Assembly: GCA_030710605.1 (NCBI GenBank)
Contig: CP092882.1
Span: 23,548,824-23,612,823, forward strand
Direction: 5' to 3'
Length of the DNA: 64,000 nt
Source: Cordylochernes scorpioides
Lineage: Eukaryota; Arthropoda; Arachnida; Pseudoscorpiones; Chernetidae
Position numbers and translations under genes: made by a program. The notes under the pieces are model-generated. The model was given only the letters and a program-made list of their open reading frames with translations. It was not told the DNA's origin and did not search any database. This document shows, in pieces, positions 1 to 64,000 of the stretch (the stretch's first letter is position 1; the number at the start of each line of letters is the position of its first letter).

Positions 1-488
1 AACAAAGCTCTACAATAACTGCTGACTCCTTCCTGGGAGTTTTGAGGCGATTGAGGGAAGCGATCAGGCAGAAACAGCCGGAGCTGTGGAGGAGCAAGTC
101 GTGGATTCTCCAACACGATAACGCGCCGGCGCATACAGCCCTCAAAATCTCGAAGTTCCTGCCTGACCACTCAACCTCTGTGTTCCCCCAACCTCCCTAC
201 AGTCCCAATTTGGCTCCCTGCGACTTCTTCCTCTTTGGAAAGCTCAAAAAAAAAGTTAAAGGGTTGGAAAATTCAGAGCATAGAAGAGATCAAAATGGAA
301 TCGAAGAAGGCCATGAAGGCGATCTCGAAAAGAGACTACCAGAGGTGTTTTGCCGACTGGAAAAAAGGTGGCTGAAGTGCATCGCGGCCAACGGGGACTA
401 CTTTGAAGGGGACAATTTGAATTTGGCAGAATAATAAACTTTTTTTTAATTCATGAGCAAAGTGTTGAAACTTTTTGATCAGAGTAGT
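1..488 (+). pseudogene. mariner transposase, C-terminal part (cut by window edge)
   Basis: The reading frame is open from the left edge to a stop at 434. It contains the second and third catalytic Asp of a mariner DDE transposase: HDNAPAH with Asp at 117-119 and PCDFFLF with Asp at 222-224, exactly 34 residues apart (D34D). The frame then shifts: around 265-285 the expected C-terminal sequence moves to another frame, and it returns at an A6 run near 359-366, ending in a normal mariner tail (GDYFEGD). Sequence to about 488 may hold the right terminal repeat. The first Asp lies outside the window. The two indels make this copy inactive as read. Family assignment is sure; subfamily is not. Confidence 0.9.
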
Positions 489-723
489 ATATGTATATAC
501 AAGAAATGAAAGTATTCGGAGAAAGATCAATATTTTATTTACAATAAAACACTTCTTACTGTGATGGTGACTATTAGAAGGATTTGACTCATCTCTCGGT
601 TGTGAACCCCCCCTCCCCATAGATTTCGCAATTTGAATTGATTCCCATAGATTTCTTAAAGGCCTTAACAAAGAAAATCCCATTAAAATTCCCAATATAT
701 GAACAAAATATCCTGATAGAATT

Positions 724-845
724 TTAGAGCGGTTTGTTTGGTTAAACTGGCGAAACCGCTGGGAGGGTTCACCACTGATGAGCCAGGCCCCTCCACTAAT
801 TTCCATCGCATTAAGGACAGTTGGGGAAGTGTTTTATTCGCGGGG
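724..845 (+). repeat. F1 retroposon fragment
   Basis: This carries the F1 core block (GGCGAAACCGCTGGGAGGGT, then CACTGATGAGCC, then a pyrimidine-rich stretch ending near GGACAG). The same block recurs more than ten times in the window on both strands. This copy is truncated at both ends. Confidence 0.8.
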
Positions 846-2165
846 AGGGAAAAATTCAACTGAATATAATTTCATTTCTTAATTTTATATTTCATACAAC
901 AATGAACATGAAATATTTTCTTCTTTCAATATAAACAATAATAATAGTTTAGTATTCGGAGAAGGTTTTCCATTTATAAACCTGAAATCAGTTTTATAAA
1001 AACATCTTTTCGAGTAATCTCCAACTCAACTAAAATATTGTAGAAAAAAACTATTCACGTTTTTTCAACAAAATCCTTTTCAACCTCCAAAAAATACTAA
1101 AAAAAGAAACAACACAAAAAAGCTGTCACATAGCGAGAAAAAAAAGAGAGATCGGCTGAAATTCAATAACCTTCACCAACAAGTGTTAGAAATAAAATTT
1201 TATTCAATTTTCACTGATTCGCCACTCTGTGGGAAATTTGTAACATAGCAACGCTGCGATCAGTTTAATAAAGGGCTTTAGAGAGGTATAAATTGTCGGA
1301 CATTTTTCAATATTTAGACATGTCAGGATACCCCACATTCCAACAAATCAAAGTTGTATATATTGAAGTAATGTATTTATTATTTTATTAATAGAATATC
1401 ATATTTATGTTTATATTTCGTTACTCTGTAAACTTCCCTCATTGCTTATCTTTTGTTTATCATTCATAGTTTCTTCCTGCCTTAAATAAATTGCTGTCTC
1501 ATCCTGTAGTTTGTCTTTCTTAATTTTCCACGTTGCAATATATTAACCACATAAAAGTTATTATTTCTTTATTTCTTTTTATTACTAGAGATATCTTAAC
1601 ACATTTTATCTCTTTTCATTTCTTAAATCGAGAGAAAATAAAAATCACTTTAAAAATGAAAAGCTTTCTTACGAGTTGTGATTGACGTTTTGTGGCGTCT
1701 GCTGTAGGAATTTCGTTTGATATTTTATTTTATTCGTCTGATAGGTTTGTGAAAGTTCGTGGTCGTAATCCAGGGTTTGGCTTAAACTGGGGTTAAAGTA
1801 TTTCTTTTAATGGTGGTCTCTTTCAATTGATGTCTCTTCAATTGATTTTGTAATCATCCCCAACTCCCTAAAAAACAATTTGAAACTTCTCTCTTTTTCT
1901 TCATACTATTTTTTAAATGGTATTCCTTTTTTTCTATAATTTATGAAATACATATAATTTTAACTATTATTCATTTAAAACTTCATAAAATTAACTAAAT
2001 TGATTTATGCGCTTGAATAAAGAGAGAAAAAGGCTTTCAACAGAACAATATAATTTTAAGAACAATATGTTAGAGATTGATATGTTAATTCGAAATATTT
2101 TTAAACTATATCGTTTTCTGTCTTTGATTTAATTGAGAGCGCGTTTCCTGCTATTCGAATAAATT
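846..2165. other. AT-rich sequence, nothing recognised
   Basis: No credible coding frame, RNA gene or known repeat was seen in this stretch apart from simple AT-rich tracts. Confidence 0.5.
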
Positions 2166-2400
2166 CAAATATACTCATAGACAAAACTTAAGGAAGTTAT
2201 ACCTTTCAGCATGTATAACGAGATTAAGACAATAACTCTGAAAGATATTTGATATACTGTGACCTTTATTGAAGATACGAGATAACCAAGTGTGAAATAA
2301 TCGCCTCTGTCTTCTTCTTCAAAAAGATTACGAGCGGCTACATCAAAGACTTTCTACTTTCTTAAGCTTTGTTCATGAATATATAGAGCATATGTTTCAT
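2166..2400 (+). repeat. repeat family D
   Basis: It shares long blocks with 6195-6400 (same strand) and 28180-28325 (opposite strand), for example ATAACTCTGAAAGATAT and GAGATAACCAAGTGTGAA. Its nature is unknown; truncated copies on both strands suggest a retroposon. Confidence 0.65.
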
Positions 2401-2421
2401 TTCAAACACAACACACACAAC

Positions 2422-2590
2422 AATTAAGAAAAAGGCTTCTCCTTATCGTGCAACTGAAAGTTGCTGATGGCTTGCGCCATCTATCGGAATAAATATCAAC
2501 TATTCTCGTTGATTTTTAATTATTCCAGAATTGGCGCAAGACATCAGCAACTTTCAGTTGCACGACAAGGAGAAGCCTTTTTCTTAATTT
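2422..2590. repeat. F3 palindromic retroposon (inverted dimer)
   Basis: Two inverted arms, about 2422-2491 and 2524-2590, begin and end with AAGAAAAAGGC / GCCTTTTTCTT and contain GATGGCTTGCGCCATC. Related copies lie at 47605-47905 and 60291-60562; the last keeps a hammerhead ribozyme in its loop, while this copy has lost it. Confidence 0.8.
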
Positions 2591-2640
2591 ATGCACCTTA
2601 TCCCAGTGCAATATTACATTTGTACTATTTTTTTTCACAT

Positions 2641-3107
2641 ACAACGTTCTACTGCGTTCAACGTTCACAATGTTCTACTGGGTTTTCTGCAATGAAATCA
2701 TGGAGAGAATCTGGTTTTATCAGTAGTGAACCCTTCTAGCAGTTTCGGCAGTATAATTATTTACACTAATATAATATAGTATTAGGATGTTTTGCTTTTA
2801 TACCCCGCAATGTAGACCTTTATAAATTTAAACAAACTATAAATATAAGATTTGAAAACAGAATAAATACAAAAGCCTTTATTGAGGAGCTCTCGTCCTA
2901 TAAAGGATTCGCCAGTTTACAGAGTAATTGAAGAGAACTAAGAATACAGAGATATATGTAGTAGGTATATAGTATAGAGTATTTTCTACACTGTGACTAT
3001 ATACAACAGAAGCAACAAGCCTTTTACTGGGATCAGAGTCCCATACAGGATTCGTCATTCTAATCCTGACAAAGATTATTTACATATAATTATTTACATC
3101 AATTAGA
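2641..3107. other. no feature recognised
   Basis: AT-rich sequence without a supported gene or repeat match inside the window. Confidence 0.4.
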
Positions 3108-3536
3108 TTATGTATATAGCTTTCCCTTCTCTTCAGCCGTCTTCCAAAATTTGAACAACGCAAAAGCTCCAGCTCTGTTTCTCACCACCTCATTCAACAG
3201 GAGCTCCAAAGAGAGTCCCTCAAGGCCTATTTCACTGAGGAGCACTTCTCGTTCGTCTTTCAGCCCCATACATGAGAGTATATGGTGATGTAGCCCCGGC
3301 TCCATTCTTGTCCCGCAAATATCGCATGTCCATCCGTCTGTTTTAAATATTCTGGGGCGATCATCAGTAAAGAGCACCGAGAGAATTCTCAGACCGGCAA
3401 TATACCGCTTGACCCGGAGCGGGAAATCGCTGGACAGATAGTGTTCCGGTAACGGAGTTGAGCAGATGTTTTTATAGTGGGGGTATAGTAAAACAGAATA
3501 AATACTATAAATATAATGACATCTATATAATACCAA
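3108..3536 (-). pseudogene. LINE-type ORF2 C-terminus, remnant
   Basis: A 142-codon frame whose middle part carries a zinc-finger-like pattern, C-D-I-C-G followed by E-P-G-L-H-H-H-I-L-S-C. This resembles the cysteine/histidine motif at the C-terminus of many non-LTR retrotransposon reverse transcriptases (jockey/I-like groups), and the continuation to the stop is hydrophilic, as expected there. The first 30 or so residues look like non-coding sequence read through. No reverse transcriptase motifs are left upstream. A cellular zinc-finger fragment is the alternative. Confidence 0.5.
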
Positions 3537-3627
3537 CAGAGTATTAACAAAGATTTAAGAGATCGTGATACTTCCAATTTATTGAATAATATACTTGGTA
3601 AATCAATATATCAAATATTTGTTTTTC

Positions 3628-3930
3628 TTATTATCCCTAGTACACGTGATACAGGCCATAATAATCATGGTGGATAGAAGTTGGCGACTGCTTTTACTGT
3701 ATGTATACCACAGGTCTACACATGTGAAAAGCAGTTACACTTTGCACTTACAAATGTGATTCGTTGGTTACTTGCACTCGCTGGTGGGGTTGGACTTTTG
3801 TAAGTATTGAGGGACCTTAGAGCATTTTATTTAATTAAAAAAAAAGTGTTCAATGTGGGAATCGAACCCGGGTAGTAGCGGTCGAAAACCAAAGGTTTAG
3901 ACCACCCATCCACCTACCCACCCATCATAT
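3628..3930 (-). mobile_element. tRNA-derived SINE S1
   Basis: Read on the minus strand it starts with a tRNA-like head containing a good polymerase III B box (GGTTCGATTCC near 3862-3872), continues through a conserved body and ends at CTAGGGATAA before an A-rich tail. Six copies are present: here, 5063, 6795, 20815, 22050 and 22848 (opposite strand). Confidence 0.8.
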
Positions 3931-3997
3931 AATTAATTTCTACCAGTTAACCCGTTCATTCAGAGCTGCTCTTCTCAGTTGGAAATAATGTTCACCC

Positions 3998-4443
3998 TGA
4001 AAATTCGAAACTATTATAGACGCGTAGGATTCTTTTAAAGATAAAACAATTTATACTGCCCTTACTGTAATGGAAAATTAATTGAAGGTCCTGGCTCATC
4101 AGTGGTGAACCCTCCCAGCGGTTTCGCCAGTTTAATCTACCATACCGCTGTTATATTGCATTTTTGATCTTACTTTTAGAGTGATACTTATGCAAGACTC
4201 TTGGAATGGGTAGTTTAAATGAACTATGAACATAAACTTCGAGGACAGCAGAATTACATACAATTATAAATATATAATATGCTTCGAGCAATTGCTCTTC
4301 TGCAAACATCAAATTGAGTCTTTTACTAATACCGCACTGATAAGTCAGGCCCTCCTATTAATTTTTACATTGCAGTAAGGTCAGGAGAAATTGTTTAATT
4401 CTAAAAAGAATCATACGCGTCTATAATAGTTTCGAATTTTCAT
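3998..4443. repeat. F1 palindromic retroposon
   Basis: Inverted arms at about 3998-4110 and 4332-4443 (ends GAAAATTCGAAACTATTATA and its complement). The roughly 220-bp spacer holds the rest of F1, including the GCGGTTTCGCC block. The right flank reads CAGATGGCGCGC, the shared 3' motif. Confidence 0.8.
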
Positions 4444-4561
4444 AACAGATGGCGCGCTAATGCATCATAATGTTCACCCTCTCTCTCATTTTCTACTCTT
4501 AGTTTGAAGTTGATATAGTTATATATTTTGAAAATAGAGAGAAATCCATAAATATATATAT

Positions 4562-4765
4562 TTTTAAAAGGCATATATTAGATCAAAAATATAATTCATT
4601 TACCAATATTTCAGTTGACTGAACGCCAACCTTTTTCTCTCTCTCTCAAAGTATTACAACATATTTATGCCTATATGTTATAATACCTTGAAAAAGGTTG
4701 GCGTTCAGCCAACTGAAATATTGATAAATATATTAATATTTGATCCAATATATGCCTTTTAATTA
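4562..4765. repeat. F2 palindromic retroposon
   Basis: Ends AAAAGGCATATATT and AATATATGCCTTTT flank inverted arms containing GGTTGGCGTTCAGCC. The right arm keeps a hammerhead-like fold at 4684-4726 (TTGAAAA core, stem II, GAAA at 4714-4717). One of the four stem I pairs is lost. Confidence 0.8.
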
Positions 4766-4787
4766 AATATGACTTAATCAATATAAC

Positions 4788-5054
4788 TGTGGCGACTACA
4801 CTTTGCTTCAGCGAGCGCGAACTAGGACGGCCTCGGCAACCGCGAGCGTCAACCTGACTACGCATGCGCGCGGGATGTCATCAGAGACTCTGGCCACTCG
4901 CGGTAAACATCTAGGCTAACTCCGACAGCCGTTACTTCAACCGTTGCTTCTTTTCTATTTCTATATTTCTGGCTTTAAATAAATTAATTTTAATTATAAT
5001 ATTATCAGCGGCCTTTCCACAAGCCACACCAACACATCACGCAACAATCCTACA
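4788..5054. mobile_element. solo LTR, 267 bp
   Basis: The segment begins TGTGGCGACT, ends ATCCTACA (TG...CA) and is flanked by the 4-bp direct repeat TAAC at 4784-4787 and 5055-5058. It is GC-richer than its surroundings and has an AATAAA signal near 4978-4983. Internal sequence is absent, so it is a recombination product of an LTR retrotransposon. Confidence 0.75.
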
Positions 5055-5062
5055 TAACTATA

Positions 5063-5305
5063 CCTGGTACAAGTAACGATACTCGTAATCATGGTAGGTC
5101 GTTAGCTACAGCTTTTATGGTAAGTGCACCACATGTCTACACATGTAGAGAGCATGTTCGACTCTTGCATTTACAAGTGGGACAGAGATCCGTTTGTTTA
5201 TTTGCACTCACTGGGGTGGTTAGATCTTTGAAATAATTGGAGGCCTTTGAAACTTTTTTTTTTCATAAAAATGCCTAATGCGGGATTCGAAACGGTCTAT
5301 TTTGT
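5063..5305 (-). mobile_element. SINE S1, partial and diverged
   Basis: Aligns with the other S1 copies, including the GTCTACACATGT block and the start of the tRNA-like head (GGGATTCGAA). The head is truncated near 5305. Confidence 0.65.
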
Positions 5306-5915
5306 CAAAAATGGACATTTCATACTACTGGTCTATCAAGCTGTTGGTTCGAAATTGATATCATTTATTGAAGATATTAGTGTGAGATATGATGCTAATT
5401 CTTTGATTGACAGAACCTTTTCTGAGAAAGAAAAATATCAAAAATAATTAATAATAATCATTAATAGCGCTATTTTTTTATAATAAACGCCTAGACCAGT
5501 TTATACATAGTATGGTGTGTCGATTTATTAGTCCAGCGATGGCCCAGAAAGTATTTCAAAGTTAGTGTTTTATTGGTGTTACTTATTAGCTACATTTTTA
5601 GAGGAAAACAAGAAGGACAACACCCTAGAATGTCTATTTTGATTCTGTTGGCTTTCGCCGATATGCCGCGCAGCGGTGGTCATCTATTTCATGGCCCCGC
5701 TTGTATGTTTGCTGACGGCGTGGTCCGTCATCCCAGCAAGCTGGAAGGAAGTCTCTTGGCCCCCACAATAGATATAGAATGGTGTTTAGGTCCAGTGTTT
5801 CGATCTCTACTGGGTCATGTGATATTATTTAACAGATCATCATTAAGCTCATCAACCTATCAGCATGCAGTGTTCTCAACTCAGTGGTCACAACTGAAAA
5901 ATGAAATGCTATATA
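5306..5915. other. unassigned, one open frame
   Basis: A 125-codon frame (5573-5950) lies here and is somewhat GC-rich at 5640-5830. Its product is not recognised and its end runs into the neighbouring MITE, so it is probably a chance frame or a decayed element. Confidence 0.3.
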
Positions 5916-6076
5916 TAGTTAAACCTGTCTATAGCGCCCCCTTTAAATAGAGCCACCCTCTCTATAACACTCGATTTTAAATACATAGTGCGATGCGATT
6001 TACATTAAAAGTGACCTGTCTATAGCACCCCCTCTCTGTGAGTCCCAAGAGGGGGCGCTATAGACAGGTTTAACTG
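5916..6076. mobile_element. pogo/Tigger-like MITE, 161 bp
   Basis: Terminal inverted repeats of about 26 bp (AGTTAAACCTGTCTATAGCG and complement) are flanked by TA dinucleotides at 5914-5915 and 6077-6078, the target of Tc1/mariner-type elements. Too short to encode a transposase. Confidence 0.7.
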
Positions 6077-6194
6077 TATATTAAATATAAGATAGTGGGT
6101 TCGATTCTTTAGATATTTATTTTTTTTATCTCTCTATTTATATTCTTATTATATATTTTTTTGTTATTTGTATTTGAATAACTAAATATATACT

Positions 6195-6545
6195 ACAATA
6201 GACAAAACCTAAGTAAGTTTACAATGTATATCGGGATTCGGACAATAACTCTGAAAGATATTTGATACACAGTGAACTTTATTGAAGAGACACACGAGAT
6301 AACCAAGTGTGAACAAAATTACCTCCGTCTCCCTAACAAAAAAAAAAAAAAAGACACCGGCGACATCAAAAACTTCTCATTCTTTAAGTTTTTCATGAAG
6401 ATAGTGGTTACCTGGCCGACATTCATATTTCTTAAAATTAAAGATACTTCGGCTAGTATAAATCTAGTAAATAAAGATTTACTGGCCGAAGTATCTTTAA
6501 GTTTTGTCTGTGTGTGTACATCCCTTTTAAAATACTTTCTATAAC
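6195..6545 (+). repeat. repeat families D and C, fused
   Basis: 6195-6400 matches family D at 2166. 6395-6545 matches family C (CCTGGCCGACATTCATATTTC), also seen at 34190 and 63600. It includes a near-perfect palindrome at 6439-6501 built on AAAGATACTTCGGC. Confidence 0.6.
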
Positions 6546-6794
6546 CCTATCTAGTGGCTCTACCTGGTGAGAAAGGCATGCATCAATCCGGGAGAGTTCG
6601 AGGTAAAAAATAAATAAAAACGGAAACAACGCGGTCGACATTCCTTCAGAGATAGAAGAAAAATAAACGGTGAGCTCCCTTTCTTGAAAGGAATAGACCC
6701 TCAATATAAATGAGATAAAATAGAGATTCCAGTCTCATTGCTTTATAACAATGTTTTTGTTACACTTTATATAGTGGAATAGTTTCTGCCTTGT

Positions 6795-7105
6795 TGTTAT
6801 TTTTCTATTATCCCTAATATCATGGTACAGACCATGATGATCATGGTGGGTAGAAGTTGGCTACTGCTTTTATTATAAGTGTACCACATGTCTATACAGG
6901 TTAAAAGCAGTTCGACCTCTCCACTTATAAATGTGTCAGAGCTCCGTTTGGTTACTTGCACTCGCTGGTAGGGTTAGGCTTTAACAAGAATCGGGGGATA
7001 TTGGAGTATTTCTTTAATTAGAAAAAGTTCCCAATGCAGGATTCGATCCCGGGTCGTAGCGGTCGAAAACAAACGGTTTCAACCATCCTTCCACCGACCC
7101 CCTTG
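6795..7105 (-). mobile_element. tRNA-derived SINE S1
   Basis: Full-length copy on the minus strand, with tRNA-like head near 7030-7100 (B box GGTTCGATCCC-like) and end at CTAGGGATAATAG. Confidence 0.8.
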
Positions 7106-7147
7106 TTGTTATTATCATAACAAGCTAAATTTTCGATATCACTCTAA

Positions 7148-7357
7148 GTCCCTTTACGATGCAGTGTCTATCTTGATACAGAACATTCTATAAGACGGAA
7201 AAGAGACAAAGACAATTCTGATCTACCTGAAGAGGATCTACCATTAGAGATTGAGTCAGTTGACATAATTCGTTTTAAAGTAGACGCTTATATCAATGTG
7301 AACAATAGTACAAAAGTGAAATTGTACTGGGATCAGGTGGATAAATTAAGAAAATAA
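7148..7357 (+). pseudogene. unrecognised coding-like fragment
   Basis: A 69-codon stop-to-stop frame with protein-like composition: a KRDKDNSDLPEEDLPLEIE stretch, then hydrophobic and charged residues to a TAA at 7355-7357. It has no ATG and is preceded by AG, so it could be an exon or a decayed transposon fragment. I do not recognise the family. Confidence 0.3.
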
Positions 7358-7634
7358 AAAGGTATCTCCTGATTGTGAAACTAAAGTGAACGTGGTCAGG
7401 GTATGCCTATTTTGATTTTAATAAAATATAGGAGTTATAAGGAAATAAATTTAATGAATATAAAAATAATAAAATTAATAATCTGTGAATAAAATAATCT
7501 ACTTATATAATTGCCTTATTCTGTCTGTCTGAAGTTCACTGTCTGAAGTTCACTGTCTGAAGCTCACTGTCTGAAGTTCACGGATAGAATGCGCCCATTG
7601 GCTGCCGTGAACACGTGGCCTCCCTGCCCCCCTC

Positions 7635-9137
7635 TAGACAACCCTGTTATCAGCTGTGTGATACATACACCTGTCTATAGCGGCCATTCTAGACAACCCT
7701 GTTATCAGCAGTGTGTTACATCCACCTGTCTATACAGACCACCCTGTCTATAGCGGCCACTCTAGACACCCCTGTTATCAGCAGTGTGCTACATCCACCT
7801 GTCTATACAGACCACCCTGTCTATAGCGGTCACTATAGGCAACCCTGTTATCATCAATGTGATACAAACACCTGTCTATACAGACCACCCTGTCTATAGC
7901 GGCCACTCTAGACACCCCTGTTATCAGCAGTGTGCTACATCCACCTGTCTATACAGACCACCCTGTCTATAGCGGTCACTATAGGCAACCCTGTTATCAT
8001 CAATGTGATACATACACCTGTCTATACAGACCACCCTGTCTATAGCGGTCACTTTAGGCAACCCTGTATTCAGCAGTGTGATACATACACCTGTCTATAC
8101 AGACCACCCTGTCTATAGCGACCACTCTAGACAACCCTGTTATCAGCTGTGTGTTACATTCACCTGTCTATACAGACCACCCTGTATATAGCGTCCATTC
8201 TAGATAACCCTGTTATCACCTGTGTGATACATACACCTGTCTATAGCGGCCACTCTAGACAACCCTGTTATCAGCTGTGTGATACATCCACCTGTCTATA
8301 CAGACCACCCTGTCTATAGCGGTCACTTTAGGCAACCCTGTTATCATCAGTGTGCTACATCCACCTGTCTATACAGACCACCCTGTCTGTAGCGGTCACT
8401 TTAAGCAACCCTGTTATCAGCAGTGTGATACATACACCTGTCTATAAAGACCACCCTGTCTATAGCGACCACTCTACTACCTGTCTATACAGACCACCCT
8501 GTCTATAGCGACCACTCTACTACCTGTCTATACAGACCACCCTGTCTATAGCGGTCACTTTAGGCAACCCTGTTATCATCAGTGTGTTACATTCACCTGT
8601 CTATACAGACCACCCTGTCTATAGCGGTCACTTTAGGCAACCCTGTTATCAGCAGTGTGATACATACACCTGTCTATACAGACCACCCTGTCTATAGCGA
8701 CCACTCTAGACAACCCTGTTATCAGCAGTGTGTTGCATTAACCTGTCTATACAGACCACCCTGTATATAGCGGCCATTCTAGATAACCCTGTTATCAGCT
8801 GTGTGATACATACACCTGTCTATAGCGGCCACTCTAGACAACCCTGTTATCAGCTGTATGATACATCCACCTGTCTATACAGACCAACCTGTCTATAGCG
8901 GTCACTTTAGGCAACCCTGTTATCATCAGTGTGCTACATCCACCTGTCTATACAGACCACCCTGTCTATAGCGGTCACTTTAGGCAACCCTGTTATCAGC
9001 AGTGTGATACATACACGTGTCTATACAGACCACCCTGTCTATAGCGACCACTCTAGGCAACCCTGTTATCAGCTGTGTGATACATCCACCTGTCTATACA
9101 GACCACCCTGTCTATAGCGGCCACTCTAGGCAACCCT
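7635..9137. repeat. 73-bp minisatellite, about 21 units
   Basis: The unit contains CAACCCTGTTATCAGC, CACCTGTCTATACAGACCAC and CCTGTCTATAGCGGCCACTC. Open frames starting 73 or 146 bp apart (7711, 7784, 7930) confirm the period. Variants include units lacking one block and a pair of short units at 8470-8540. The unit shares ACCTGTCTATAGCG with the MITE ends at 5916-6076. Confidence 0.95.
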
Positions 9138-9164
9138 AGGAAGCAAGATGTATACAAGGTCAAG

Positions 9165-9232
9165 GGATGGGAATCGAACCCACGACCTTCCGCTTACCGG
9201 GCAGATGCCCTGACCACTAGGCTATAGGCTCA
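9165..9232 (-). repeat. tRNA-like head (SINE S2 related)
   Basis: On the minus strand it has an A box (TAGCCTAGTGG) and B box (GGTTCGATTCC). It matches the tRNA-like head at 31719-31792, but the acceptor arm does not pair, so it is not a functional tRNA gene. Confidence 0.6.
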
Positions 9233-9436
9233 TTATTTCTTTATACCGTTATTATACCGTTATATTATATATAGTTAAAACATTTTAAAAACACACAGTT
9301 TGGAACGGGACGTTTCGCAAGAGTGACATCCATGGCGCCAATTTATAATTGTAACGAATAGTATTTGAATTAAAACGTTTTTAAAATATATTCGCACTCG
9401 GGTAAAACCCGGGCATTGCCCGGGCCATTCGTCTAG

Positions 9437-9889
9437 TATAATATATGTGTTATAAAGAGCAACATCCTTGTGGGAGCTGTAAGCAACAGCTTACAATATG
9501 ATTACTACTGACAGACATCTTGCGTATAGTGTCTGAAAGTGGTCCATAGTGAGACTATGGCCTTTATCTTGTGGTGTAAATAGCTGTTTTGTAGTGTCTA
9601 TTGGGACATAGTCTACTTGGAGGGAAGTTTGACACGGTGGTGGAATCCTTCAGTCGCGGTAGATCTAGTTCACAGTCCTCATTGCCTAAAAATCTACAAT
9701 ATTCACCACTTAAAAACATCTAATTGTCCTTGTTATTATTGTTTTTCGGATGTGAATTGAGTGTTGCAAACATCTATATGTAATTTTACTGTTCTGAAAT
9801 CTCATGTCCCCATAGTTTGGTTAAATACTAAAGATACCACTATCCAGTGTCGCAAGTTCTACTGTCCTAAAACCTTATGTCCATAGTTT
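9437..9889. other. no feature recognised
   Basis: AT-rich, with no supported gene or repeat. Confidence 0.4.
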
Positions 9890-10330
9890 ACTTGAATACC
9901 ATTTCTAGATTCCTCTCTTTAGTGTAGCATATAAAAGTATATGATCCAATACAGTATTAGAGCTCTAAAGAAGCGATCTGGTAGATTAAATTGGCGAATT
10001 TTGTTCCCGAAAGCCATGAACCGGGATCGATTCCCGCGTTAACATCTTGTTTAATATTTTAAAAACCTTCACATATTATTCAAAGTTGTAAATATCATGA
10101 ACTAGGTTGCTCTTTTTGGCGGTACCTGATAAAATGATTTTGGAACAAGAATCCAGTGTCGCATATATAAGCAGAATTATCGAATACAACATTAGAGCTC
10201 TAAAAGATGCAGTCTAGTGGATTAAATTAGAGAAATCACTGTGAAGGTTCGCCACTGATAAGCCTTTCCAATAATCTTAATCTCATTAAGGACAGAAAAG
10301 AAAGTTTATTTTATTTAAGAAAAAAATATT
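9890..10330 (+). repeat. two diverged F1 copies
   Basis: 9930-10060 and 10140-10330 each carry AGTGTAGCATAT-AAA, TTAGAGCTCTAAA and the GGTAGATTAAATTGGCGAA-type block, as in the better copy at 50880. The first changes into unrelated sequence after GGCGAA; the second keeps CCACTGATAAGCC. Confidence 0.6.
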
Positions 10331-10339
10331 CATGCCTAA

Positions 10340-11950
10340 TGGTTTTATTTTGAAATTTAAATGGCGCGCTATTGCCTTATACTTTTGGTATACCTTTAAA
10401 GAAATAACTGAGGATACACAATTACAAAACTAAATAGAGGAGATTAGTCAAAATTTTCCAGTTATAGACTCGATATCTTAAGTCTTTCCAATATAAATGC
10501 ACTCTACTAAAACATTGCTTACATGCACCAAATGTAAAAACGATAGCCCCATCTATACCATTTCTCTAATGTTATCCAAGCCACCCAACTGAATATTCGG
10601 GATAATTCTTGAAGCACCATCAAACTCCTCTTACACCTCTTCAACATATGGTCAAATATTCAATCATATTATAGAAATACTCGACAAGAGGAATATATTG
10701 GTATTCAATCAAGAATTGCTGATGTGTGGTTCTCATGGTATTTTATTTTGAGTTAAAGTCTACCATCAGTTCAGTTTAACGATTAAAATATATCTTTTTT
10801 TCAATTTTTATAACATGCCGGTTGTATAGGATATTCCAGAATATATCTCATCGACCCATATGTTAATGGAAATAGGTAATATGGTCATAAATAGATGTTA
10901 AATAAAGTTATAAAACTTAATTTACAATGCAGGAAGATACTCAAACATCATCACTGCAATAATAACATAATATGTTGGATAAATCTGAGGCACAAGCGAA
11001 TCTACTATAACGCAGATTAATGTTGACAGATGTGAAATTAAACCATATAAGGTTTTTTTCAAGGCAGGTAGAGATCAATTATTTTACTCTTAAAAGTAAA
11101 TCAGAGTTTAATTAAGATTTAAACGGATAGATGACGCAAACCATCAGTAATCTACAGTTTAATGAACAGAAAAGAGATGCTCATTTTTCTTACTTAATGT
11201 GAAAACATCTTCCTATATAAGTATTTCAATTCAATTATGTGTCAATATCCTAGATATTTTAGAGTTTTATGTATCATAAAACACATATATTTTGACGATT
11301 GTGACAGTATATAGTGTGAAATATTCTTCTTGAACGGTATCACTGAAGATATTGACCTGATACCATGAAATCAGGGTCATTTCTGATGCTAGCACAAATA
11401 TCAATCTGTAATTAATTATTAACATCCTTGTTTATTAATTATTTATATAGCAAGCGCTGCTGTCCACTTTGGTCAATGATATTTCTATACATTCTTAGAT
11501 ATAGGTAAATATTCTCTCTACAGTATATATTACTGTTTATTTCGTATTAGATATATAAACGTTCATATTTTTGAACCAAGTTGCAACTTTGCAGAGTCGT
11601 CGACCTTGGTTTCCTCCTTCTTGGTGTTATACACGTTTACCAAGCGGGTTTCCATACTTAACGCAAATAAAGATGTGTAAATAAAAATAAATTACCTTTT
11701 AAAGTTATTGTGTTTATTTATTTATTGTCCTCCTAAGTTGTGATCCGCATTCTAGGTCTAGGTCCTCTTTCGCTCCAATAAGCAATCAATATATATGTAC
11801 AATAAATATTACAAAAGGAATGATGATAATCTAAATAATCTGTTTTAAATAAATATTAAATATCATAGAATATTTTGAATAAATGTAGGGCGCATTAAAA
11901 TTGATGCCACAATATGTAGGTATGTTTATATCATTGTATTATCTTTTCGT
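10340..11950. other. AT-rich sequence, nothing recognised
   Basis: No reading frame, RNA gene or repeat match was seen in this 1.6-kb stretch. Confidence 0.5.
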
Positions 11951-11961
11951 GTTTTTATATA

Positions 11962-11999
11962 CGACTGACGAGGGCCATTAGCCCGAAATTATGGTCTCT
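11962..11999 (+). ncRNA. hammerhead ribozyme, family B, decayed stem I
   Basis: Core CTGACGA at 11965-11971, stem II GGGC/GCCC around loop CATTA, GAAA next, then a short stem III and GGTC before the expected cleavage point. Stem I is poor (about two pairs), so self-cleavage is doubtful for this copy. Confidence 0.65.
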
Positions 12000-12167
12000 A
12001 GCTGAACGCTTCTCTGTTTTCCATAGCTGGAATTGTGGCTTTTTCAAAGACCCGGTTGTAAAGACGGTTAATAGATGACGCCTAGTTTTGGAGTCTATTT
12101 TGACGGTAGAGGCGATCTTTATATTCTTATAGATTATCATCATTAAGATGAAAAATTCCCATATATA
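11962..12167 (+). repeat. family B hammerhead retroposon, 5' truncated
   Basis: Starts at the ribozyme and runs through the family B body (TTGTGGCTTTxTCA, GACGGTTAATAGATGACG, TCTATTTTGACGGTAGAGGC). Related copies: 33897 and 48273 (plus strand), 60990-61176 and 61310-61455 (minus strand). Its right edge abuts the solo LTR. Confidence 0.75.
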
Positions 12168-13404
12168 TGTCGAATCCTGTCGACTTTCTTTCTTTAGCTG
12201 TGGTGATTCGGTAGTCTGGTCTGTTGTATTGATTCGTGGGGAAAGATGATCATTGCGCAGTCGTGATGGTGGTGAGTGGTAAAGCACACAGAGACGAATC
12301 ACAGGGGAATCCGAGGCATCAGAGAGAGGGAAGGCAGAGACCAAGTAGCGGCCGGCGGGCCATCCACTAACGAGTTGTCTGCTACTGCTGTCCGCTATCT
12401 TGCATCTACTGAACTGACAGACTGAGAGAAAATAAGGATAACCCGGGCCCCTGGAGCGCAAGAAACGCCAACTGCCCGGGCTGTTCATCTAACTAGTAGA
12501 AACCAGTTACTCTAGATTATATTTACATAGAGCCAATTGCAGAGCCGAACCAGCTGGTCAGGAAGGTCCATGCCTGCAGAGAATCCGGGAGTCCAGCCAA
12601 CGAGACTGGGTCGAAGGAAGTCTTCCCAAGCAGCAGGGCTGTCTGCATTCTGTGACGCATGAAAGCAGGGCATCTGAATAGAAGGTGGTCCACAGTCTGT
12701 TGTTCCTCCATACAATGTTGGCAAGATGGGTCTTCCCCAGGATGCCAGAGAACCAAGTCTGCCAGAACATGGCCATGTCCTGTAAGTAAGGTGGTGGTGA
12801 CTTCTCCAGGACAGACCTCAGGGAGGAATTGGAGCAGCCGGTCTGGAGTATGGGCTATTCTCCTCAGGTGTCTGTTGGAGTGGTCCCGGCAATAAACCTC
12901 CTTTCGTGCATCTAGGGCTACCGTGCGTGAATGGTTACGGGCCAGGCTTCTAGGCAGGATGGAAAATGATGGCTCTAAGGTCGAAACTGCCGCCTTCTTA
13001 GCAGTTCTGTCTGCTCTTTCGTTTCCGTCGATGCCGCAGTGCGTGACTGACTGCGGGGCAAGCCCTTTTTATATGCTCGAGTGTTACGTCGTCGGACGTC
13101 TGGCGCCATGGCGTCGGCGGGACGCTTGACCTTATTTGGCTGCGGGTAAGTCCTGTTACGTCATTTTATTGGCGCCGCGTTGACGCGACGGTTGACCTCA
13201 TGGCTGCGGGATAAGCCCTTTTGGTTTCTACGTTCCCTCTAGATGTACCTCTATATTTTATTGAACACACAAAAACGATACATGCAAAGTTAAATTGATC
13301 AAATGAGGATTGGGTACAATGATTAAAAGACCATATTAGAGTAGGGGGTGTAAGAAGTGGTGGTGAGTATTTACACAGGTGTTTATGATTCTTAAATTAC
13401 CACA
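12168..13404 (-). mobile_element. solo LTR split by a LINE
   Basis: On the minus strand it starts TGTGGTAATTTAAG (13404) and ends GATTCGACA (12168). It is flanked by TATA at 12164-12167 and 13405-13408, a 4-bp target duplication. It is homologous to the LTRs at 55248-55803 and 59455-60085. Removing the LINE (about 615 bp) leaves about 622 bp, close to the 631-bp LTR. It keeps the TATAAAAAG promoter segment that is missing from the LTR at 55248. Confidence 0.85.
12430..13045 (-). pseudogene. LINE ORF2 C-terminus (RNase H tail and zinc motif)
   Basis: Read on the minus strand, translation begins in an RNase H motif (HCGIDGNERAD) and runs with no obvious break to a C-terminal C-Q-H-C...H-L-L-F-R-C motif (12630-12700 region), ending at a stop near 12520. 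The 3' tail follows to about 12430. This is a 5'-truncated I/jockey-group type non-LTR retrotransposon inserted in the same orientation as the LTR that contains it. A short repeat (CAGTC) at both edges may be the target duplication. A second copy of the same family ends at 26335. Confidence 0.85.
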
Positions 13405-13413
13405 TATATATAT

Positions 13414-13630
13414 TATGAAAATTAGAAACTATTTTAGACGCGTAAGATTCTTTTTGAAATTAAACAATTTCTACTCCTCTTACTGCAATGAAAAATTAAT
13501 GGGAGGGCCTGGCTCATCAGTGGTGAACCCTCTCAGCGGTTTCGCCAGTTTAATCTACCATACCGCTGTTATATTGCATTTTTTAAATCTTCCTTTTTAG
13601 TGATACTGTTGCTAGACTTTTGGAATGGAT
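13414..13630 (-). repeat. F1 retroposon
   Basis: Minus-strand F1: TATGAAAATTAGAAACTATT at its 3' end, then the CTGGCTCATCAGTGGTGAAC block, and the GTGATACTGTTGCTAGAC end beside the Helitron boundary at 13632. Confidence 0.8.
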
Positions 13631-13640
13631 ATCTATATAT

Positions 13641-13980
13641 TGTTACATCATGATTAATAGCGTATTTCTTATATTATTTTTAATATATTTGAAATTTAAA
13701 TTATATATTTATTTATTTTTATATTCTATGATATTTGTTTAAAACAGATTATTTAGATTATCATCATTTGTATTTAGGTACACGTGTGACTTCACTGCTC
13801 TCTTAAATGTGAGAAAAATAAATAAATTATTCTGGAGGCTCTCTACTTAAAGTAGACTTATCTCATTATTCCCTTATATAAATTTGTAGGATGGTTGAAA
13901 CACGCTCTGCAAAGATGCAAGACACGTCTGAGGAGAGACTCAAGACTGAAGAATCTGCCAAACCGCAGCCCAGTGCAACA
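13641..13980 (+). repeat. 5' LTR of gypsy element
   Basis: Begins TGTTACATCA and ends CAGTGCAACA. A TATA box (CTTATATAAA) lies near 13874-13883. The gag ATG at 13891 and another in-frame ATG at 13915 fall inside the LTR. Because transcription normally starts about 25-30 bp after TATA, the second ATG is the more likely translated start. Confidence 0.95.
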
Positions 13981-15052
13981 ATTGGTGGAGATGCAAGTGC
14001 CGACCCAGTTGTTTTGAACCCCAACATAGACATCCCCAAATATGATGGAACAGAAGACCCTCGCCCATGGATTGAGTCCCTTGAAGAAATTGGCTTCCTG
14101 TACCACTGGGCAGAATATATTATTTCTCGCTATGCAGCCATGAACATGATTGGTAGCGCCAAAACCTGGCTGGACCTACACAAGATAAGTTTTACCAGCT
14201 GGGAACATTTCAAGAGCCCCCTAATTCAGGATTTTGGCTCAGACGCCAACAAAGAAGAATTGAAGATGAGGCTGAACAGAATGCAGCAGTGGAATGAACC
14301 TGCAATCAGGTTTGCAGAGGATATCCTGGTTCTGTGCAACAAGGTCGATCCCCAAATGGAAGAAGAGAATAAAATAAATTGGGTTATTGGAGGGTTAAAG
14401 AAAGAATACTCTTTTGCCCTCTACTTAAACCCTCCTAAGAATACCAACGAACTCCTAAGATTGTGTAAAAAGATGGATTTGTTTGAAAATAATTATCAAG
14501 AACGTATAGAAAAATCAAAGGCTCTATATAATGGACCACGCTCTCCTCGTTCCCATCATCAAGAGCAATGGAAGAACGCTCCGTCGTTCAGAAGACCAGA
14601 CCAGAACACCTCCAAGCCACAGGCCCCCGCTCCGAGGTACTACCAGAACACCCCCAAGCCCCAGGCCCCCGCTCAGAGGTACTACCAGAACAAGCCGCTG
14701 CCCCAGGTATCTGCCCCTAGACGATTTTACACTCCCATTCATGAGCCAAAACCGGTCTACCCAAGGAAAAAATACAATGAGTCCAGATTCAAACAGGAAT
14801 AGGACAGAAGACGGGAGACCAATATGTTTCAAGTGTAACAAGCCAGGACACGTAGCGCGGTATTGCAGAGTCAAGTTTGTGAGGATCGTAGAAGAGGACC
14901 CCTCAGTTTCCCAAGACAAGAGCCAAGAAAACCTTCAAATGGACGAAAGGAAAGATTATACACGGCCTCGCCTCTATGCGGATGTTTGTAATGACACACA
15001 AACGAATATTCCTACACGGAATAGATATTCCGTGTTGGAAGATTTAAACTAA
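13891..15052 (+). pseudogene. gag: gag (capsid and nucleocapsid), frameshifted
   Basis: The first frame (13891-14802) encodes an N-terminal acidic segment and a capsid-like region of the Retrotrans_gag type (FxxDxxxLxxKxDPQMxEExK pattern), followed by three short Pro/Gln/Arg/Tyr-rich repeats (residues about 230-275, PKPQAPAxRYYQN). The nucleocapsid zinc knuckle, C-x2-C-x4-H-x4-C, is at 14825-14866 but in the +1 frame, which runs to 15052. The switch must fall before 14802. It could be a programmed +1 shift, but its position ahead of the zinc knuckle favours a mutation. Confidence 0.9.
13983..13994 (+). promoter_or_regulatory. primer binding site, tRNA-Ala
   Basis: TGGTGGAGATGC begins two bases after the 5' LTR. 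It is complementary to the 3' end of animal tRNA-Ala (GCATCTCCACCA, with the characteristic G3-U70 acceptor). The site lies inside the gag reading frame. Confidence 0.8.
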
Positions 15053-15478
15053 GTGTCGCGCCTGATTCCTTCAATCAAAGCAAGTCGACCATAAATGGAA
15101 TTAGAAAGTTGGACCCTAGGTACAAAATTAATATTAATGTGGACAAGATAGGGTTATGCGAAGCTTTGATTGATACAGGCGCCGATCTTTCAATGGTCGA
15201 CCTAAGAACAGCACTTTTTGCTGGCCGTGAAATAAATAGTCTCACTAAAACGTGTTCAGGACCCGATGGGAAAAAAATTAGATATGGTAGGTAGCATTAT
15301 TTTAGATTTAAAAATTGATGACACTGAATTATCCCACGAATTTGTAGTAATGGACGCGCATCTACGAACTCTTATTCTTGGACGAGATTTCCTTAAAAAA
15401 AATGAATGCTAAAATTGATTGTAAACGAGAAACAATAAAATATAATTTGATGAGTAATCATGACGTAAGCAATTATGA
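15053..15478 (+). pseudogene. aspartic protease, frameshifted
   Basis: The active-site motif LIDTGADLS is at 15166-15192 (Asp codon 15172-15174), and the second conserved motif (LILGRDFL) at about 15368-15391. Between and after them the frame changes at A7-A8 runs near 15271 and 15394, and again near 15482. The protease would process Gag-Pol. As read it cannot be made as one chain. Confidence 0.85.
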
Positions 15479-17407
15479 TCTAAAAAAATAAAGAGCACTA
15501 CAGATACCGTTATACCTAAACTATCTATTAAATTGATTAGGGCCTCAATAGAAGCAGAGGATGGCGAATATGTCATCGAAGAGAACAACAGAATGACTCA
15601 AACAAATGGTCTTCGATTGGCAAGAAGTTTGCTTACTGTCACGGATAAGAAAACCCATATCTGGATAACGAACCCTTATCCTCGACCTTTAAAAATCATG
15701 AAAGACCAAACATTGGCTTATGGAAGTCTTCCTGCAGGGGTAAATTTTATAGAGAATAAAGAGAAGCAGAATGAAAATGACGAAATACAATTTCAAATAA
15801 ACAAAAATTTATTATTTAAAGAGCAAGAGAGGTTAAAACAAATTTTGGCCAAGTATACTGATTTGTTCTCATCGAGGTTAGGTAGGACCAATTTGGCAAA
15901 ACATCAGATTCATACAGAAGACGCAAAACCGATAAAGCACAAGCCTTACCGGGTAAGCGCTAAGGAACGAACCATCATAAAGGATCAAATAGACGAGATG
16001 CTCGAAGAAGGAATAATTAAACAATCTTCAAGTCCCTGGTCCTTTCCCGTTATATTGGTCAAAAAAAGAGATGGCAAATACAGATTTTGTGTGGACTACA
16101 GGAAATTAAATGAAGTAACAGTGAAGGATGTTTATCCAATCCCAAGAATTGATGATGTAATGGATACTCTCCAAGGATCCAAGTACTTCTCAGCAATAGA
16201 TCTCAAATCGGGATATTGGCAAGTCGAAATTGAAGAGAGAGACAAAGAGAAGACGGCTTTCACTACTGCACATGGGTTATATGAATTCAACGTAATGCCC
16301 TTCGGTCTATGCAACGCCCCTGCTACTTTTGAGAGGAACATGGACAATGTCCTCGGAAATCTGAGATGGCAGATTTGCCTTTGCTACCTGGACGATGTGA
16401 TTATATACAGCTCGGACTTTCCAACCCACATTAAAAGACTTGAAGCTGTCCTCAGATGCTTCAGCGAATCTAATTTAAAACTGAACGCCAAGAAATGCAG
16501 ATTTGCTTTCGAGGAACTTGAGATCCTTGGACATATAACCAACCAAGAGGGTATAAAACCTGCCGAATATAATATCAAAGCCGTTAGAGATTTTCCTCAG
16601 CCCAGGAAGGCCAAAGAAGTGCAATCATTCCTAGGAATGTGCTCATATTATAGAAAATTTATTAAAGATTTCTCATTAATCGCTGACCCATTGACCAGTC
16701 TCATCAGAAAAAATGTTCAATTTATCTGGACAGGAAAACAGGAAGAAGCGTTCCAAAACCTTAAAAAAGCTCTTATGAATCCGCCAATTTTAGGTCACTT
16801 TGATCCAAATGCAGCCACCTGCATTCACACAGATGCCTCTAACATCGGCTTAGGCGCAACACTAATTCAAAATATCGGTGGCGAAGAGAAGGTAATATCA
16901 TATTTGAGCCGAACCCTAAGTAAACCTGAGCAAAATTATTCAACCACCGAAAAGGAATATTTAGCTGTAGTGTGGTCGATATCAAAATTACGGCCCTATT
17001 TATATGGAAGGAACTTTAAAATCGTCACTGATCATCACGCACTATACTGGCTTAAGAATTTAAAAGATCCGACCGGCCGATTAGCACGATGGGCACTGAA
17101 GATTCAGGAATATAATTTCGAAATTATACACAAATCGGGAAAAAAACATCTGGACGCTGATGGTCTATCTAGAGGACCCTTACCAGAAAACGAATGGGAC
17201 GAGGATTATGAAAGACTATTTTTGAATCAAATAATAGACGAAAAGGATGATTTTATTGAGAATATTAAGGAGAACCTTAGTGGAAACAAGCGTTCAATTA
17301 CACAGAACTTTAAAGAAGAAAATGGGTGTCTCTACAAGAAAAATCCAAATCCTGAAGGTAGAGAATGGTTGCTGGTAGTGTCAAAGAAGAAAGGAAAGAA
17401 ATCATGA
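15479..17407 (+). CDS. pol: reverse transcriptase and RNase H
   Basis: One long frame without internal stops. Reverse transcriptase: SPWSFPVILVKKRDGKYRFC (16030-16090 region), MPFGLCNAPATFER, and the catalytic YLDD at 16385-16396. RNase H: first Asp in HTDAS (codon 16832-16834), the TEKEYLAVVWSI helix, and TDHHAL (about 17027). The frame is open from 15479 just after a TGA and has no obvious start, as expected for a polyprotein segment reached by readthrough or frameshift. It ends at 17407 in an A/G-rich stretch where the integrase continues in another frame. Confidence 0.95.
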   Translation, partial: SKKIKSTTDTVIPKLSIKLIRASIEAEDGEYVIEENNRMTQTNGLRLARSLLTVTDKKTHIWITNPYPRPLKIMKDQTLAYGSLPAGVNFIENKEKQNENDEIQFQINKNLLFKEQERLKQILAKYTDLFSSRLGRTNLAKHQIHTEDAKPIKHKPYRVSAKERTIIKDQIDEMLEEGIIKQSSSPWSFPVILVKKRDGKYRFCVDYRKLNEVTVKDVYPIPRIDDVMDTLQGSKYFSAIDLKSGYWQVEIEERDKEKTAFTTAHGLYEFNVMPFGLCNAPATFERNMDNVLGNLRWQICLCYLDDVIIYSSDFPTHIKRLEAVLRCFSESNLKLNAKKCRFAFEELEILGHITNQEGIKPAEYNIKAVRDFPQPRKAKEVQSFLGMCSYYRKFIKDFSLIADPLTSLIRKNVQFIWTGKQEEAFQNLKKALMNPPILGHFDPNAATCIHTDASNIGLGATLIQNIGGEEKVISYLSRTLSKPEQNYSTTEKEYLAVVWSISKLRPYLYGRNFKIVTDHHALYWLKNLKDPTGRLARWALKIQEYNFEIIHKSGKKHLDADGLSRGPLPENEWDEDYERLFLNQIIDEKDDFIENIKENLSGNKRSITQNFKEENGCLYKKNPNPEGREWLLVVSKKKGKKS

Positions 17408-18519
17408 GTGAATACCACAACCATATGCTGAATGGCCATCTGGGCGTCGCCAGAACCACATACCGATTGAAGAATAAATACTATTGGCCTTCCATGCTGA
17501 AAGATGTTTCCGAATTTGTAAAGACGTGCCATCTTTGCCAAAGTCGGAAAGGTTCAAATCAGTTGCCATCTGGACTTCTACAACCTATTCCCCCAGCTAA
17601 CTACCCTTTTGAAAGAATCGGAATTGACTTTGTTGGCCCCTTGCCATCAACGAAAAGAAGAAGGAAATGGATAATTGTGTTGACGGATTATTATACCAAG
17701 TATGCTGAAACAAAGGCAGTACCAGAAGCGACAGTGAAAGAAGTCTCTACATTTTTAATCGAACATATATTTTTACGTCACGGGGCTCCAAGATTTCTTA
17801 TCAGCGACAGAGGTTCACAATTCACTAGCAATTTGATGAAGGAGGTTATGAAAATGTGCAAAGTTAAACATTGCTTCACAACGAGCTACCATCCCCAGAC
17901 TAACGGGCTAACGGAACGGCTAAATAGAACTTTAATCAATATGATCAGCATGTATGTGAATACGGATCAGAAGAACTGGGACGAAATCCTTCCTTTTATC
18001 ACCCACGCGTATAATACCACAATTCAAGAAACCACAGGCTACTCTTCATTTTTCCTGTTGTTTGGGAGGGAACCCATGTCCCTCTTATACGACGAGAATA
18101 TCCCAACGGACAGTAACATGGACGATTACGACGAATATATAGAAAACTACTTAGATAAAATAGCAAGGACGAGACAGGTAGTCATTAACAACACAGAGAA
18201 GACTCAGGAAAGAATGAAAAGAAACTATGACAAAAAACACAACGAGAGAATCTATGAACCAGGACATTTAGTGGCAGTTTGGACACCAGTTAGGAAAATC
18301 GGAAAATGTGAAAAACTATTGAGAAAATATTTTGGCCCATATAGAATATTAAAGAAGCTGTCCAACGTAAATTACTTAATTGAACCAAAAGATAATCCTG
18401 GCCAAGACCCATTGATTGTCCATGTCTCAAGAATCAAACCCTATTTTGAAAGAATTGATGAGGTCAATCACGAGGACGTGACGACCTCTGGAGAGGGGGA
18501 AGTGTTGCATCATGATTAA
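17365..18519 (+). CDS. pol: integrase
   Basis: N-terminal HHCC zinc domain (H-x3-H in HNHMLNGH, and CHLC at 17527-17538). Core D,D35E: Asp 17626-17628, Asp 17806-17808, Glu 17914-17916 (35 residues between the last two). C-terminal GPY/F module (YFGPYRI near 18328-18348) follows. There is no chromodomain. It joins the reverse transcriptase frame by a shift at about 17380-17392. The stop lies 17 bp inside the 3' LTR. Confidence 0.95.
   Translation: MVAGSVKEERKEIMSEYHNHMLNGHLGVARTTYRLKNKYYWPSMLKDVSEFVKTCHLCQSRKGSNQLPSGLLQPIPPANYPFERIGIDFVGPLPSTKRRRKWIIVLTDYYTKYAETKAVPEATVKEVSTFLIEHIFLRHGAPRFLISDRGSQFTSNLMKEVMKMCKVKHCFTTSYHPQTNGLTERLNRTLINMISMYVNTDQKNWDEILPFITHAYNTTIQETTGYSSFFLLFGREPMSLLYDENIPTDSNMDDYDEYIENYLDKIARTRQVVINNTEKTQERMKRNYDKKHNERIYEPGHLVAVWTPVRKIGKCEKLLRKYFGPYRILKKLSNVNYLIEPKDNPGQDPLIVHVSRIKPYFERIDEVNHEDVTTSGEGEVLHHD
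18490..18502 (+). promoter_or_regulatory. polypurine tract
   Basis: GGAGAGGGGGAAG lies directly before the 3' LTR. It is the plus-strand primer and is inside the integrase frame. Confidence 0.85.
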
Positions 18520-18842
18520 TAGCGTATTTCTTATATTATTTTTAATATATTTGAAATTTAAATTATATATTCATTTATTTTTATATTCTATGATATTTAT
18601 TTAAAACAGATTATTTAGATTATCATCATTTGTATTTAGGTACACGTGTGACTTCACTGCTCTCTTTGATGTGAGAAAAATAAATAAATTATTCTGGAGG
18701 CTCTCTACTTAAAGTAGACTTATCTCATTATTCCCTTATATAAATTTGTAGGATGGTTGAAACACGCTCTGGAAAGATGCAAGACACGTCTGAGGAGAGA
18801 CTCAAGACTGAAGAATCTGCCAAACCGCAGCCCAGTGCAACA
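18503..18842 (+). repeat. 3' LTR of gypsy element
   Basis: 340 bp, TGTTGCATCA to CAGTGCAACA, nearly identical to the 5' LTR. It is followed by ATAT and then Helitron sequence. Confidence 0.95.
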
Positions 18843-19131
18843 ATATATATAAATGAATGTATGTGTGTTTGTGTGTGTCTGTCCTTTATGCCTGACCAAA
18901 CCACTCATTTGAACGCCATGAAACTTTGGGAAGTTATTTAGTATAGTACTGGGAAGGTTTCTAGCAAATAAAATTTTTGAAATAACTTTTCGCCTGAAAA
19001 TAAGATAAATATTCTAATTTATCTGTTATAATTTAACAATCTGCTCTAATTATTATCATGATGATACGATGAATTTGTAATGTAGAAAATTAGGAAAGAC
19101 AAAATTCAGGATGACACGGCAATTTATTTGA

Positions 19132-19512
19132 GACAAGAATAATGATACAATTCCAAGGCAAGATACTATTCCTTTAACTTCCAATTACCGAGGGAACCAA
19201 TTAATATTGATTTTATTCAACTTATCGAGTATTTTTCAAGGGACCGGGAAAAAATGTTCACTTTATTGAGAGATTCGTTAGACAAACCTTTACTCGGGTA
19301 AAACCCGGGCGAAGCCGGGTACGTCCATACAAGAATAATGATACAATTCCAAGGCAAGATACTATTCCTTTAACTTCCAATTACCGAGGGAACCAATTAA
19401 TATTGATTTTATTCAACTTATCGAGTATTTTTCAAGGGACCGGGGAAAAATCGAGAGATTCGTTAGACAAACCTTTACTCGGGTAAAACCCGGGCGAAGC
19501 CGGGTACGTCCG
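19132..19512 (+). repeat. tandem duplication of Helitron 3' end
   Basis: The roughly 190-bp terminal segment (ACAAGAATAATGATAC to the GGGCGAAGCCGGGTACGTCC hairpin) is present twice, at 19132-19326 and 19329-19512. Only the second is followed by CTAG. The first copy has a 12-bp extra piece. Confidence 0.85.
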
Positions 19513-19519
19513 CTAGTTT

Positions 19520-20810
19520 TATATATATTAATTTAAAAAACACAATTCAACAAAATAATAATTAATATTTTCCATTTATTTTATTGGGAAATTGTAATAT
19601 TATATATAAATCGATATAAAATCTATTATCAATTTGAAACTAAGCTATGAGAAATGAAATTTTGTTTAATCAAGTACTTTTTAAAATACATTATATTATA
19701 TTGCTATACAAATATTTTAAATCATGTTAAAATAATTCTTCATACAATATACAAAAAAATAATCTTTACAAATAAAAAATAAACTGTTATTTTGATTGTT
19801 TTGATCAAACTATTTCGATATTTTTGTCTTGAATACGTTTTAAAATATTAGAATAAAATTGAATTGGAGTTCTTTAAATTTTATATTCAAAATGTGATTT
19901 TGTCTTAAATAAGATATGTCTTATTTCCGATTATACTCGTATTTGATACCGAAACTGTATCTGTGAGTTGAAACTATATAATCTATCCTTAAATACGGTA
20001 ATTGGTGAATCTGTTAAATTAAAAATTTAGAATCAATGAAACTATTGTTAGAAATATATGTGAAATAGACTCTCTCTAAATAAGCATAGAAAACCTGTCT
20101 ATTTATCATGGCTTAGAAAAATGCCACCATTATTCAGGAATACAACAAATAACCTACATTTGTTCTTCTTTTATTCTCAACGGTCCTCTTTTAAAATATA
20201 TTCTCCCAGATTTCTCGCCATCATACATTTCACCTAATGCCACCATGTCTCTAGAACTTCCAATCATCACACGCTAGAATATTTGCATCCTTTCTTCCTC
20301 TCTGCAATAAACTCAGCCATTTACTCAGGTACCAAGTGATTTGGCTTGAGAAATGAGGCTCTTCCTTCTAAAAGACGCGCTTGAGTTTTCCTACTTCACA
20401 TGGGAACAGCTTTTTTTATGGGATATCATTTGTCAGAAGGACTTCTTTGTGGGGTTCAGGCCATGTTTTCCTATTACGTTGTCTGTCTTCGTGACTTAAC
20501 TTGATCCTTTTTTTTCTTTGGTTCGTAGAAAGATATGCGATTTTTTTGTATTTTTTTGGGTATAAATTGGCGTCGTTTTCTTTTTCTATTGATACGTATA
20601 TTATTTATCACGTGCAGAATGTACGAGTAAATGGCATCTAGTTTTTACGCTTTATTTGACGGGAGAAGAGACCTATGTTTTCTTTTTTACATAGAATAAA
20701 AGATAATTTTGAAGAATTCATACAAAAAATCTTATCACGTAGAAATATCATAGAAGCTAAAAATAAAGATGATAAAGCATTTATTTCTATTAAACTTATA
20801 AAACCTTTTT
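19520..20810. other. AT-rich sequence, nothing recognised
   Basis: No supported gene. 20160-20480 is less AT-rich but has no clear frame. Confidence 0.4.
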
Positions 20811-20814
20811 TTTT

Positions 20815-21122
20815 TTGCTTATCTCTAGTACACGTCGTACAGGCCATTGTAATCATAATGGGTAGAGTAGGCGACTGCTTTCACTGTAAATGCATCACAT
20901 GCCTACGCATGTGAAAAGCAGTTTGACTTTGCACTTAAAAATGTGCCAAAGTCCCCGTTTGGTTACTTGCACTCGCTGGTGGGGGTTGGATTTTTTCAAG
21001 AATCGGGGGCCATTGGAACATTTTTTTTATTAAATAAGAAAAAATTGCCCAATACGGAAATAGAACCCGGGTAGTAGTGGTCGAAAACCAACGGTTTAGA
21101 CCATCCTTCCACCGATCCCCCA
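20815..21122 (-). mobile_element. tRNA-derived SINE S1
   Basis: Complete minus-strand copy, with the head near 21050-21120 and the CTAGAGATAAGC end followed by an A tail (the T run at 20804-20818 on the plus strand). Confidence 0.8.
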
Positions 21123-22045
21123 AACCTTTTTATATATAATAGGAATGACAAATAGAGAATTTTTCTAAGTAACAAAACATCCTAATTATATATTTTGTAT
21201 ATCAAATATTTAATATTATTCTACCATATATATGCAACGTGAAGTTGATGAAGGATGATATTCACGTATATAATAGGGCACCTCCTGTTTTAATTATACC
21301 TTCATTATCACCACCAGTGATGATTTTTACTAGGGTGATATGTTCTCAAATAAATTATTTGGTTAGATATTCGCTTAATCTATTTATTTTATAATAGAAA
21401 TTATTTAGGTTGAGAAATAACAAGTCGAAAGATAGGCCAATATAAAAACATGTTAAAAACATCTCGGATTTTTAATAGATTGATGTAAATGATTGTTAGT
21501 GATTAATGAAAATATAAAAAGAAAACTATATAAAAGAATCAATATATAGATTTTTATAAGATAAATACAAAATATATTCAATAAAAAATGGCATATCTTT
21601 AAACCTAACCGTTTAAACGTAGAAAGCTATCACAGGAAGAATAGATATCGTGGTGATATACAAGAAGGGGAAATATCCGGCGAACATGGTGGAAATGATA
21701 AATATTTATCTTCGAAATTGATGGATCTCCCATTTTAACTGTCTGATTGGAAAATTCGGACGCAGATCCATTTCCCCATATGACTTATGGACGCACTGTC
21801 CACTCTTCCCCCTTTTTTTTCCTTCTGAAAGCTTTTCTAGAAATGGAAAATGCATTTCCCTTTTTTTTATTTCCTTCAATTTCTTTGGATGCCTTCCCCC
21901 CTCCTCTCCCAATGTTTTGATTCTATTTCAATCTATTGATTAGGATGGTAAAATGTTTTCACGACGTTGTTGAATAACATTTTTCGATGTATTTTGGAGA
22001 TTGTTTATGGATTCCTATGGATGAATGTAATCCTCTACACTTTCC
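21123..22045. other. no feature recognised
   Basis: AT-rich, with a short pyrimidine-rich stretch at 21800-21910. No supported gene. Confidence 0.4.
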
Positions 22046-22049
22046 TTTT

Positions 22050-22352
22050 TTTTGCTTATCCCTAGTACACGTGGTACAGACCATGATAATCATGGTGGGT
22101 AGAAATAGGCGACTGCTTTTACTGTAAGCGCATCACATGTCTACACATGTGAAAAGCAGTTCGACTTTGCACTTAAAAATGTGCCCGAGCCCCGTTTGGT
22201 TACTTGCACTCGCTGGTAGGGTTGGACTTTTGCAAGGATCGGGGGCCATTGGAGCATTTTTTTTTGACAGGAAAAGTGCCCAATGCGATATTTGAACCCG
22301 GGTTGTAGCGGTCGAAAACTAACGGTTTAGACTAGCCTTCCACCGACCCCCT
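22050..22352 (-). mobile_element. tRNA-derived SINE S1, best preserved
   Basis: Minus-strand copy with the tRNA-like head at about 22285-22352, the GCACTCGCTGG and GTCTACACATGT body blocks, and the CTAGGGATAAGCAAAAAAAA end. Confidence 0.85.
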
Positions 22353-22499
22353 ACACTTTCTTTATTTGGAACACTTATTTTTACGTGTTTTACTAATACA
22401 ACAATATGGGATTGCTCATCAGTGATAGACCTTACAACCAGTTTCAATCGCTATTCTATTCCAACAGATTGCAAGCTTCTGCCTTCTATTCAATGATAT

Positions 22500-22847
22500 C
22501 TAACAGATGCTACACTCATTAGTTACCCAACTGGAAACATTGGAGAATAACTGCATTCTACAATGGATTCCTACCCATGTTGGGATCGAGGGTAATGAAA
22601 TGGCAGATGAATTGGCAAAGGAAACCAGAAAGCTGAGCCAAAGGAAAGAACAAATGTCAGTATTTGACGCTGATGCTTTGGCAAAATACAAGATAATCAA
22701 ACAAAAAATAAGAAAAGATCAAATATTTGAAATAAACTCTGAGAGAAAACTGACAAAAACTATAACAAGACTTAGAATAAAACACTAAAGGAATGACAAT
22801 ACATCCAGATGGCACAAGAACTTATAAATCATGCAACAACTGTCCTG
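22500..22847 (+). pseudogene. LINE RNase H and C-terminal fragment
   Basis: ILQWIPTHVGIEGNEMAD (about 22552-22608) is the RNase H motif of I/R1-like non-LTR elements, followed by the usual linker. After a one-base loss near 22786 the expected continuation (GMTIHPDGT, then C-N-N-C) appears in another frame up to 22847. SINE S1 interrupts it there. Confidence 0.85.
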
Positions 22848-23130
22848 GTGTCCCCGTTGGGTTTTGACCGCTACGACTCGGGTTCGATTCCCACATTGAG
22901 CACTTTTTTCTGATTAAAATAAATACTCCAATGGCCGCCGGTTTTTGAAAAAGTCCAACCCCATCAGCGAGTGCAAGTAACTAAACGGGGCTATGGCACA
23001 TTTGTAAGTGCAAAGTCGAACTGATTTTCACATTGTAGACATGTGGTGCACTTACAGTAAAAGTAGTCGACTTCTTCCCACCATGGTTATCATGGCCTGT
23101 ACTACGTGTACTAGGGATAAGCAAAAAAAA
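22848..23130 (+). mobile_element. tRNA-derived SINE S1 inserted in a LINE
   Basis: This is the only plus-strand copy: head with GGTTCGATTCCC near 22880, then the body, then CTAGGGATAAGC with a 10-A tail at about 23120-23130. Confidence 0.85.
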
Positions 23131-24389
23131 AAATCTATGAAGGATAAGCAATGAGAAAAGTTTACAGAGTAGCAAAATATAAACATAAAAATGATATTCT
23201 GTGAATAAAATAATAAATGCTTTGCTACAATGTTTTTCTCTCTTCTACCATTGTAAGGTTATTAAAATATTTTGGTTACAGCGTTACTAAAGTAGTGTAT
23301 TAGAATTTATTTATGATTAATTTGAGTGGCCAAATAGTATTCATTACAAAGATTGAAGATGTAATTCAGCGATGCAAGAATGAATGAAAGTAAACAACAT
23401 GATAATATATTTACAATCAATGGTCAAAATTTTATATTTTAATATCAAAGATATTTATAAATTCAAATATGGAACAGTTACTATTTCCAGATAAAAGTTA
23501 ATTTATTTATTTATATGTGATTTTTAAAATCTCCTCCATTATAAAATTGAAAAAAAATTGTGATGTTATCTATTAATCTTTTGGTAATTGTCAAATACGG
23601 AAATTCTCTCGATAATACATTTTATTTACCTTAAAAAATATAATAATCATCTTAATATAAACAATTCAAAAAAACTTAAAATTAAATATAAAATATATTT
23701 TAAATAAATTCTTATTTCTTAACTATATAAAATATTCAACAATATTTCCAAATAAATAAATCTCATAGAAAAATTGATAAAATATAATTTACAAAAAGCA
23801 ATAGCATCACACTTGATAGATTTAAAATATAATAATAAAAAACGATCGAAATAAAAAATATTTATTAGCACAATTTTGTTCTACCAGAAAGAAAATAGAA
23901 AAATATATTTCTACTTCATCAAAAGATTGGAATAAAAAATGGACAAAAATAGCTATTTTTTTTTTTTTTTTTTTCCAAGGTAGGTGTTTATATTCAAAGA
24001 TTTCAAACCACCCCCGAGCTACCCTCCTTTCTTACTGAAGTCTAGTCATAAATAACTCCAAGAAAAATGAAGAAACAGTAATTGAAGACTTCGAACTGTG
24101 TTTGGGTCTCTCAGTTTGCATTACTTTAGATTAAATTCTTACGCGCACCATGCTTATTTTTCACCCCACGGAAAAAAAAAAACGGTTTGTCGTAAAATTG
24201 TTTGAAATTTTCCCTTTTTTAAACACTTTTGCCATTTTTACCTCTTTTTCTTCTTTTGCTTTATTGATTTAAGAAGTATTTTCATATTTTCTCTGACTGT
24301 GTATATTGTAAATGCTGTTTGTAGATGCTTTGTTAAAACAGATAATACACACAATATTCTATATACAGGTAGGAGGTGTATATACTATT
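23131..24389. other. AT-rich sequence, nothing recognised
   Basis: Contains a T18 run near 23957 and no supported gene. Confidence 0.4.
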
Positions 24390-24935
24390 GTTGTTGTTGT
24401 TGTGTCCAATTAAGAGCCTCAGATGTCTCCATACATCTCTATCACAGCAGTCGCTATATCCTCTATCTTGTGTGTAAAGCTTCTGTCCTTGGTCTTTGTT
24501 TTTAATTTTTTGTTGTCATGTTCAATGAAGAGCCTCAGATGACTCCATATATCTCTATCACAGCATTCGAAATGTCCTTCATCTTGGGTATGTAAAGCTG
24601 CTGTTCTGGATCTTTGTTCATTAGTTGTTGTTGTCGTGTCCAATGATGAGCCTCAGATGTCTCCATACATCTCTATCACAGCAGTCACTATGTCCTCTAT
24701 CTTGGGTGTGTAAAGGTCCTGTTCTGAGTCTTCGTTTATAAGTTGTTGTTGTCGTGTCCAATGAAGAGTCTCAGATGTCTCCATACATCTCTATTACGGC
24801 AGGCGCAATGTTCACTATCTTGGGTGTGTAAAGCTGATCTTCTGGATCTTTGTTTATTAGCTGTTGTTGTCTTGTCCAATGAAGAGCCTCAGATGTCGCC
24901 ATACATCTCTATCACAGCAGTCGCTATGATACATA
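24390..24935. repeat. 118-bp tandem repeat, five units
   Basis: The anchor GAGCCTCAGATG (variants GAGTCTC) occurs at about 24414, 24530, 24648, 24766 and 24884. Each unit begins GTTGTTGTCGTGTCCAATGA and includes CATACATCTCTATCACAGCA. A single diverged unit lies at 38995-39080, so the repeat is dispersed too. Confidence 0.9.
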
Positions 24936-24939
24936 CAAT

Positions 24940-25959
24940 CAGTAGGTATAAATAGTTTACACTGAGGTGAGGAACAGAAGTCATTGTATAACAATGTATA
25001 TTTAAAGGTAAAGGCCCTATTTCTGACAAATGAATACCATATATATCGTATATTTAAAACTGTATGACACTTTTAGTATATGTCACATATCTTCCAGTTA
25101 GAGCCGATGCCTTAAAATATCCTACCTTCTATTAAAATGTACACTGTTTCTATTTGCTGCCACCCCCATATTTTGTATATATGCTATATCTTTATTAATA
25201 ATACCTGTAAACCCCTATTTGTATGTAAAACTAAAAATGTTGACGTCAAAATAAAGATCCAAAGAGTGTTCTGTCAGCTGGTGGAAGAGACAGAGGGGAG
25301 GAAAAAAGCCAACGCCCAGCCCATGTGGGCCCCCCAGGGACTCTTTATAGACGACCCCTGAAAACAGGACATTTTGTGGCAGGGGGTCAGCAGATGTTCT
25401 AGGGGGTGTTTCTCGGCAGTTCCCTACAGTCGGTCTCTCTCTCCATGTCTCGGGGATAAGCATCCAAGTTTGTGTCATGGCCTCTACCTCTGTCCCGTGG
25501 GCTGTCCCCGATCACTCTCGGTGCTAACATCTATCCCTGCCTCTGCTTCTTGTTGTCCGCGTGCGGGAAGAGCATCAACACTCGCCTCACGTACACGACT
25601 GCCAGCTTATCCATACATCGACATTTGCAACAATATTACATATATATAACATAAAGTAGAGAAATGAATTCATCTTTACCAAATATGGCACTTCTATCTT
25701 TAAATATACATTTGAATAATGCATTTTGTACATCATATCAGTGTAAAACATATACATTGTGATACAGAATGAACCATAATAGCAGTTCTGATAATTTGAG
25801 ACATTACAGTTTAGGGATATGTTCCTCCTTAGTACGGAGTAATCTTCGTCTTCGAAATCGGCTCTACCAGTTCACAAACTTAAATAATTTTGTGGGAAGT
25901 GATAGAAACTTCACTCGTAAGATGTTATATAATCGGAACATCTGCTAACTGATGAGAGA
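24940..25959. other. unassigned, with GC-rich block
   Basis: 25240-25620 is markedly GC-richer than its surroundings and has a TATA-like CTTTATAG. It might be an LTR fragment, but I found no matching ends or target repeat. The frames here read as non-coding. Confidence 0.3.
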
Positions 25960-26335
25960 GGTGCCTAGATCATCTCATATCAGTGGCGAACCCCTATATT
26001 TCAATTAATGCAGTAAAGGCAGACCTTACACCTTTACATCTCGAAACAGACCCAATCTTCTCTTACTGTTCGGAAGAGCCACTGATCATCTTCTCTTCAG
26101 CTGTCCAAGCATTCCTAATACATAGGATACAAACAGCTATCCTGCTTGGACTGACCCACCTCAATCCTACATCTATGACCAGCCTCCCAGACTCAACCCC
26201 AGCATGGAACTTCCTGGTCAACTGGTTTAACTCAGAAATCGAAACAGGACGCGAGTAAAAGCGCTTAGCATTTGTCCATACTAGTAAGCTGGACAGCCCG
26301 AATAGTTGGTATTCTACACTCCCTGGGTTATAAAT
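25960..26335 (+). pseudogene. LINE C-terminus, same family as 12430-13045
   Basis: Matches the LINE at 12430-13045 through the end: HLLFSCP-type zinc motif (in a shifted frame near 26085-26115), then IQTAILLGLTHLNPTSM, LPDSTPAWNFLVNWF, a stop at 26256-26258 and a tail with CTGGACAGCCCGAATAGTTGG. Several frame changes make it dead. Confidence 0.8.
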
Positions 26336-26567
26336 ATCTCTCCCATATCATCCAATGATGCTCAACATGTATAACAGAAACGAAGCTATATTGTAATCGT
26401 TTATATTGGAATATATGCTAAGTAGTATTTTTATATTTCATTTTTATTTCCATTATTATTGAAGGTGGAAATAAAAATAACCTTTTTAATCCCAGGCTGC
26501 TTGAGGTTCTTCTCTCCCAATTCTTTGATAAATTAACTAACAGTCTTAAGTTTTTCTAAGATACATA

Positions 26568-27877
26568 CAAGGTATGTCCCATAAGTTCCCGGACTGGGTC
26601 CATAAAAAAAATAAATAAATGAAAAATGTAAATGAATTTGACTGTTTATTATAGAAAAAATATCTGGCTACACGGTGGTACCAATATCGAGGCGGTACTT
26701 GCGCGCGCGCCAAAGTTATTCTAATTTATTTAAAGGTCACACCTAGCGCTGCGGCGATTTTACGATGGAACAAAAATTGAAGCAGAGGATTTGCATAGAA
26801 TTTTGTGTTAAACTTCAAATATCAGCAACCGAAACTTTTGAAATGCTTAATAAGCATTCCCCAATGACGCCCCAAAGAGAACAACTGTTTTTGAATGGAA
26901 TTCTAGATTTAAAGCTGGCAGAATTTCCATTGAAGATGATCCTCGTCAAGGATTCCCAAAATTTCAAAGGACTGATGAAAATGTGCAAAAAAATCACCGA
27001 TTTGATAAAAGAAAATCCTCGAACCACTTTGCTGGAGCTAGAGCAAGACACAGGCATCTCTAAAACAACGATTGGAAGGATCGTAACCGAAGATTTGAAG
27101 CTCAAAAAGACTCCTGCAAAATTCATCCCAAGATTCCTCACCAATGAGCAAAAACTGTGTCGGCTTGCAACCTGTGAGGACATGATGGAAATGACAAGAG
27201 CGGATCCAGAATGGAAAGACAAGATAATCACAGGCGACGAGACATGGGTCTATGGCTATGACCCTGAAACCAAACCTCAATCTGCCGAGTGGAGAGGTTA
27301 GAGTGAGCCTAGACCCAAAAAATCCAGAAACAAGGTGTTGCTGGTCGCTTTTTCGGATAACAAGGGCATTTTTCATCACGAGTATCTTCCTGCAGGCCAA
27401 ACAGTTATTAAGGAAATGTATTTGGGCATTCTTCGCCGTCTAAGGGAAGCGATTCGAAAAAAAAGGCCAGAAAAATGGACTAATGGTAGCTGGATCCTAC
27501 ACCATGACAATGCTCGCCCTCACACAGCGCACTTGATGACTAGCTTTTTGGCGAAAAACGGGATACAAATCCTACTTCAACCACCCTATTTCCCAGACAT
27601 CGCACCAAATGACTTTTTCCTGTTCCCCAAACTTAAAGCAGTTCTAAAAGGAAGACATTTTGACACCAGGGATGACATAATAGAAAAATCGCCGTTAGCA
27701 TTGAAGAGCATTCCAAAAGAGGCTTATAAAAACTGTTTCGACAATTGGGAGAAACGATGGCGCTGGTGCGTTGAAGCAAGGGGGGATTACTTTGAATAGT
27801 TTTAATAAAAAAAAAATAAAAAAAATCTTACCTTTTTTTTTATGGTTTCAGTCCGACAACTTATGGGACATACCTTG
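26568..27877 (+). mobile_element. complete mariner transposon, 1310 bp
   Basis: Terminal inverted repeats (CAAGGTATGTCCCATAAGTT at the left, complement at the right) are flanked by TA at 26566-26567 and 27878-27879. Size, TA target and D34D catalytic spacing all fit mariner. The repeats differ by a few bases beyond position 20. Confidence 0.95.
26765..27799 (+). pseudogene. mariner transposase with two frameshifts and a stop
   Basis: It starts at an ATG near the expected distance from the left repeat (MEQKLKQRICIEFCVK). The helix-turn-helix region is split: the conserved FEWNSRFKAG..EDDPRQG segment (26890-26965) is in another frame, entered near 26856-26863 and left at the A7 run near 26984-26990. 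Catalytic residues: Asp 27236-27238 (GDETW), Asp 27506-27508, Asp 27611-27613 (34 residues between the last two). An in-frame TAG at 27299-27301 precedes the PRPKKSR segment. Active as read: no. Confidence 0.95.
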
Positions 27878-28075
27878 TATTTCTATCTAATTAAATATTT
27901 CTACAAAACTTTTATACTGCAATGATATTATTGGAACGGGATAGTATGACTCATATGTGATGAATATCTAAATTCCCCAGCTTAATCTACCAAGCCTCTC
28001 TCCTTTAAATATATTTTTTGGTTTTATTTAATAGATAAATGTACGCTATATAAAAAAATCAGTTATAAACTATTG

Positions 28076-28325
28076 TAGAGCGGTCTTATTGATTAAGTTC
28101 GCGAAACTTTTGGGGATATCTATCAATGAGCCAAGTTATTTCCTTAATTTACACTTATGGGCAAAACTTTGAAAAGTGTAAATTCTTTGACGTCGTCAGT
28201 TATATGTTTTTATGAAGTAGACAGAGGTAATTTTGTTCACACTTGGTTATCTCGTATGTATTTAAAAAAGGTTATTGTAATATCTTTCAGAGTTATTGTC
28301 TGAATACCGATATACATTAAAAACA
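28076..28325 (-). repeat. decayed F1 piece and family D repeat
   Basis: 28076-28145 resembles F1 (GCGAAACTTTTGGGG, ATCAATGAGCCAAG). 28180-28325 is family D on the minus strand (ACACTTGGTTATCTCGTA, TCTTTCAGAGTTATTGTC). Confidence 0.5.
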
Positions 28326-28326
28326 A

Positions 28327-28680
28327 AAAAGGCATATCCTGACCAGGAGCACATGTGCTTTTCAGAAAGCAGAGCGCCATCTGGTGAAACAGAAATTTAT
28401 TTATTATTTTTTTTATGATTTAGCCTGTTCCCTAATATTTGGCCAACCCAATTTCTTGATAAATTAAGAAAAACCATCCACGAACGCGTTTCGTGCTGTA
28501 GGCGCTCGTCAGCGTGGGGTAGGCTGTACCACTGCGACCAAAAATATTTTTTGGTCCCAGAGGCTTCTTTAGAAACCAAGAAATGGGTATTTGAGGCCAA
28601 ACTTGCGTAAATACGCTTAGCACATGAAAAAACAAAAATAAGTGGGCCAGGTGTTGATATTAATTTTTTATTTTTTATTT
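28327..28680 (-). repeat. family A hammerhead retroposon
   Basis: On the minus strand: upstream module (AAGCGTATTTACGCAAGTTTGG), ribozyme (28478-28517), then the GGTTTTTCTTAATTTATCAAG module, AGATGGCGCTCTGC-type motif and the terminal GGATATGCCTTTTT at 28328. Homologous copies: 32462, 61520-61960 and 62080-62330. Confidence 0.8.
28478..28517 (-). ncRNA. hammerhead ribozyme, family A
   Basis: On the minus strand: stem I CCACG/CGTGG (28513-28517 with 28478-28482), intact core CTGACGA, stem II GCGC/GCAC with one mismatch around loop CTACA, GAAA, palindromic ACGCGT as stem III, and a TT cleavage site directly before CGTGG. All core residues are consistent with a type I hammerhead. Confidence 0.85.
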
Positions 28681-29299
28681 TTGTTTTTTCACCGATATAC
28701 ATGCAAAAAGGTACAACTTCCTTAAGCTGTGTCAATAAATGTATATTTATTATTGAAATATGAGGTCTGTAAACATAGTTTATAATATAGAAATGTGTTG
28801 TGTTAAAATATGTTTCAATATTCAATAATAGATAGTGCTAAGTTAATAAAATAATTAGTTTTCAGATTATTTGAGAAAGATATCATGTACGAAAGTTAAT
28901 TATATATTATAAATAATAAAATGTGAAAAAAATTGGGAATAAATATTGATATTAAAAACAAAATGTTGTGATGTAAGCGTTCAATTGTGTCATTTGTATG
29001 CTATAAATATACAGGGTGTTAGAAAATTTATTCTACAGAGAGAATATAAATAGAGACCAAAGACATATAGCGTCATCGAAGATTATTTTTCAAGATGTCT
29101 TTATTTAGTAAATTCTGGGTTATAATTCAGATATGAAATCTTAATAGATCAGAAAGGGAAATAAAGAAAAAAGCATCTGATCGTGCAAATGGAAGTTTCT
29201 GGTTTCTGATGGATTACTCCATTAAGATATGTTTTTTTTTATTTACTCAGTTGCTCCTAATTAAACTTCAGTTTTGCAGTGAACATTTGACTTATTAAA
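28681..29299. other. AT-rich sequence, nothing recognised
   Basis: No supported gene. A weak F3-like stretch (AAGAAAAAAGCATCTGATCGTGC) lies at 29164-29200. Confidence 0.4.
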
Positions 29300-30290
29300 A
29301 ATTTGCTTGAAACTTACGAAGACCAGTCTCTAATCCTTTGCGGTGATTTCAATTCTTGTCATCCAGTTTGGTTCAATAAGGTAACTTATTCCAATGGATA
29401 TAGACTACAACCAATTATTGAAGAAGCTAACCTATACATTCATAACCTAAAAATCAACACATATCGCAATACAAGAAAATATAATAGATCTCACTATTTC
29501 TAATAAACATTCATTGAATTCAATAATGAATTGGTACAATGTCGAAATATCTAAAACTTCTGATCATGCTGCTATAGTATTTGAAATAAGATCAAAAACA
29601 ATTATTCGATCAATAAACAAAAATCTACATGGGAATTCAGGGGAAAATATGCAAACTGGTCGATATATGCTGATAACATATCAATATTAGAAATACATAG
29701 ATTTGAAAATGTAATAGCTAAAGCAGAAAATGAAACAGATATTGATCAAATGATAAATGGAATCACGAATAACGTGTACTCAGAATAAACTGAAAATCAA
29801 TCTTGAGAAACCCAACATTCTGCATTTGCACAATAAAGACATTTCCGTAATTAAGTTTAAAAACAAAATAATTATACCAGTACAAGAAATTAAAATATTA
29901 TGAATCACTTTTGCAAATCATTTTAGAAATAAAAAAAAAACTAATTACAATCCTCACATAGATATTATACTAAATAAATCAAAAAGATTAAAAATCTGCT
30001 ACTGTCAATTTGCGTAACAGCTTGGGGTCTGAGTACACAAAAGAGACTTACATTATACAAAACAATATTTAGGCCAATGCTTTCTTATGGATCGGAGATA
30101 TGGTATAAATTAGTAAATAAGAAATAACCGCTTGAAATGCAATAGTGCAGAAGCTTCTCGGAGCATTTCTTGTCATGCCAGAACTGACAATAGAGGACCT
30201 ATTTTCCAGGCCTATAACTACCATCACAAAATTGGAGAGGAGGGGACTTCAGGAATTGGTTTAACCATGGAGATAAGCACCACCACCACC
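29300..30290 (+). pseudogene. LINE endonuclease and reverse transcriptase remnant
   Basis: LILCGDFNSCHPVW (29327-29368 region) is the motif of an APE-type endonuclease. After stops and internal deletions the C-terminal reverse transcriptase zone is recognisable: EIKILGITF-like near 29890, then TLYKTIFRPMLSYGSEIWY near 30050-30105. The central catalytic YxDD region is missing. Confidence 0.8.
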
Positions 30291-30599
30291 AAAATAAAAG
30301 TTACAATTATGATTTGAACCAACTATAATTTGTGTCTCCCAATTTCCCACTTTTAAAATAAAATTTAAAAAAATCAATTTAAAACTCTCAATAAATCTTT
30401 AGAAATTTAAAAAATACAAAAAAAAATGATTTGTCAATATTCTTTTAACGCATAGCTTACCGCTTAATAAAATAACTTCAAATATATTACCCAGTCAATA
30501 ATATTTTAACAATTTGAAAGTCAATAAAGTTGTCGCAGAAGATAATTAAAATGATTTAAAGATAATTAATTGGCAAAAGACTTTTCTTCTAATTAGTTT

Positions 30600-30760
30600 G
30601 AAATGTTCCCAGACGAGATGACCAATAAGGTGATCATTACAATTCAAATTATTCGACAGACGATTGGTCTTTTTCCTTTGGAGCTCTCTGATTGGTTGTC
30701 CCTTTACTTCAATAATTCAAAAGTTTTTTTCCCTTTTCTTTTATAAAACTTACAAACCGT
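30600..30760 (+). promoter_or_regulatory. possible promoter (CCAAT boxes and TATA)
   Basis: ACCAATAAGG (30621), GATTGGTC (30663) and GATTGGTTG (30690) are CCAAT motifs in both orientations, followed by TTTTATAAAACT near 30739. No recognisable gene follows, so this may be chance. Confidence 0.2.
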
Positions 30761-31124
30761 TTTCTTTTTTTGGATGAATTGGCTTCCTGTGGGACATGAC
30801 TTCCCATAAAATTCCAAATTAAATCTCCATATCGTCGTTTCATTTCCTGCTCCTTCTGTTTGTAAATTATGTTGTTCGTCTGCTATGTGTTGGGAATTGT
30901 TTGATGAAATTGATGATGATTTACAAAATCCCTGGTGACAATCGTATTCCTTTTATTGATCATCTGCTTTTAAACAGTAAAATAATTTTATTTTTTTCAC
31001 ATTTTAATATATTTTATAATTTATTTATAAATATTGCACACATTTATCAAAAAATATTAATTAACAAATATAGAGATCATATATTTATATAATATTCATT
31101 ATTATTATTATTACAATTTAACAG

Positions 31125-31350
31125 AGGTTATATAAAAGAGCGTACCTGGATCTGTAAAGAAAAAAAAAATTCTCAAAATATTTAGAGAGATTGCTTCCTC
31201 TTTATCAATGTATTGTACTGTAAACTGTACAATAAATTAAATAATTAAAGTTTACTGTGCAATAAATTGATAAAGAGGGAACAATCTCTCGAAATATTTT
31301 GAGAGGAAAAAAAAGTTTTTTCTTTACAGATCCAGGTACGTCCTTTTATA
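31125..31350. repeat. palindromic repeat family G
   Basis: Inverted arms with ends TATATAAAAGAGCGTACCTG and complement, containing GGATCTGTAAAGAAAA and TTGATAAAGAGG. A short deletion form lies at 60890-60985. Confidence 0.85.
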
Positions 31351-31539
31351 TAAACTTAATTAATGGATCGCTTTTTGACTCAAATTATACAGAGATTAGA
31401 TATTTAAAACCTAAAAGGTTTTTTTATTATCTCAAGTGATATTGATGTTTTAAATCGACACACTACTACGAATATTTACTATTTTCTGATAAACACAATA
31501 TATAATTATAAAGCTATACAACCAGTTGAATCGCATAAG

Positions 31540-32055
31540 TTTCTTTTTATTTATAAAAAATCATTTTTTAATTTCAAAGAGAAATAATTTAATATTTCTA
31601 ACTTTTGGATGACGTATGGAAAGGTTGAATATATGAAGAGTGATGGTCTATATATGAAAGGATGACGTATGGAAGGGTGAAAAATATGAAGAGTAATGGC
31701 GAACGGAAAAATAAAAGTGTCCAGGAGCGGGAATCGAACCCACAACCTTCTGCTTACCGGGCAGGTGCCATGTCCACTAGGCTATCCTGGACGATATTTC
31801 TCCGTTCGTAACTAATATTTAAACTGACTAATAATACTAGAAGGTTGTGGGTTCGATTCCCGCTCCTGGACACTTTTATTTTTCCGTTCGCCATTACTCT
31901 TCATATTTTTCACCCTCCATACGTCATCCATTCATATATAGACCATCACTCTTCATATATTCAACCTTTTCATACGTCATCCAAAAGTTAGAAATATTAA
32001 ATTATTTCTCTTTGAAATTAAAAAATGATTTTTCACAAATAAAAAGAAACCTATG
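31540..32055. mobile_element. SINE S2 head-to-head inverted dimer
   Basis: About 200-bp arms (31540-31750 and 31845-32055) are near-perfect inverse copies. The left arm (minus strand) has the complete tRNA-like head; the right arm (plus strand) begins inside it at AGAAGGTTGTGGG. The arms share bodies with ATGACGTATGGA and end near AAAAAGAAAC. Confidence 0.85.
31719..31792 (-). repeat. tRNA-like SINE head, 74 nt
   Basis: Minus strand: perfect 7-bp acceptor stem (GTCCAGG/CCTGGAC), 3-bp D stem, A box TAGCCTAGTGG, short anticodon stem CTGC/GCAG around CCGGTAA, 5-bp T stem and B box GGTTCGATTCC. Position 33 is C instead of U and the anticodon would be GGT, so it is likely a SINE promoter, not a working tRNA. 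Confidence 0.7.
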
Positions 32056-32164
32056 CGGTTAAACTGGTTGTATAGCTTTATAATTATACGCCGCAGTCAT
32101 TTATAAGTACAATATATAATTGTGCATCCTGTTTATAGATATATGTTATATTGAAATATTATTT

Positions 32165-32460
32165 TATTCAAAATTATATTTCATAGATTCAAATACTCTG
32201 CTAAATCGACCGCCAGAGGTCACGCTTCCCCTATAAAAACTCATAGTTGTTTTTTCCCGATGGCCGGCTCAAACCTTTTGTAAATTTTGTAAATAAGTTT
32301 TTTATTTTTTTATTCTTATGCCTTAAGCCAGGCAGTACTTTTATCAAACTATGTTTTTCATATATTCCTGTAGTTCAATTAAATTACTGATCAATACTAT
32401 TTTTATTATTATTCGATCAAGATTTTAACCACGACTGCATTACCATAGCATAATTCTCAA
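32165..32460 (+). repeat. repeat family F5
   Basis: Shares GCTAAATCGACCGCCAGAGG, CCCCTATAAAAACTC (TATA-like) and CTTAAGCCAGGCAG with 32690-32965, 47040-47290 (minus strand) and 51455-51760. It may be an LTR or the promoter part of a retroposon. Here it directly abuts a family A ribozyme. Confidence 0.8.
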
Positions 32461-32461
32461 G

Positions 32462-32655
32462 ATAATCAACGCTGACGAGCGCCAAAAGCGTGAAATGCGT
32501 TCGTGGATGGCTTTTCTTGATTTATCAAGAAATTGGGTTGGTCAAATATCAGGGAACAGGCTAAATCAATGAATAGCTGATTTCTGTTCCACCAGATGGC
32601 GCTCTGCCTTCTGAAAAGCACATGTGCTCCTGGTCAGGATATGCCTTTTTTATTT
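32462..32655 (+). repeat. family A hammerhead retroposon
   Basis: Ribozyme first, then CTTTTCTTGATTTATCAAG, CAAATATCAGGGAACAGGCT, CAGATGGCGCTCTGCC and the terminal GGTCAGGATATGCCTTTTTT. Upstream is F5 instead of the usual family A leader. Confidence 0.8.
32467..32506 (+). ncRNA. hammerhead ribozyme, family A
   Basis: Core CTGACGA at 32472-32478, stem II GCGC/GCGT (one G-U pair) around loop CAAAA, GAAA at 32492-32495, stem III stretch ATGCGT and cleavage expected after 32501. Stem I has about four pairs (ACG/CGT and one after a mismatch). Confidence 0.75.
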
Positions 32656-32689
32656 TTAATGTATATATATTGTATATTAAAATATTATA

Positions 32690-32965
32690 TTTCATTTAAA
32701 AATTATATTTCATAGATTCAAATACACTGCTAAATCGACCGCCAGAGGTCACGCTCCCGGCCGGCTCAAACCTTTTGTACATTATGTAAATAAGTTTTTC
32801 ATTTGTTGATTCTTACGCCTTAAGTCAGGTAATACTTTTATCAAATTATGTTTTTCATATATTCCTTTAGTTCAATAAAAGCAATTACTGATCAAAACTA
32901 TTTTTATTATTAAATTTCAAGAATTTTGCCACGCCTGCATTAACATAGCATAATCCTCAAGGTTA
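32690..32965 (+). repeat. repeat family F5, second copy
   Basis: Same blocks as 32165-32460 in the same orientation, with the CCCCTATAAAAACTC segment deleted. Confidence 0.8.
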
Positions 32966-33021
32966 TCAAAAATCTCTTTTTTATAATATATATAATGTAA
33001 TTTCAAATATATATAAAATGA

Positions 33022-33392
33022 CATATAAAATGAACGGATTTAAAAGCACGAATGTTTCTTTTACACATAATACAAACTTCTACTGCCATTACAGCGATGA
33101 AAAAATATATTGGGAAGGCTTGGCTCATCAGTGGTGAACCCTCCCAGCGGTTTCGCCAATTTAATCCACCAGACCGCTTCTCAGAGCTTTAATAATGTAT
33201 TTGACGATTCTGCTTATATAAGCAGCACTGAAGGATTGGTCTGGTGGATTAAAATGGCGAAACCGCTGGGAGGGTTCACCACTGATGAGCCAAGCCTTCC
33301 CAATATATTTTTTTCATCGCTGTGAGGGCAGTAGAAGTTTGTATTATGTATAAAAGAAACATTCGTGCTTTTAAATTCTTTCATTTTATATG
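33022..33392. repeat. F1 palindrome with 154-nt arms
   Basis: Arms 33022-33175 and 33239-33392 are inverse copies (CATATAAAATGAACGG at the left end) around a 63-nt loop. Both arms contain the full F1 core. The right flank reads AGATGGCGCG. Confidence 0.9.
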
Positions 33393-33479
33393 TATAGATG
33401 GCGCGTCATTGCTTTGTGTTAATATATATATAGACACTTGATAAAAACACGTATACAGCAGTTATATTTTATTTTATTA

Positions 33480-33560
33480 CATTTTCTTACATAAAAGTTC
33501 AAGCTTTCGATCACCAGGATCTTCATAAGACTTACTCCACTACAAAAAAAACGACATCTA
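33480..33560 (-). repeat. P-type motif (CGAAAGCTT)
   Basis: Minus strand reads GAAGATCC...GGTGATCGAAAGCTTGAAC. The motif recurs in varied form at 38298, 39428, 41900, 44160, 47935, 50565 and 54745. Confidence 0.4.
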
Positions 33561-33896
33561 CAAGGGCTGCTTTTCATACATAATTTATGTTAGAGAAGAA
33601 ATAAATATCTTATTTGTTTCATGATCAATATTTCTTGAAATTCTATCGGCAAGGATTTGCAAAGATTAAATCTCTTTCTACCGTCTAAATGCTATTATAT
33701 ACGATACTTTTAGAAATATATTTTTCATCACAAGGAATCATTTGTTTTTATAAATAAATCAAATTCCTCAAGGCACAATTCCAACCTTATATTTTGGCCA
33801 AAAAGTTTAGATTGTGGTTTTCCCAGTTACGCACTTATTTGGAGAATTAGAATGATTCCATTAAGCCTTCGTGTATCTTACGAACTCATAGCTATC

Positions 33897-33940
33897 CCTG
33901 TATTGACGAAGGACATTATTCCGAAATCATGGTCTCCAGG
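33897..33940 (+). ncRNA. hammerhead ribozyme, family B, degenerate
   Basis: Core TTGACGA (C3 to T) at 33903-33909, weak stem II, GAAA, TCATGG and GTC cleavage site at 33932-33934. Stem I CCCTGTA/TCCAGG keeps five of six pairs. Confidence 0.6.
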
Positions 33941-34125
33941 TCAAACTTCTGGGTTTGTGAATTGTTGTTGTGGCAGTTGTTATTGACTCGAGTCCGTCTG
34001 TTTGCAGCGTCGACGGTCAATAAATTTCGCTTAGATTTAACGTCTATTTTGACGGTAAAGAAGAGATTATTTTTAATTTATTATTCGTTGAAGACCTTTT
34101 ACGGTATTTATACATATTAGAGTAT
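33897..34125 (+). repeat. family B hammerhead retroposon, diverged
   Basis: From the ribozyme through TTGTTGTGGCAGTTGTTATT, GCGTCGACGGTCAATAAATT and TCTATTTTGACGGTAAAG. Homologous to 11962-12167. Confidence 0.75.
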
Positions 34126-34184
34126 ACTCAGTAATTCTCAATTTGTTTTAAAATGCCATTTATGAAACTATATATCTTTATCAC

Positions 34185-34345
34185 TAAGATAGAGGCTGCC
34201 TGGCCGGCATTCATATTTCTTATTATTCACCTTGCTAAATGTTTTAATTTTTATTATGCTCTTGACGTAGACTAAAGATTTTTGTCGAAACGTCGAGATA
34301 ATTAAAATATTTATATTGGTCGAATTATCTTTGATTTTAAGATAT
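34185..34345 (+). repeat. family C repeat
   Basis: CTGCCTGGCCGGCATTCATA block as at 6400 and 63610, then a hammerhead-like motif and ATTTATATTGGTCGAATTAT. Confidence 0.55.
34259..34297 (+). ncRNA. hammerhead-like motif, family C
   Basis: CTC and GAG could form stem I (34259-34261 with 34295-34297). The core reads TTGACGT plus an extra A, stem II is GAC/GTC, then GAAA (34287-34290), ACGT as stem III and TC before the expected cleavage at 34294. Core and stem II are weak. The complement of the 3' half is seen at 63989-64000. Confidence 0.4.
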
Positions 34346-34439
34346 TTTCATGTGAGAAAATAGTATAAAAAAGTGAAATATACTTTGATCAGGCAGAAAA
34401 AATACCAAAAATACATTTCCTGATTGTTCAATTATTTTT

Positions 34440-34570
34440 TCTGTTGGCTTGCACCATCGGTAAAATCAGTAATAATTTAAAAATTCAATGATTAGTGGAT
34501 ATTTATTCCGAGAGATAGCGCTAGCTATCAGAAACCTTTCTTTTCACAATCAGTAGATGCATTTTCTTAA
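34440..34570 (+). repeat. decayed F3 copy
   Basis: GGCTTGCACCATCGGTAAAA and GGATATTTATTCCGAGAGAT recall F3, with an end near CAGTAGATGCATTTTCTT. Confidence 0.5.
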
Positions 34571-36590
34571 GATATTTTTACAAAATTATATTACGCTTGT
34601 TTATTTATTTATATTTCTCTTTTCAATGCGAAATAACATTGTATTCAATTTCTTTTATGGTGTATATACATGTTTATAAGTTATATTCTATACTTCAATA
34701 TTTAGAAGATGCATTTAAAATTATATGTAAATATATTTTCAAAGAAAGAAAGCTTTAGAATGTTTTGACTTCTAAAAAACACAGGAATAGTTTATACGTA
34801 GAGTAAAGAAAAAGAAATAAATAAGAAATCACCTACCATTGTCTCTAGAGGGTAGTGTGAGGCATTGTTTTTCAGCAAGGCGAGCAAAACCAAATTTGGA
34901 GTAAATTCAGTAAGCCACGTTATTATCCAGGTAGTTGAAAGTGGTTGCAATTCAGTTGGTTCGGGAAACACGTTCAGGTTTAGATGCACGTGAGGTGAAG
35001 TCCAATATGAAATCTCCTGGGATTGAGGTAGCTTGGCTCGAGTCCTTCGGGACTGCATTCAATTCTGTACCGTGGAATCTTATTGACAAGCCTGGACCTT
35101 TCCACATATTTACATACTCTTTCTTTTGTTTCGTCTGATCTTTTTTTTCTCTGATCTTTTTTTTTCTTCTTTTTTCTCTCTCTTTAAGTATAAAGTTTTT
35201 TTTAGGTTATTATAGTTTTTAAAATATCCTTTTACAGTTTTTCAACTTTTGGTTCATAATTGCACATTATAATTCTTTATATTTTGAAGAATTTACATTT
35301 TGGTATTTCTAGTATCGATTGTTAAATTGTTCTTTTGTAAAATATAGCTTTTATATTCTTTTATTTATTGTGTTTTTAGCTTTTAAAATATAATATTGCT
35401 TGTGATATGATATATATTTCGAATCAATTCTTATAAGAAAACTTTAAAATACAGGTTTATATATTTTATTATAACATATATATTGTTCTTTTTGTGCGTT
35501 AATTAATGTTTATATAAGCTCTCTTTAAAAATAAATTTATATATAACTCTAATAACCTTTCTAATTATATTAAAATTTTTCTATTATATAAGTATAGAGC
35601 TGTTTCAATCACAAACATTAAAAAATACATTTTTTCCTAATACATCTTATTCAAAGTATAAAACGTTTTTAGATGATGATTTTACAATTGTGATGCTAAT
35701 TTATTTGATGTAAAAATTGACTACATAGGTTAGCTTCTGACTGCTGTATTGCACTTTAAGGATAGGTGGTTGGCCCTATAAATACGTAATAACAAATATT
35801 GAATTCGAATGATTATATATTTGTCATAGCTATAGCTAATATCAAAGTAAAATCAGTATATGTGATAGTTTAAATGAATTTCCTTGTATATCATAATTGA
35901 ATTGGCACACACACTCTCTTCCCCTACCAGAACCGATATATTGTTGGATTTAATTTCTTCCTAACAAACTTCATTATATTTCGTTAAATATAGAACTGAT
36001 ATCAAAGAATATTCAATATATATTAGATATAGGGTTTTCGTCTGTTTTTATTGACCTTGTATTTTAAATAACTCCACCAATCAACTATCAATTATGAAGG
36101 TAGTTTTATGCCCTCAAAATACCTGGTATCTCTGTATAGCACGATGAAGAGTTTATTTGGAAAAATCAAATTTTCAGTTTATTTTTCCTTTTTATATATT
36201 GTAAGTTGTAGCACATATAATCTATCCAACCTTTTTATTTAGTATGAAACAAACTAAATTTTATACCACATATCATAAAAGAATTAGACATTAATCATCA
36301 TGTATCATATCATTTTAGGTTTCCAGTATAAAAACGAATTTGTACCTCACAATTAGCACTTAAATTATTTTTAAAACACATTCTATCAATACTTTAATGA
36401 TTCTTTATCTGATGAAAATTTCACTGTATATAAAATATATGTACAATGGTTATATTAATAATTATTATTAAAATAGTATATAATTAAATAACCATTTGAT
36501 TAAATAAATGAAGAGACTGATAAATATTATAGAAATAAAAATGAGAAAGGATTATCATTCAATATGTTGTGTTGATAAATATGAATATAT
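34571..36590. other. AT-rich sequence, nothing recognised
   Basis: No supported gene in 2 kb. Open frames at 34792-35138 overlap on opposite strands and look accidental. Confidence 0.5.
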
Positions 36591-36594
36591 TTTT

Positions 36595-36750
36595 TATTTC
36601 TTCTGCGATGAAAAATTAATGGGAGGGCCTGGCTTATCAGTAGTGAATCCTCCCAGCTATTTCATCAGTTTAATCTATCATACCACTGTTATATTGCATT
36701 TTTCGGTTTTCCTTTTATACCGATACTGACGCTTAACTCTTGGAAATGGT
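36595..36750 (-). repeat. F1 retroposon fragment
   Basis: Minus-strand F1 core (GGGCCTGGCTTATCAGTAGTG) and the GCTTAACTCTTGGAAATGG end. Confidence 0.75.
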
Positions 36751-36814
36751 ATTTTGGATGAAATATGACATAAGCTTTGTGGACAGTAGAAATACATACA
36801 ATTATAAATATTAG

Positions 36815-36988
36815 AAAAAAGGCATATATTGAATTGAATAAAAGATTTATTTGCTAATATTTCGGCTAGCTGAACGCCAACCTTATTTTTTTGTATACAA
36901 AAATGTAATGCCTCGATAAAGGTTGGCGTTCAGCCAGCCGAAATATTGGCAAATAAATATTTTATACAATCTAATATATGCCTTTTTA
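36815..36988. repeat. F2 palindromic retroposon
   Basis: AAAAAAGGCATATATTG and AATATATGCCTTTTT ends around inverted arms. The right arm holds the hammerhead-like fold at 36909-36951. Confidence 0.85.
36909..36951 (+). ncRNA. hammerhead-like RNA, F2
   Basis: Stem I TGCC/GGCA (36909-36912 with 36948-36951), core region TCGATAAA, stem II GGTTGGC/GCCAGCC (one G-C to G-mismatch change in the middle) around loop GTTCA, GAAA at 36940-36943, then ATAT and T before GGCA. Positions equivalent to C3 and G8 read T and A. Confidence 0.45.
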
Positions 36989-36989
36989 C

Positions 36990-38290
36990 TATCTAATGAT
37001 TTAAGTATGGATTGCTCTATTTTCAGAACAAATTATAAATATATAATATGCTTCGAGTAATCATATTATATATAATTATTGATATATTTTATATATAATA
37101 AGAAAGATACATTATTCAAATGATTTCATTGATTTTTAGAAATTGCTTTATCTAATAAATATGCATGCTTCTCCGCTAGCAGTAATAATCAATAGATTTT
37201 ATGCCGACAAATTGATATCGAATTATTTATTGATTCATGAATATGTAATGTGTAAAATGTATCTATTAGTTTGAAGTCATTTATTAATAAATATTGATAT
37301 TTAATTTGTCTGAGCAGTGTCGTATAAAAGATAAAAACAAATAGGTTTGACATTATCATCTATTAGATAAATGAATGTTATGTGAATTGGTATTTGTTTC
37401 TCGCATGTTTTTACATTATTTGGACTCTGTGGATGACATTTTGAAAAAGGATATATATATAAGTTTGGTAGAGAAGTAACTATTATAGTTTATAACCCCG
37501 ATTATGTCTCTTATTCGACTAATTTACATATTTTCTGAATAAGAAAATTATCATTTAATATATGGGTGATATCATTGCTTATAGTACACTGAAAATTCAA
37601 TGAACTAACTTTCACGTTGGTGAATATATCAATACAAAGAAATTTTTCATAGAAAAATGGATCACATTTTTTTAACCAATTATCCATTCTCCAGTAAGAG
37701 GATACCTCTCTCTTAAAGACCCTTTGGTTCTGAAACTAGGTATCTTTCTAGGTATCTACTGTGCTAATGAGATGGAACTTTGTTAGAAACGTATTCGTTG
37801 AACATATATTTACTTGGACAGAATATTACATAATATATATTGATATTAAACACATAATATTAAATACCAAATAAACAGTCAAACTAGAACTCTAATCAAT
37901 TCAATCTTGAGTGTAATTATTCTCTGCCAATGGACATACTGAAATACCAATACAATAAAAATACTAAACCAACCAAAATAAAACAAAATATATTTATAGC
38001 CTAATTTTGTTAATATTGTTATGTAGAATATCATGAAAGACAAACTTCAGAATGACACAGCAATTTATTTAAGACACAAATACCAATCAACATTTATAAA
38101 ATATATAAGATAAGCAATGAGATAAGTTTCCATAGAAGCAAAATATTAATAAGAAAATATCATAAATTAATAATCTGTACATAAATTAAATACTTTGAAT
38201 ATAGAGCAATCCATAATTATATCTATAGAATCATCTTAAATACATATTGAAAATTAAACAAAATTGTTTCCGAGGAAGAGTTTTCTGCTT
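36990..38290. other. AT-rich sequence, nothing recognised
   Basis: No supported gene. 38030-38080 resembles Helitron body sequence near 19090. Confidence 0.4.
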
Positions 38291-38297
38291 TATTTTA

Positions 38298-38395
38298 TTT
38301 TCTTCTCAAGCTTTCAGGTTTTACAAACCTTTCTAAGTATTATATGATAATATACTCCTTTATAAAGGTTTGTGAAACCCGTAAGCTTGAGAATA
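38298..38395. repeat. P-type inverted repeat
   Basis: Arms TTCTCAAGCTTTCAGGTTTT and AAACCCGTAAGCTTGAGAA flank AAACCTTTCTAAG...AAAGGTTTG. The same arrangement recurs at 39428-39530. Confidence 0.65.
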
Positions 38396-38533
38396 ATATT
38401 TTTTAAAATAAATACTTTGCTACAATATCTATAACCATAAAAAAAATTAATTTGAATGTATTTCTACCGCACAAAGTAGAAAACAAATAAATATGCAAAT
38501 TCTCTATTGTACATATATTATAAGATTATAATA

Positions 38534-38811
38534 CACCTATCCCCCGATTTACACGGTAGATACGTTCCTGAGAAAAACGTGTAAATCGGGGGATAGGTGT
38601 ACACAGAAATAAAAATAAAATGCATTGACAGGTTAAAATATGTAGTCAGCACATAAGCTCGGGATTCCTCGTGAGATGTGTATACAGTGCATGTGTTCAA
38701 TCACAGTAGCATTTAGTATAGTGCGATAAAAACAAAAACAAAAAACTTATTTGGAAAACCGTGTAAAAGCGAAAACGTGTAAAAAATACCGTGTAAATCG
38801 GGGGATAGGTG
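38534..38811. mobile_element. MITE, 278 bp
   Basis: Terminal inverted repeats CACCTATCCCCCGATTTACA and complement are flanked by TA at 38532-38533 and 38812-38813. Internal copies of CGTGTAAA occur. No transposase is encoded. Confidence 0.75.
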
Positions 38812-38994
38812 TATAACAATTATAATTTGCTGTCAATCATTTTAATTAACAAAGGGAATGGATAAAAGCTTTTAATTAGAAATGAAAATTATTTCTACAT
38901 AATTGAGTGCAATGAAATAAATATAATGGAAGGGTATATGAGTCATCAATGAGGAACCCTAAAGTGACTTCACTAGATTATATAATTTTTAGTT

Positions 38995-39080
38995 GTTTTT
39001 GTTGTCGTGTCCATTGAAAAAAAATCAGATGTCCCCATGTATCTCTATCAAAGCAGTCACTATGTCCTCTATCCTAATTT
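38995..39080. repeat. single unit of the 118-bp repeat
   Basis: GTTGTCGTGTCCATTGAAAA, CATGTATCTCTATCAAAGCA and CACTATGTCCTCTATC match 24390-24935. Confidence 0.8.
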
Positions 39081-39427
39081 TTAGTAAATGATCGAAATAA
39101 GTAAAAACCCTAATAATACACAACACATACAAATTTTACGTTTAAATGTGAAGTGGTTCTTTAGTAGATTCTGCTTGGATAGATTTCGGGCCATGTAGCT
39201 ATTAAAAAGGCCTTAACCTCTTCTCTCCAAGTAAAATATACCTAGTCAGGAATTCCTTTTCTGAGAAAAGATCAATGAGAACCTAAGGTTGTTGATGTTT
39301 AGATTCAGAATAAAATTCTGCTTAATGATAATATCTTTAAAATAAGCTATATTTATAGAATCATATTTAATGTATATTAAAAATGAACAAAATTGCTTCT
39401 AAGGATGACTTTTCTGCTTTATTTTAT

Positions 39428-39530
39428 ATTCTTTTCTAGCTTTCCGGTTTCACAAAACCTTCTAAGTATTATATGATCATATTCTCCTGTAGAAAGGTTT
39501 ATGAAACCCGAAATCTTGAAAGGAATATAA
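39428..39530. repeat. P-type inverted repeat, second copy
   Basis: TTTCTAGCTTTCCGGTTTCA versus TGAAACCCGAAATCTTGAAA, diverged copy of 38298-38395. Confidence 0.6.
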
Positions 39531-39594
39531 AATTATCAGGAAATTCATCCTAAAAAGCAATTATGCTTATTAATTTAACATGTATTTAATATGA

Positions 39595-39955
39595 CATCTC
39601 TGAATGCACTTTTGTTAACGAGGAACGGAATGATATCTTAAACAACATTATCCAAGTCTACGTTAACCCAGTTCAGCTAATCAAAATAATGTCCCAGAAA
39701 AAATACATAGCGATTGAATTGTTAATTTTCATAAAGCGTTAGAGAACAAGGTAATCTCTAAGAACTAAAATTACAGAACAATTTCCATCCATAGTTAATT
39801 TGTATAGTTATGTTGAATACTTTGATTTCCTTTTCCCTTCTCTCCTTTGTTTATGTTTCTTTTCTCTTTTTCCCCCTTTTATCCATGAAAATGATGTATG
39901 GCGAGTCCTTACAGGACGGAAATGTCCTAATAAAGCTGTTGTTGTTGTTGTATTT
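39595..39955 (+). mobile_element. LINE 3' end, 5' truncated
   Basis: Ends TCCTAATAAAGCTGTTGTTG followed by (GTT)n. Homologous in reverse to 52806-53160. The 3' untranslated region includes AGTCCTTACAGGACGGAAAT. Confidence 0.85.
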
Positions 39956-40209
39956 AATATGATTTTATCCAAAATGATAATATTTCTAAGCAAAACACAG
40001 TAAGAGGTCTGATCACCTCATTATACTCCTGTTTAGCAATTCAAGACCTCACATTCCTACTCATTCAAGCCAAAAGAGCATTAGAATAGCAAGCCGAACG
40101 AATAGAAGAATGACATGTCAAGAAGTCGAGTCATTGGCCGATAAATATTTTACATATAGGAACAAAGTAGTACAATATTCATATTATATATTAATATATT
40201 TTTAAAATA

Positions 40210-40432
40210 AAAAGGCATTTATTGGATCAAAATATCATTTATTTTACCAATATTTTTCAGTTGGCTTAACGCCAACCTTTATCAAGGCATTATAACATTT
40301 TAAAGTGTGTAACATTGTAACATTTTAAAGACACACTTTAAAATGTTATAATACCTTAATAAAGGTTGGCGTTCAGCCAACTGAAATATTAGTAAATAAA
40401 TGATATTTTGATCCAATATATGCTTTTTTATT
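40210..40432. repeat. F2 palindromic retroposon
   Basis: AAAAAGGCATTTATTGGATC and complement at the ends. Hammerhead-like folds in both arms: 40352-40394 (plus; TACC/AGTA, one mismatch) and 40247-40289 (minus; TGCC/GGTA, one G-U pair). The centre repeats TTTAAAGTGTGT in inverse. Confidence 0.85.
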
Positions 40433-40439
40433 TAAAAAA

Positions 40440-41585
40440 TTATTTATATTCTCTATAAAGAGAATCTGTATTATAGGTTTGATTTATTGAACACCAGCTA
40501 AGACAGAGTCGCTTCGCACTGTCAATGCAATGGAATATACGATACCGAAATTGGGATTTACTGACAACGTTAGGGTACTAATAGTTAGAAACCTTAGCTC
40601 TGCAAATCCCAACTTCAAAGAGTAAACCAGGGCAATTTTATGGTATTGAAAATATTTTTAAAATGAAGAATTTTGATAATAAGCATGTTTGATGAAGTGT
40701 CGTGCACTGTTATTATGGATATGGAAAACTATTGTATGCTGATGGAAGGTGTAGTCGTGCTCTTCATTTTTTTTTTGACTTGTAATATTTTAAAAGTGTT
40801 TAAAAACTATATTTTTTATTAAATAATGAATATGCAAAATAATAATACTTCACCATGTTTTATTTTAAAATGAATAATAATTTGTATTTTTTTTATAACT
40901 CTGTGACCTGAAAATATAGAAGTTCTATATATATATAGTTAGTTCGTTTGGAAGGATAAGTAAAAAAAAAAGTTCGTTTGGTAGATGTAAATATTAGCCA
41001 CAATTTTAATATGTCAGTTTGTATTTAAATAAAAATAATTAATTTGATTAAAAAAGGCTAAGGCTATTTCTTCAAAACATCTACCACAGAAGGCATGTTA
41101 GACTTTCATATTTCGGTGAATGAGTGCTTATGATGACCAAGAACTAGAATCGTTCTTTAAAAATAAGGTAAGACTTTCTATATAATAAAATTTTACACGA
41201 ACTTTGAAAATATCCTTCGAATATTTGTTGAAAGATTTACAGATAGGTTATGAGCAAATTCAGAACAAAGAAATGATATGAGAAATTTAAGAAAACACTG
41301 AACAGATTGGAAATAAATTGTTTAAAAAATGACTAAGTACATTTGATGTTGATACCTCTAAAGTCTTTTTTCTATCTCTTAATCAAACGGATTTCAAATA
41401 CAAATGTTGCTTAAACAAAAATAATTTGATACTTTGAGCGCGAAATATGTACTCGAATAAAATATTTTGGGGAAATATACACAATAATAGAAGTTTTAAT
41501 CACTTTTCACTATGAATAAATTATCATTTAAAGAATTGTATATAAAATCAGAAGAAAGAACTGATTGTAACCATTTGGTGTAATT
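40440..41585. other. AT-rich sequence, nothing recognised
   Basis: No supported gene or repeat. Confidence 0.4.
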
Positions 41586-41587
41586 AA

Positions 41588-42078
41588 TTGGAAATTTTCG
41601 AAAAAGAATAAATAAACAATATTGTCAAGAAGAATCCAGATGGGACACCTGTCAATCATCCCTAGACCCCAGGGGGACCACAGGTGTGAAGGGTTCTCGG
41701 AAGCTGATCTGTAAATAAGGAAAACGGGACGGTGGCTGACGCCATTCATTAGGATTATCTTTCTCTTGGGGTAAGTTGTACTTTCTCTCTCTCCCTATAA
41801 ATACCCCTTATAATAAATTAATTATTCACAAACTTGCCCTTGCTTTATTTATCTCCGTGACAATATTAAGGTAAAGGGTTTCTTTTAATTTTGATTTTCA
41901 CAAGTTTTCGAGCAAAATTTCTGCTCTTCAACGGGCATATATGTATATTGTATATAGAAGTATATGCCCGTTGAAGAGCAGAAATTTTGCTCGAAAACTT
42001 GCGAAAATCAAAATTAAAAGAAACCCTTTACCTTAATATTGTTTATTTTTTCTTTTTCGAATAATTTCTAGGTAATTA
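41588..42078. repeat. large palindrome interrupted by a solo LTR
   Basis: Right arm about 41962-42078, left arm 41588-41622 plus 41863-41950. Arms include TTTCGAGCAAAATTTCTGCT and GGTAAAGGGTTTC. The left arm is split by the LTR at 41623; the right arm is not. Confidence 0.9.
41623..41862. mobile_element. solo LTR, 240 bp
   Basis: TGTCAAGAAG to CTCCGTGACA, flanked by ATAT at 41619-41622 and 41863-41866. It has TATA-like CCTATAAATACC and AATAAA-like ATAATAAATT. The uninterrupted right arm of the host palindrome gives the empty site AACAATATTAAGG, which proves the boundaries. Confidence 0.9.
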
Positions 42079-42647
42079 TTACTCACATAAAATTAGCAAT
42101 TTTGTTTGTAAGGTTTACTACTGATAAGTCTAACCTTCCCAAATGTTTATAAATATTTAGTTTACTAATTGTAGAAATGTGTGTTATAGGATTAAATGAA
42201 ATAGTGTTGAGAACTTGTCTATCCTAAACATCGAAAGATTCTTTCGAAGTTCCCATAATTGGAAGTCACCATCTATTCCACTTTATTGAGCAAATATTTT
42301 CCAACTGTCCTACGCCTTCAAACCTCCTTTTTTTCACTTTTTTACTGGAAAAATGACTTTCCACGCTAGGAAGGGAAGATTAAACAATATTGGGAGTTCC
42401 TGCCGAAAATAAAATGTAAGTTTCAAACCTATTAAATTGATTTTTTTACTAAACTCCGTCTCTCTATAGATTCCTCTGTTAGATTTAGTGTATAGATGAC
42501 ACCTACATATTATAAAGTATAATCAAAGATAATTATAGACGGAGAAAATTATTGTTATTCGATTCGTTTATTTACAAAATAGTGCGTTCATAGTAATTTG
42601 GCAATAAGTTTTGAAAATTGATCAATCTATAAATAGATATTCAATTT

Positions 42648-42725
42648 AAAAAGCATATATTGGATCAAAAATAATTTATTTATAAATAGATAAGTTGGCT
42701 TAACGCCAACCATTTTCAAGGTACA
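42648..42725. repeat. F2 fragment
   Basis: AAAAAGCATATATTGGATCA to GGCTTAACGCCAACC, one arm only; the GAAA element is lost. Confidence 0.7.
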
Positions 42726-42928
42726 CCTTTACCAATTAAGATAATTGCAAAAAGAGGTAAAATGGCAGGTTTTCAAGCTTTAGCTATCAACAGGTCTGAT
42801 GATGGCTTGTCAATTTATCTTAATAAAGAAATTTATTGCCATTATCTTGATTGGCATATTGTGTTTATACTCTTGCAATTATTTTAAAGAATATTTGATA
42901 TTTATTAATACACATATAAATATTTAAA

Positions 42929-43247
42929 TAAAAAGGAATATATTGGATCAAAATATCATTTATTTTAACAGTATTTCAGTTGGCAGAATGCCAACCTTTA
43001 TCAAGGTATTATAACATGTTAAAGTGTGTCAACAACAAATTCAGCGCCACATAACGTCAATAGAATTAAGTTAAAATTATTTTGCTTATATTCAATATAT
43101 TTAAACTTAATTCTATTGACGCTTTGTGGCGCTGAGTTTGTTGTTGACACACTTTAAAATGTTATAATACCTTGATAAATGTTGGCGTTCAGACAACTGA
43201 AATATTGGTAAAATAAATGATATTTTGATCCAATATATGCCTTTTTA
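42929..43247. repeat. F2 palindrome with extended arms
   Basis: About 150-nt arms. Beyond the usual F2 block each arm carries TGTTGACACACTTTAAAATG or its inverse and GGCGCTGAGTTTGTTG-type sequence. The left arm holds a decayed hammerhead-like fold at 42966-43008 (minus). Confidence 0.85.
43168..43210 (+). ncRNA. hammerhead-like RNA, F2
   Basis: Stem I TACC/GGTA (43168-43171 with 43207-43210), TTGATAAA-like core, stem II GTTGGC/ GACAAC-type with one mismatch, loop GTTCA, GAAA, ATAT, T. It compares with TGCC/GGCA in other copies. Confidence 0.45.
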
Positions 43248-43289
43248 ATTAAATATATATTTATGGATTGCTCTATTTTCAAAACATAT

Positions 43290-43385
43290 AAATATGATAT
43301 ACTTTGACAAAGGTTGGCATTCAGCCAACTGAAATAGTAGTAAATAAATTATATTTAATCCAATATATGTGCGCCTTTTATGAAC
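43290..43385 (+). repeat. F2 fragment with hammerhead-like fold
   Basis: 5'-truncated copy ending CCAATATATGTGCGCCTTTT. The fold at 43300-43342 has TACT/AGTA as stem I, a third complementary version, core TTGACAAA, stem II and GAAA. Confidence 0.65.
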
Positions 43386-43389
43386 TAAA

Positions 43390-44155
43390 TTAAATAGGTA
43401 TTTATAGTTATCAATATATATTGATGATATATTCTAAAAGTATAATACATTGATACTTTTGTGTTGATAGATTTATATATATTAATAGTTCGAAATTTTA
43501 ATATAATTAAAATATGTTACATATGTAGAGAAAATAAATAAAGCTGGTTATTTTAAACATTAAAATTATCTATTTATATTTAATAAAAACTAATTAAGTA
43601 TAATTACCCGTTGTTGTATATTGATGTTTAGTTCTTTAGAAGAAGGCTGAAAAGTTTCTTTAATCAGACCTCAACTGCACACCTTTTCATATATACATAT
43701 TGTTGATTTGCATAACTAGAAAACGAGTCTTATATGTAAAATTAACTCTAAAAAATATATATATATGAAGGTATATTAATAAAATAAATATTATAGCTAA
43801 CGATTGTTTGCCTTTTCTTCTCTATTTAAAAAAATGTTTACATTTATTTATTAACCTTTAAAATACTTTTACACTAACATTTCACTTATATCCTTCATTT
43901 ACATCTCAATCTCTTTATTCAGCTATGCAAATCAGAAATATTGTGTTTGTAGCATTAGTCTATATTTCTTCTCATAGCATTGATAATCCGATAAAAGAAC
44001 GTCTTTTTTTCTCGATCGTAGGCTTTATTCATAATAAAAACATACGGTGCTTTAGTATTTTTATTATATAAGTTTTTATAAAACCATATTAACAATTTTA
44101 AATAATATCTATATTCGAATATAAGGGTAGGTACTTTTAGAAAAGGAATTTATTT
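43390..44155. other. AT-rich sequence, nothing recognised
   Basis: No supported gene or repeat. Confidence 0.4.
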
Positions 44156-44159
44156 ATTT

Positions 44160-44345
44160 TGTGATGTTGCAAGCTTCCGAAAAAAATTTTCTCTTCAACG
44201 GACTAATCCAAGAGCAAAAGAAAAAATAGCGTGTGCACGCGCGGGGGTTGATCAGACTATATTACAGCTAAATATATAAACCATTGTGTTTTAAGAGAGT
44301 TTTAGTTTGTACCATTGAAGAGCGGATATGTTGGGGACTTGTATA
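44160..44345. repeat. P-type motif, diverged
   Basis: TTGCAAGCTTCCGAAAAAAA, CTCTTCAACGG and, inverted, TTGAAGAGCGG near 44320, suggesting a decayed inverted repeat. Confidence 0.4.
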
Positions 44346-44442
44346 GTTAAAAGGTTTCATTATAGAATCTCTTACCTTCAGTTTTAAAGAACGAGCTCCG
44401 TTCTTGGACATCATGAATGATCATTTACCGAAATATAAAGAA

Positions 44443-44482
44443 ATGTCAAACACGTATTTCGGCTTGTCGGCCCTCATTAGCG
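44443..44482 (-). ncRNA. decayed hammerhead-like motif
   Basis: Minus strand: CTACG, then CTAATGA (G5 to A), GGGC..., AGCC, GAAA, TACGTGTTTG. Layout matches family A, but stem I does not pair. Confidence 0.3.
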
Positions 44483-44874
44483 TAGTACCGGCCTAACAAC
44501 CTTAACAAGGTAGTCATAGAGGTATTTTGAAAAATCAGAAGAATAAGGCCAAATGTGAATATGTATGCTTATGAATGTGAAATGAGAAAGTTGAAAATAA
44601 GGATATCAATAAGTACTACATGCTGACATGGCAATGTTCTTAAGTTACTGTATTTCATTGATGAAGAGGAATACACCAGATTGTGTTAACACACACACCT
44701 TAACACGTCTTAATACTATATATTTACTCGTCTCAATATGTACCTAGGAGGGGCATCTCTCCTTTAATTATTCATCAAGGCTATGCATCATGTCTATCAC
44801 CCTAGTGAAGAATTTACTAAGGTGATGTAGAATGACCACAATACCAGTTCTGGAAAATTCAGACAAAATCCAAC

Positions 44875-44915
44875 CTGTATACCATGGTGTCAGGCTATGA
44901 CCTTCATCAGTACAG
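44875..44915 (-). ncRNA. hammerhead ribozyme variant, GACA
   Basis: Minus strand: stem I CTGTA/TACAG (44911-44915 with 44875-44879), intact core CTGATGA, four-pair stem II AGGT/GCCT around CATA, then GACA where GAAA is expected, and palindromic CCATGG as stem III with TA before cleavage. The A14 to C change should abolish activity. Related to family B by its CCATGG stem III. Confidence 0.65.
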
Positions 44916-44919
44916 TGGC

Positions 44920-46195
44920 GACTTTAATTTCATAACATCCTACATGAGGAGTTATGGAATCGGTCGAATTTATCGAACAGGTGGTTAAGCTGGTGAAATG
45001 GCAAGGGGCGGTATACTAAGTGGCCGTTATCTGAATTTTCCAAAACTAGTGTTGGGGCTTATTCTTTATCACCACTGGTAAAGTTTCTTTCTATAGTGAT
45101 TAACAAAATGTATTCACTTCTAATGTATAATTTAAGGAGGATAGGCATCTCTAGGTACATAATTATAATCCTCCCACAGTCTTACGTCTCAATATGTGTA
45201 TCGGAATGATTCCACACCATTCTAACAAATATATTGCTTATCATACAAGTTTACAACAAATTCCATCGAAAATAATGCTATGTTTTGACATATCGACATA
45301 CAATATTCCAAAACATATCTCTATATTAACATTTTAAACAAATATATTTCATAGAACTTTCCTACAAACAGATTTTAATCCAACATATGACTTACAACAG
45401 CCACTATAGCACTATCTAACCCATCAATACCACAACACATCGTCTATATAGATAGAAAGACAGACAGACAAACAATCACCGTCTAATTGCCCGTCTCATC
45501 GTTAGAAGCAGTCTCAACCATTAATCTCCTCTTCTATCTAGATGGCCCAATATGGCATTTTTCTGGGATTAAACTCTCCTTTTAAATCCTAATTGATATT
45601 TGGGGGCCATGTAATGGACGCGCCCTTTTCCTTCTTAAGAACAACCAAGAGAAGCCTTCGTAAAATCGTTTTCTCTCTCTTCTTTTTTTGTTCTTCTCTC
45701 AATTTTCTTCTTCATCTTGTTATTGTTTGGCGCTTGTTGGAGCGGTTTAATTGCAAGGATTAGCTTTCAACTGATCCCCAAATTGGCCAGCTTGTCTGTC
45801 TCCCCTCCATTGAAGTTGTTAACATGGAGTTGTGGATCACAAGCCAAATTTGGGAGGATCAAGAGATTAACCAGTTTGTTCTTAATTGTCCGAACTTGAT
45901 GGGACCTCTTAAATTTCTTGTTAACAGGCACTAACTTGGAAAAAACAAAATGATTAAATGTGTTTTCGGTCAATTTATTCTACAATTTATACTCCTACTG
46001 AAGTGGAACACAAGTAACTCTGCAATGGGAAGTTTGAGCAGAGAATTTTAGCATGTTATATATACTCAACAATTTAAATATTCATTCGATTTTTGATTAT
46101 TCATTAGTTTACATAAACAGAATATAAATATAAGGGATTAGAGCGCTCTCTATTTATACAAAATAAATTGCTATATATAAATATGCTATATATAT
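44920..46195. other. unassigned sequence
   Basis: No supported gene. 45640-45900 has a moderately long frame that is not recognised. Confidence 0.4.
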
Positions 46196-46199
46196 AAAT

Positions 46200-46316
46200 T
46201 TGGTTGGCCAAATATCACGGTGCAAGTTAAATAAACGTTTAGTTTATTTTTCTCCCCTAGATGGCGCTCTGCCATCTAAAAAGCACATGTTCTCGTGGTC
46301 AGTAAATGCTTTCTAT
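46200..46316 (+). repeat. family A 3' end, 5' truncated
   Basis: GGTTGGCCAAATATCACGG, CTAGATGGCGCTCTGCCATC, AAAGCACATG and GTGGTCAG; the terminal T tract has changed. Confidence 0.75.
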
Positions 46317-46422
46317 ATTTTAAATATATATATGGTAATTTAAACCAACAACCCTATATTGTATAACTACTTATAACAAGATTGTCATGTTGTATATAGA
46401 AACACATCTATAAATAATTATA

Positions 46423-46937
46423 TGCATGCGGAATGCTGCAGACGTTTAAAGTCCAACTCCCCCCCTCCTCGGGAATGGTATATAAACACCTCGCTTTTTA
46501 GCCGAGTGTAGTTAGTCAGGAGTCACCCCTTTCACCGTCGGTCGTAGCCAGGGCCACCTCATCACCATGTAAAACAGTAAGAAATACTCTAAATCTCCAT
46601 CTTGCTTAGCTCAACTCCTATCTGTTCATGGAACTTTCCTACTTCAGCTGTGTCTCTTCGTTTTGTGTGTGTGGACATTCCCAAACTTTCCACTCTGCCT
46701 CGACCACGACTGCCTGTACTCTGTGAAGACTGTTAAAAGTCTTCCAAAGTGCAGAGAGGTACTGGAAAACTCTCCACGCCCTGACTGTCCCTCTCGGCTA
46801 CTACAGGTTTGACCACCGGTTACCACAGCTATAGCGAGAGTCGACAGGATCTCATCACAGATAAGTCGACAGCAACTCTTTATCACATCTAAGTCGACAG
46901 GAATCTACAAGGCTTACCAACCTCACTCTTCATCACA
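46423..46937. mobile_element. solo LTR, 515 bp
   Basis: TGCATGCGGA to TTCATCACA, flanked by TATA at 46419-46422 and 46938-46941. TATA box GGTATATAAACACC at about 46478. It is GC-richer than its flanks and shares the GTCGACAGG motif with the LTR element at 55248. Confidence 0.75.
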
Positions 46938-47039
46938 TATATATATGTTATAATAGAAAAAAAAGGTTTTTCTGTTTGATTTTTGATAATTAGTTATATA
47001 AAATTAATACTTGATGCTGATTAATTTGAGAATAGAGAT

Positions 47040-47290
47040 ATTTGTTGAGCAGTCGTGGCAATGATAAATAAAATCAGTTATCAAAATAGATTTAATTGAA
47101 CTTATGGAATATATAAAAACATGGTTTGATAAAAGTAATGCCTGGCTTAAGGCGAGTAGAATAAGGAAAACAAAAGATTATTTACATAATGTACAAAAGT
47201 TTTGAGCCGGCCAACGGGGAAAAACAACAACGAGTTTTTATAGGGGAAGCATGACCTCTGGCGGTCGATTTAACAATATTTGAATCTATG
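47040..47290 (-). repeat. repeat family F5
   Basis: Minus-strand copy: CGACCGCCAGAGGTCATGCT, CCCCTATAAAAACTCG, GGCCGGCTCAAAACTTTTGT, CTTAAGCCAGGCAT. Confidence 0.85.
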
Positions 47291-47604
47291 ATATATATTT
47301 TAAATAAAATAATATTTTTTATATAACATATATATGCATCCATATACGCTAATTTGCATAGTTTCTTCAACTATCCTAACCAGGAATACCGTTCGAGTGA
47401 CTGCTAAATAACCAGAATAGCTCAATACAATAGTAGATACTTACAGTAACATAAACTGCCTAAACCACTAAGAGGGCTTGCAAATGATGAGCCAAACCTT
47501 TCCAATTTATTTCCATTACATTAAAGAAAATTGATAAAGTTTTATTTAAATTCAATAAAATTGCGATATAATTTTATATAAATATCTAAAAACCTTAGGC
47601 AATA

Positions 47605-47905
47605 ATTAAGAAAAAGGCATCTCTCCTTATCGTGCAACTGAAGTTTCTGATGGCTTGCGCCATCTATCGGAATAAATATCAACTATCAACTATTTTGGTT
47701 GATTTTTAATTATTCCAGAATCATNNNNNNNNNNNNNNNNNNNNNNNNNNNNNNNNNNNNNNNNNNNNNNNNNNNNNNNNNNNNNNNNNNNNNNNNNNNN
47801 NNNNNNNNNNNNNNNNNNNNNNNNTTTCTCGATAAGGAGATGCCTTTTTCATAATGTATGCACCTTATCCCATTACAATATCACATTTGTACTATTTTTA
47901 TACTT
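47605..47905. repeat. F3 palindromic retroposon with gap
   Basis: Left arm from AATTAAGAAAAAGGCATCTC to 47724, right arm after the gap from CTCGATAAGGAGATGCCTTT to about 47852, followed by the conserved GCACCTTATCCCA flank. Confidence 0.8.
47725..47824. other. assembly gap of 100 N
   Basis: Exactly 100 N, a placeholder size. It falls inside the inverted repeat F3. Confidence 1.
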
Positions 47906-48272
47906 AGGAAATATTATTTCCTTTATTGCAATACACCGCGAGCTTTCGAGATCTTGTTCTTCAACATGCGAAATTAAAACTGAGAGTGAACACGGTAGGG
48001 ATAGATTTACTCAATGATGGCATTTTATACTGCGTTTTTGGATATGTGAGAATTAAATAATGATGGCCATTTATAGTCGATTTGTGATATGGCAGAATTG
48101 CTCTGGGAAGTCTATTCATCTGTTTATACCGTTCCTTTTCTGATATTCGAAACCCTCATATCGAAATATAAGAACAGTATAAACAGAAACCACACAATAT
48201 CGGCTTGGTGCCTCTTTGGTAAATTCTGAAGATTTCATGAATTTTTCACCATTCTTATGAAATCAAAGCCCA

Positions 48273-48322
48273 CCCTTGGATTGACGAGGGCTATAGTCCG
48301 AAAACATAGTCTCCAGGAGGGC
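48273..48322 (+). ncRNA. hammerhead ribozyme, family B
   Basis: Stem I CCTTGGA/TCCAGG (six pairs including one wobble), core TTGACGA (C3 to T) at 48281-48287, stem II GGGC/GTCC with one wobble, GAAA at 48300-48303, GTC at 48309-48311 before cleavage. Confidence 0.7.
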
Positions 48323-48470
48323 TTTGTGATTTCGCGAAAATTGGTTTTGCGGATGTTTGACCGAGTCTGATAGTTTTCAAAGACGGTCAAAGAAATGTTC
48401 ATTAGTTTTTGTGTCTATTTCAGGGAAGTGATGGCATTTATTTTTATAGATCAATATACTCCCATCAAAA
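48273..48470 (+). repeat. family B hammerhead retroposon
   Basis: Ribozyme, then GGTTTTGCGG, TTTCAAAGACGGTCAAAGAA, TTTTTGTGTCTATTT and GATGGCATTTATTTTTATAG. Homologous to 11962-12167. Confidence 0.7.
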
Positions 48471-48479
48471 TATCCATCA

Positions 48480-48575
48480 ATAAATATATAAAGGTTAGAC
48501 ATATTCTGACCTATCAAACGCTCCTTTTTGGATAGCATTGCGCCATCTACAATATCAAATTTCAACTAAATCTTG
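48480..48575 (-). repeat. family A/F4 3' end, diverged
   Basis: Minus strand: GTAGATGGCGCAATGCTATC followed by GGTCAGAATATG, the shared 3' module. Confidence 0.55.
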
Positions 48576-48779
48576 ATTAAGGCTTATTCCATGATATTGG
48601 TCTACAAAATTCTTGAAAGATATATTGTGGTGGTTCGTCTGGTTTTGAAAAAATGATTCAATTATTCATTCCAAGGTATTTTAATTATTACAAAAATATA
48701 TAAAAATAAATATCAATGTTAATTATTAGTGATTATTATCGTCACAAATTAAAATCTTGTAAAGAAGAGTTTAAAAAGG

Positions 48780-49060
48780 TTTGATGAAAATGGATGGATG
48801 AAAATGGCCGTTGGTTCGTAGAGGCGTCCAAAACAATGGTTTCCTCCCCCGTGTTTACACGTCACCACCGCCACGCATGCGCCGACTTAGCGTACACGGC
48901 TGGCAAAGGTGGTGGCGGTTGAAAGGGCTGTTCAAAATTGGCGGTGGGTCAAAACGCCGTCACAATATAAACATCAAGATTATTCCAACTATATACACAT
49001 TTCGAGATATTTGCCTACATCAGCGTGTTGCAGGCTGTAGATAAACGAGCAAAAAGCTGG
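48780..49060. repeat. GC-rich block with weak hammerhead-like motif
   Basis: CpG-rich compared with its flanks. The minus strand reads CACGCTGATGTAGGC, then CTCGAAATGTG. Core and stems are too poor to call a ribozyme. It looks like part of another retroposon family. Confidence 0.35.
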
Positions 49061-49309
49061 TGTTAGAAGTTTCCTGAAAAGCCAAGGAATAGGTAGTTGA
49101 AGTAAAATTCGCATAAATACCATTATATTAAGTGAAATGGAAAAATAATAAGGTCAGGTAAAAGTGATATTAATTCTCATTTGACGTTCAGGATGTTTTA
49201 TTTATTATATTGCCTGACCTCCTTTACACTATTTTTTACCTTTTTCATTTCTTTTACATATATGAATATCGTTATGAAAATAAAGCAATTCATAAATAAA
49301 TCTTCAATT

Positions 49310-49448
49310 AAAAAGGCATATTTTGGGTCAAAATATAATTTATTTTATCAATGTTCCAGTTGGCTGAACGCCAATTAATAAAGATTGGCGTTTATCGAAC
49401 TGAAATATTGGTAAAATAAATGATATTTTGATCCAATATATGCCTTTT
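49310..49448. repeat. F2 palindrome, short spacer
   Basis: AAAAAGGCATATTTTGGGTC to CCAATATATGCCTTTTT. Arms meet at TAATAAAGATTGGCG; the core is partly lost. Confidence 0.8.
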
Positions 49449-49469
49449 TAATTAAAGATATGGAAATAT

Positions 49470-49572
49470 GAAAAAGTCATATCCAGACAGCTCATATAAG
49501 CATTTGATTTTCAATCCACTAGATGACGCTATGCCATATAAAATGCTTATGTAAGGTCAGGATATGTCTTTT
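49470..49572. repeat. F4 (family A 3' end) small palindrome
   Basis: AAAAAGTCATATCC and GGTCAGGATATGTCTTTTTT ends flank CTAGATGACGCTATGCC. Confidence 0.7.
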
Positions 49573-49687
49573 TTTGTCATAAATATCAACATCTGACCGA
49601 TGTTTCTAATCTCTTCCTATTTTTTCATATGCATATATGTAAATTGAATGGTATCTAGAGGAATAAATCCCAACTCAACCTTGATCT

Positions 49688-50223
49688 TAAATACCCATTC
49701 CAAGAGTCTAGCATCAGTATCAATATAAAAGTAAGATCGAAAAATTCAATATAACAGCGGTATTTTTTAATTTTTTTATTATCATTTACAAAGCACGCGA
49801 TATCCGTCTTGGATATTTGCATGCATACACAAGTTTGGGAGCTTTTACAGTAATTATTAATATGATTTTAGTTATTATAATAGAAATTATTAACGTATTT
49901 GTCAGTTAGTTAACGATTTAATTACCCTATAATGAATATTAGTGAACATCACAGTTAAGAACAGAAATTTAGAGTTATTTACAGCATATAACTATTTACC
50001 ATTTATTACAGCCCAGGCTATCTATTACTAAAAAACATTCTACAAAATCTAATTATAGATTGGTATGGTATATTCAACTGGCGAAACCGCTGGGAGGGTT
50101 CACAACTGATGAGCCAGGAGCCTCCAATTAAATTTTCCATTGCAGTAAGGGCAGTAGAAATTGTTTAATTTTTAAAAGAATCATACGTTTAGTAATTAAT
50201 TAATAATAGTTTCGAAATTTCAT
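49688..50223 (+). repeat. F1 copy with 297-bp insertion
   Basis: F1 runs 49688-49764 and 50062-50223. The piece between (49765-50061) starts with a T run and is bounded by GGTAT at 49760-49764 and 50062-50066, a likely 5-bp target duplication. The inserted element is not recognised. Confidence 0.6.
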
Positions 50224-50243
50224 ATATGTAAATATTAAAATAA

Positions 50244-50443
50244 AAAAGCATATTCTGACTACGAGCATATTGGACTTTTAAATAGCAGAGCACCATCTAG
50301 TGTTCTTGATTTATTAAGAAAATGAGTTGTCCAAATATCAGGGAACATGGTTAAATCAAAGTTTAGTTCATTTCTGTTCAACTAGATGGCGCTCTTCTAT
50401 CTAAAAAGCTTATGTGCTCGTGGTCAGGATATGCCTTTTATGA
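50244..50443. repeat. F4 palindromic retroposon (family A 3' ends)
   Basis: Inverted arms AAAAAGCATATTCTGACTAC and GTGGTCAGGATATGCCTTTT. The right arm runs through CAAATATCAGGGAACATGG and CTAGATGGCGCTC. The junction lies just downstream of where the ribozyme would be. Confidence 0.8.
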
Positions 50444-50539
50444 TTTTAATAGCAACACCCGAACTTTTTTATTAGTTTATTTTGATATTATTTTTCATAT
50501 ATGTATACTAATAAAGTAAAGCACGAAGGAAGATGAGTT

Positions 50540-50640
50540 TCTTTTTAATAAACGTGAGCGAGCTTTCGGGGTACACGCCCTTCTACTGGCAAAAAAAACT
50601 AAGAGATTCAAAGAGATACAAGCCTATTTATACTATGGTA
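50540..50640 (-). repeat. P-type motif
   Basis: Minus strand: AGAAGGGCGTGTACCCCGAAAGCTCGC, with a GGG/CCC stem before CGAAA. Confidence 0.4.
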
Positions 50641-50879
50641 AGCAATATTTTAGCATATTTACATTTTTTCTTATAGACGGAGAAACAAAATATAACTATG
50701 ATTACAATTGAGATGTGCAAATATAGGGGAAAAGGACAATTAGGTAAGAAACTCATCTTCCTTCGTGCTTTACTTTATTTGATTATCTAAACAGGAAGAG
50801 TTCTATTGCTCATTCATATATGTATACTCTAGTAATCTTAGTAGTTGTCTATAGTCCTAAGCCTTTGTCCATAGTTTAC

Positions 50880-51157
50880 TCATTCTTTTTTCATTTAAAA
50901 AATTCCACCATTCAGTGTAGCATATAAAAGCATAATAATCCACTACATTATTTGAGCTCTAAAGAAACGGTCTGGTAGATTAAATTAGCGAAACCGCTTG
51001 GAGGGTTCACCACTGATGAGCCAAGCCCTTCCAATATTTTATCATCGCAGTAAGGACAGTAGAAGTTTGATTTATTTGTGATAATAAACATTCGCGTTTT
51101 GGTGTTTTAATTTGTATTATATAGAATTATGTTACGATGCACTAGCGCGCCATCTGT
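50880..51157 (+). repeat. F1 retroposon, longer variant
   Basis: AGTGTAGCATATAAAAGCAT, TGAGCTCTAAAGAAACGGTC, the GCGAAACCGCTTGGAGGGTT core and CATCGCAGTAAGGACAGTAG. Confidence 0.8.
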
Positions 51158-51367
51158 TATGAAAATTATAAACTATTTTAGACGTGTAAGATTCTTTTTG
51201 ATATTAAACAATTTCTACTGCCCTTACTGCAATGGAAAAATTAATGGGAGGGCCTGGCTCATCAGTGGTGAACCCTCCCTTTAATATTTTCATTGCAGTA
51301 AGGGCAGTAGAAATTGTTTAATTTCAAAAAGAATCATACGCCTCTAAAATAGTTTCTAATTTTCATA
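51158..51367. repeat. F1 near-perfect palindrome
   Basis: Arms of about 100 nt (TATGAAAATTATAAACTATT...GCCCTTACTGCAATG and inverse) around a loop with CTGGCTCATCAGTGGTGAAC. The left flank reads GCGCGCCATCTGT. Confidence 0.9.
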
Positions 51368-51454
51368 GTAGTATGGAAGTTAAAGACCAAACGATTAAAA
51401 TGGACGTGTCAATATATTTATATATATGTTATATTATAATATTATTTTATATAA

Positions 51455-51760
51455 AATTATATTTCATAGATTCAAATATTCTGCTAAATCGACCGCCAGA
51501 GGTCACACTTTGCATATAAAAGCTCGTTGTTGTTTTTCCCCGTTGGCCGGCTCAAAACTTTTGTACATTATGTAATTAATCTTTTGTTTTTCCTTGTTCT
51601 ATTCACCTTAAGCCAGGCAGCACTTTTACCAAATTATGTTTATATATATATTGCTTTAGCGCAATTAAGTCTATTTATTATTGAACTAATTTTATTATAA
51701 TCTCTTCCACGACTGCATACCAAAATCAAGCAAATGACCAATAATTCCTCTACACTCGCT
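51455..51760 (+). repeat. repeat family F5
   Basis: AATCGACCGCCAGAGGTCAC, GGCCGGCTCAAAACTTTTGT, CCTTAAGCCAGGCAGC and CCACGACTGCAT. Confidence 0.8.
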
Positions 51761-51799
51761 TTTTCGTTTTTGTAACTATTGTGTTGGAGCGGGTCGCTC

Positions 51800-52033
51800 C
51801 TTAAATAAATGCATATATTAGTTAATAACTAAATGGAATCCTCTCTTTCTTTTTCCCAGTAAGAGGCGCCTACGGAAGCCAAAAGTACATAGACAGATAA
51901 AGCACATAAGGCTATAGTTATTAACTAATATATGCATCTATTTAAGGCGCCAATTTATAATTGTAACAAATAGTATTTGAATAAAAACATTAAATCGGGT
52001 AAAACACGGGCGTTGCCCGGGTCATTCGGCTAG
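51800..52033 (+). mobile_element. Helitron-like 3' end
   Basis: GGCGCCAATTTATAATTGTA, then TCGGGTAAAACACGGGCGTT, GCCCGGGTCATTCGG and CTAG at 52030-52033 before T. Same family as 7498-9436. A palindrome at 51800-51950 precedes it, and the left end is not found. Confidence 0.55.
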
Positions 52034-52574
52034 TAATATATATATACTATCACAACAAGTAAATAAACAAAATTCACACTGTTATTAGCATGTAGTTTAT
52101 ATAGATACCACCCACCCTACTTTTTCTTCTACAAATTAAAAACGTTCAATTTTCTCAACTTTTTTTTCTCCTTCCTTCCAACCTAACCAAATTTGTGATG
52201 GGGCCAATATGAAAAATTACCCTATCATAATTAGGTTTTCATTTTAAGGAGTGCAAAAAATAATTTGTTCTCCTTCCTTCATATTTTTGTTCGTTGTCAT
52301 TATTAAAAGAACATGATCAATGGAAAGTAGCTGTTCTAATAAATTGGCCAGAAATTAAAACACAGAGGCCTCTCTCCTAACCCCCCTCCTTTTTTTTCAT
52401 TTTCTTTAATGGCGTGTATTGGGGTGAAGACCTCTTTACAGGCTAAAAGATAAAATTTGATGGAAAAGACGAGGCGGATTAATTTTCTTTGAGGTATTAT
52501 TGGACAGGACTTTATATTTTTTATCAAAGTTTATTTTTAATATTTCTACTATATTTATATATATAATAAATTTG
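52034..52574. other. no feature recognised
   Basis: AT-rich with pyrimidine tracts. No supported gene. Confidence 0.4.
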
Positions 52575-52805
52575 AAATATTTTGAGGCGTATGATTCTTT
52601 TAAAAAAATTAATCAATTTTCTACTGCCCTTACTACAATGATAAAATAATGAGCGGGCCCCTGGCTCATCAGTAGTGAACCCTCCCAGCGGTTTCGCCAT
52701 TACAAGAGTCTAACATTAATATCAGTATAAAAGGAAAACCTAAATGCAATATTACAGCGGTATAGTAGATTAAACTGGCGAAACCGCTGGGAGGGTTCAC
52801 CCCTT
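52575..52805. repeat. F1 inverted pair
   Basis: Minus-strand F1 (52580-52735) faces a plus-strand F1 core (52755-52800). A LINE 3' tail begins at the right edge. Confidence 0.8.
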
Positions 52806-53640
52806 TTAATATACAACAACAACAACAGCAGCCTTATTAGGACATTTCCGTCCTGTAAGGACTCGCCATACATCATTTTCATGGAGAAAAGGGGAAAAAC
52901 ATAAACAAAAGAGAGAAGGGAAAATGAAAAGGAAATCAAAGTATTCAACATAACTATACAAATTAACTATGGAAGGAAATTGTTCTGTAATTTTAGTTCT
53001 TAGAGATTACCTTGTTCTCTAACGCTTTATGAAAGTTAAACAATTCTATCGCTATATATGTTTTTATCGGACATTATTTTGATTAGCTGAACTGGGTTCA
53101 CGTAGACATGGAAAATGTTCTTTAAAATCTTATTCCGTTCCTCGTTAACAATAGTGCATTCATAGATGTAGTTGGTCATTTCTTCTATGCTTTCAGGTTT
53201 GCAGAATTTACTAATACAATCTTCCTTTTTAATATTTGAATGTGACTTTCTCTTAGTAAAGTCGAAGTGATTCTTGTTTGGGTAATGTAACCTTTTATGT
53301 CTAATGATAGGTTCCAGATTAAAATTTGTTCAGGTATTGAATACTTATATAATAATTTATAATTAAAATATAATCTTGTATGATCCATTTTTGCTTAGTC
53401 CTGCTGAATTAATTGTTCAGTTTTTGTACGAAAAATTCCTGGTAATTCGTTTTGAATGGTCTCATAGTCGTTAGCATTGTTTATCCAGGCAAGTCCGCAT
53501 TGGTGATAAATTGCTAAAATAGTCCTGTAGAGTACAATAGGTTTTCCTGTATTTATGTATATTTCTCTTAACCTTTTCCAGCATATCTTGGGGAACCTAT
53601 GATTACTCATTCTTTGTAATCTTAAAAGGTATTTCATGGT
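52806..53640 (-). pseudogene. LINE 3' end with decayed C-terminal ORF
   Basis: The minus strand ends TCCTAATAAGGCTGCTGTTG followed by (GTT)n at 52814. Upstream frames (53185-53388 and 53395-53637) read like the C-terminus of a non-LTR reverse transcriptase (MSNHRFPKICWKRLREIYIN and LYRTILAIYHQCGLAWINNA), broken by stops. The 3' 350 bp match 39595-39955. The catalytic domains are absent. Confidence 0.75.
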
Positions 53641-53973
53641 TAATTTAGTGGCGTTTAGTGTAAGTTACTTTTGATATATTTATTATAAAGGCACTAGAGG
53701 ATGATATTAAAAGAAACAGCTACTTCTTTCACACATATATAAACATAAAGGACATTCCTACCGTTATAAAGTGCATTAAGACAATAATATTCTTAGTCTC
53801 CTTTGTGTTTAACTGTATATTCAAATATATGATTATGCGTCAAAGAAATGGATTAATATTTTATGACTCTCTGTATTCAATAGTTTCCCTGCATTTTTAA
53901 CGGCCAGGAATAACAGTACTTAAAAGAAGAAGTATCTTATACTGCACTTATATATATATGTTGTATTTAGATA

Positions 53974-54061
53974 ATAAAAAGGAATATATTGGATTGAATA
54001 AAAGATTTATATGCCAATATTTCGGCTGGCTGAACGCAAACCTTTGTTAAGGCATTATATA
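53974..54061. repeat. F2 fragment
   Basis: AAAAAGGAATATATTGGATT end and a single arm holding the fold at 54012-54054. Confidence 0.8.
54012..54054 (-). ncRNA. hammerhead-like RNA, F2
   Basis: Minus strand: TGCC/GGCA stem I (54051-54054 with 54012-54015), TTAACAAA core, stem II GGTTTGC/GCCAGCC with mismatches around GTTCA, GAAA, ATAT, T. Confidence 0.4.
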
Positions 54062-54111
54062 TTTGTATATTCAAACTCAGTGCCGCATGGTCTTATAATA
54101 TTTATAAAATT

Positions 54112-54200
54112 CTAGATGAATGACCCGGCTTCGCCCGAGAGTTCCCCCAGCGCAATTTCCTTCATACTGAAAGTACATCAATAATAAATAGTAGAAGTGT
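54112..54200 (-). mobile_element. Helitron-like 3' end
   Basis: Minus strand: CTCTCGGGCGAAGCCGGGTC, ATTCAT, CTAG at 54112-54115. The next base is A instead of the expected T, and the left end is not seen. Confidence 0.4.
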
Positions 54201-55243
54201 CATATAATAGCAATTCAGAAGTAACACATAAACCACAGGCAAAAATTGTGTGTGATGGCAAAAATTGTATTATATTAGTGTTTAGGTATTTGATTTAATT
54301 ATTTTTTTGCAATTCATCTAGTTATTTCAAAATCAATATAGTTTAAATAGATGGCAGCTTTTCCACCCAACCCCCGAGGTACACGCCCCAGCGCATTAAC
54401 ACTTGAAATTGCCTGAGTTGAGTAAGTAACTGCGATGGATCTTGACTGCGATGACCATCTTCTCAGTGAGAATAGGAAAAAATAGGTTTATAAAAAATTA
54501 ATCCAAAATACTGGCATGTAAATATATTTTTTGTAAAAAATAAAAGAGCAAATGGAAATTAGGCAAACATGTGTGTTTGCTAATGACTGTGACTGCATCT
54601 TAAACGATTTTTTTAAAAAGATATAAAACAAAGGCCAGAACAAAAATTAATAAAAAATACGAAAGCCATTATTTACATACAGTTAAACTTATTTTTAAAT
54701 TACAAATATTTTCTCACAATGAGTATCTTTTTATTGAAAAAACGCTAGCTTTCGAGCGTTAATCTCTTTGTGAGAAAATATTTGTAATTTTAAAACTTTC
54801 TTCACAATTTTATTATGAATAAACTAATTTTGTAAAGTTTTTTCATATATTTTATTGTGTGCACTTACCGTAACTTGGTAATATAAATTTCTCTCTCAAT
54901 GCTCAATACTAAAAAAAAAGTAACACTCGTAAAAAAAGATATAAAAAAAAAATACGCAAGCAACTTGAAAAAAAAAAATGCAGAACGCTCATTGATCGCT
55001 TAATTGGCCTGGTGTTGTTACTTCGCTTCCTATTTACTCTGCGTAAAATAAAGTTCTTCAATTGAAAAAAATAAATAGCCAAAAATACCAATCAAAATTT
55101 AGCCGAAAATATTCCTCAGGTTTATAAAAAGCGACATGCAAAATATGGTACCAATTGGTTAATTAGTTTTTGTGTTTATCGCGAAACAGACAACAGACAT
55201 TGACTTTATATTTAAGAAAATATACATACATTTATAATATATA
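54201..55243. other. AT-rich sequence with a P-type motif
   Basis: A P-like motif (GCTAGCTTTCGAGCG) lies near 54746. Otherwise nothing is recognised. Confidence 0.4.
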
Positions 55244-55247
55244 TGTG

Positions 55248-55803
55248 TGTGGTAATTCAAGAATTAAAAACACCTGTGTAAATACTCACCACCTCTTCTT
55301 ACACTCCCTACTCTAATATTGACTTTTAATCATTGTACCCAATCCTCCTTTAATCAATTTAACTTTGTATGTATCGTTTTGTAGTATTCAATTAAATAAA
55401 GAGGTACATCTAGAGGGAACGTAGAAACCAAAAGGTCTTACCCCGCAAACATTAGGTCAACCGTCGCGACGCCATGGCACCAAACGTCCGATGACGTAAC
55501 AGGGCATACCCGCAGCCAAAGTAGTCAGTTCAGCAGATGCAAGATAGCCGACAGCAGCAGCAGACAGATCGTTAGTAAGTCTTTGTGAACGGGGTGGATG
55601 GCCCGCCGGCCGCAACTTGGTCTCTGCGTTCTCTCTCTCTCTCTCTCTCTGATGCCTCGGATTCCCCTGTGATTCGTCTCTGTGTGCCTTACCACTCATC
55701 ACCATCATGACTGCGCAATCATCATCTTTCCCCACGACTCAATACAACAGACCAGACCACCGAAATACCACAGCTAAAGAAAGAAAGTCGACAGGATTCG
55801 ACA
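55248..55803 (+). repeat. 5' LTR, promoter segment deleted
   Basis: 556 bp. Compared with the 3' LTR it lacks 85 bp containing TATAAAAAG. The missing piece is bounded in the other LTR by two copies of CCCGCAGCCAA. It has a longer CT run near 55632-55650. Confidence 0.9.
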
Positions 55804-55816
55804 TAGAGTCGACAGG

Positions 55817-56740
55817 ATGAACAAGGACGAAAAAGAACCCCGGGAGCAAGAGATTGGAGAGTTCCCCAACAACGACCACGGACCGACAACACCACCACTC
55901 CATCTTGGCACCATCATCCTTCAGTTGGCAACCATCCTAGAAAGACTGCAACCCCTTCATCCCCGAGACCTTGATCTACCCGCCTTTGATGGTATGTACA
56001 ACGCTTCATCTTTCTTTAAGAACTTTAACTACAAACTCAGAACTTAACCCCTCAACAAAAACTGCAAACACTTCCCAAATACCTTGTTAAGCAGCCCCTC
56101 GATCTTTTTAGACAACTCCGACTTGATACTAAGCCGTATGAAGAAGCGCAGAGAACCCTAGAGGACTTATTCCCAGATAAGACCGACACAACCTACGCGA
56201 AAATTTTCGCTACAAAATCTCAACATTATAACTCTCTTGAAGAGTACTTTAGGACCAAGGCAACGTTAGGGATACAATTGAACTTGCCAAGACCTGTCAT
56301 CATAGAGGCCTTGACCGAAGGACTGCCCACTGGGGATCAGCGCCTTGTTCGAGTTGTGCCTCCCAAGTCACTTTCCGAGTGGTATGAACTAACCTCAAGG
56401 GTACGAGTAAACTTCTCCCCACAACCACTACGTGGCCCAGACAACCCTCCACGGATGGAAGGACCCTACCACAATACCCCACGACCTCCACCACGGGCAC
56501 AAAACTACGCAGCAATGCCACCTTCCCCCTGCAAGTTCTGCCAGGGATAACACTGGCACTCTCAGTGCCAGCAACGACCAGCTTCTAACGCCCAGCACGG
56601 CCAAACCTACCACGCCAGCCACAACCGCCAAGGCACCTTCAACCAAAACAACAATGGCCGCCAGACGACACCGTCTACTGCACCAGCCGCCCCGACGACA
56701 AGCTACACTAGCCCCAAACAGGTAAAGAATTACCCTAATT
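55817..56740 (+). pseudogene. gag: gag of the deleted LTR element
   Basis: Starts at ATG 55817 (MNKDEKEPREQEIGEF), stops at 56045-56047, then continues in the same frame through a capsid-like region (FATKSQHYNSLEEYFRTKAT, about 56205-56265; ALTEGLPTGDQRLV). A zinc knuckle follows, C-x2-C then H-x4-C (56530-56570), broken by a TAA at 56548-56550, and then a Gln/Asn/Thr/Pro-rich tail. At least two nonsense codons. Confidence 0.8.
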
Positions 56741-56779
56741 TTCGGTAATAACCTTATCTTAAAAGTCCTCCTCAATCAC

Positions 56780-57110
56780 AAACATTTCCTTCCTTTTCTA
56801 GCTGAAACTGGCGCAACCGTAAATATTATACCATTAAATACCTTTAATTTCTTTAAAAAAATCTTAACACACAAAAAATAGAATTAATTAACGAGCACAT
56901 TCAAATTAGTTCTATCTCACAAGGTATTACCACCGCAGGCTATGTTTATCTTCCGGTAACCTTAGGCAAAATAACAGAAAAGATCATAATTTATGTCATA
57001 GATTCTAAGCTTTCATTTGGTATACTTTCAATAGATACGCTTAAAAAATTTAAATTGCAAATTAATTTTCACGAATTCTTTATACTTCAAAATAACTCAC
57101 CCTTAGGTAA
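56780..57110 (+). pseudogene. aspartic protease remnant
   Basis: AETGATVNIIP (about 56803-56835) corresponds to the active-site motif with Glu in place of the catalytic Asp. FGILSIDTLKKF (about 57016-57051) corresponds to the ILG motif. Frame breaks lie between them. Confidence 0.65.
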
Positions 57111-57469
57111 AAATGTGTATAACCTTTCCCTTGTTCCACGTGCATGTGCTTATTGGGAATGCCAGCGACATTTCAAGGCATTCCAAACATCTCTGCGCTC
57201 ATGTTGCAACCAATCAGCACATGCACTAACCACAAAGAACTATTCCTTTTCAGAAAAATGTCAATGTTATTTTTTATCTCCCACAACCCTTGTTAACCCC
57301 AATTGCTAGCTAACTGATGCGCGAACTGAATTGTCTCACCCTAATTTTCCGACCCAATTTAATCTCCTATTGCATAACAATCAACACATATTTTCTGAAA
57401 ACAAATTTGATGTCCCCACGTTAAACATTCCCCCCGTCAAAATTGACACTTCTTCTGACAAATAATTAC

Positions 57470-57740
57470 ACTCAGGCCATACAGAGTTCCTTATTACGAC
57501 CTAAAGGAAATTCAAAATCAAGTCGCCGAATGTTAAGACACAATTTTAGAAATTATTTCTCCCAATGTGGTAAAGATTAATAGACCAAATCAACCGCTCA
57601 ATAAGGAACACGACACAATACATGTCAACAAACTCAGGCCCTACACAGAAAGCGTCCCTCATATAGCACCCCCCACCATGCAGGCCCATTATGTTCAACC
57701 CAAAGACAATGACTCATTTCCGTTCCGACATCTCTAACCG
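57470..57740 (+). pseudogene. reverse transcriptase start joined to integrase tail
   Basis: RPYRVPYYDLKEIQNQVAEC (57475-57535) matches the region just before the reverse transcriptase palm in Ty3/gypsy elements. A short distance later HVNKLRPYTE (about 57622-57651) resembles the sequence after the integrase GPY module. Everything between, including all catalytic domains, is deleted. Confidence 0.6.
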
Positions 57741-58046
57741 GACTTGTTCCAAGAATACCAACTCCCGATCAAACCAGCCAGTAGCCAACCTCTTCTACCT
57801 CTAACCCCAAATCTTTTTACCCTAATCCAAGTAGAACCGACTTCAAGTAACAATGCTTCCCCAGCTTCCCAGCTACAAATCAATCATGAATCAACCCAGT
57901 CCCAAGTCAAGTCATCAACCCTCCAACATAAATGGCTCAGCCCACAACTAATCTCTCTCATAAAAAATATAGGATACGATATGAAAACATTTTTTACACA
58001 CTAACAATGCCCTTCTCCACCTCCCGCTAATCACACTTATCTACAT

Positions 58047-58402
58047 CTATATATATAAAATTGAATGTTTGTATGTTTGTTTGTTTGTATGTCCTGTATA
58101 CAAATTCGCAGTAGTTCACTAATTCAAACCAAAATTTCCATACATAGGTAAAAGAATACGGGGAAGACGATAGGCTATTTTAAAAAATATATAAATCAAT
58201 TATTAAAACTATATATTCAAATTATTCTACTTAGCTCACGAACAGCGCCCTCTATCAAATATTAGATTAAATTATGCTGATGCAAACAAATAGATATAAT
58301 GCTAATAACAAACAATTATAAAAAATCTTATCTAGATATATATCACTCGGGTAGATATGCACACGGATCTATCCCGGGGCGAAGCCCGGGTCACCCGTCT
58401 AG
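58047..58402 (+). mobile_element. Helitron-like non-autonomous element, 356 bp
   Basis: A|TC at 58046/58047 with TCTATATATATAAAATTG, hairpin CCCGGGGCGAAGCCCGGG about 11 nt before CTAG (58399-58402), and T next. Complete ends, no coding capacity, inserted in the LTR element. Confidence 0.75.
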
Positions 58403-59454
58403 TAGGAATATACGCACAAGAAACTGATAGACTTTTTCAACTACAAGAAGCCATTTTCCAACTACTTACCATCATCTGGATTTTGATAGGAGAAACCGTT
58501 CAACGTCTATTTAAAACTTCCCCACCACCTACGTCCTGACAACTATTTCCCTTACATCACAGATAACTTATCCCAACCTTATTTTATTTGTACCCCACGT
58601 GTTGTACCATACTACCCCGCAACTATCTCCCTTAAAACCAATGTCTTGTCGCAATGCTGCACAGTGATTCGTTTGTCAACCTATGTACCCACACATTTTT
58701 TTCTCACCCTATGTTACCAATGCAACATGTTTTCAAGCGATCTTTAAAACCTAAAGTGGACTTGTTTACAAATTTTAATCAATGTTTTTCCATTGTCCCA
58801 CTTTTGTAAATATCATTATATTTTAATTTTGTTTCACCATTTTTCTTTTCACACTTCTCAACTTCTGCAATTGGTTTCTCTCAACAACCACGCAATTACC
58901 TTGCCTTTCACCAAACCTTACCACCTTAGCGGATCTTTTCACCACCAGCGCGACCCATGTATTTGTCAGTTTATTTTAATGTGATGTTTTTCTTTATGTT
59001 TTTTTAATGTTCATTTTTTTACACTTACATAAATTCCCTTGATGTAGTTTGTCCATACACCAAGATTAAATACTCTGCAGGCATTTTGTTTTTTTCACTC
59101 ACTCACCATCGCGCTATGTTCATTCTTTTTTTTTTTTTCACCCAAGACCGCTAAGTAGAGAACAATAGTTTTTTTTATCCTTTGTTAACTAGTTCCAAGA
59201 CGTCATAGCAAAACGCCTTGCAAACCCATGTTCTCAAGCTGATCCTGCTGTCAACCAATTTAATCATCATGTCATTCTTTTAACAGTTCCTACTTCATCT
59301 TTCCATTCTGTCACCTTGTCGACCGCAACTTCTTACCACCCTGTAAATAGCTTTGTTTGTTTACCCAATTAATTTTCCCCAAAAATTACTTCCCAACTAC
59401 CAGAATTCAACTCAGGCTGCCCCTTTTTAAATTCTTCAACGCAGGGGGCCCATC

Positions 59455-60085
59455 TGTGGTAATTTAAGAATTATAAACACCTGTGTAAATACTCCCTACC
59501 CCTTCTTACACTCCCTACTCTAATATTGACTTTTAATCATTGTACCCAATCCTCCTTTAATCAATTTAACTTTGGTTGTATCGATTTTTAGTGTTCAATT
59601 AAATAAAGAGGTACATCTAGAGGGAACATAGAAACCAAAAGGGCTTACCCCGCAAACATTAGGTCAACCGTCGCGACGCCATGGCACCAAACGTCCGATG
59701 ACGTAACAGGGCTTTCCCGCAGCCAATGAGGTCAACCGCCTCGACCCCACGGCGCCAGACGTCCGGTGACGTAACACTTGAGCATATAAAAAGGGCTTGC
59801 CCCGCAGCCAAAGTAGTCAGTTCAGCAGATGCAAGATAGCCGACAGCAGCAGCAGACAGATCGTTAGTAAGTCTTTGTGAACGGGGTGGATGGCCCGCCG
59901 GCCGCAACTTGGTCTCTGCGTTCTCTCTCTCTGATACCTCGGATTCCCCTGTGATTCGTCTCTGTGTGCCTTACCACTCACCACCATCACGACTGCGCAA
60001 TCATCATCTTTCCCCACGACTCATTACAACAGACCAGACCACCGAAATACCACAGCTAAAGAAAGAAAGTCGGCAGGATTCGACA
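59455..60085 (+). repeat. 3' LTR, 631 bp, full promoter
   Basis: Contains GAGCATATAAAAAGGGC (TATA near 59784) within an 85-bp segment missing from the 5' LTR, and AATAAAG near 59602. Confidence 0.9.
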
Positions 60086-60109
60086 TGTGTTATATTATAA
60101 CACTATATA

Positions 60110-60226
60110 TGCGGCGCTGAGTGTTTTTTATTCAAAAATGTAATGCCTTGATAAATATTGGTGTATAGCCAACCGAAATATTGGCAAATAAATATTTTAT
60201 TCAATCCAATATATGCCTTTTTATTA
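60110..60226 (+). repeat. F2 fragment
   Basis: 5'-truncated copy: GCGGCGCTGAG, fold at 60144-60186, terminal TCCAATATATGCCTTTTT. Confidence 0.8.
60144..60186 (+). ncRNA. hammerhead-like RNA, F2
   Basis: TGCC/GGCA stem I (60144-60147 with 60183-60186), TTGATAAA core (U3, A8), stem II with several mismatches, GAAA at 60175-60178, ATAT and T. Confidence 0.4.
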
Positions 60227-60290
60227 TCTAAAGATTTAAATATGGATTGCTTTATTTTCAGAACGATATATGTTGTATATAAACATTATA

Positions 60291-60562
60291 ATTAAGAAAA
60301 AGGCATCTACTTATCGTGCAACTGAAAGTTGCTGATGGCTTGCGCCATCTATCGGAATAAATATCAGCTTGCACCACGCTGATGAGGGCCAACAGCCCGA
60401 AACGCGTCCGTGGTTAGCTTTTCTTGATTAATCAAGAATGAGTATTTGGCCAATTCTGGAATAATTAAAAATCAACGAGAATAGTTGATATTTATTCCGA
60501 TAGATGGCGCAAGCCATCAGCAACTTTTAGTTGCACGATAAGTAGATGCCTTTTTCTTAATT
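60291..60562 (+). repeat. F3 palindrome carrying a hammerhead
   Basis: Arms 60291-60366 and 60482-60562. The loop holds the family A 5' module: CAGCTTGCACCACG, the ribozyme and GCTTTTCTTGATTAATCAAG. The right arm has TAGATGGCGCAAGCC and ends AGATGCCTTTTTCTTAATT. Confidence 0.9.
60374..60413 (+). ncRNA. hammerhead ribozyme, family A, intact
   Basis: Stem I CCACG (60374-60378) with CGTGG (60409-60413), perfect. Core CTGATGA 60379-60385. Stem II GGGC/GCCC around loop CAACA, perfect. GAAA 60399-60402. Stem III from palindromic ACGCGT. Cleavage is expected after GTC, between 60408 and 60409. All conserved core positions are intact. Confidence 0.9.
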
Positions 60563-60889
60563 TATGCACCTTATCCCAGTACAATGTCACATTTGTACTA
60601 TTTTTTCACAAACATTATAATATAAATATTTTCTAGAACCCTGCAAAGTTGGTCCACAGATGGCGTCGGTTCAAATTATATAAATTCATTAGTTTTGGGT
60701 CTGGCACAAAACTTCTTGTAAATATATACATAGGTAAGAACAAGGTTTTATTTTATTCTTCTTCAAGATTATAGAAAGGTTCACGAACTTTAACACAAAA
60801 TAGGAATATTCTTATAAATATAAACCTAACTTCATATTGCTTACTTTTGATTAATATATATATTTGTGTCAAAAAGCGATCCATCAAAT

Positions 60890-60985
60890 AAGTTTATATG
60901 AAAGGGCGTACCTGGATCTGTATAGAAAATAATAAAAAAAATTCTTTAAAGATCCAGGTACGACTTTTTATATAAACCTATATAT
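60890..60985. repeat. family G short palindrome
   Basis: TTATATGAAAGGGCGTACCT...GATCCAGGTACGACTTTTTA, a deletion form of 31125-31350. Confidence 0.75.
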
Positions 60986-61121
60986 TTGTCCATGGAAGCA
61001 ATGGCCGCCTCTCCCGTCAAAATAAACGTCAGAAACTGACGCCATCTAATGACCGTCGCCGCAACTAGCGGCATCGGGTCGGTGACAAAGCCACAACACC
61101 AACTTTGGAAAACTGCTAAGC

Positions 61122-61176
61122 GTCCACCTAGAGACCATGGTTTCGGGCTAATGGCCCTCGTCAGTCTAGGGCGGAC
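61122..61176 (-). ncRNA. hammerhead ribozyme, family B, intact
   Basis: Minus strand: stem I CCTAGA/TCTAGG (six pairs) extended by GTCC/GGAC beyond a small internal loop. Core CTGACGA intact. Stem II GGGC/GCCC around CATTA, perfect. GAAA. Stem III from palindromic CCATGG with A-T closing. GTC before cleavage between 61133 and 61132. This is the best-formed ribozyme in the window. Confidence 0.92.
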
Positions 61177-61440
61177 TTTATTCCATGAGATCCACCCGGG
61201 ATTTAATGGAATCCTCACAATCTACCAAAGAAGTGTTTTGCTGGCAATGTGGCTGGGCCAAATCTATTGGCAAAACATAGATGGGAAATTTGCCGGGAGG
61301 AAATTAATCCATGGAAGCAATGGCCGCCTCTCCCGTCAAAATAAACGTCAGAAACTGACGCCATCTAATGACCGTCGCCGCAACTAGCGGCATCGGGTCG
61401 GTAACAAAGCCACAACACCAACTTTGGCATACTGATAAGC

Positions 61441-61458
61441 ATCCACCTAGAGACCATT
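61441..61458 (-). ncRNA. partial hammerhead, 3' half only
   Basis: Minus strand ATGGTC then TCTAGGTGGAT matches the end of the ribozyme at 61122. The core and stem II are replaced by unrelated sequence. Confidence 0.6.
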
Positions 61459-61660
61459 TGTGTACAGGAAAAACAGACAAAAAATTAGTAAAATGGTCAG
61501 GTGTTAATATTCTATAAAAAAAGGCATATCCTGACTGCTCCCAAGAATATTTTAGATGGCAGAATGTTATATAGTGAAACAAAAATTATATTAACGTTGA
61601 TTCAGCCTGTTCCCTGATATTTGGCTAACCCATATTCTCTATAAATTTGAGAAAAACAAA

Positions 61661-61698
61661 CCACGAACGCGTTAGAGCTGTTGGATTTGTCAAAGTGG
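61661..61698 (-). ncRNA. decayed hammerhead, family A
   Basis: Stem I CCAC(T)/CGTGG partly kept, core TTGACAA, CTAA in place of GAAA, ACGCGT and TT before CGTGG. Not expected to be active. Confidence 0.55.
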
Positions 61699-61738
61699 TG
61701 CAAGCTGTATTTAAAAATAAATTAATATGTGGGTATCT

Positions 61739-61877
61739 AAATTTGAAAGCTATTTTAAAGGCGTAAGATTTTTTTTTTTGATATTAAACAATTTCTACTG
61801 CCCATACTGCAATGGAAAAATTAATGGGAGGGCTTGGTTCATCAGTGGTGAACCCTCCCAGCGGTTTCGCCAGTTTA
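61739..61877 (-). mobile_element. F1 copy with 12-bp target duplication
   Basis: Flanked by ATGTGGGTATCT at 61727-61738 and 61878-61889. The right flank continues the host family A sequence (GAGGCTAAATTTG). Confidence 0.85.
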
Positions 61878-61964
61878 ATGTGGGTATCTGAGGCTAAATT
61901 TGACGAATAGGCTAAACATATGCAGAAATTATAAGAATGATCAAGTGTTGATATTGAAATCAAA

Positions 61965-62040
61965 AGAGGGAAATAACCTGACAACTTACATGACCATTTC
62001 AGTCGGCAAAGTGCCATATAGAATATGCCTTTTTGTTGTT
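61965..62040 (+). repeat. family A/F4 3' end, diverged
   Basis: AAATAACCTGACAAC...GTGCCATATAGAATATGCCTTTTT, a diverged terminal module. Confidence 0.5.
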
Positions 62041-62079
62041 AGCATCAATATCTAACCATTTTCTTATTATTATTTATTA

Positions 62080-62330
62080 TTATTATGATAAGCGTATTTG
62101 CGCAAATTTGGCCTCGGAAACCAATTTATTGATTTCTCAGGAAATCTCTTGGATCCAATATTTGAACGATGAGTTACAGCTTGCATCACGCTGACGAGTC
62201 CAACAGCTAGAAACGTGTTCGTGGTTGGCTTTTCTTGATTTATAAAGAAATTGGTTGACCAATAATCATGGAACAAGCTTAAATCAAAGTTTAGTTGATT
62301 CTTGTTTCACTAGATGGTGTTTTTTAAAAT
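62080..62330 (+). repeat. family A hammerhead retroposon
   Basis: AAGCGTATTTGCGCAAATTTGG leader, ribozyme, GGCTTTTCTTGATTTATAAAG, CAATAATCATGGAACAAGCT and CACTAGATGGTG. The usual terminus is lost. Confidence 0.8.
62187..62224 (+). ncRNA. hammerhead ribozyme, family A, weak stem II
   Basis: Stem I TCACG/CGTGG (four pairs plus a wobble), core CTGACGA 62191-62197, stem II poorly paired (GTCC against GCTA), GAAA 62210-62213, ACGTGT and TT before 62220. Confidence 0.7.
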
Positions 62331-62802
62331 TAAATTGAGATATTTTCAAGTCATAATGCTTCAATCTATTGTAAATATGTGGTATTTGGACCTATACAAC
62401 ACACCTATACCTTTTTAAAAGGCGTATAAATGCATTTAATAAATGCAATTAAGGGAAATGTGCCGTTTTTGCATATATTATATATGCATATATATTTATG
62501 TCGTTTGCTAATAGATATTTACCTTTGTGGGACCACATTTTACATTATACGTAATAATACAAAGCAAGATATCTGATTTTTTACTCTTAAGATAAAAGGG
62601 CTTTTAATATAATATTGTCCTTAATTATTTACTGATATAGAATTATATGATGTTATTTAAACACTACATATATTTATAAATACAATTACCTATATAAATA
62701 TTGCTTTAAAATGCTTTTACACTTTTATATTTGAGTTCATTATAAAAATAATGTTTCATGTTACAAACCTAAAAAGGTAGACTCTTTAATAACCATATAG
62801 AT

Positions 62803-63204
62803 TGTAACGTGGATGACAAGGCCGAATTACCAGAGTAAAGTTGGGGAAAGAGGGGTGGAATCTAGCGGCTCCCGCTGCCATGTGGCAGGCGCTAAAAACA
62901 GCATTCCTGTGTGGGGGGAGGACAGAGTCTGGTCCCATCTGCGGTGACAGGAGACGTAGCAAGTTGGCTACGGGAAGTGGGCTCCGGGCGTGTGGCCGTA
63001 TGGAATAACCGGGAAAACGGTGACGAGGAGAATTCCTCTGGTGGCGAACAATGAAGACAGGTCTATCTACTGTATATAATTACCTTTCTACTCTTTAAAG
63101 CTCTTATAATAAATATACCGTACTAAGCTGTATCCACAAAGAATCCACATTGTTCTCTTAGAAACCTTGAACGCAAACATCGACGTCTGAGAAACGTCAT
63201 AACA
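62803..63204. mobile_element. probable solo LTR, 402 bp
   Basis: TGTAACGTGG to ACGTCATAACA, GC-rich, with TATA-like TGTATATAATTACC and AATAAATATA. Flanking 4-mers AGAT and ATAT match only three of four, so the boundaries are less sure. Confidence 0.55.
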
Positions 63205-63420
63205 ATATATTGAATATTGTTCCTGCGGAGAAACTGGACAAACTGCTCTTCGCCTTATCTATGACTGTTCGAACTTTACAGAAGTGAGACATCGATTGTT
63301 CCCTGATCTGAATGATTTAATTCTATTAGATCAGCCACTTTGTCTATATAAATTTTAGGAACTCTGTCGATTTATACATATAAATTTGTAAATATTTAAT
63401 TCTAAGTTCTAATTTGATGT
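63205..63420 (+). pseudogene. LINE C-terminus fragment
   Basis: CSCGETGQTALRLIYDC (63218-63268) is the C-terminal cysteine motif of a jockey/I-like reverse transcriptase, followed by EVRHRLFPDLNDLILLD and a stop at 63356-63358. It begins right at the LTR edge. Confidence 0.75.
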
Positions 63421-63589
63421 TTGTTTGTTTCCTCTGTAATAGACGCAAATATTTCAAGATCGCGAATGGTTAATTAATAAATTGAAAAATATAAATCCTG
63501 AATGAAGTTTTGAAAACAGTATAGTCCATTATTTTACAATACTTATAGAAAAATGAAATATTCGTGTCCTCTTTATTCCTATTAATTTC

Positions 63590-64000
63590 TACATATCGTA
63601 AAGACAGAGGTTACCTGGCCGGGGCATTCATTGTTCTTAAAAACAAACTCCATCTTTGCCGGTCCCAAGGGAGGAGGGGGAGCAGTAACAAGCTCGCTAA
63701 AAAACCTGGGTTCAGCTGGCCTGGCTGATAGTACCCTGTAAGGGCTCCTAATCCAGGGATACAGGATGAGCAGCGTTTGTACTTCATGTTAGGAGCGGCT
63801 GCACATGGCGTCTGTTCCTCATGTCAGAGGCGGCCATATCTTTTGGAGCTAAGTCAGCCTGCCACTGAGTAGTGCTCCCAGTCTTAATGACAAAGGCAGA
63901 CGCAGTCTACTTCACCCAGTACCCTAATATGATTGAGTGGAGATAAGAAAGAAGAAGATACTTCGTCAAGTATAAATCTTTTTATTATCTCGACGTTTCG
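63590..64000. repeat. family C repeat and unassigned GC-rich segment
   Basis: GTTACCTGGCCGGGGCATTC at 63611 matches family C, then a GC-rich unknown stretch. The last bases (minus strand CGAAACGTCGAGATAATAAA) match the 3' half of the motif at 34259, cut by the window edge. Confidence 0.5.

Follow-up and report, generated by a model that had tools for sequence, protein, structure and literature searches.

Head-to-head insertion anatomy of hammerhead retrozyme families in a pseudoscorpion genome and its likeness to Penelope-like elements

The window analysed here, a stretch of 64,000 nucleotides from the genome of the pseudoscorpion Cordylochernes scorpioides, holds several short repeats with hammerhead motifs and raises the question of which enzyme copies such units into DNA. 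A sequence-only reading of the window had claimed at least two repeat families whose type I hammerhead cores have their stems in the right order; sequence comparison confirms the families and the stem order, with corrections to single sites. Family A (unit of 334 bp, 37% G+C) is old and family B (319 bp, 49.5% G+C) is young, the best match per genome locus being ~97-98% identical in family B. The units stand head-to-tail and the insertions are dispersed on many of the 24 contigs. As dispersed tandem units with a hammerhead, both families are classed as retrozymes on their sequence organization. They are very probably non-autonomous retroposons of the metazoan retrozyme type, and the inserting reverse transcriptase (RT) most likely comes from a Penelope-like element (PLE).

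Hammerhead motifs in the window

The motif was defined by a strict descriptor (CUGANGA, stem II of at least 3 bp, GAAA, A15.1-U16.1 plus one extra pair, H17 not G, stem I of at least 4 bp). In the 64-kb window it matches 60379 (+) and 61164 (-) only, whose cores are intact; the other sites among the ten listed by the sequence-only reading, which had noted different stages of decay, are damaged. The descriptor gave 4 matches in total on 100 dinucleotide shuffles (0.04 per shuffled window). The Rfam models report no hammerhead over the 64 kb, either at the gathering score or at E<=10. Rfam support had been anticipated at 60374 and 61122. Over 2 kb, Hammerhead_HH9 falls on 60363-60428 (26.5 bits, E=7.7e-4), below the gathering score of 52 bits, and no hammerhead model matches 61122. 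The RF00163 search gave 0 matches in the species' own genome (74 of 285298 candidates scored) and none in the control genomes. Several miRNA-like Rfam matches in the window fall on inverted repeats and were set aside.

The Rfam hammerhead models miss these sites at the gathering score; the Rfam scan was consequently dropped as the sole test, and a model built from genome copies (R1) was used instead. R1 derives from 24 of the 29 family A genome loci outside the window, the window copies being excluded and three near-duplicates (L010, L018, L020) and two loci with insertions (L021, L023) omitted; its E-values are rough. It matches one hammerhead per 319-nt unit (6 in L067, 4 in L078). Eight of the ten sites named earlier are recovered by R1 at E<=0.014, whereas 48273 is marginal and 33897 is missed. 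Two decayed hammerheads, at 44440-44494 (-) and 48978-49037 (-), come in addition to that list. The damage takes several forms: stem II mismatches at 62191 and 28512 in family A, truncation at stem I at 32472 (family A) and 11965 (family B), a broken core at 61661 and 44875, and UUGACGA in place of CUGACGA at 48273 and 33897. The copies of family A and the further decayed hammerhead at 44440 are given below, S1 and S2 being the two start sites described in the next section.

60290..60562, minus arm 60290-60369 and plus arm 60370-60562: head-to-head insertion (A60 subfamily), 80-nt arms 98% complementary
60365..60423, plus strand: hammerhead with intact core and GUC cleavage triplet (R1 86.7 bits; strict descriptor; HH9 below gathering)
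about 61490..62321, minus array 61490-62021 and plus arm 62020-62321: one head-to-head insertion (unit mapping, end sequences)
61651..61707, minus strand: decayed hammerhead in the minus array of that insertion, broken core (R1 41.5 bits)
62177..62234, plus strand: hammerhead in its plus arm, core kept (R1 72 bits)
28316..28663, minus strand: lone arm, roughly one unit long, with its 3' end close to S1 and an R1 hammerhead at 28468-28526 (-)
32469..32660, plus strand: arm with 3' end near S1, truncated just 5' of the hammerhead core (R1 match 32459-32516)
50232..50473, minus arm 50232-50302 without tail and plus arm 50303-50473 with tail: head-to-head insertion without hammerhead core (unit mapping, ends)
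48978..49037, minus strand: decayed family A hammerhead, CUGAUGU core (R1 E=9.7e-5)
44440..44494, minus strand: decayed hammerhead, CUAAUGA core (R1 E=5.9e-6)

In the insertion at 60290..60562, tail-like sequence continues on the right side only (outward ends compared by eye), and cleavage of its hammerhead is predicted between 60408 and 60409. The sites at 61661 (-) and 62187 (+), previously taken for separate copies, are the two arms of the one insertion at about 61490-62321. Its minus array is broken by other sequence at about 61711-61880; the tail stands on the left end and the right end is lost. The copies and relatives of family B are as follows.

60989..61457, minus strand: one arm only, covering 1.47 of the 319-nt units (469 nt; period 319)
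61118..61178, minus strand: hammerhead with intact core (strict descriptor at 61164; R1 E=3.9e-7)
11963..12114, plus strand: old arm starting at the hammerhead core 11965-11990 (77% identity to the unit; R1 E=0.003)
33832..34055, plus strand: old relative (68% match), hammerhead not recovered by R1
48213..48364, plus strand: old relative with stem I paired (R1 E=1.1 at 48267-48326)
44864..44924, minus strand: decayed family-B-like hammerhead, GACA for GAAA (R1 E=0.014)

The arm at 60989..61457 (-) has its 3' end at S1 (unit 144) and its 5' end at unit 314, and minus-strand cleavage is predicted at the bond 61133/61132. Among the window's open frames of at least 110 aa is one of 115 aa that runs across B units (61040-61387, +) and was not judged a gene.

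Across 34 family A copies, the core columns of the hammerhead region are 98.4% conserved, against 89.4% for the rest of that region. Pairing holds in 91.4% of the cells of the family A stems, a level reached by 8 of 500 shuffles, and the covariation score is equalled in 14 of 500 shuffles. Covariation is mildly favourable and not decisive, because pairs changed on both sides number 2, against 2.9 in shuffles. When the 10 hammerhead regions were folded alone, a clear excess over shuffles was found only in 61116-61178 (z -2.53) and 48260-48330 (z -3.00), so the case for the other hammerheads does not rest on folding energy. Judged as sequence motifs, the hammerheads of the window are real, and self-cleavage is predicted. 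Stem III of family A (two pairs, two-base loop) is as in the minimal hammerheads of PLEs, which reportedly have a two-pair stem III and a two-base loop, whereas the three pairs of family B are closer to canonical retrozyme hammerheads.

Anatomy of the insertions across the genome

In both families the 5' ends of the insertions vary and the 3' ends are fixed. Family B was read in the best 40 of 2556 candidate loci, which are not a random sample. Head-to-head inverted multimers with both ends kept make up 27 of these 40 loci and 11 are one-armed; a single arm holds up to 3.8 units. In every one of the 27 two-ended loci among the best 40 of 2556, one end at S1 (unit positions 139-145, about 141) is paired with one at S2 (170-176, about 175), in one orientation in 14 and in the opposite one in 13. 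The same 27 loci have 27 distinct pairs of junction positions, and the B arms of the best 40 loci measure 54 to 1221 nt of the 319-nt repeat. Ten head-to-head candidates of family A were read as well; six keep both ends, and the tail is on one arm only in all six, two of these calls being made by eye on the subfamily tail. By analogy, the paired S1/S2 ends together with the one-sided tail are the inverted-arm-plus-tail signature of PLEs.

Exact target duplications of 8-10 bp other than pure (AT)n are found in 7 of the 27 head-to-head B loci (L083 is off by one base). Of the other 20 pairs, 19 have uninformative flank matches in or beside (AT)n and L095 has none. In 30 of the best 40 of 2556 B loci, (AT)4 stands no more than 20 bp from a 3' end, to one side or the other, compared with 1.0% of the 20-mers of the window. 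No poly-A tail was seen at the insertion ends inspected in the head-to-head B loci. Across the best 40 of 2556 B loci, the predicted cleavage bond is read through by 58 of 67 arms, and 3 of the 67 5' ends fall no more than 5 nt from it (2.1 expected).

The arms were compared in 21 arm pairs of family B, with 30 nt trimmed off the 5' end and 5 off the 3' end. Sites differ by 0.65% between the arms of one insertion, 0.71% between the laps of one arm and 1.47% between insertions, and none of 1000 re-pairings of the trimmed arms is equally close. This likeness, by which arms of one insertion resemble each other about as much as laps do and twice as closely as other insertions, is seen only after trimming. 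Untrimmed, the means are 1.66% within and 1.72% between loci and 195 of 300 re-pairings are equally low, that is, there is no difference, which we attribute to misaligned bases at palindromic junctions. The arm likeness fits one RNA, with both target strands priming, and that single template is probably a circle. On the other hand, gene conversion, or two RNAs of one source locus, could be the source of the likeness.

Routes of insertion

The sequence-only reading had proposed non-autonomous retroposons of the Penelope or retrozyme kind, a proposal supported by the dispersed copies, tandem units, variable 5' and fixed 3' ends and, in the readable cases, 8-10 bp duplications. The inverted head-to-head architecture and the two-site tail were absent from that account, and they turn a general likeness into specific evidence for PLE-type machinery. 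In the available parts of PMC3846280 and PMC11167929, PLEs share with families A and B the head-to-head inverted repeats, a one-arm tail of 30-40 bp, 8-10 bp duplications, AT-rich targets and a pair of internal RT start sites with a hammerhead upstream of them. Pen2a of Adineta vaga has inverted pLTR, a 31-bp tail on one arm and an 8-10 bp TSD (PMC3846280, in part). In Poseidon PAc of Anolis, two adjacent internal RT start sites explain the tail and both strands are cleaved at AT-rich sequence (PMC11167929, in part). In contrast to PLEs, the A and B units contain no RT or GIY-YIG endonuclease; at 319 and 334 nt they are too short for both and are therefore not PLEs themselves.

The same genome holds PLEs of its own. 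One of them (L097) has a 646-aa open frame in which RVT_1 (E 1.4e-8) and GIY-YIG (2.7e-6) are recognised. It also has a pattern-matched hammerhead motif and head-to-head arms identical over 588 nt, beyond which a tail continues on one arm only. The genome has 146 GIY-YIG matches (150 of 17015 candidates scored), and among the 146 listed all 11 neighbours within 10 kb are divergent. Seven other GIY-YIG loci were inspected by eye in their 3' pieces. A tail of the L097 type is present in L099, L103 and L104; a hammerhead is pattern-matched in L103, L104 and L105, has a changed core in L099 and L102 and is lacking in L100, and the pattern match in L101 looks like chance. Because R1 finds no hammerhead in L096-L105, the PLE hammerhead is a candidate motif, resting on pattern match and reading. 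L097 gives no blast match to the A and B units at E<=0.01, and the search of L097 and these seven loci brought up no start-site sequence shared with A or B, a point against the PLE reading. A PDB search with the L097 protein returned nothing at E<=0.01.

Insertion by a PLE acting in trans would proceed in this order. A tandem copy would be transcribed, and the hammerheads would cleave the RNA into units of 319 or 334 nt, which we infer to be closed into circles. The PLE protein would then bind the circle and make staggered cuts, 8-10 bp apart, in the two strands of an AT-rich target. Both target ends would prime reverse transcription at internal positions of the RNA: one strand would start at S1 and its partner at S2, which lies 34 nt 3' of S1. 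From there each enzyme would copy back round the RNA, often for more than one lap, and the two cDNAs would be joined at their far ends. The product would be a head-to-head inverted multimer with unequal fixed 3' ends outward and a variable 5'-5' junction.

A stricter form of the proposal has about an even chance of being right. Each insertion would be a coupled double-ended event on one RNA circle, with one start at S1 and one at S2, one per target strand and neither site used twice; animal retrozymes would live on PLEs as parasitic circular RNAs, and the PLE tail, so far 'optional', would record a reaction that always needs two sites and two strands. The tail is optional in the available text of PMC3846280 and PMC11167929, whereas it is found in 27 of 27 two-ended B loci here (best 40 of 2556), and the part of PMC11167929 consulted gives a start site without strand difference. 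The strict pairing of one of each exceeds anything in vitro, a point against the PLE reading.

The template might instead be a multimeric transcript, read from a tandem locus and left uncleaved, with no part for cleavage in insertion. This possibility, compatible with PLE machinery, is the less probable one, yet it has some weight. Hammerhead mutants still insert in vitro (PMC11167929, in part), so insertion may do without the hammerhead, and tandem genomic units would yield multimers. However, an uncleaved template leaves the conservation of the family A core unexplained, and arms and laps are equally alike, as from one circle, although the units of one array are also alike.

Insertion of the retrozyme RNA by a LINE reverse transcriptase, the inversions being ordinary 5' inversions, is improbable. 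Twin priming likewise yields inverted, 5'-truncated inserts with target duplications, and the 5' ends of A and B do vary. But in twin priming the inverted piece begins at a varying internal site, whereas both outer ends are fixed here, and always two different ones, in all 27 B loci (best 40 of 2556), with no poly-A at the ends inspected. Families A and B resemble SINE/LINE pairs in being short non-coding RNAs copied by the enzyme of another element; they differ in the lack of poly-A at those ends, in a template longer than the unit and in having two outer ends that are both 3' ends. Least probable of all are foldback or MITE-type DNA transposons with a chance hammerhead, whose terminal inverted repeats are moved by a transposase: the inverted arms and short target duplications resemble foldback elements, several of which lie in the window, but a DNA transposon would retain its interior and ends, and here the arms run from 54 to 1221 nt with 27 different junction pairs and unequal ends.

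Meaning for retrozymes and Penelope-like elements

Among known systems, families A and B stand close to the non-LTR retrozymes of metazoans (Cervera and de la Pena 2020, PMC7229834). In the available text of that paper these share with A and B a type I hammerhead, tandem units of 170-400 nt, G+C below 50%, dispersal and target duplications of more than 4 bp. The same text has no inverted, opposite or head-to wording, whereas A and B are seated head-to-head. PLEs were named as likely candidates in PMC7761336, whose available part describes repeats without a motif revealing the autonomous partner; the paired ends of A and B supply one. The open-licence literature, in the parts available, yielded no description of retrozymes seated head-to-head with a tail of the PLE kind. 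The seating of retrozymes as head-to-head inverted pairs with paired S1/S2 ends appears to be new.

The paired S1/S2 ends are a motif that points to the enzyme by which small circular hammerhead RNAs of animals are copied into DNA. Any genome that holds retrozymes, such as those of corals, mussels and axolotl, can be searched for them, and the question of the enzyme can therefore be settled by computation. The strict pairing would also mean that the two first-strand starts of PLEs are coupled, which bears on PLE integration and does not appear in the available part of PMC11167929. Some mirror-image repeats now labelled MITEs may likewise be insertions of this type.

Hammerhead units of families A and B

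The two repeat families that the sequence-only reading recognised in the window are both genuine repeats. The ten hammerhead sites that it named were searched with R1, a model built from 24 family A genome copies with the window copies excluded, the E-values of which are rough. Eight of the ten are recovered at E<=0.014, 48273 reaches only E=1.1 and 33897 is missed; two additional matches, at 44440-44494 (-) and 48978-49037 (-), have broken cores. A strict descriptor matches at 60379 (+) and 61164 (-), the two sites that the reading had proposed for testing, and 100 shuffled sequences gave 4 matches in total. In the Rfam check that the reading proposed, the hammerhead models give nothing across the whole window at the gathering score or at E<=10, and within a 2-kb piece the HH9 model places 60363-60428 at 26.5 bits, below the 52-bit threshold. 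The detection of family B by the family A model (E=3.9e-7, again rough) is the strongest evidence for a fold common to both families. In the hammerhead region of 34 family A copies, the core columns are 98.4% conserved, against 89.4% for the other columns. Old single arms of different families, at window 32469 and 11963, both begin 2-3 nt before the core CTGACGA.

Family B, a young retrozyme, has a 319-nt unit, numbered from window 61132 (minus strand), which lies directly 3' of the predicted cleavage bond. The best 40 of 2556 candidates scored yielded at least 149 matches, grouped into 40 loci, and the top match per locus is approximately 97-98% identical to the window copy. R1 places one hammerhead per unit in L067 and L078. 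Family A is older, with a 334-nt unit and at least 41 matches from the best 40 of 5136 candidates scored; 40 of these matches, the query itself excluded, show 81-88% identity.

Other features of the window
7670-9224: satellite repeats in an array with a 73-bp unit and longer periods; a tRNA-like piece follows (9167-9224), resembling that at 31719
13882-18519: open frames for gag and pol (up to 642 aa), Ty3/gypsy-like by protein appearance
26747-27799: Mariner-like transposase in two open frames, named from protein appearance
31501-32088: inverted repeats, nested, with arms of 183 nt (94%) and 78 nt (100%), overlapping a tRNA-Thr(GGT)-like gene (31717-31792)
50060-50200 and 61764-61880: further repeat (GGCGAAACCGCTGGGAGGG...), matched by eye; one copy is located within the gap of the family A array 61490-62021
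56001-60000: pronounced local GC skew of -0.32; remaining 4-kb steps, -0.12 to 0.05

Ends, targets and template of family B

Unit mapping covered all 40 family B loci: 27 are head-to-head insertions, with inverted arms meeting 5'-5' and both ends kept, two are cut by the edge of the examined stretch (L081, L094) and 11 have a single arm. In every one of the 27 pairs, one arm ends at S1 (unit 139-145) and the other at S2 (170-176), two 3' end sites that are read as start sites of reverse transcription; the S2 end is the left one in 14 pairs and the right one in the other 13. The single arms end at S1 in eight loci, at S2 in two and at unit 150 in one. The 27 pairs of junction positions are all different, some being close together. 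The right arm begins at unit 92 in four loci with differing flanks (L079, L083, L086, L092), and in L062 the arms are separated by 143 nt of other sequence. The 5' end lies at unit 80-132 in 43 of the 67 whole arms. The insertions therefore have constant, unequal 3' ends and a 5'-5' junction that varies inside a preferred zone.

In 30 of the 40 loci, a 3' end has an (AT)4 run no more than 20 bp away; among the window 20-mers, 1.0% contain such a run. Target duplication is indistinguishable inside (AT)n; outside it, a flank word of 8-10 bp is duplicated exactly in seven of the 27 head-to-head loci (L056, L070, L073, L076, L077, L083, L085), that of L083 being one base off. Among the other 20, 19 show flank matches within or adjoining (AT)n, some mismatched, and L095 has no flank match.

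The cleavage bond is crossed by 58 of the 67 arms, the longest arm extends over 1221 nt (3.8 units), and only three arms have their 5' end at most 5 nt from the bond, against an expectation of 2.1. A cut linear monomer was therefore not the usual template. Unit copies differ at 0.65% of sites between the two arms of an insertion (39 pairs), at 0.71% between laps within one arm (30 pairs) and at 1.47% between separate insertions (3320 pairs). When the arms of 21 pairs were re-paired 1000 times, the true pairing was closer than every re-pairing. This resemblance is seen in the trimmed comparison; the first, untrimmed version had no such difference. A single RNA circle serving both strands, which we infer, explains the resemblance of the arms; two RNAs of one locus would explain it too, as would gene conversion.

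Family A and Penelope-like elements

The rule of the family B ends is also followed by family A and by the Penelope-like element (PLE) L097. Ten head-to-head candidates of family A were examined. Both ends are kept in six, all with the tail on one arm only:
window 50232-50473, L005, L021 and L028
window 60290-60562 and L023, where an A60 subfamily tail was assessed by eye

An end is lost in the other four (L022, window 61490-62321 and the near-duplicates L015 and L018).

The PLE L097 has a 646-aa open frame with RVT_1 and GIY-YIG. Its arms are identical outward over 588 nt, after which one arm only bears a tail. The tail is also present in L099, L103 and L104, and measures approximately 34 nt as read up to (AT)n in L104. 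A hammerhead motif lies upstream of the tailed end of L097 by pattern match; R1 does not recover it as a hammerhead. A second PLE type, L096, has CxC and GIY-YIG near the frame start and is presumably Naiad-like; its head-to-head arms have 1.8 kb and are 98% identical. At least 146 GIY-YIG matches are found in the genome, and among them all 11 neighbour pairs less than 10 kb apart are divergent. The window contains a PLE remnant:
~34190-34340: PLE remnant, by sequence match to L097 and its tail

Within it, 34230-34307 is 82.5% identical to L097 2619-2696, the 3' part bearing the hammerhead motif; the core is changed and the PLE tail lies directly to the left, in mirror orientation.

In family A, family B and L097, the start sites follow the hammerhead on its 3' side and have a stem-loop nearby.

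Stem-loops near the start sites
Family A: GGTCAGG...CCTGACC
Family B: CGGGAG...CTCCCG
L097: CTGGCCG...CGGCCAG

Folding of single examples formed the stem in L002 (family A), unit B and L097, and not in L104 or in L025, a family A copy without tail. L097 has no sequence match to units A and B at E<=0.01. A common layout of the start sites is suggestive only.

Short mirror-image, MITE-like repeats occur at window 2422-2589, 36812-36991, 40202-40443, 42907-43269, 47602-47864 and 49300-49459. Their outer ends bear ATGCCTTTTT or a near form, like family A, and ATGCC[ATC]TT[AT]T is found at 16 window sites, against 2.5 in simulated sequence. The machinery behind family A may also have produced these repeats, as short head-to-head insertions.

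Comparison with published systems

The consulted part of PMC3846280 describes PLE with inverted pLTR, an optional 31-bp tail on one pLTR and duplications of 8-10 bp. In that of PMC11167929, the PLE protein cuts both strands of AT-rich DNA and reverse transcription begins at two adjacent internal sites, which are said to explain the tail, a signature called unique to PLE. The elements of families A and B are newly described retrozymes, with predicted cleavage and circularity. A paired-end motif of retrozymes was not found reported in the consulted parts of the literature. The novelty lies in the PLE-type signature of insertion and in how strictly it holds, the PLE partner being putative. Animal retrozymes have no motif that reveals their autonomous partner, according to the consulted part of PMC7761336, and the paired ends of families A and B are a motif of this partner-revealing kind.
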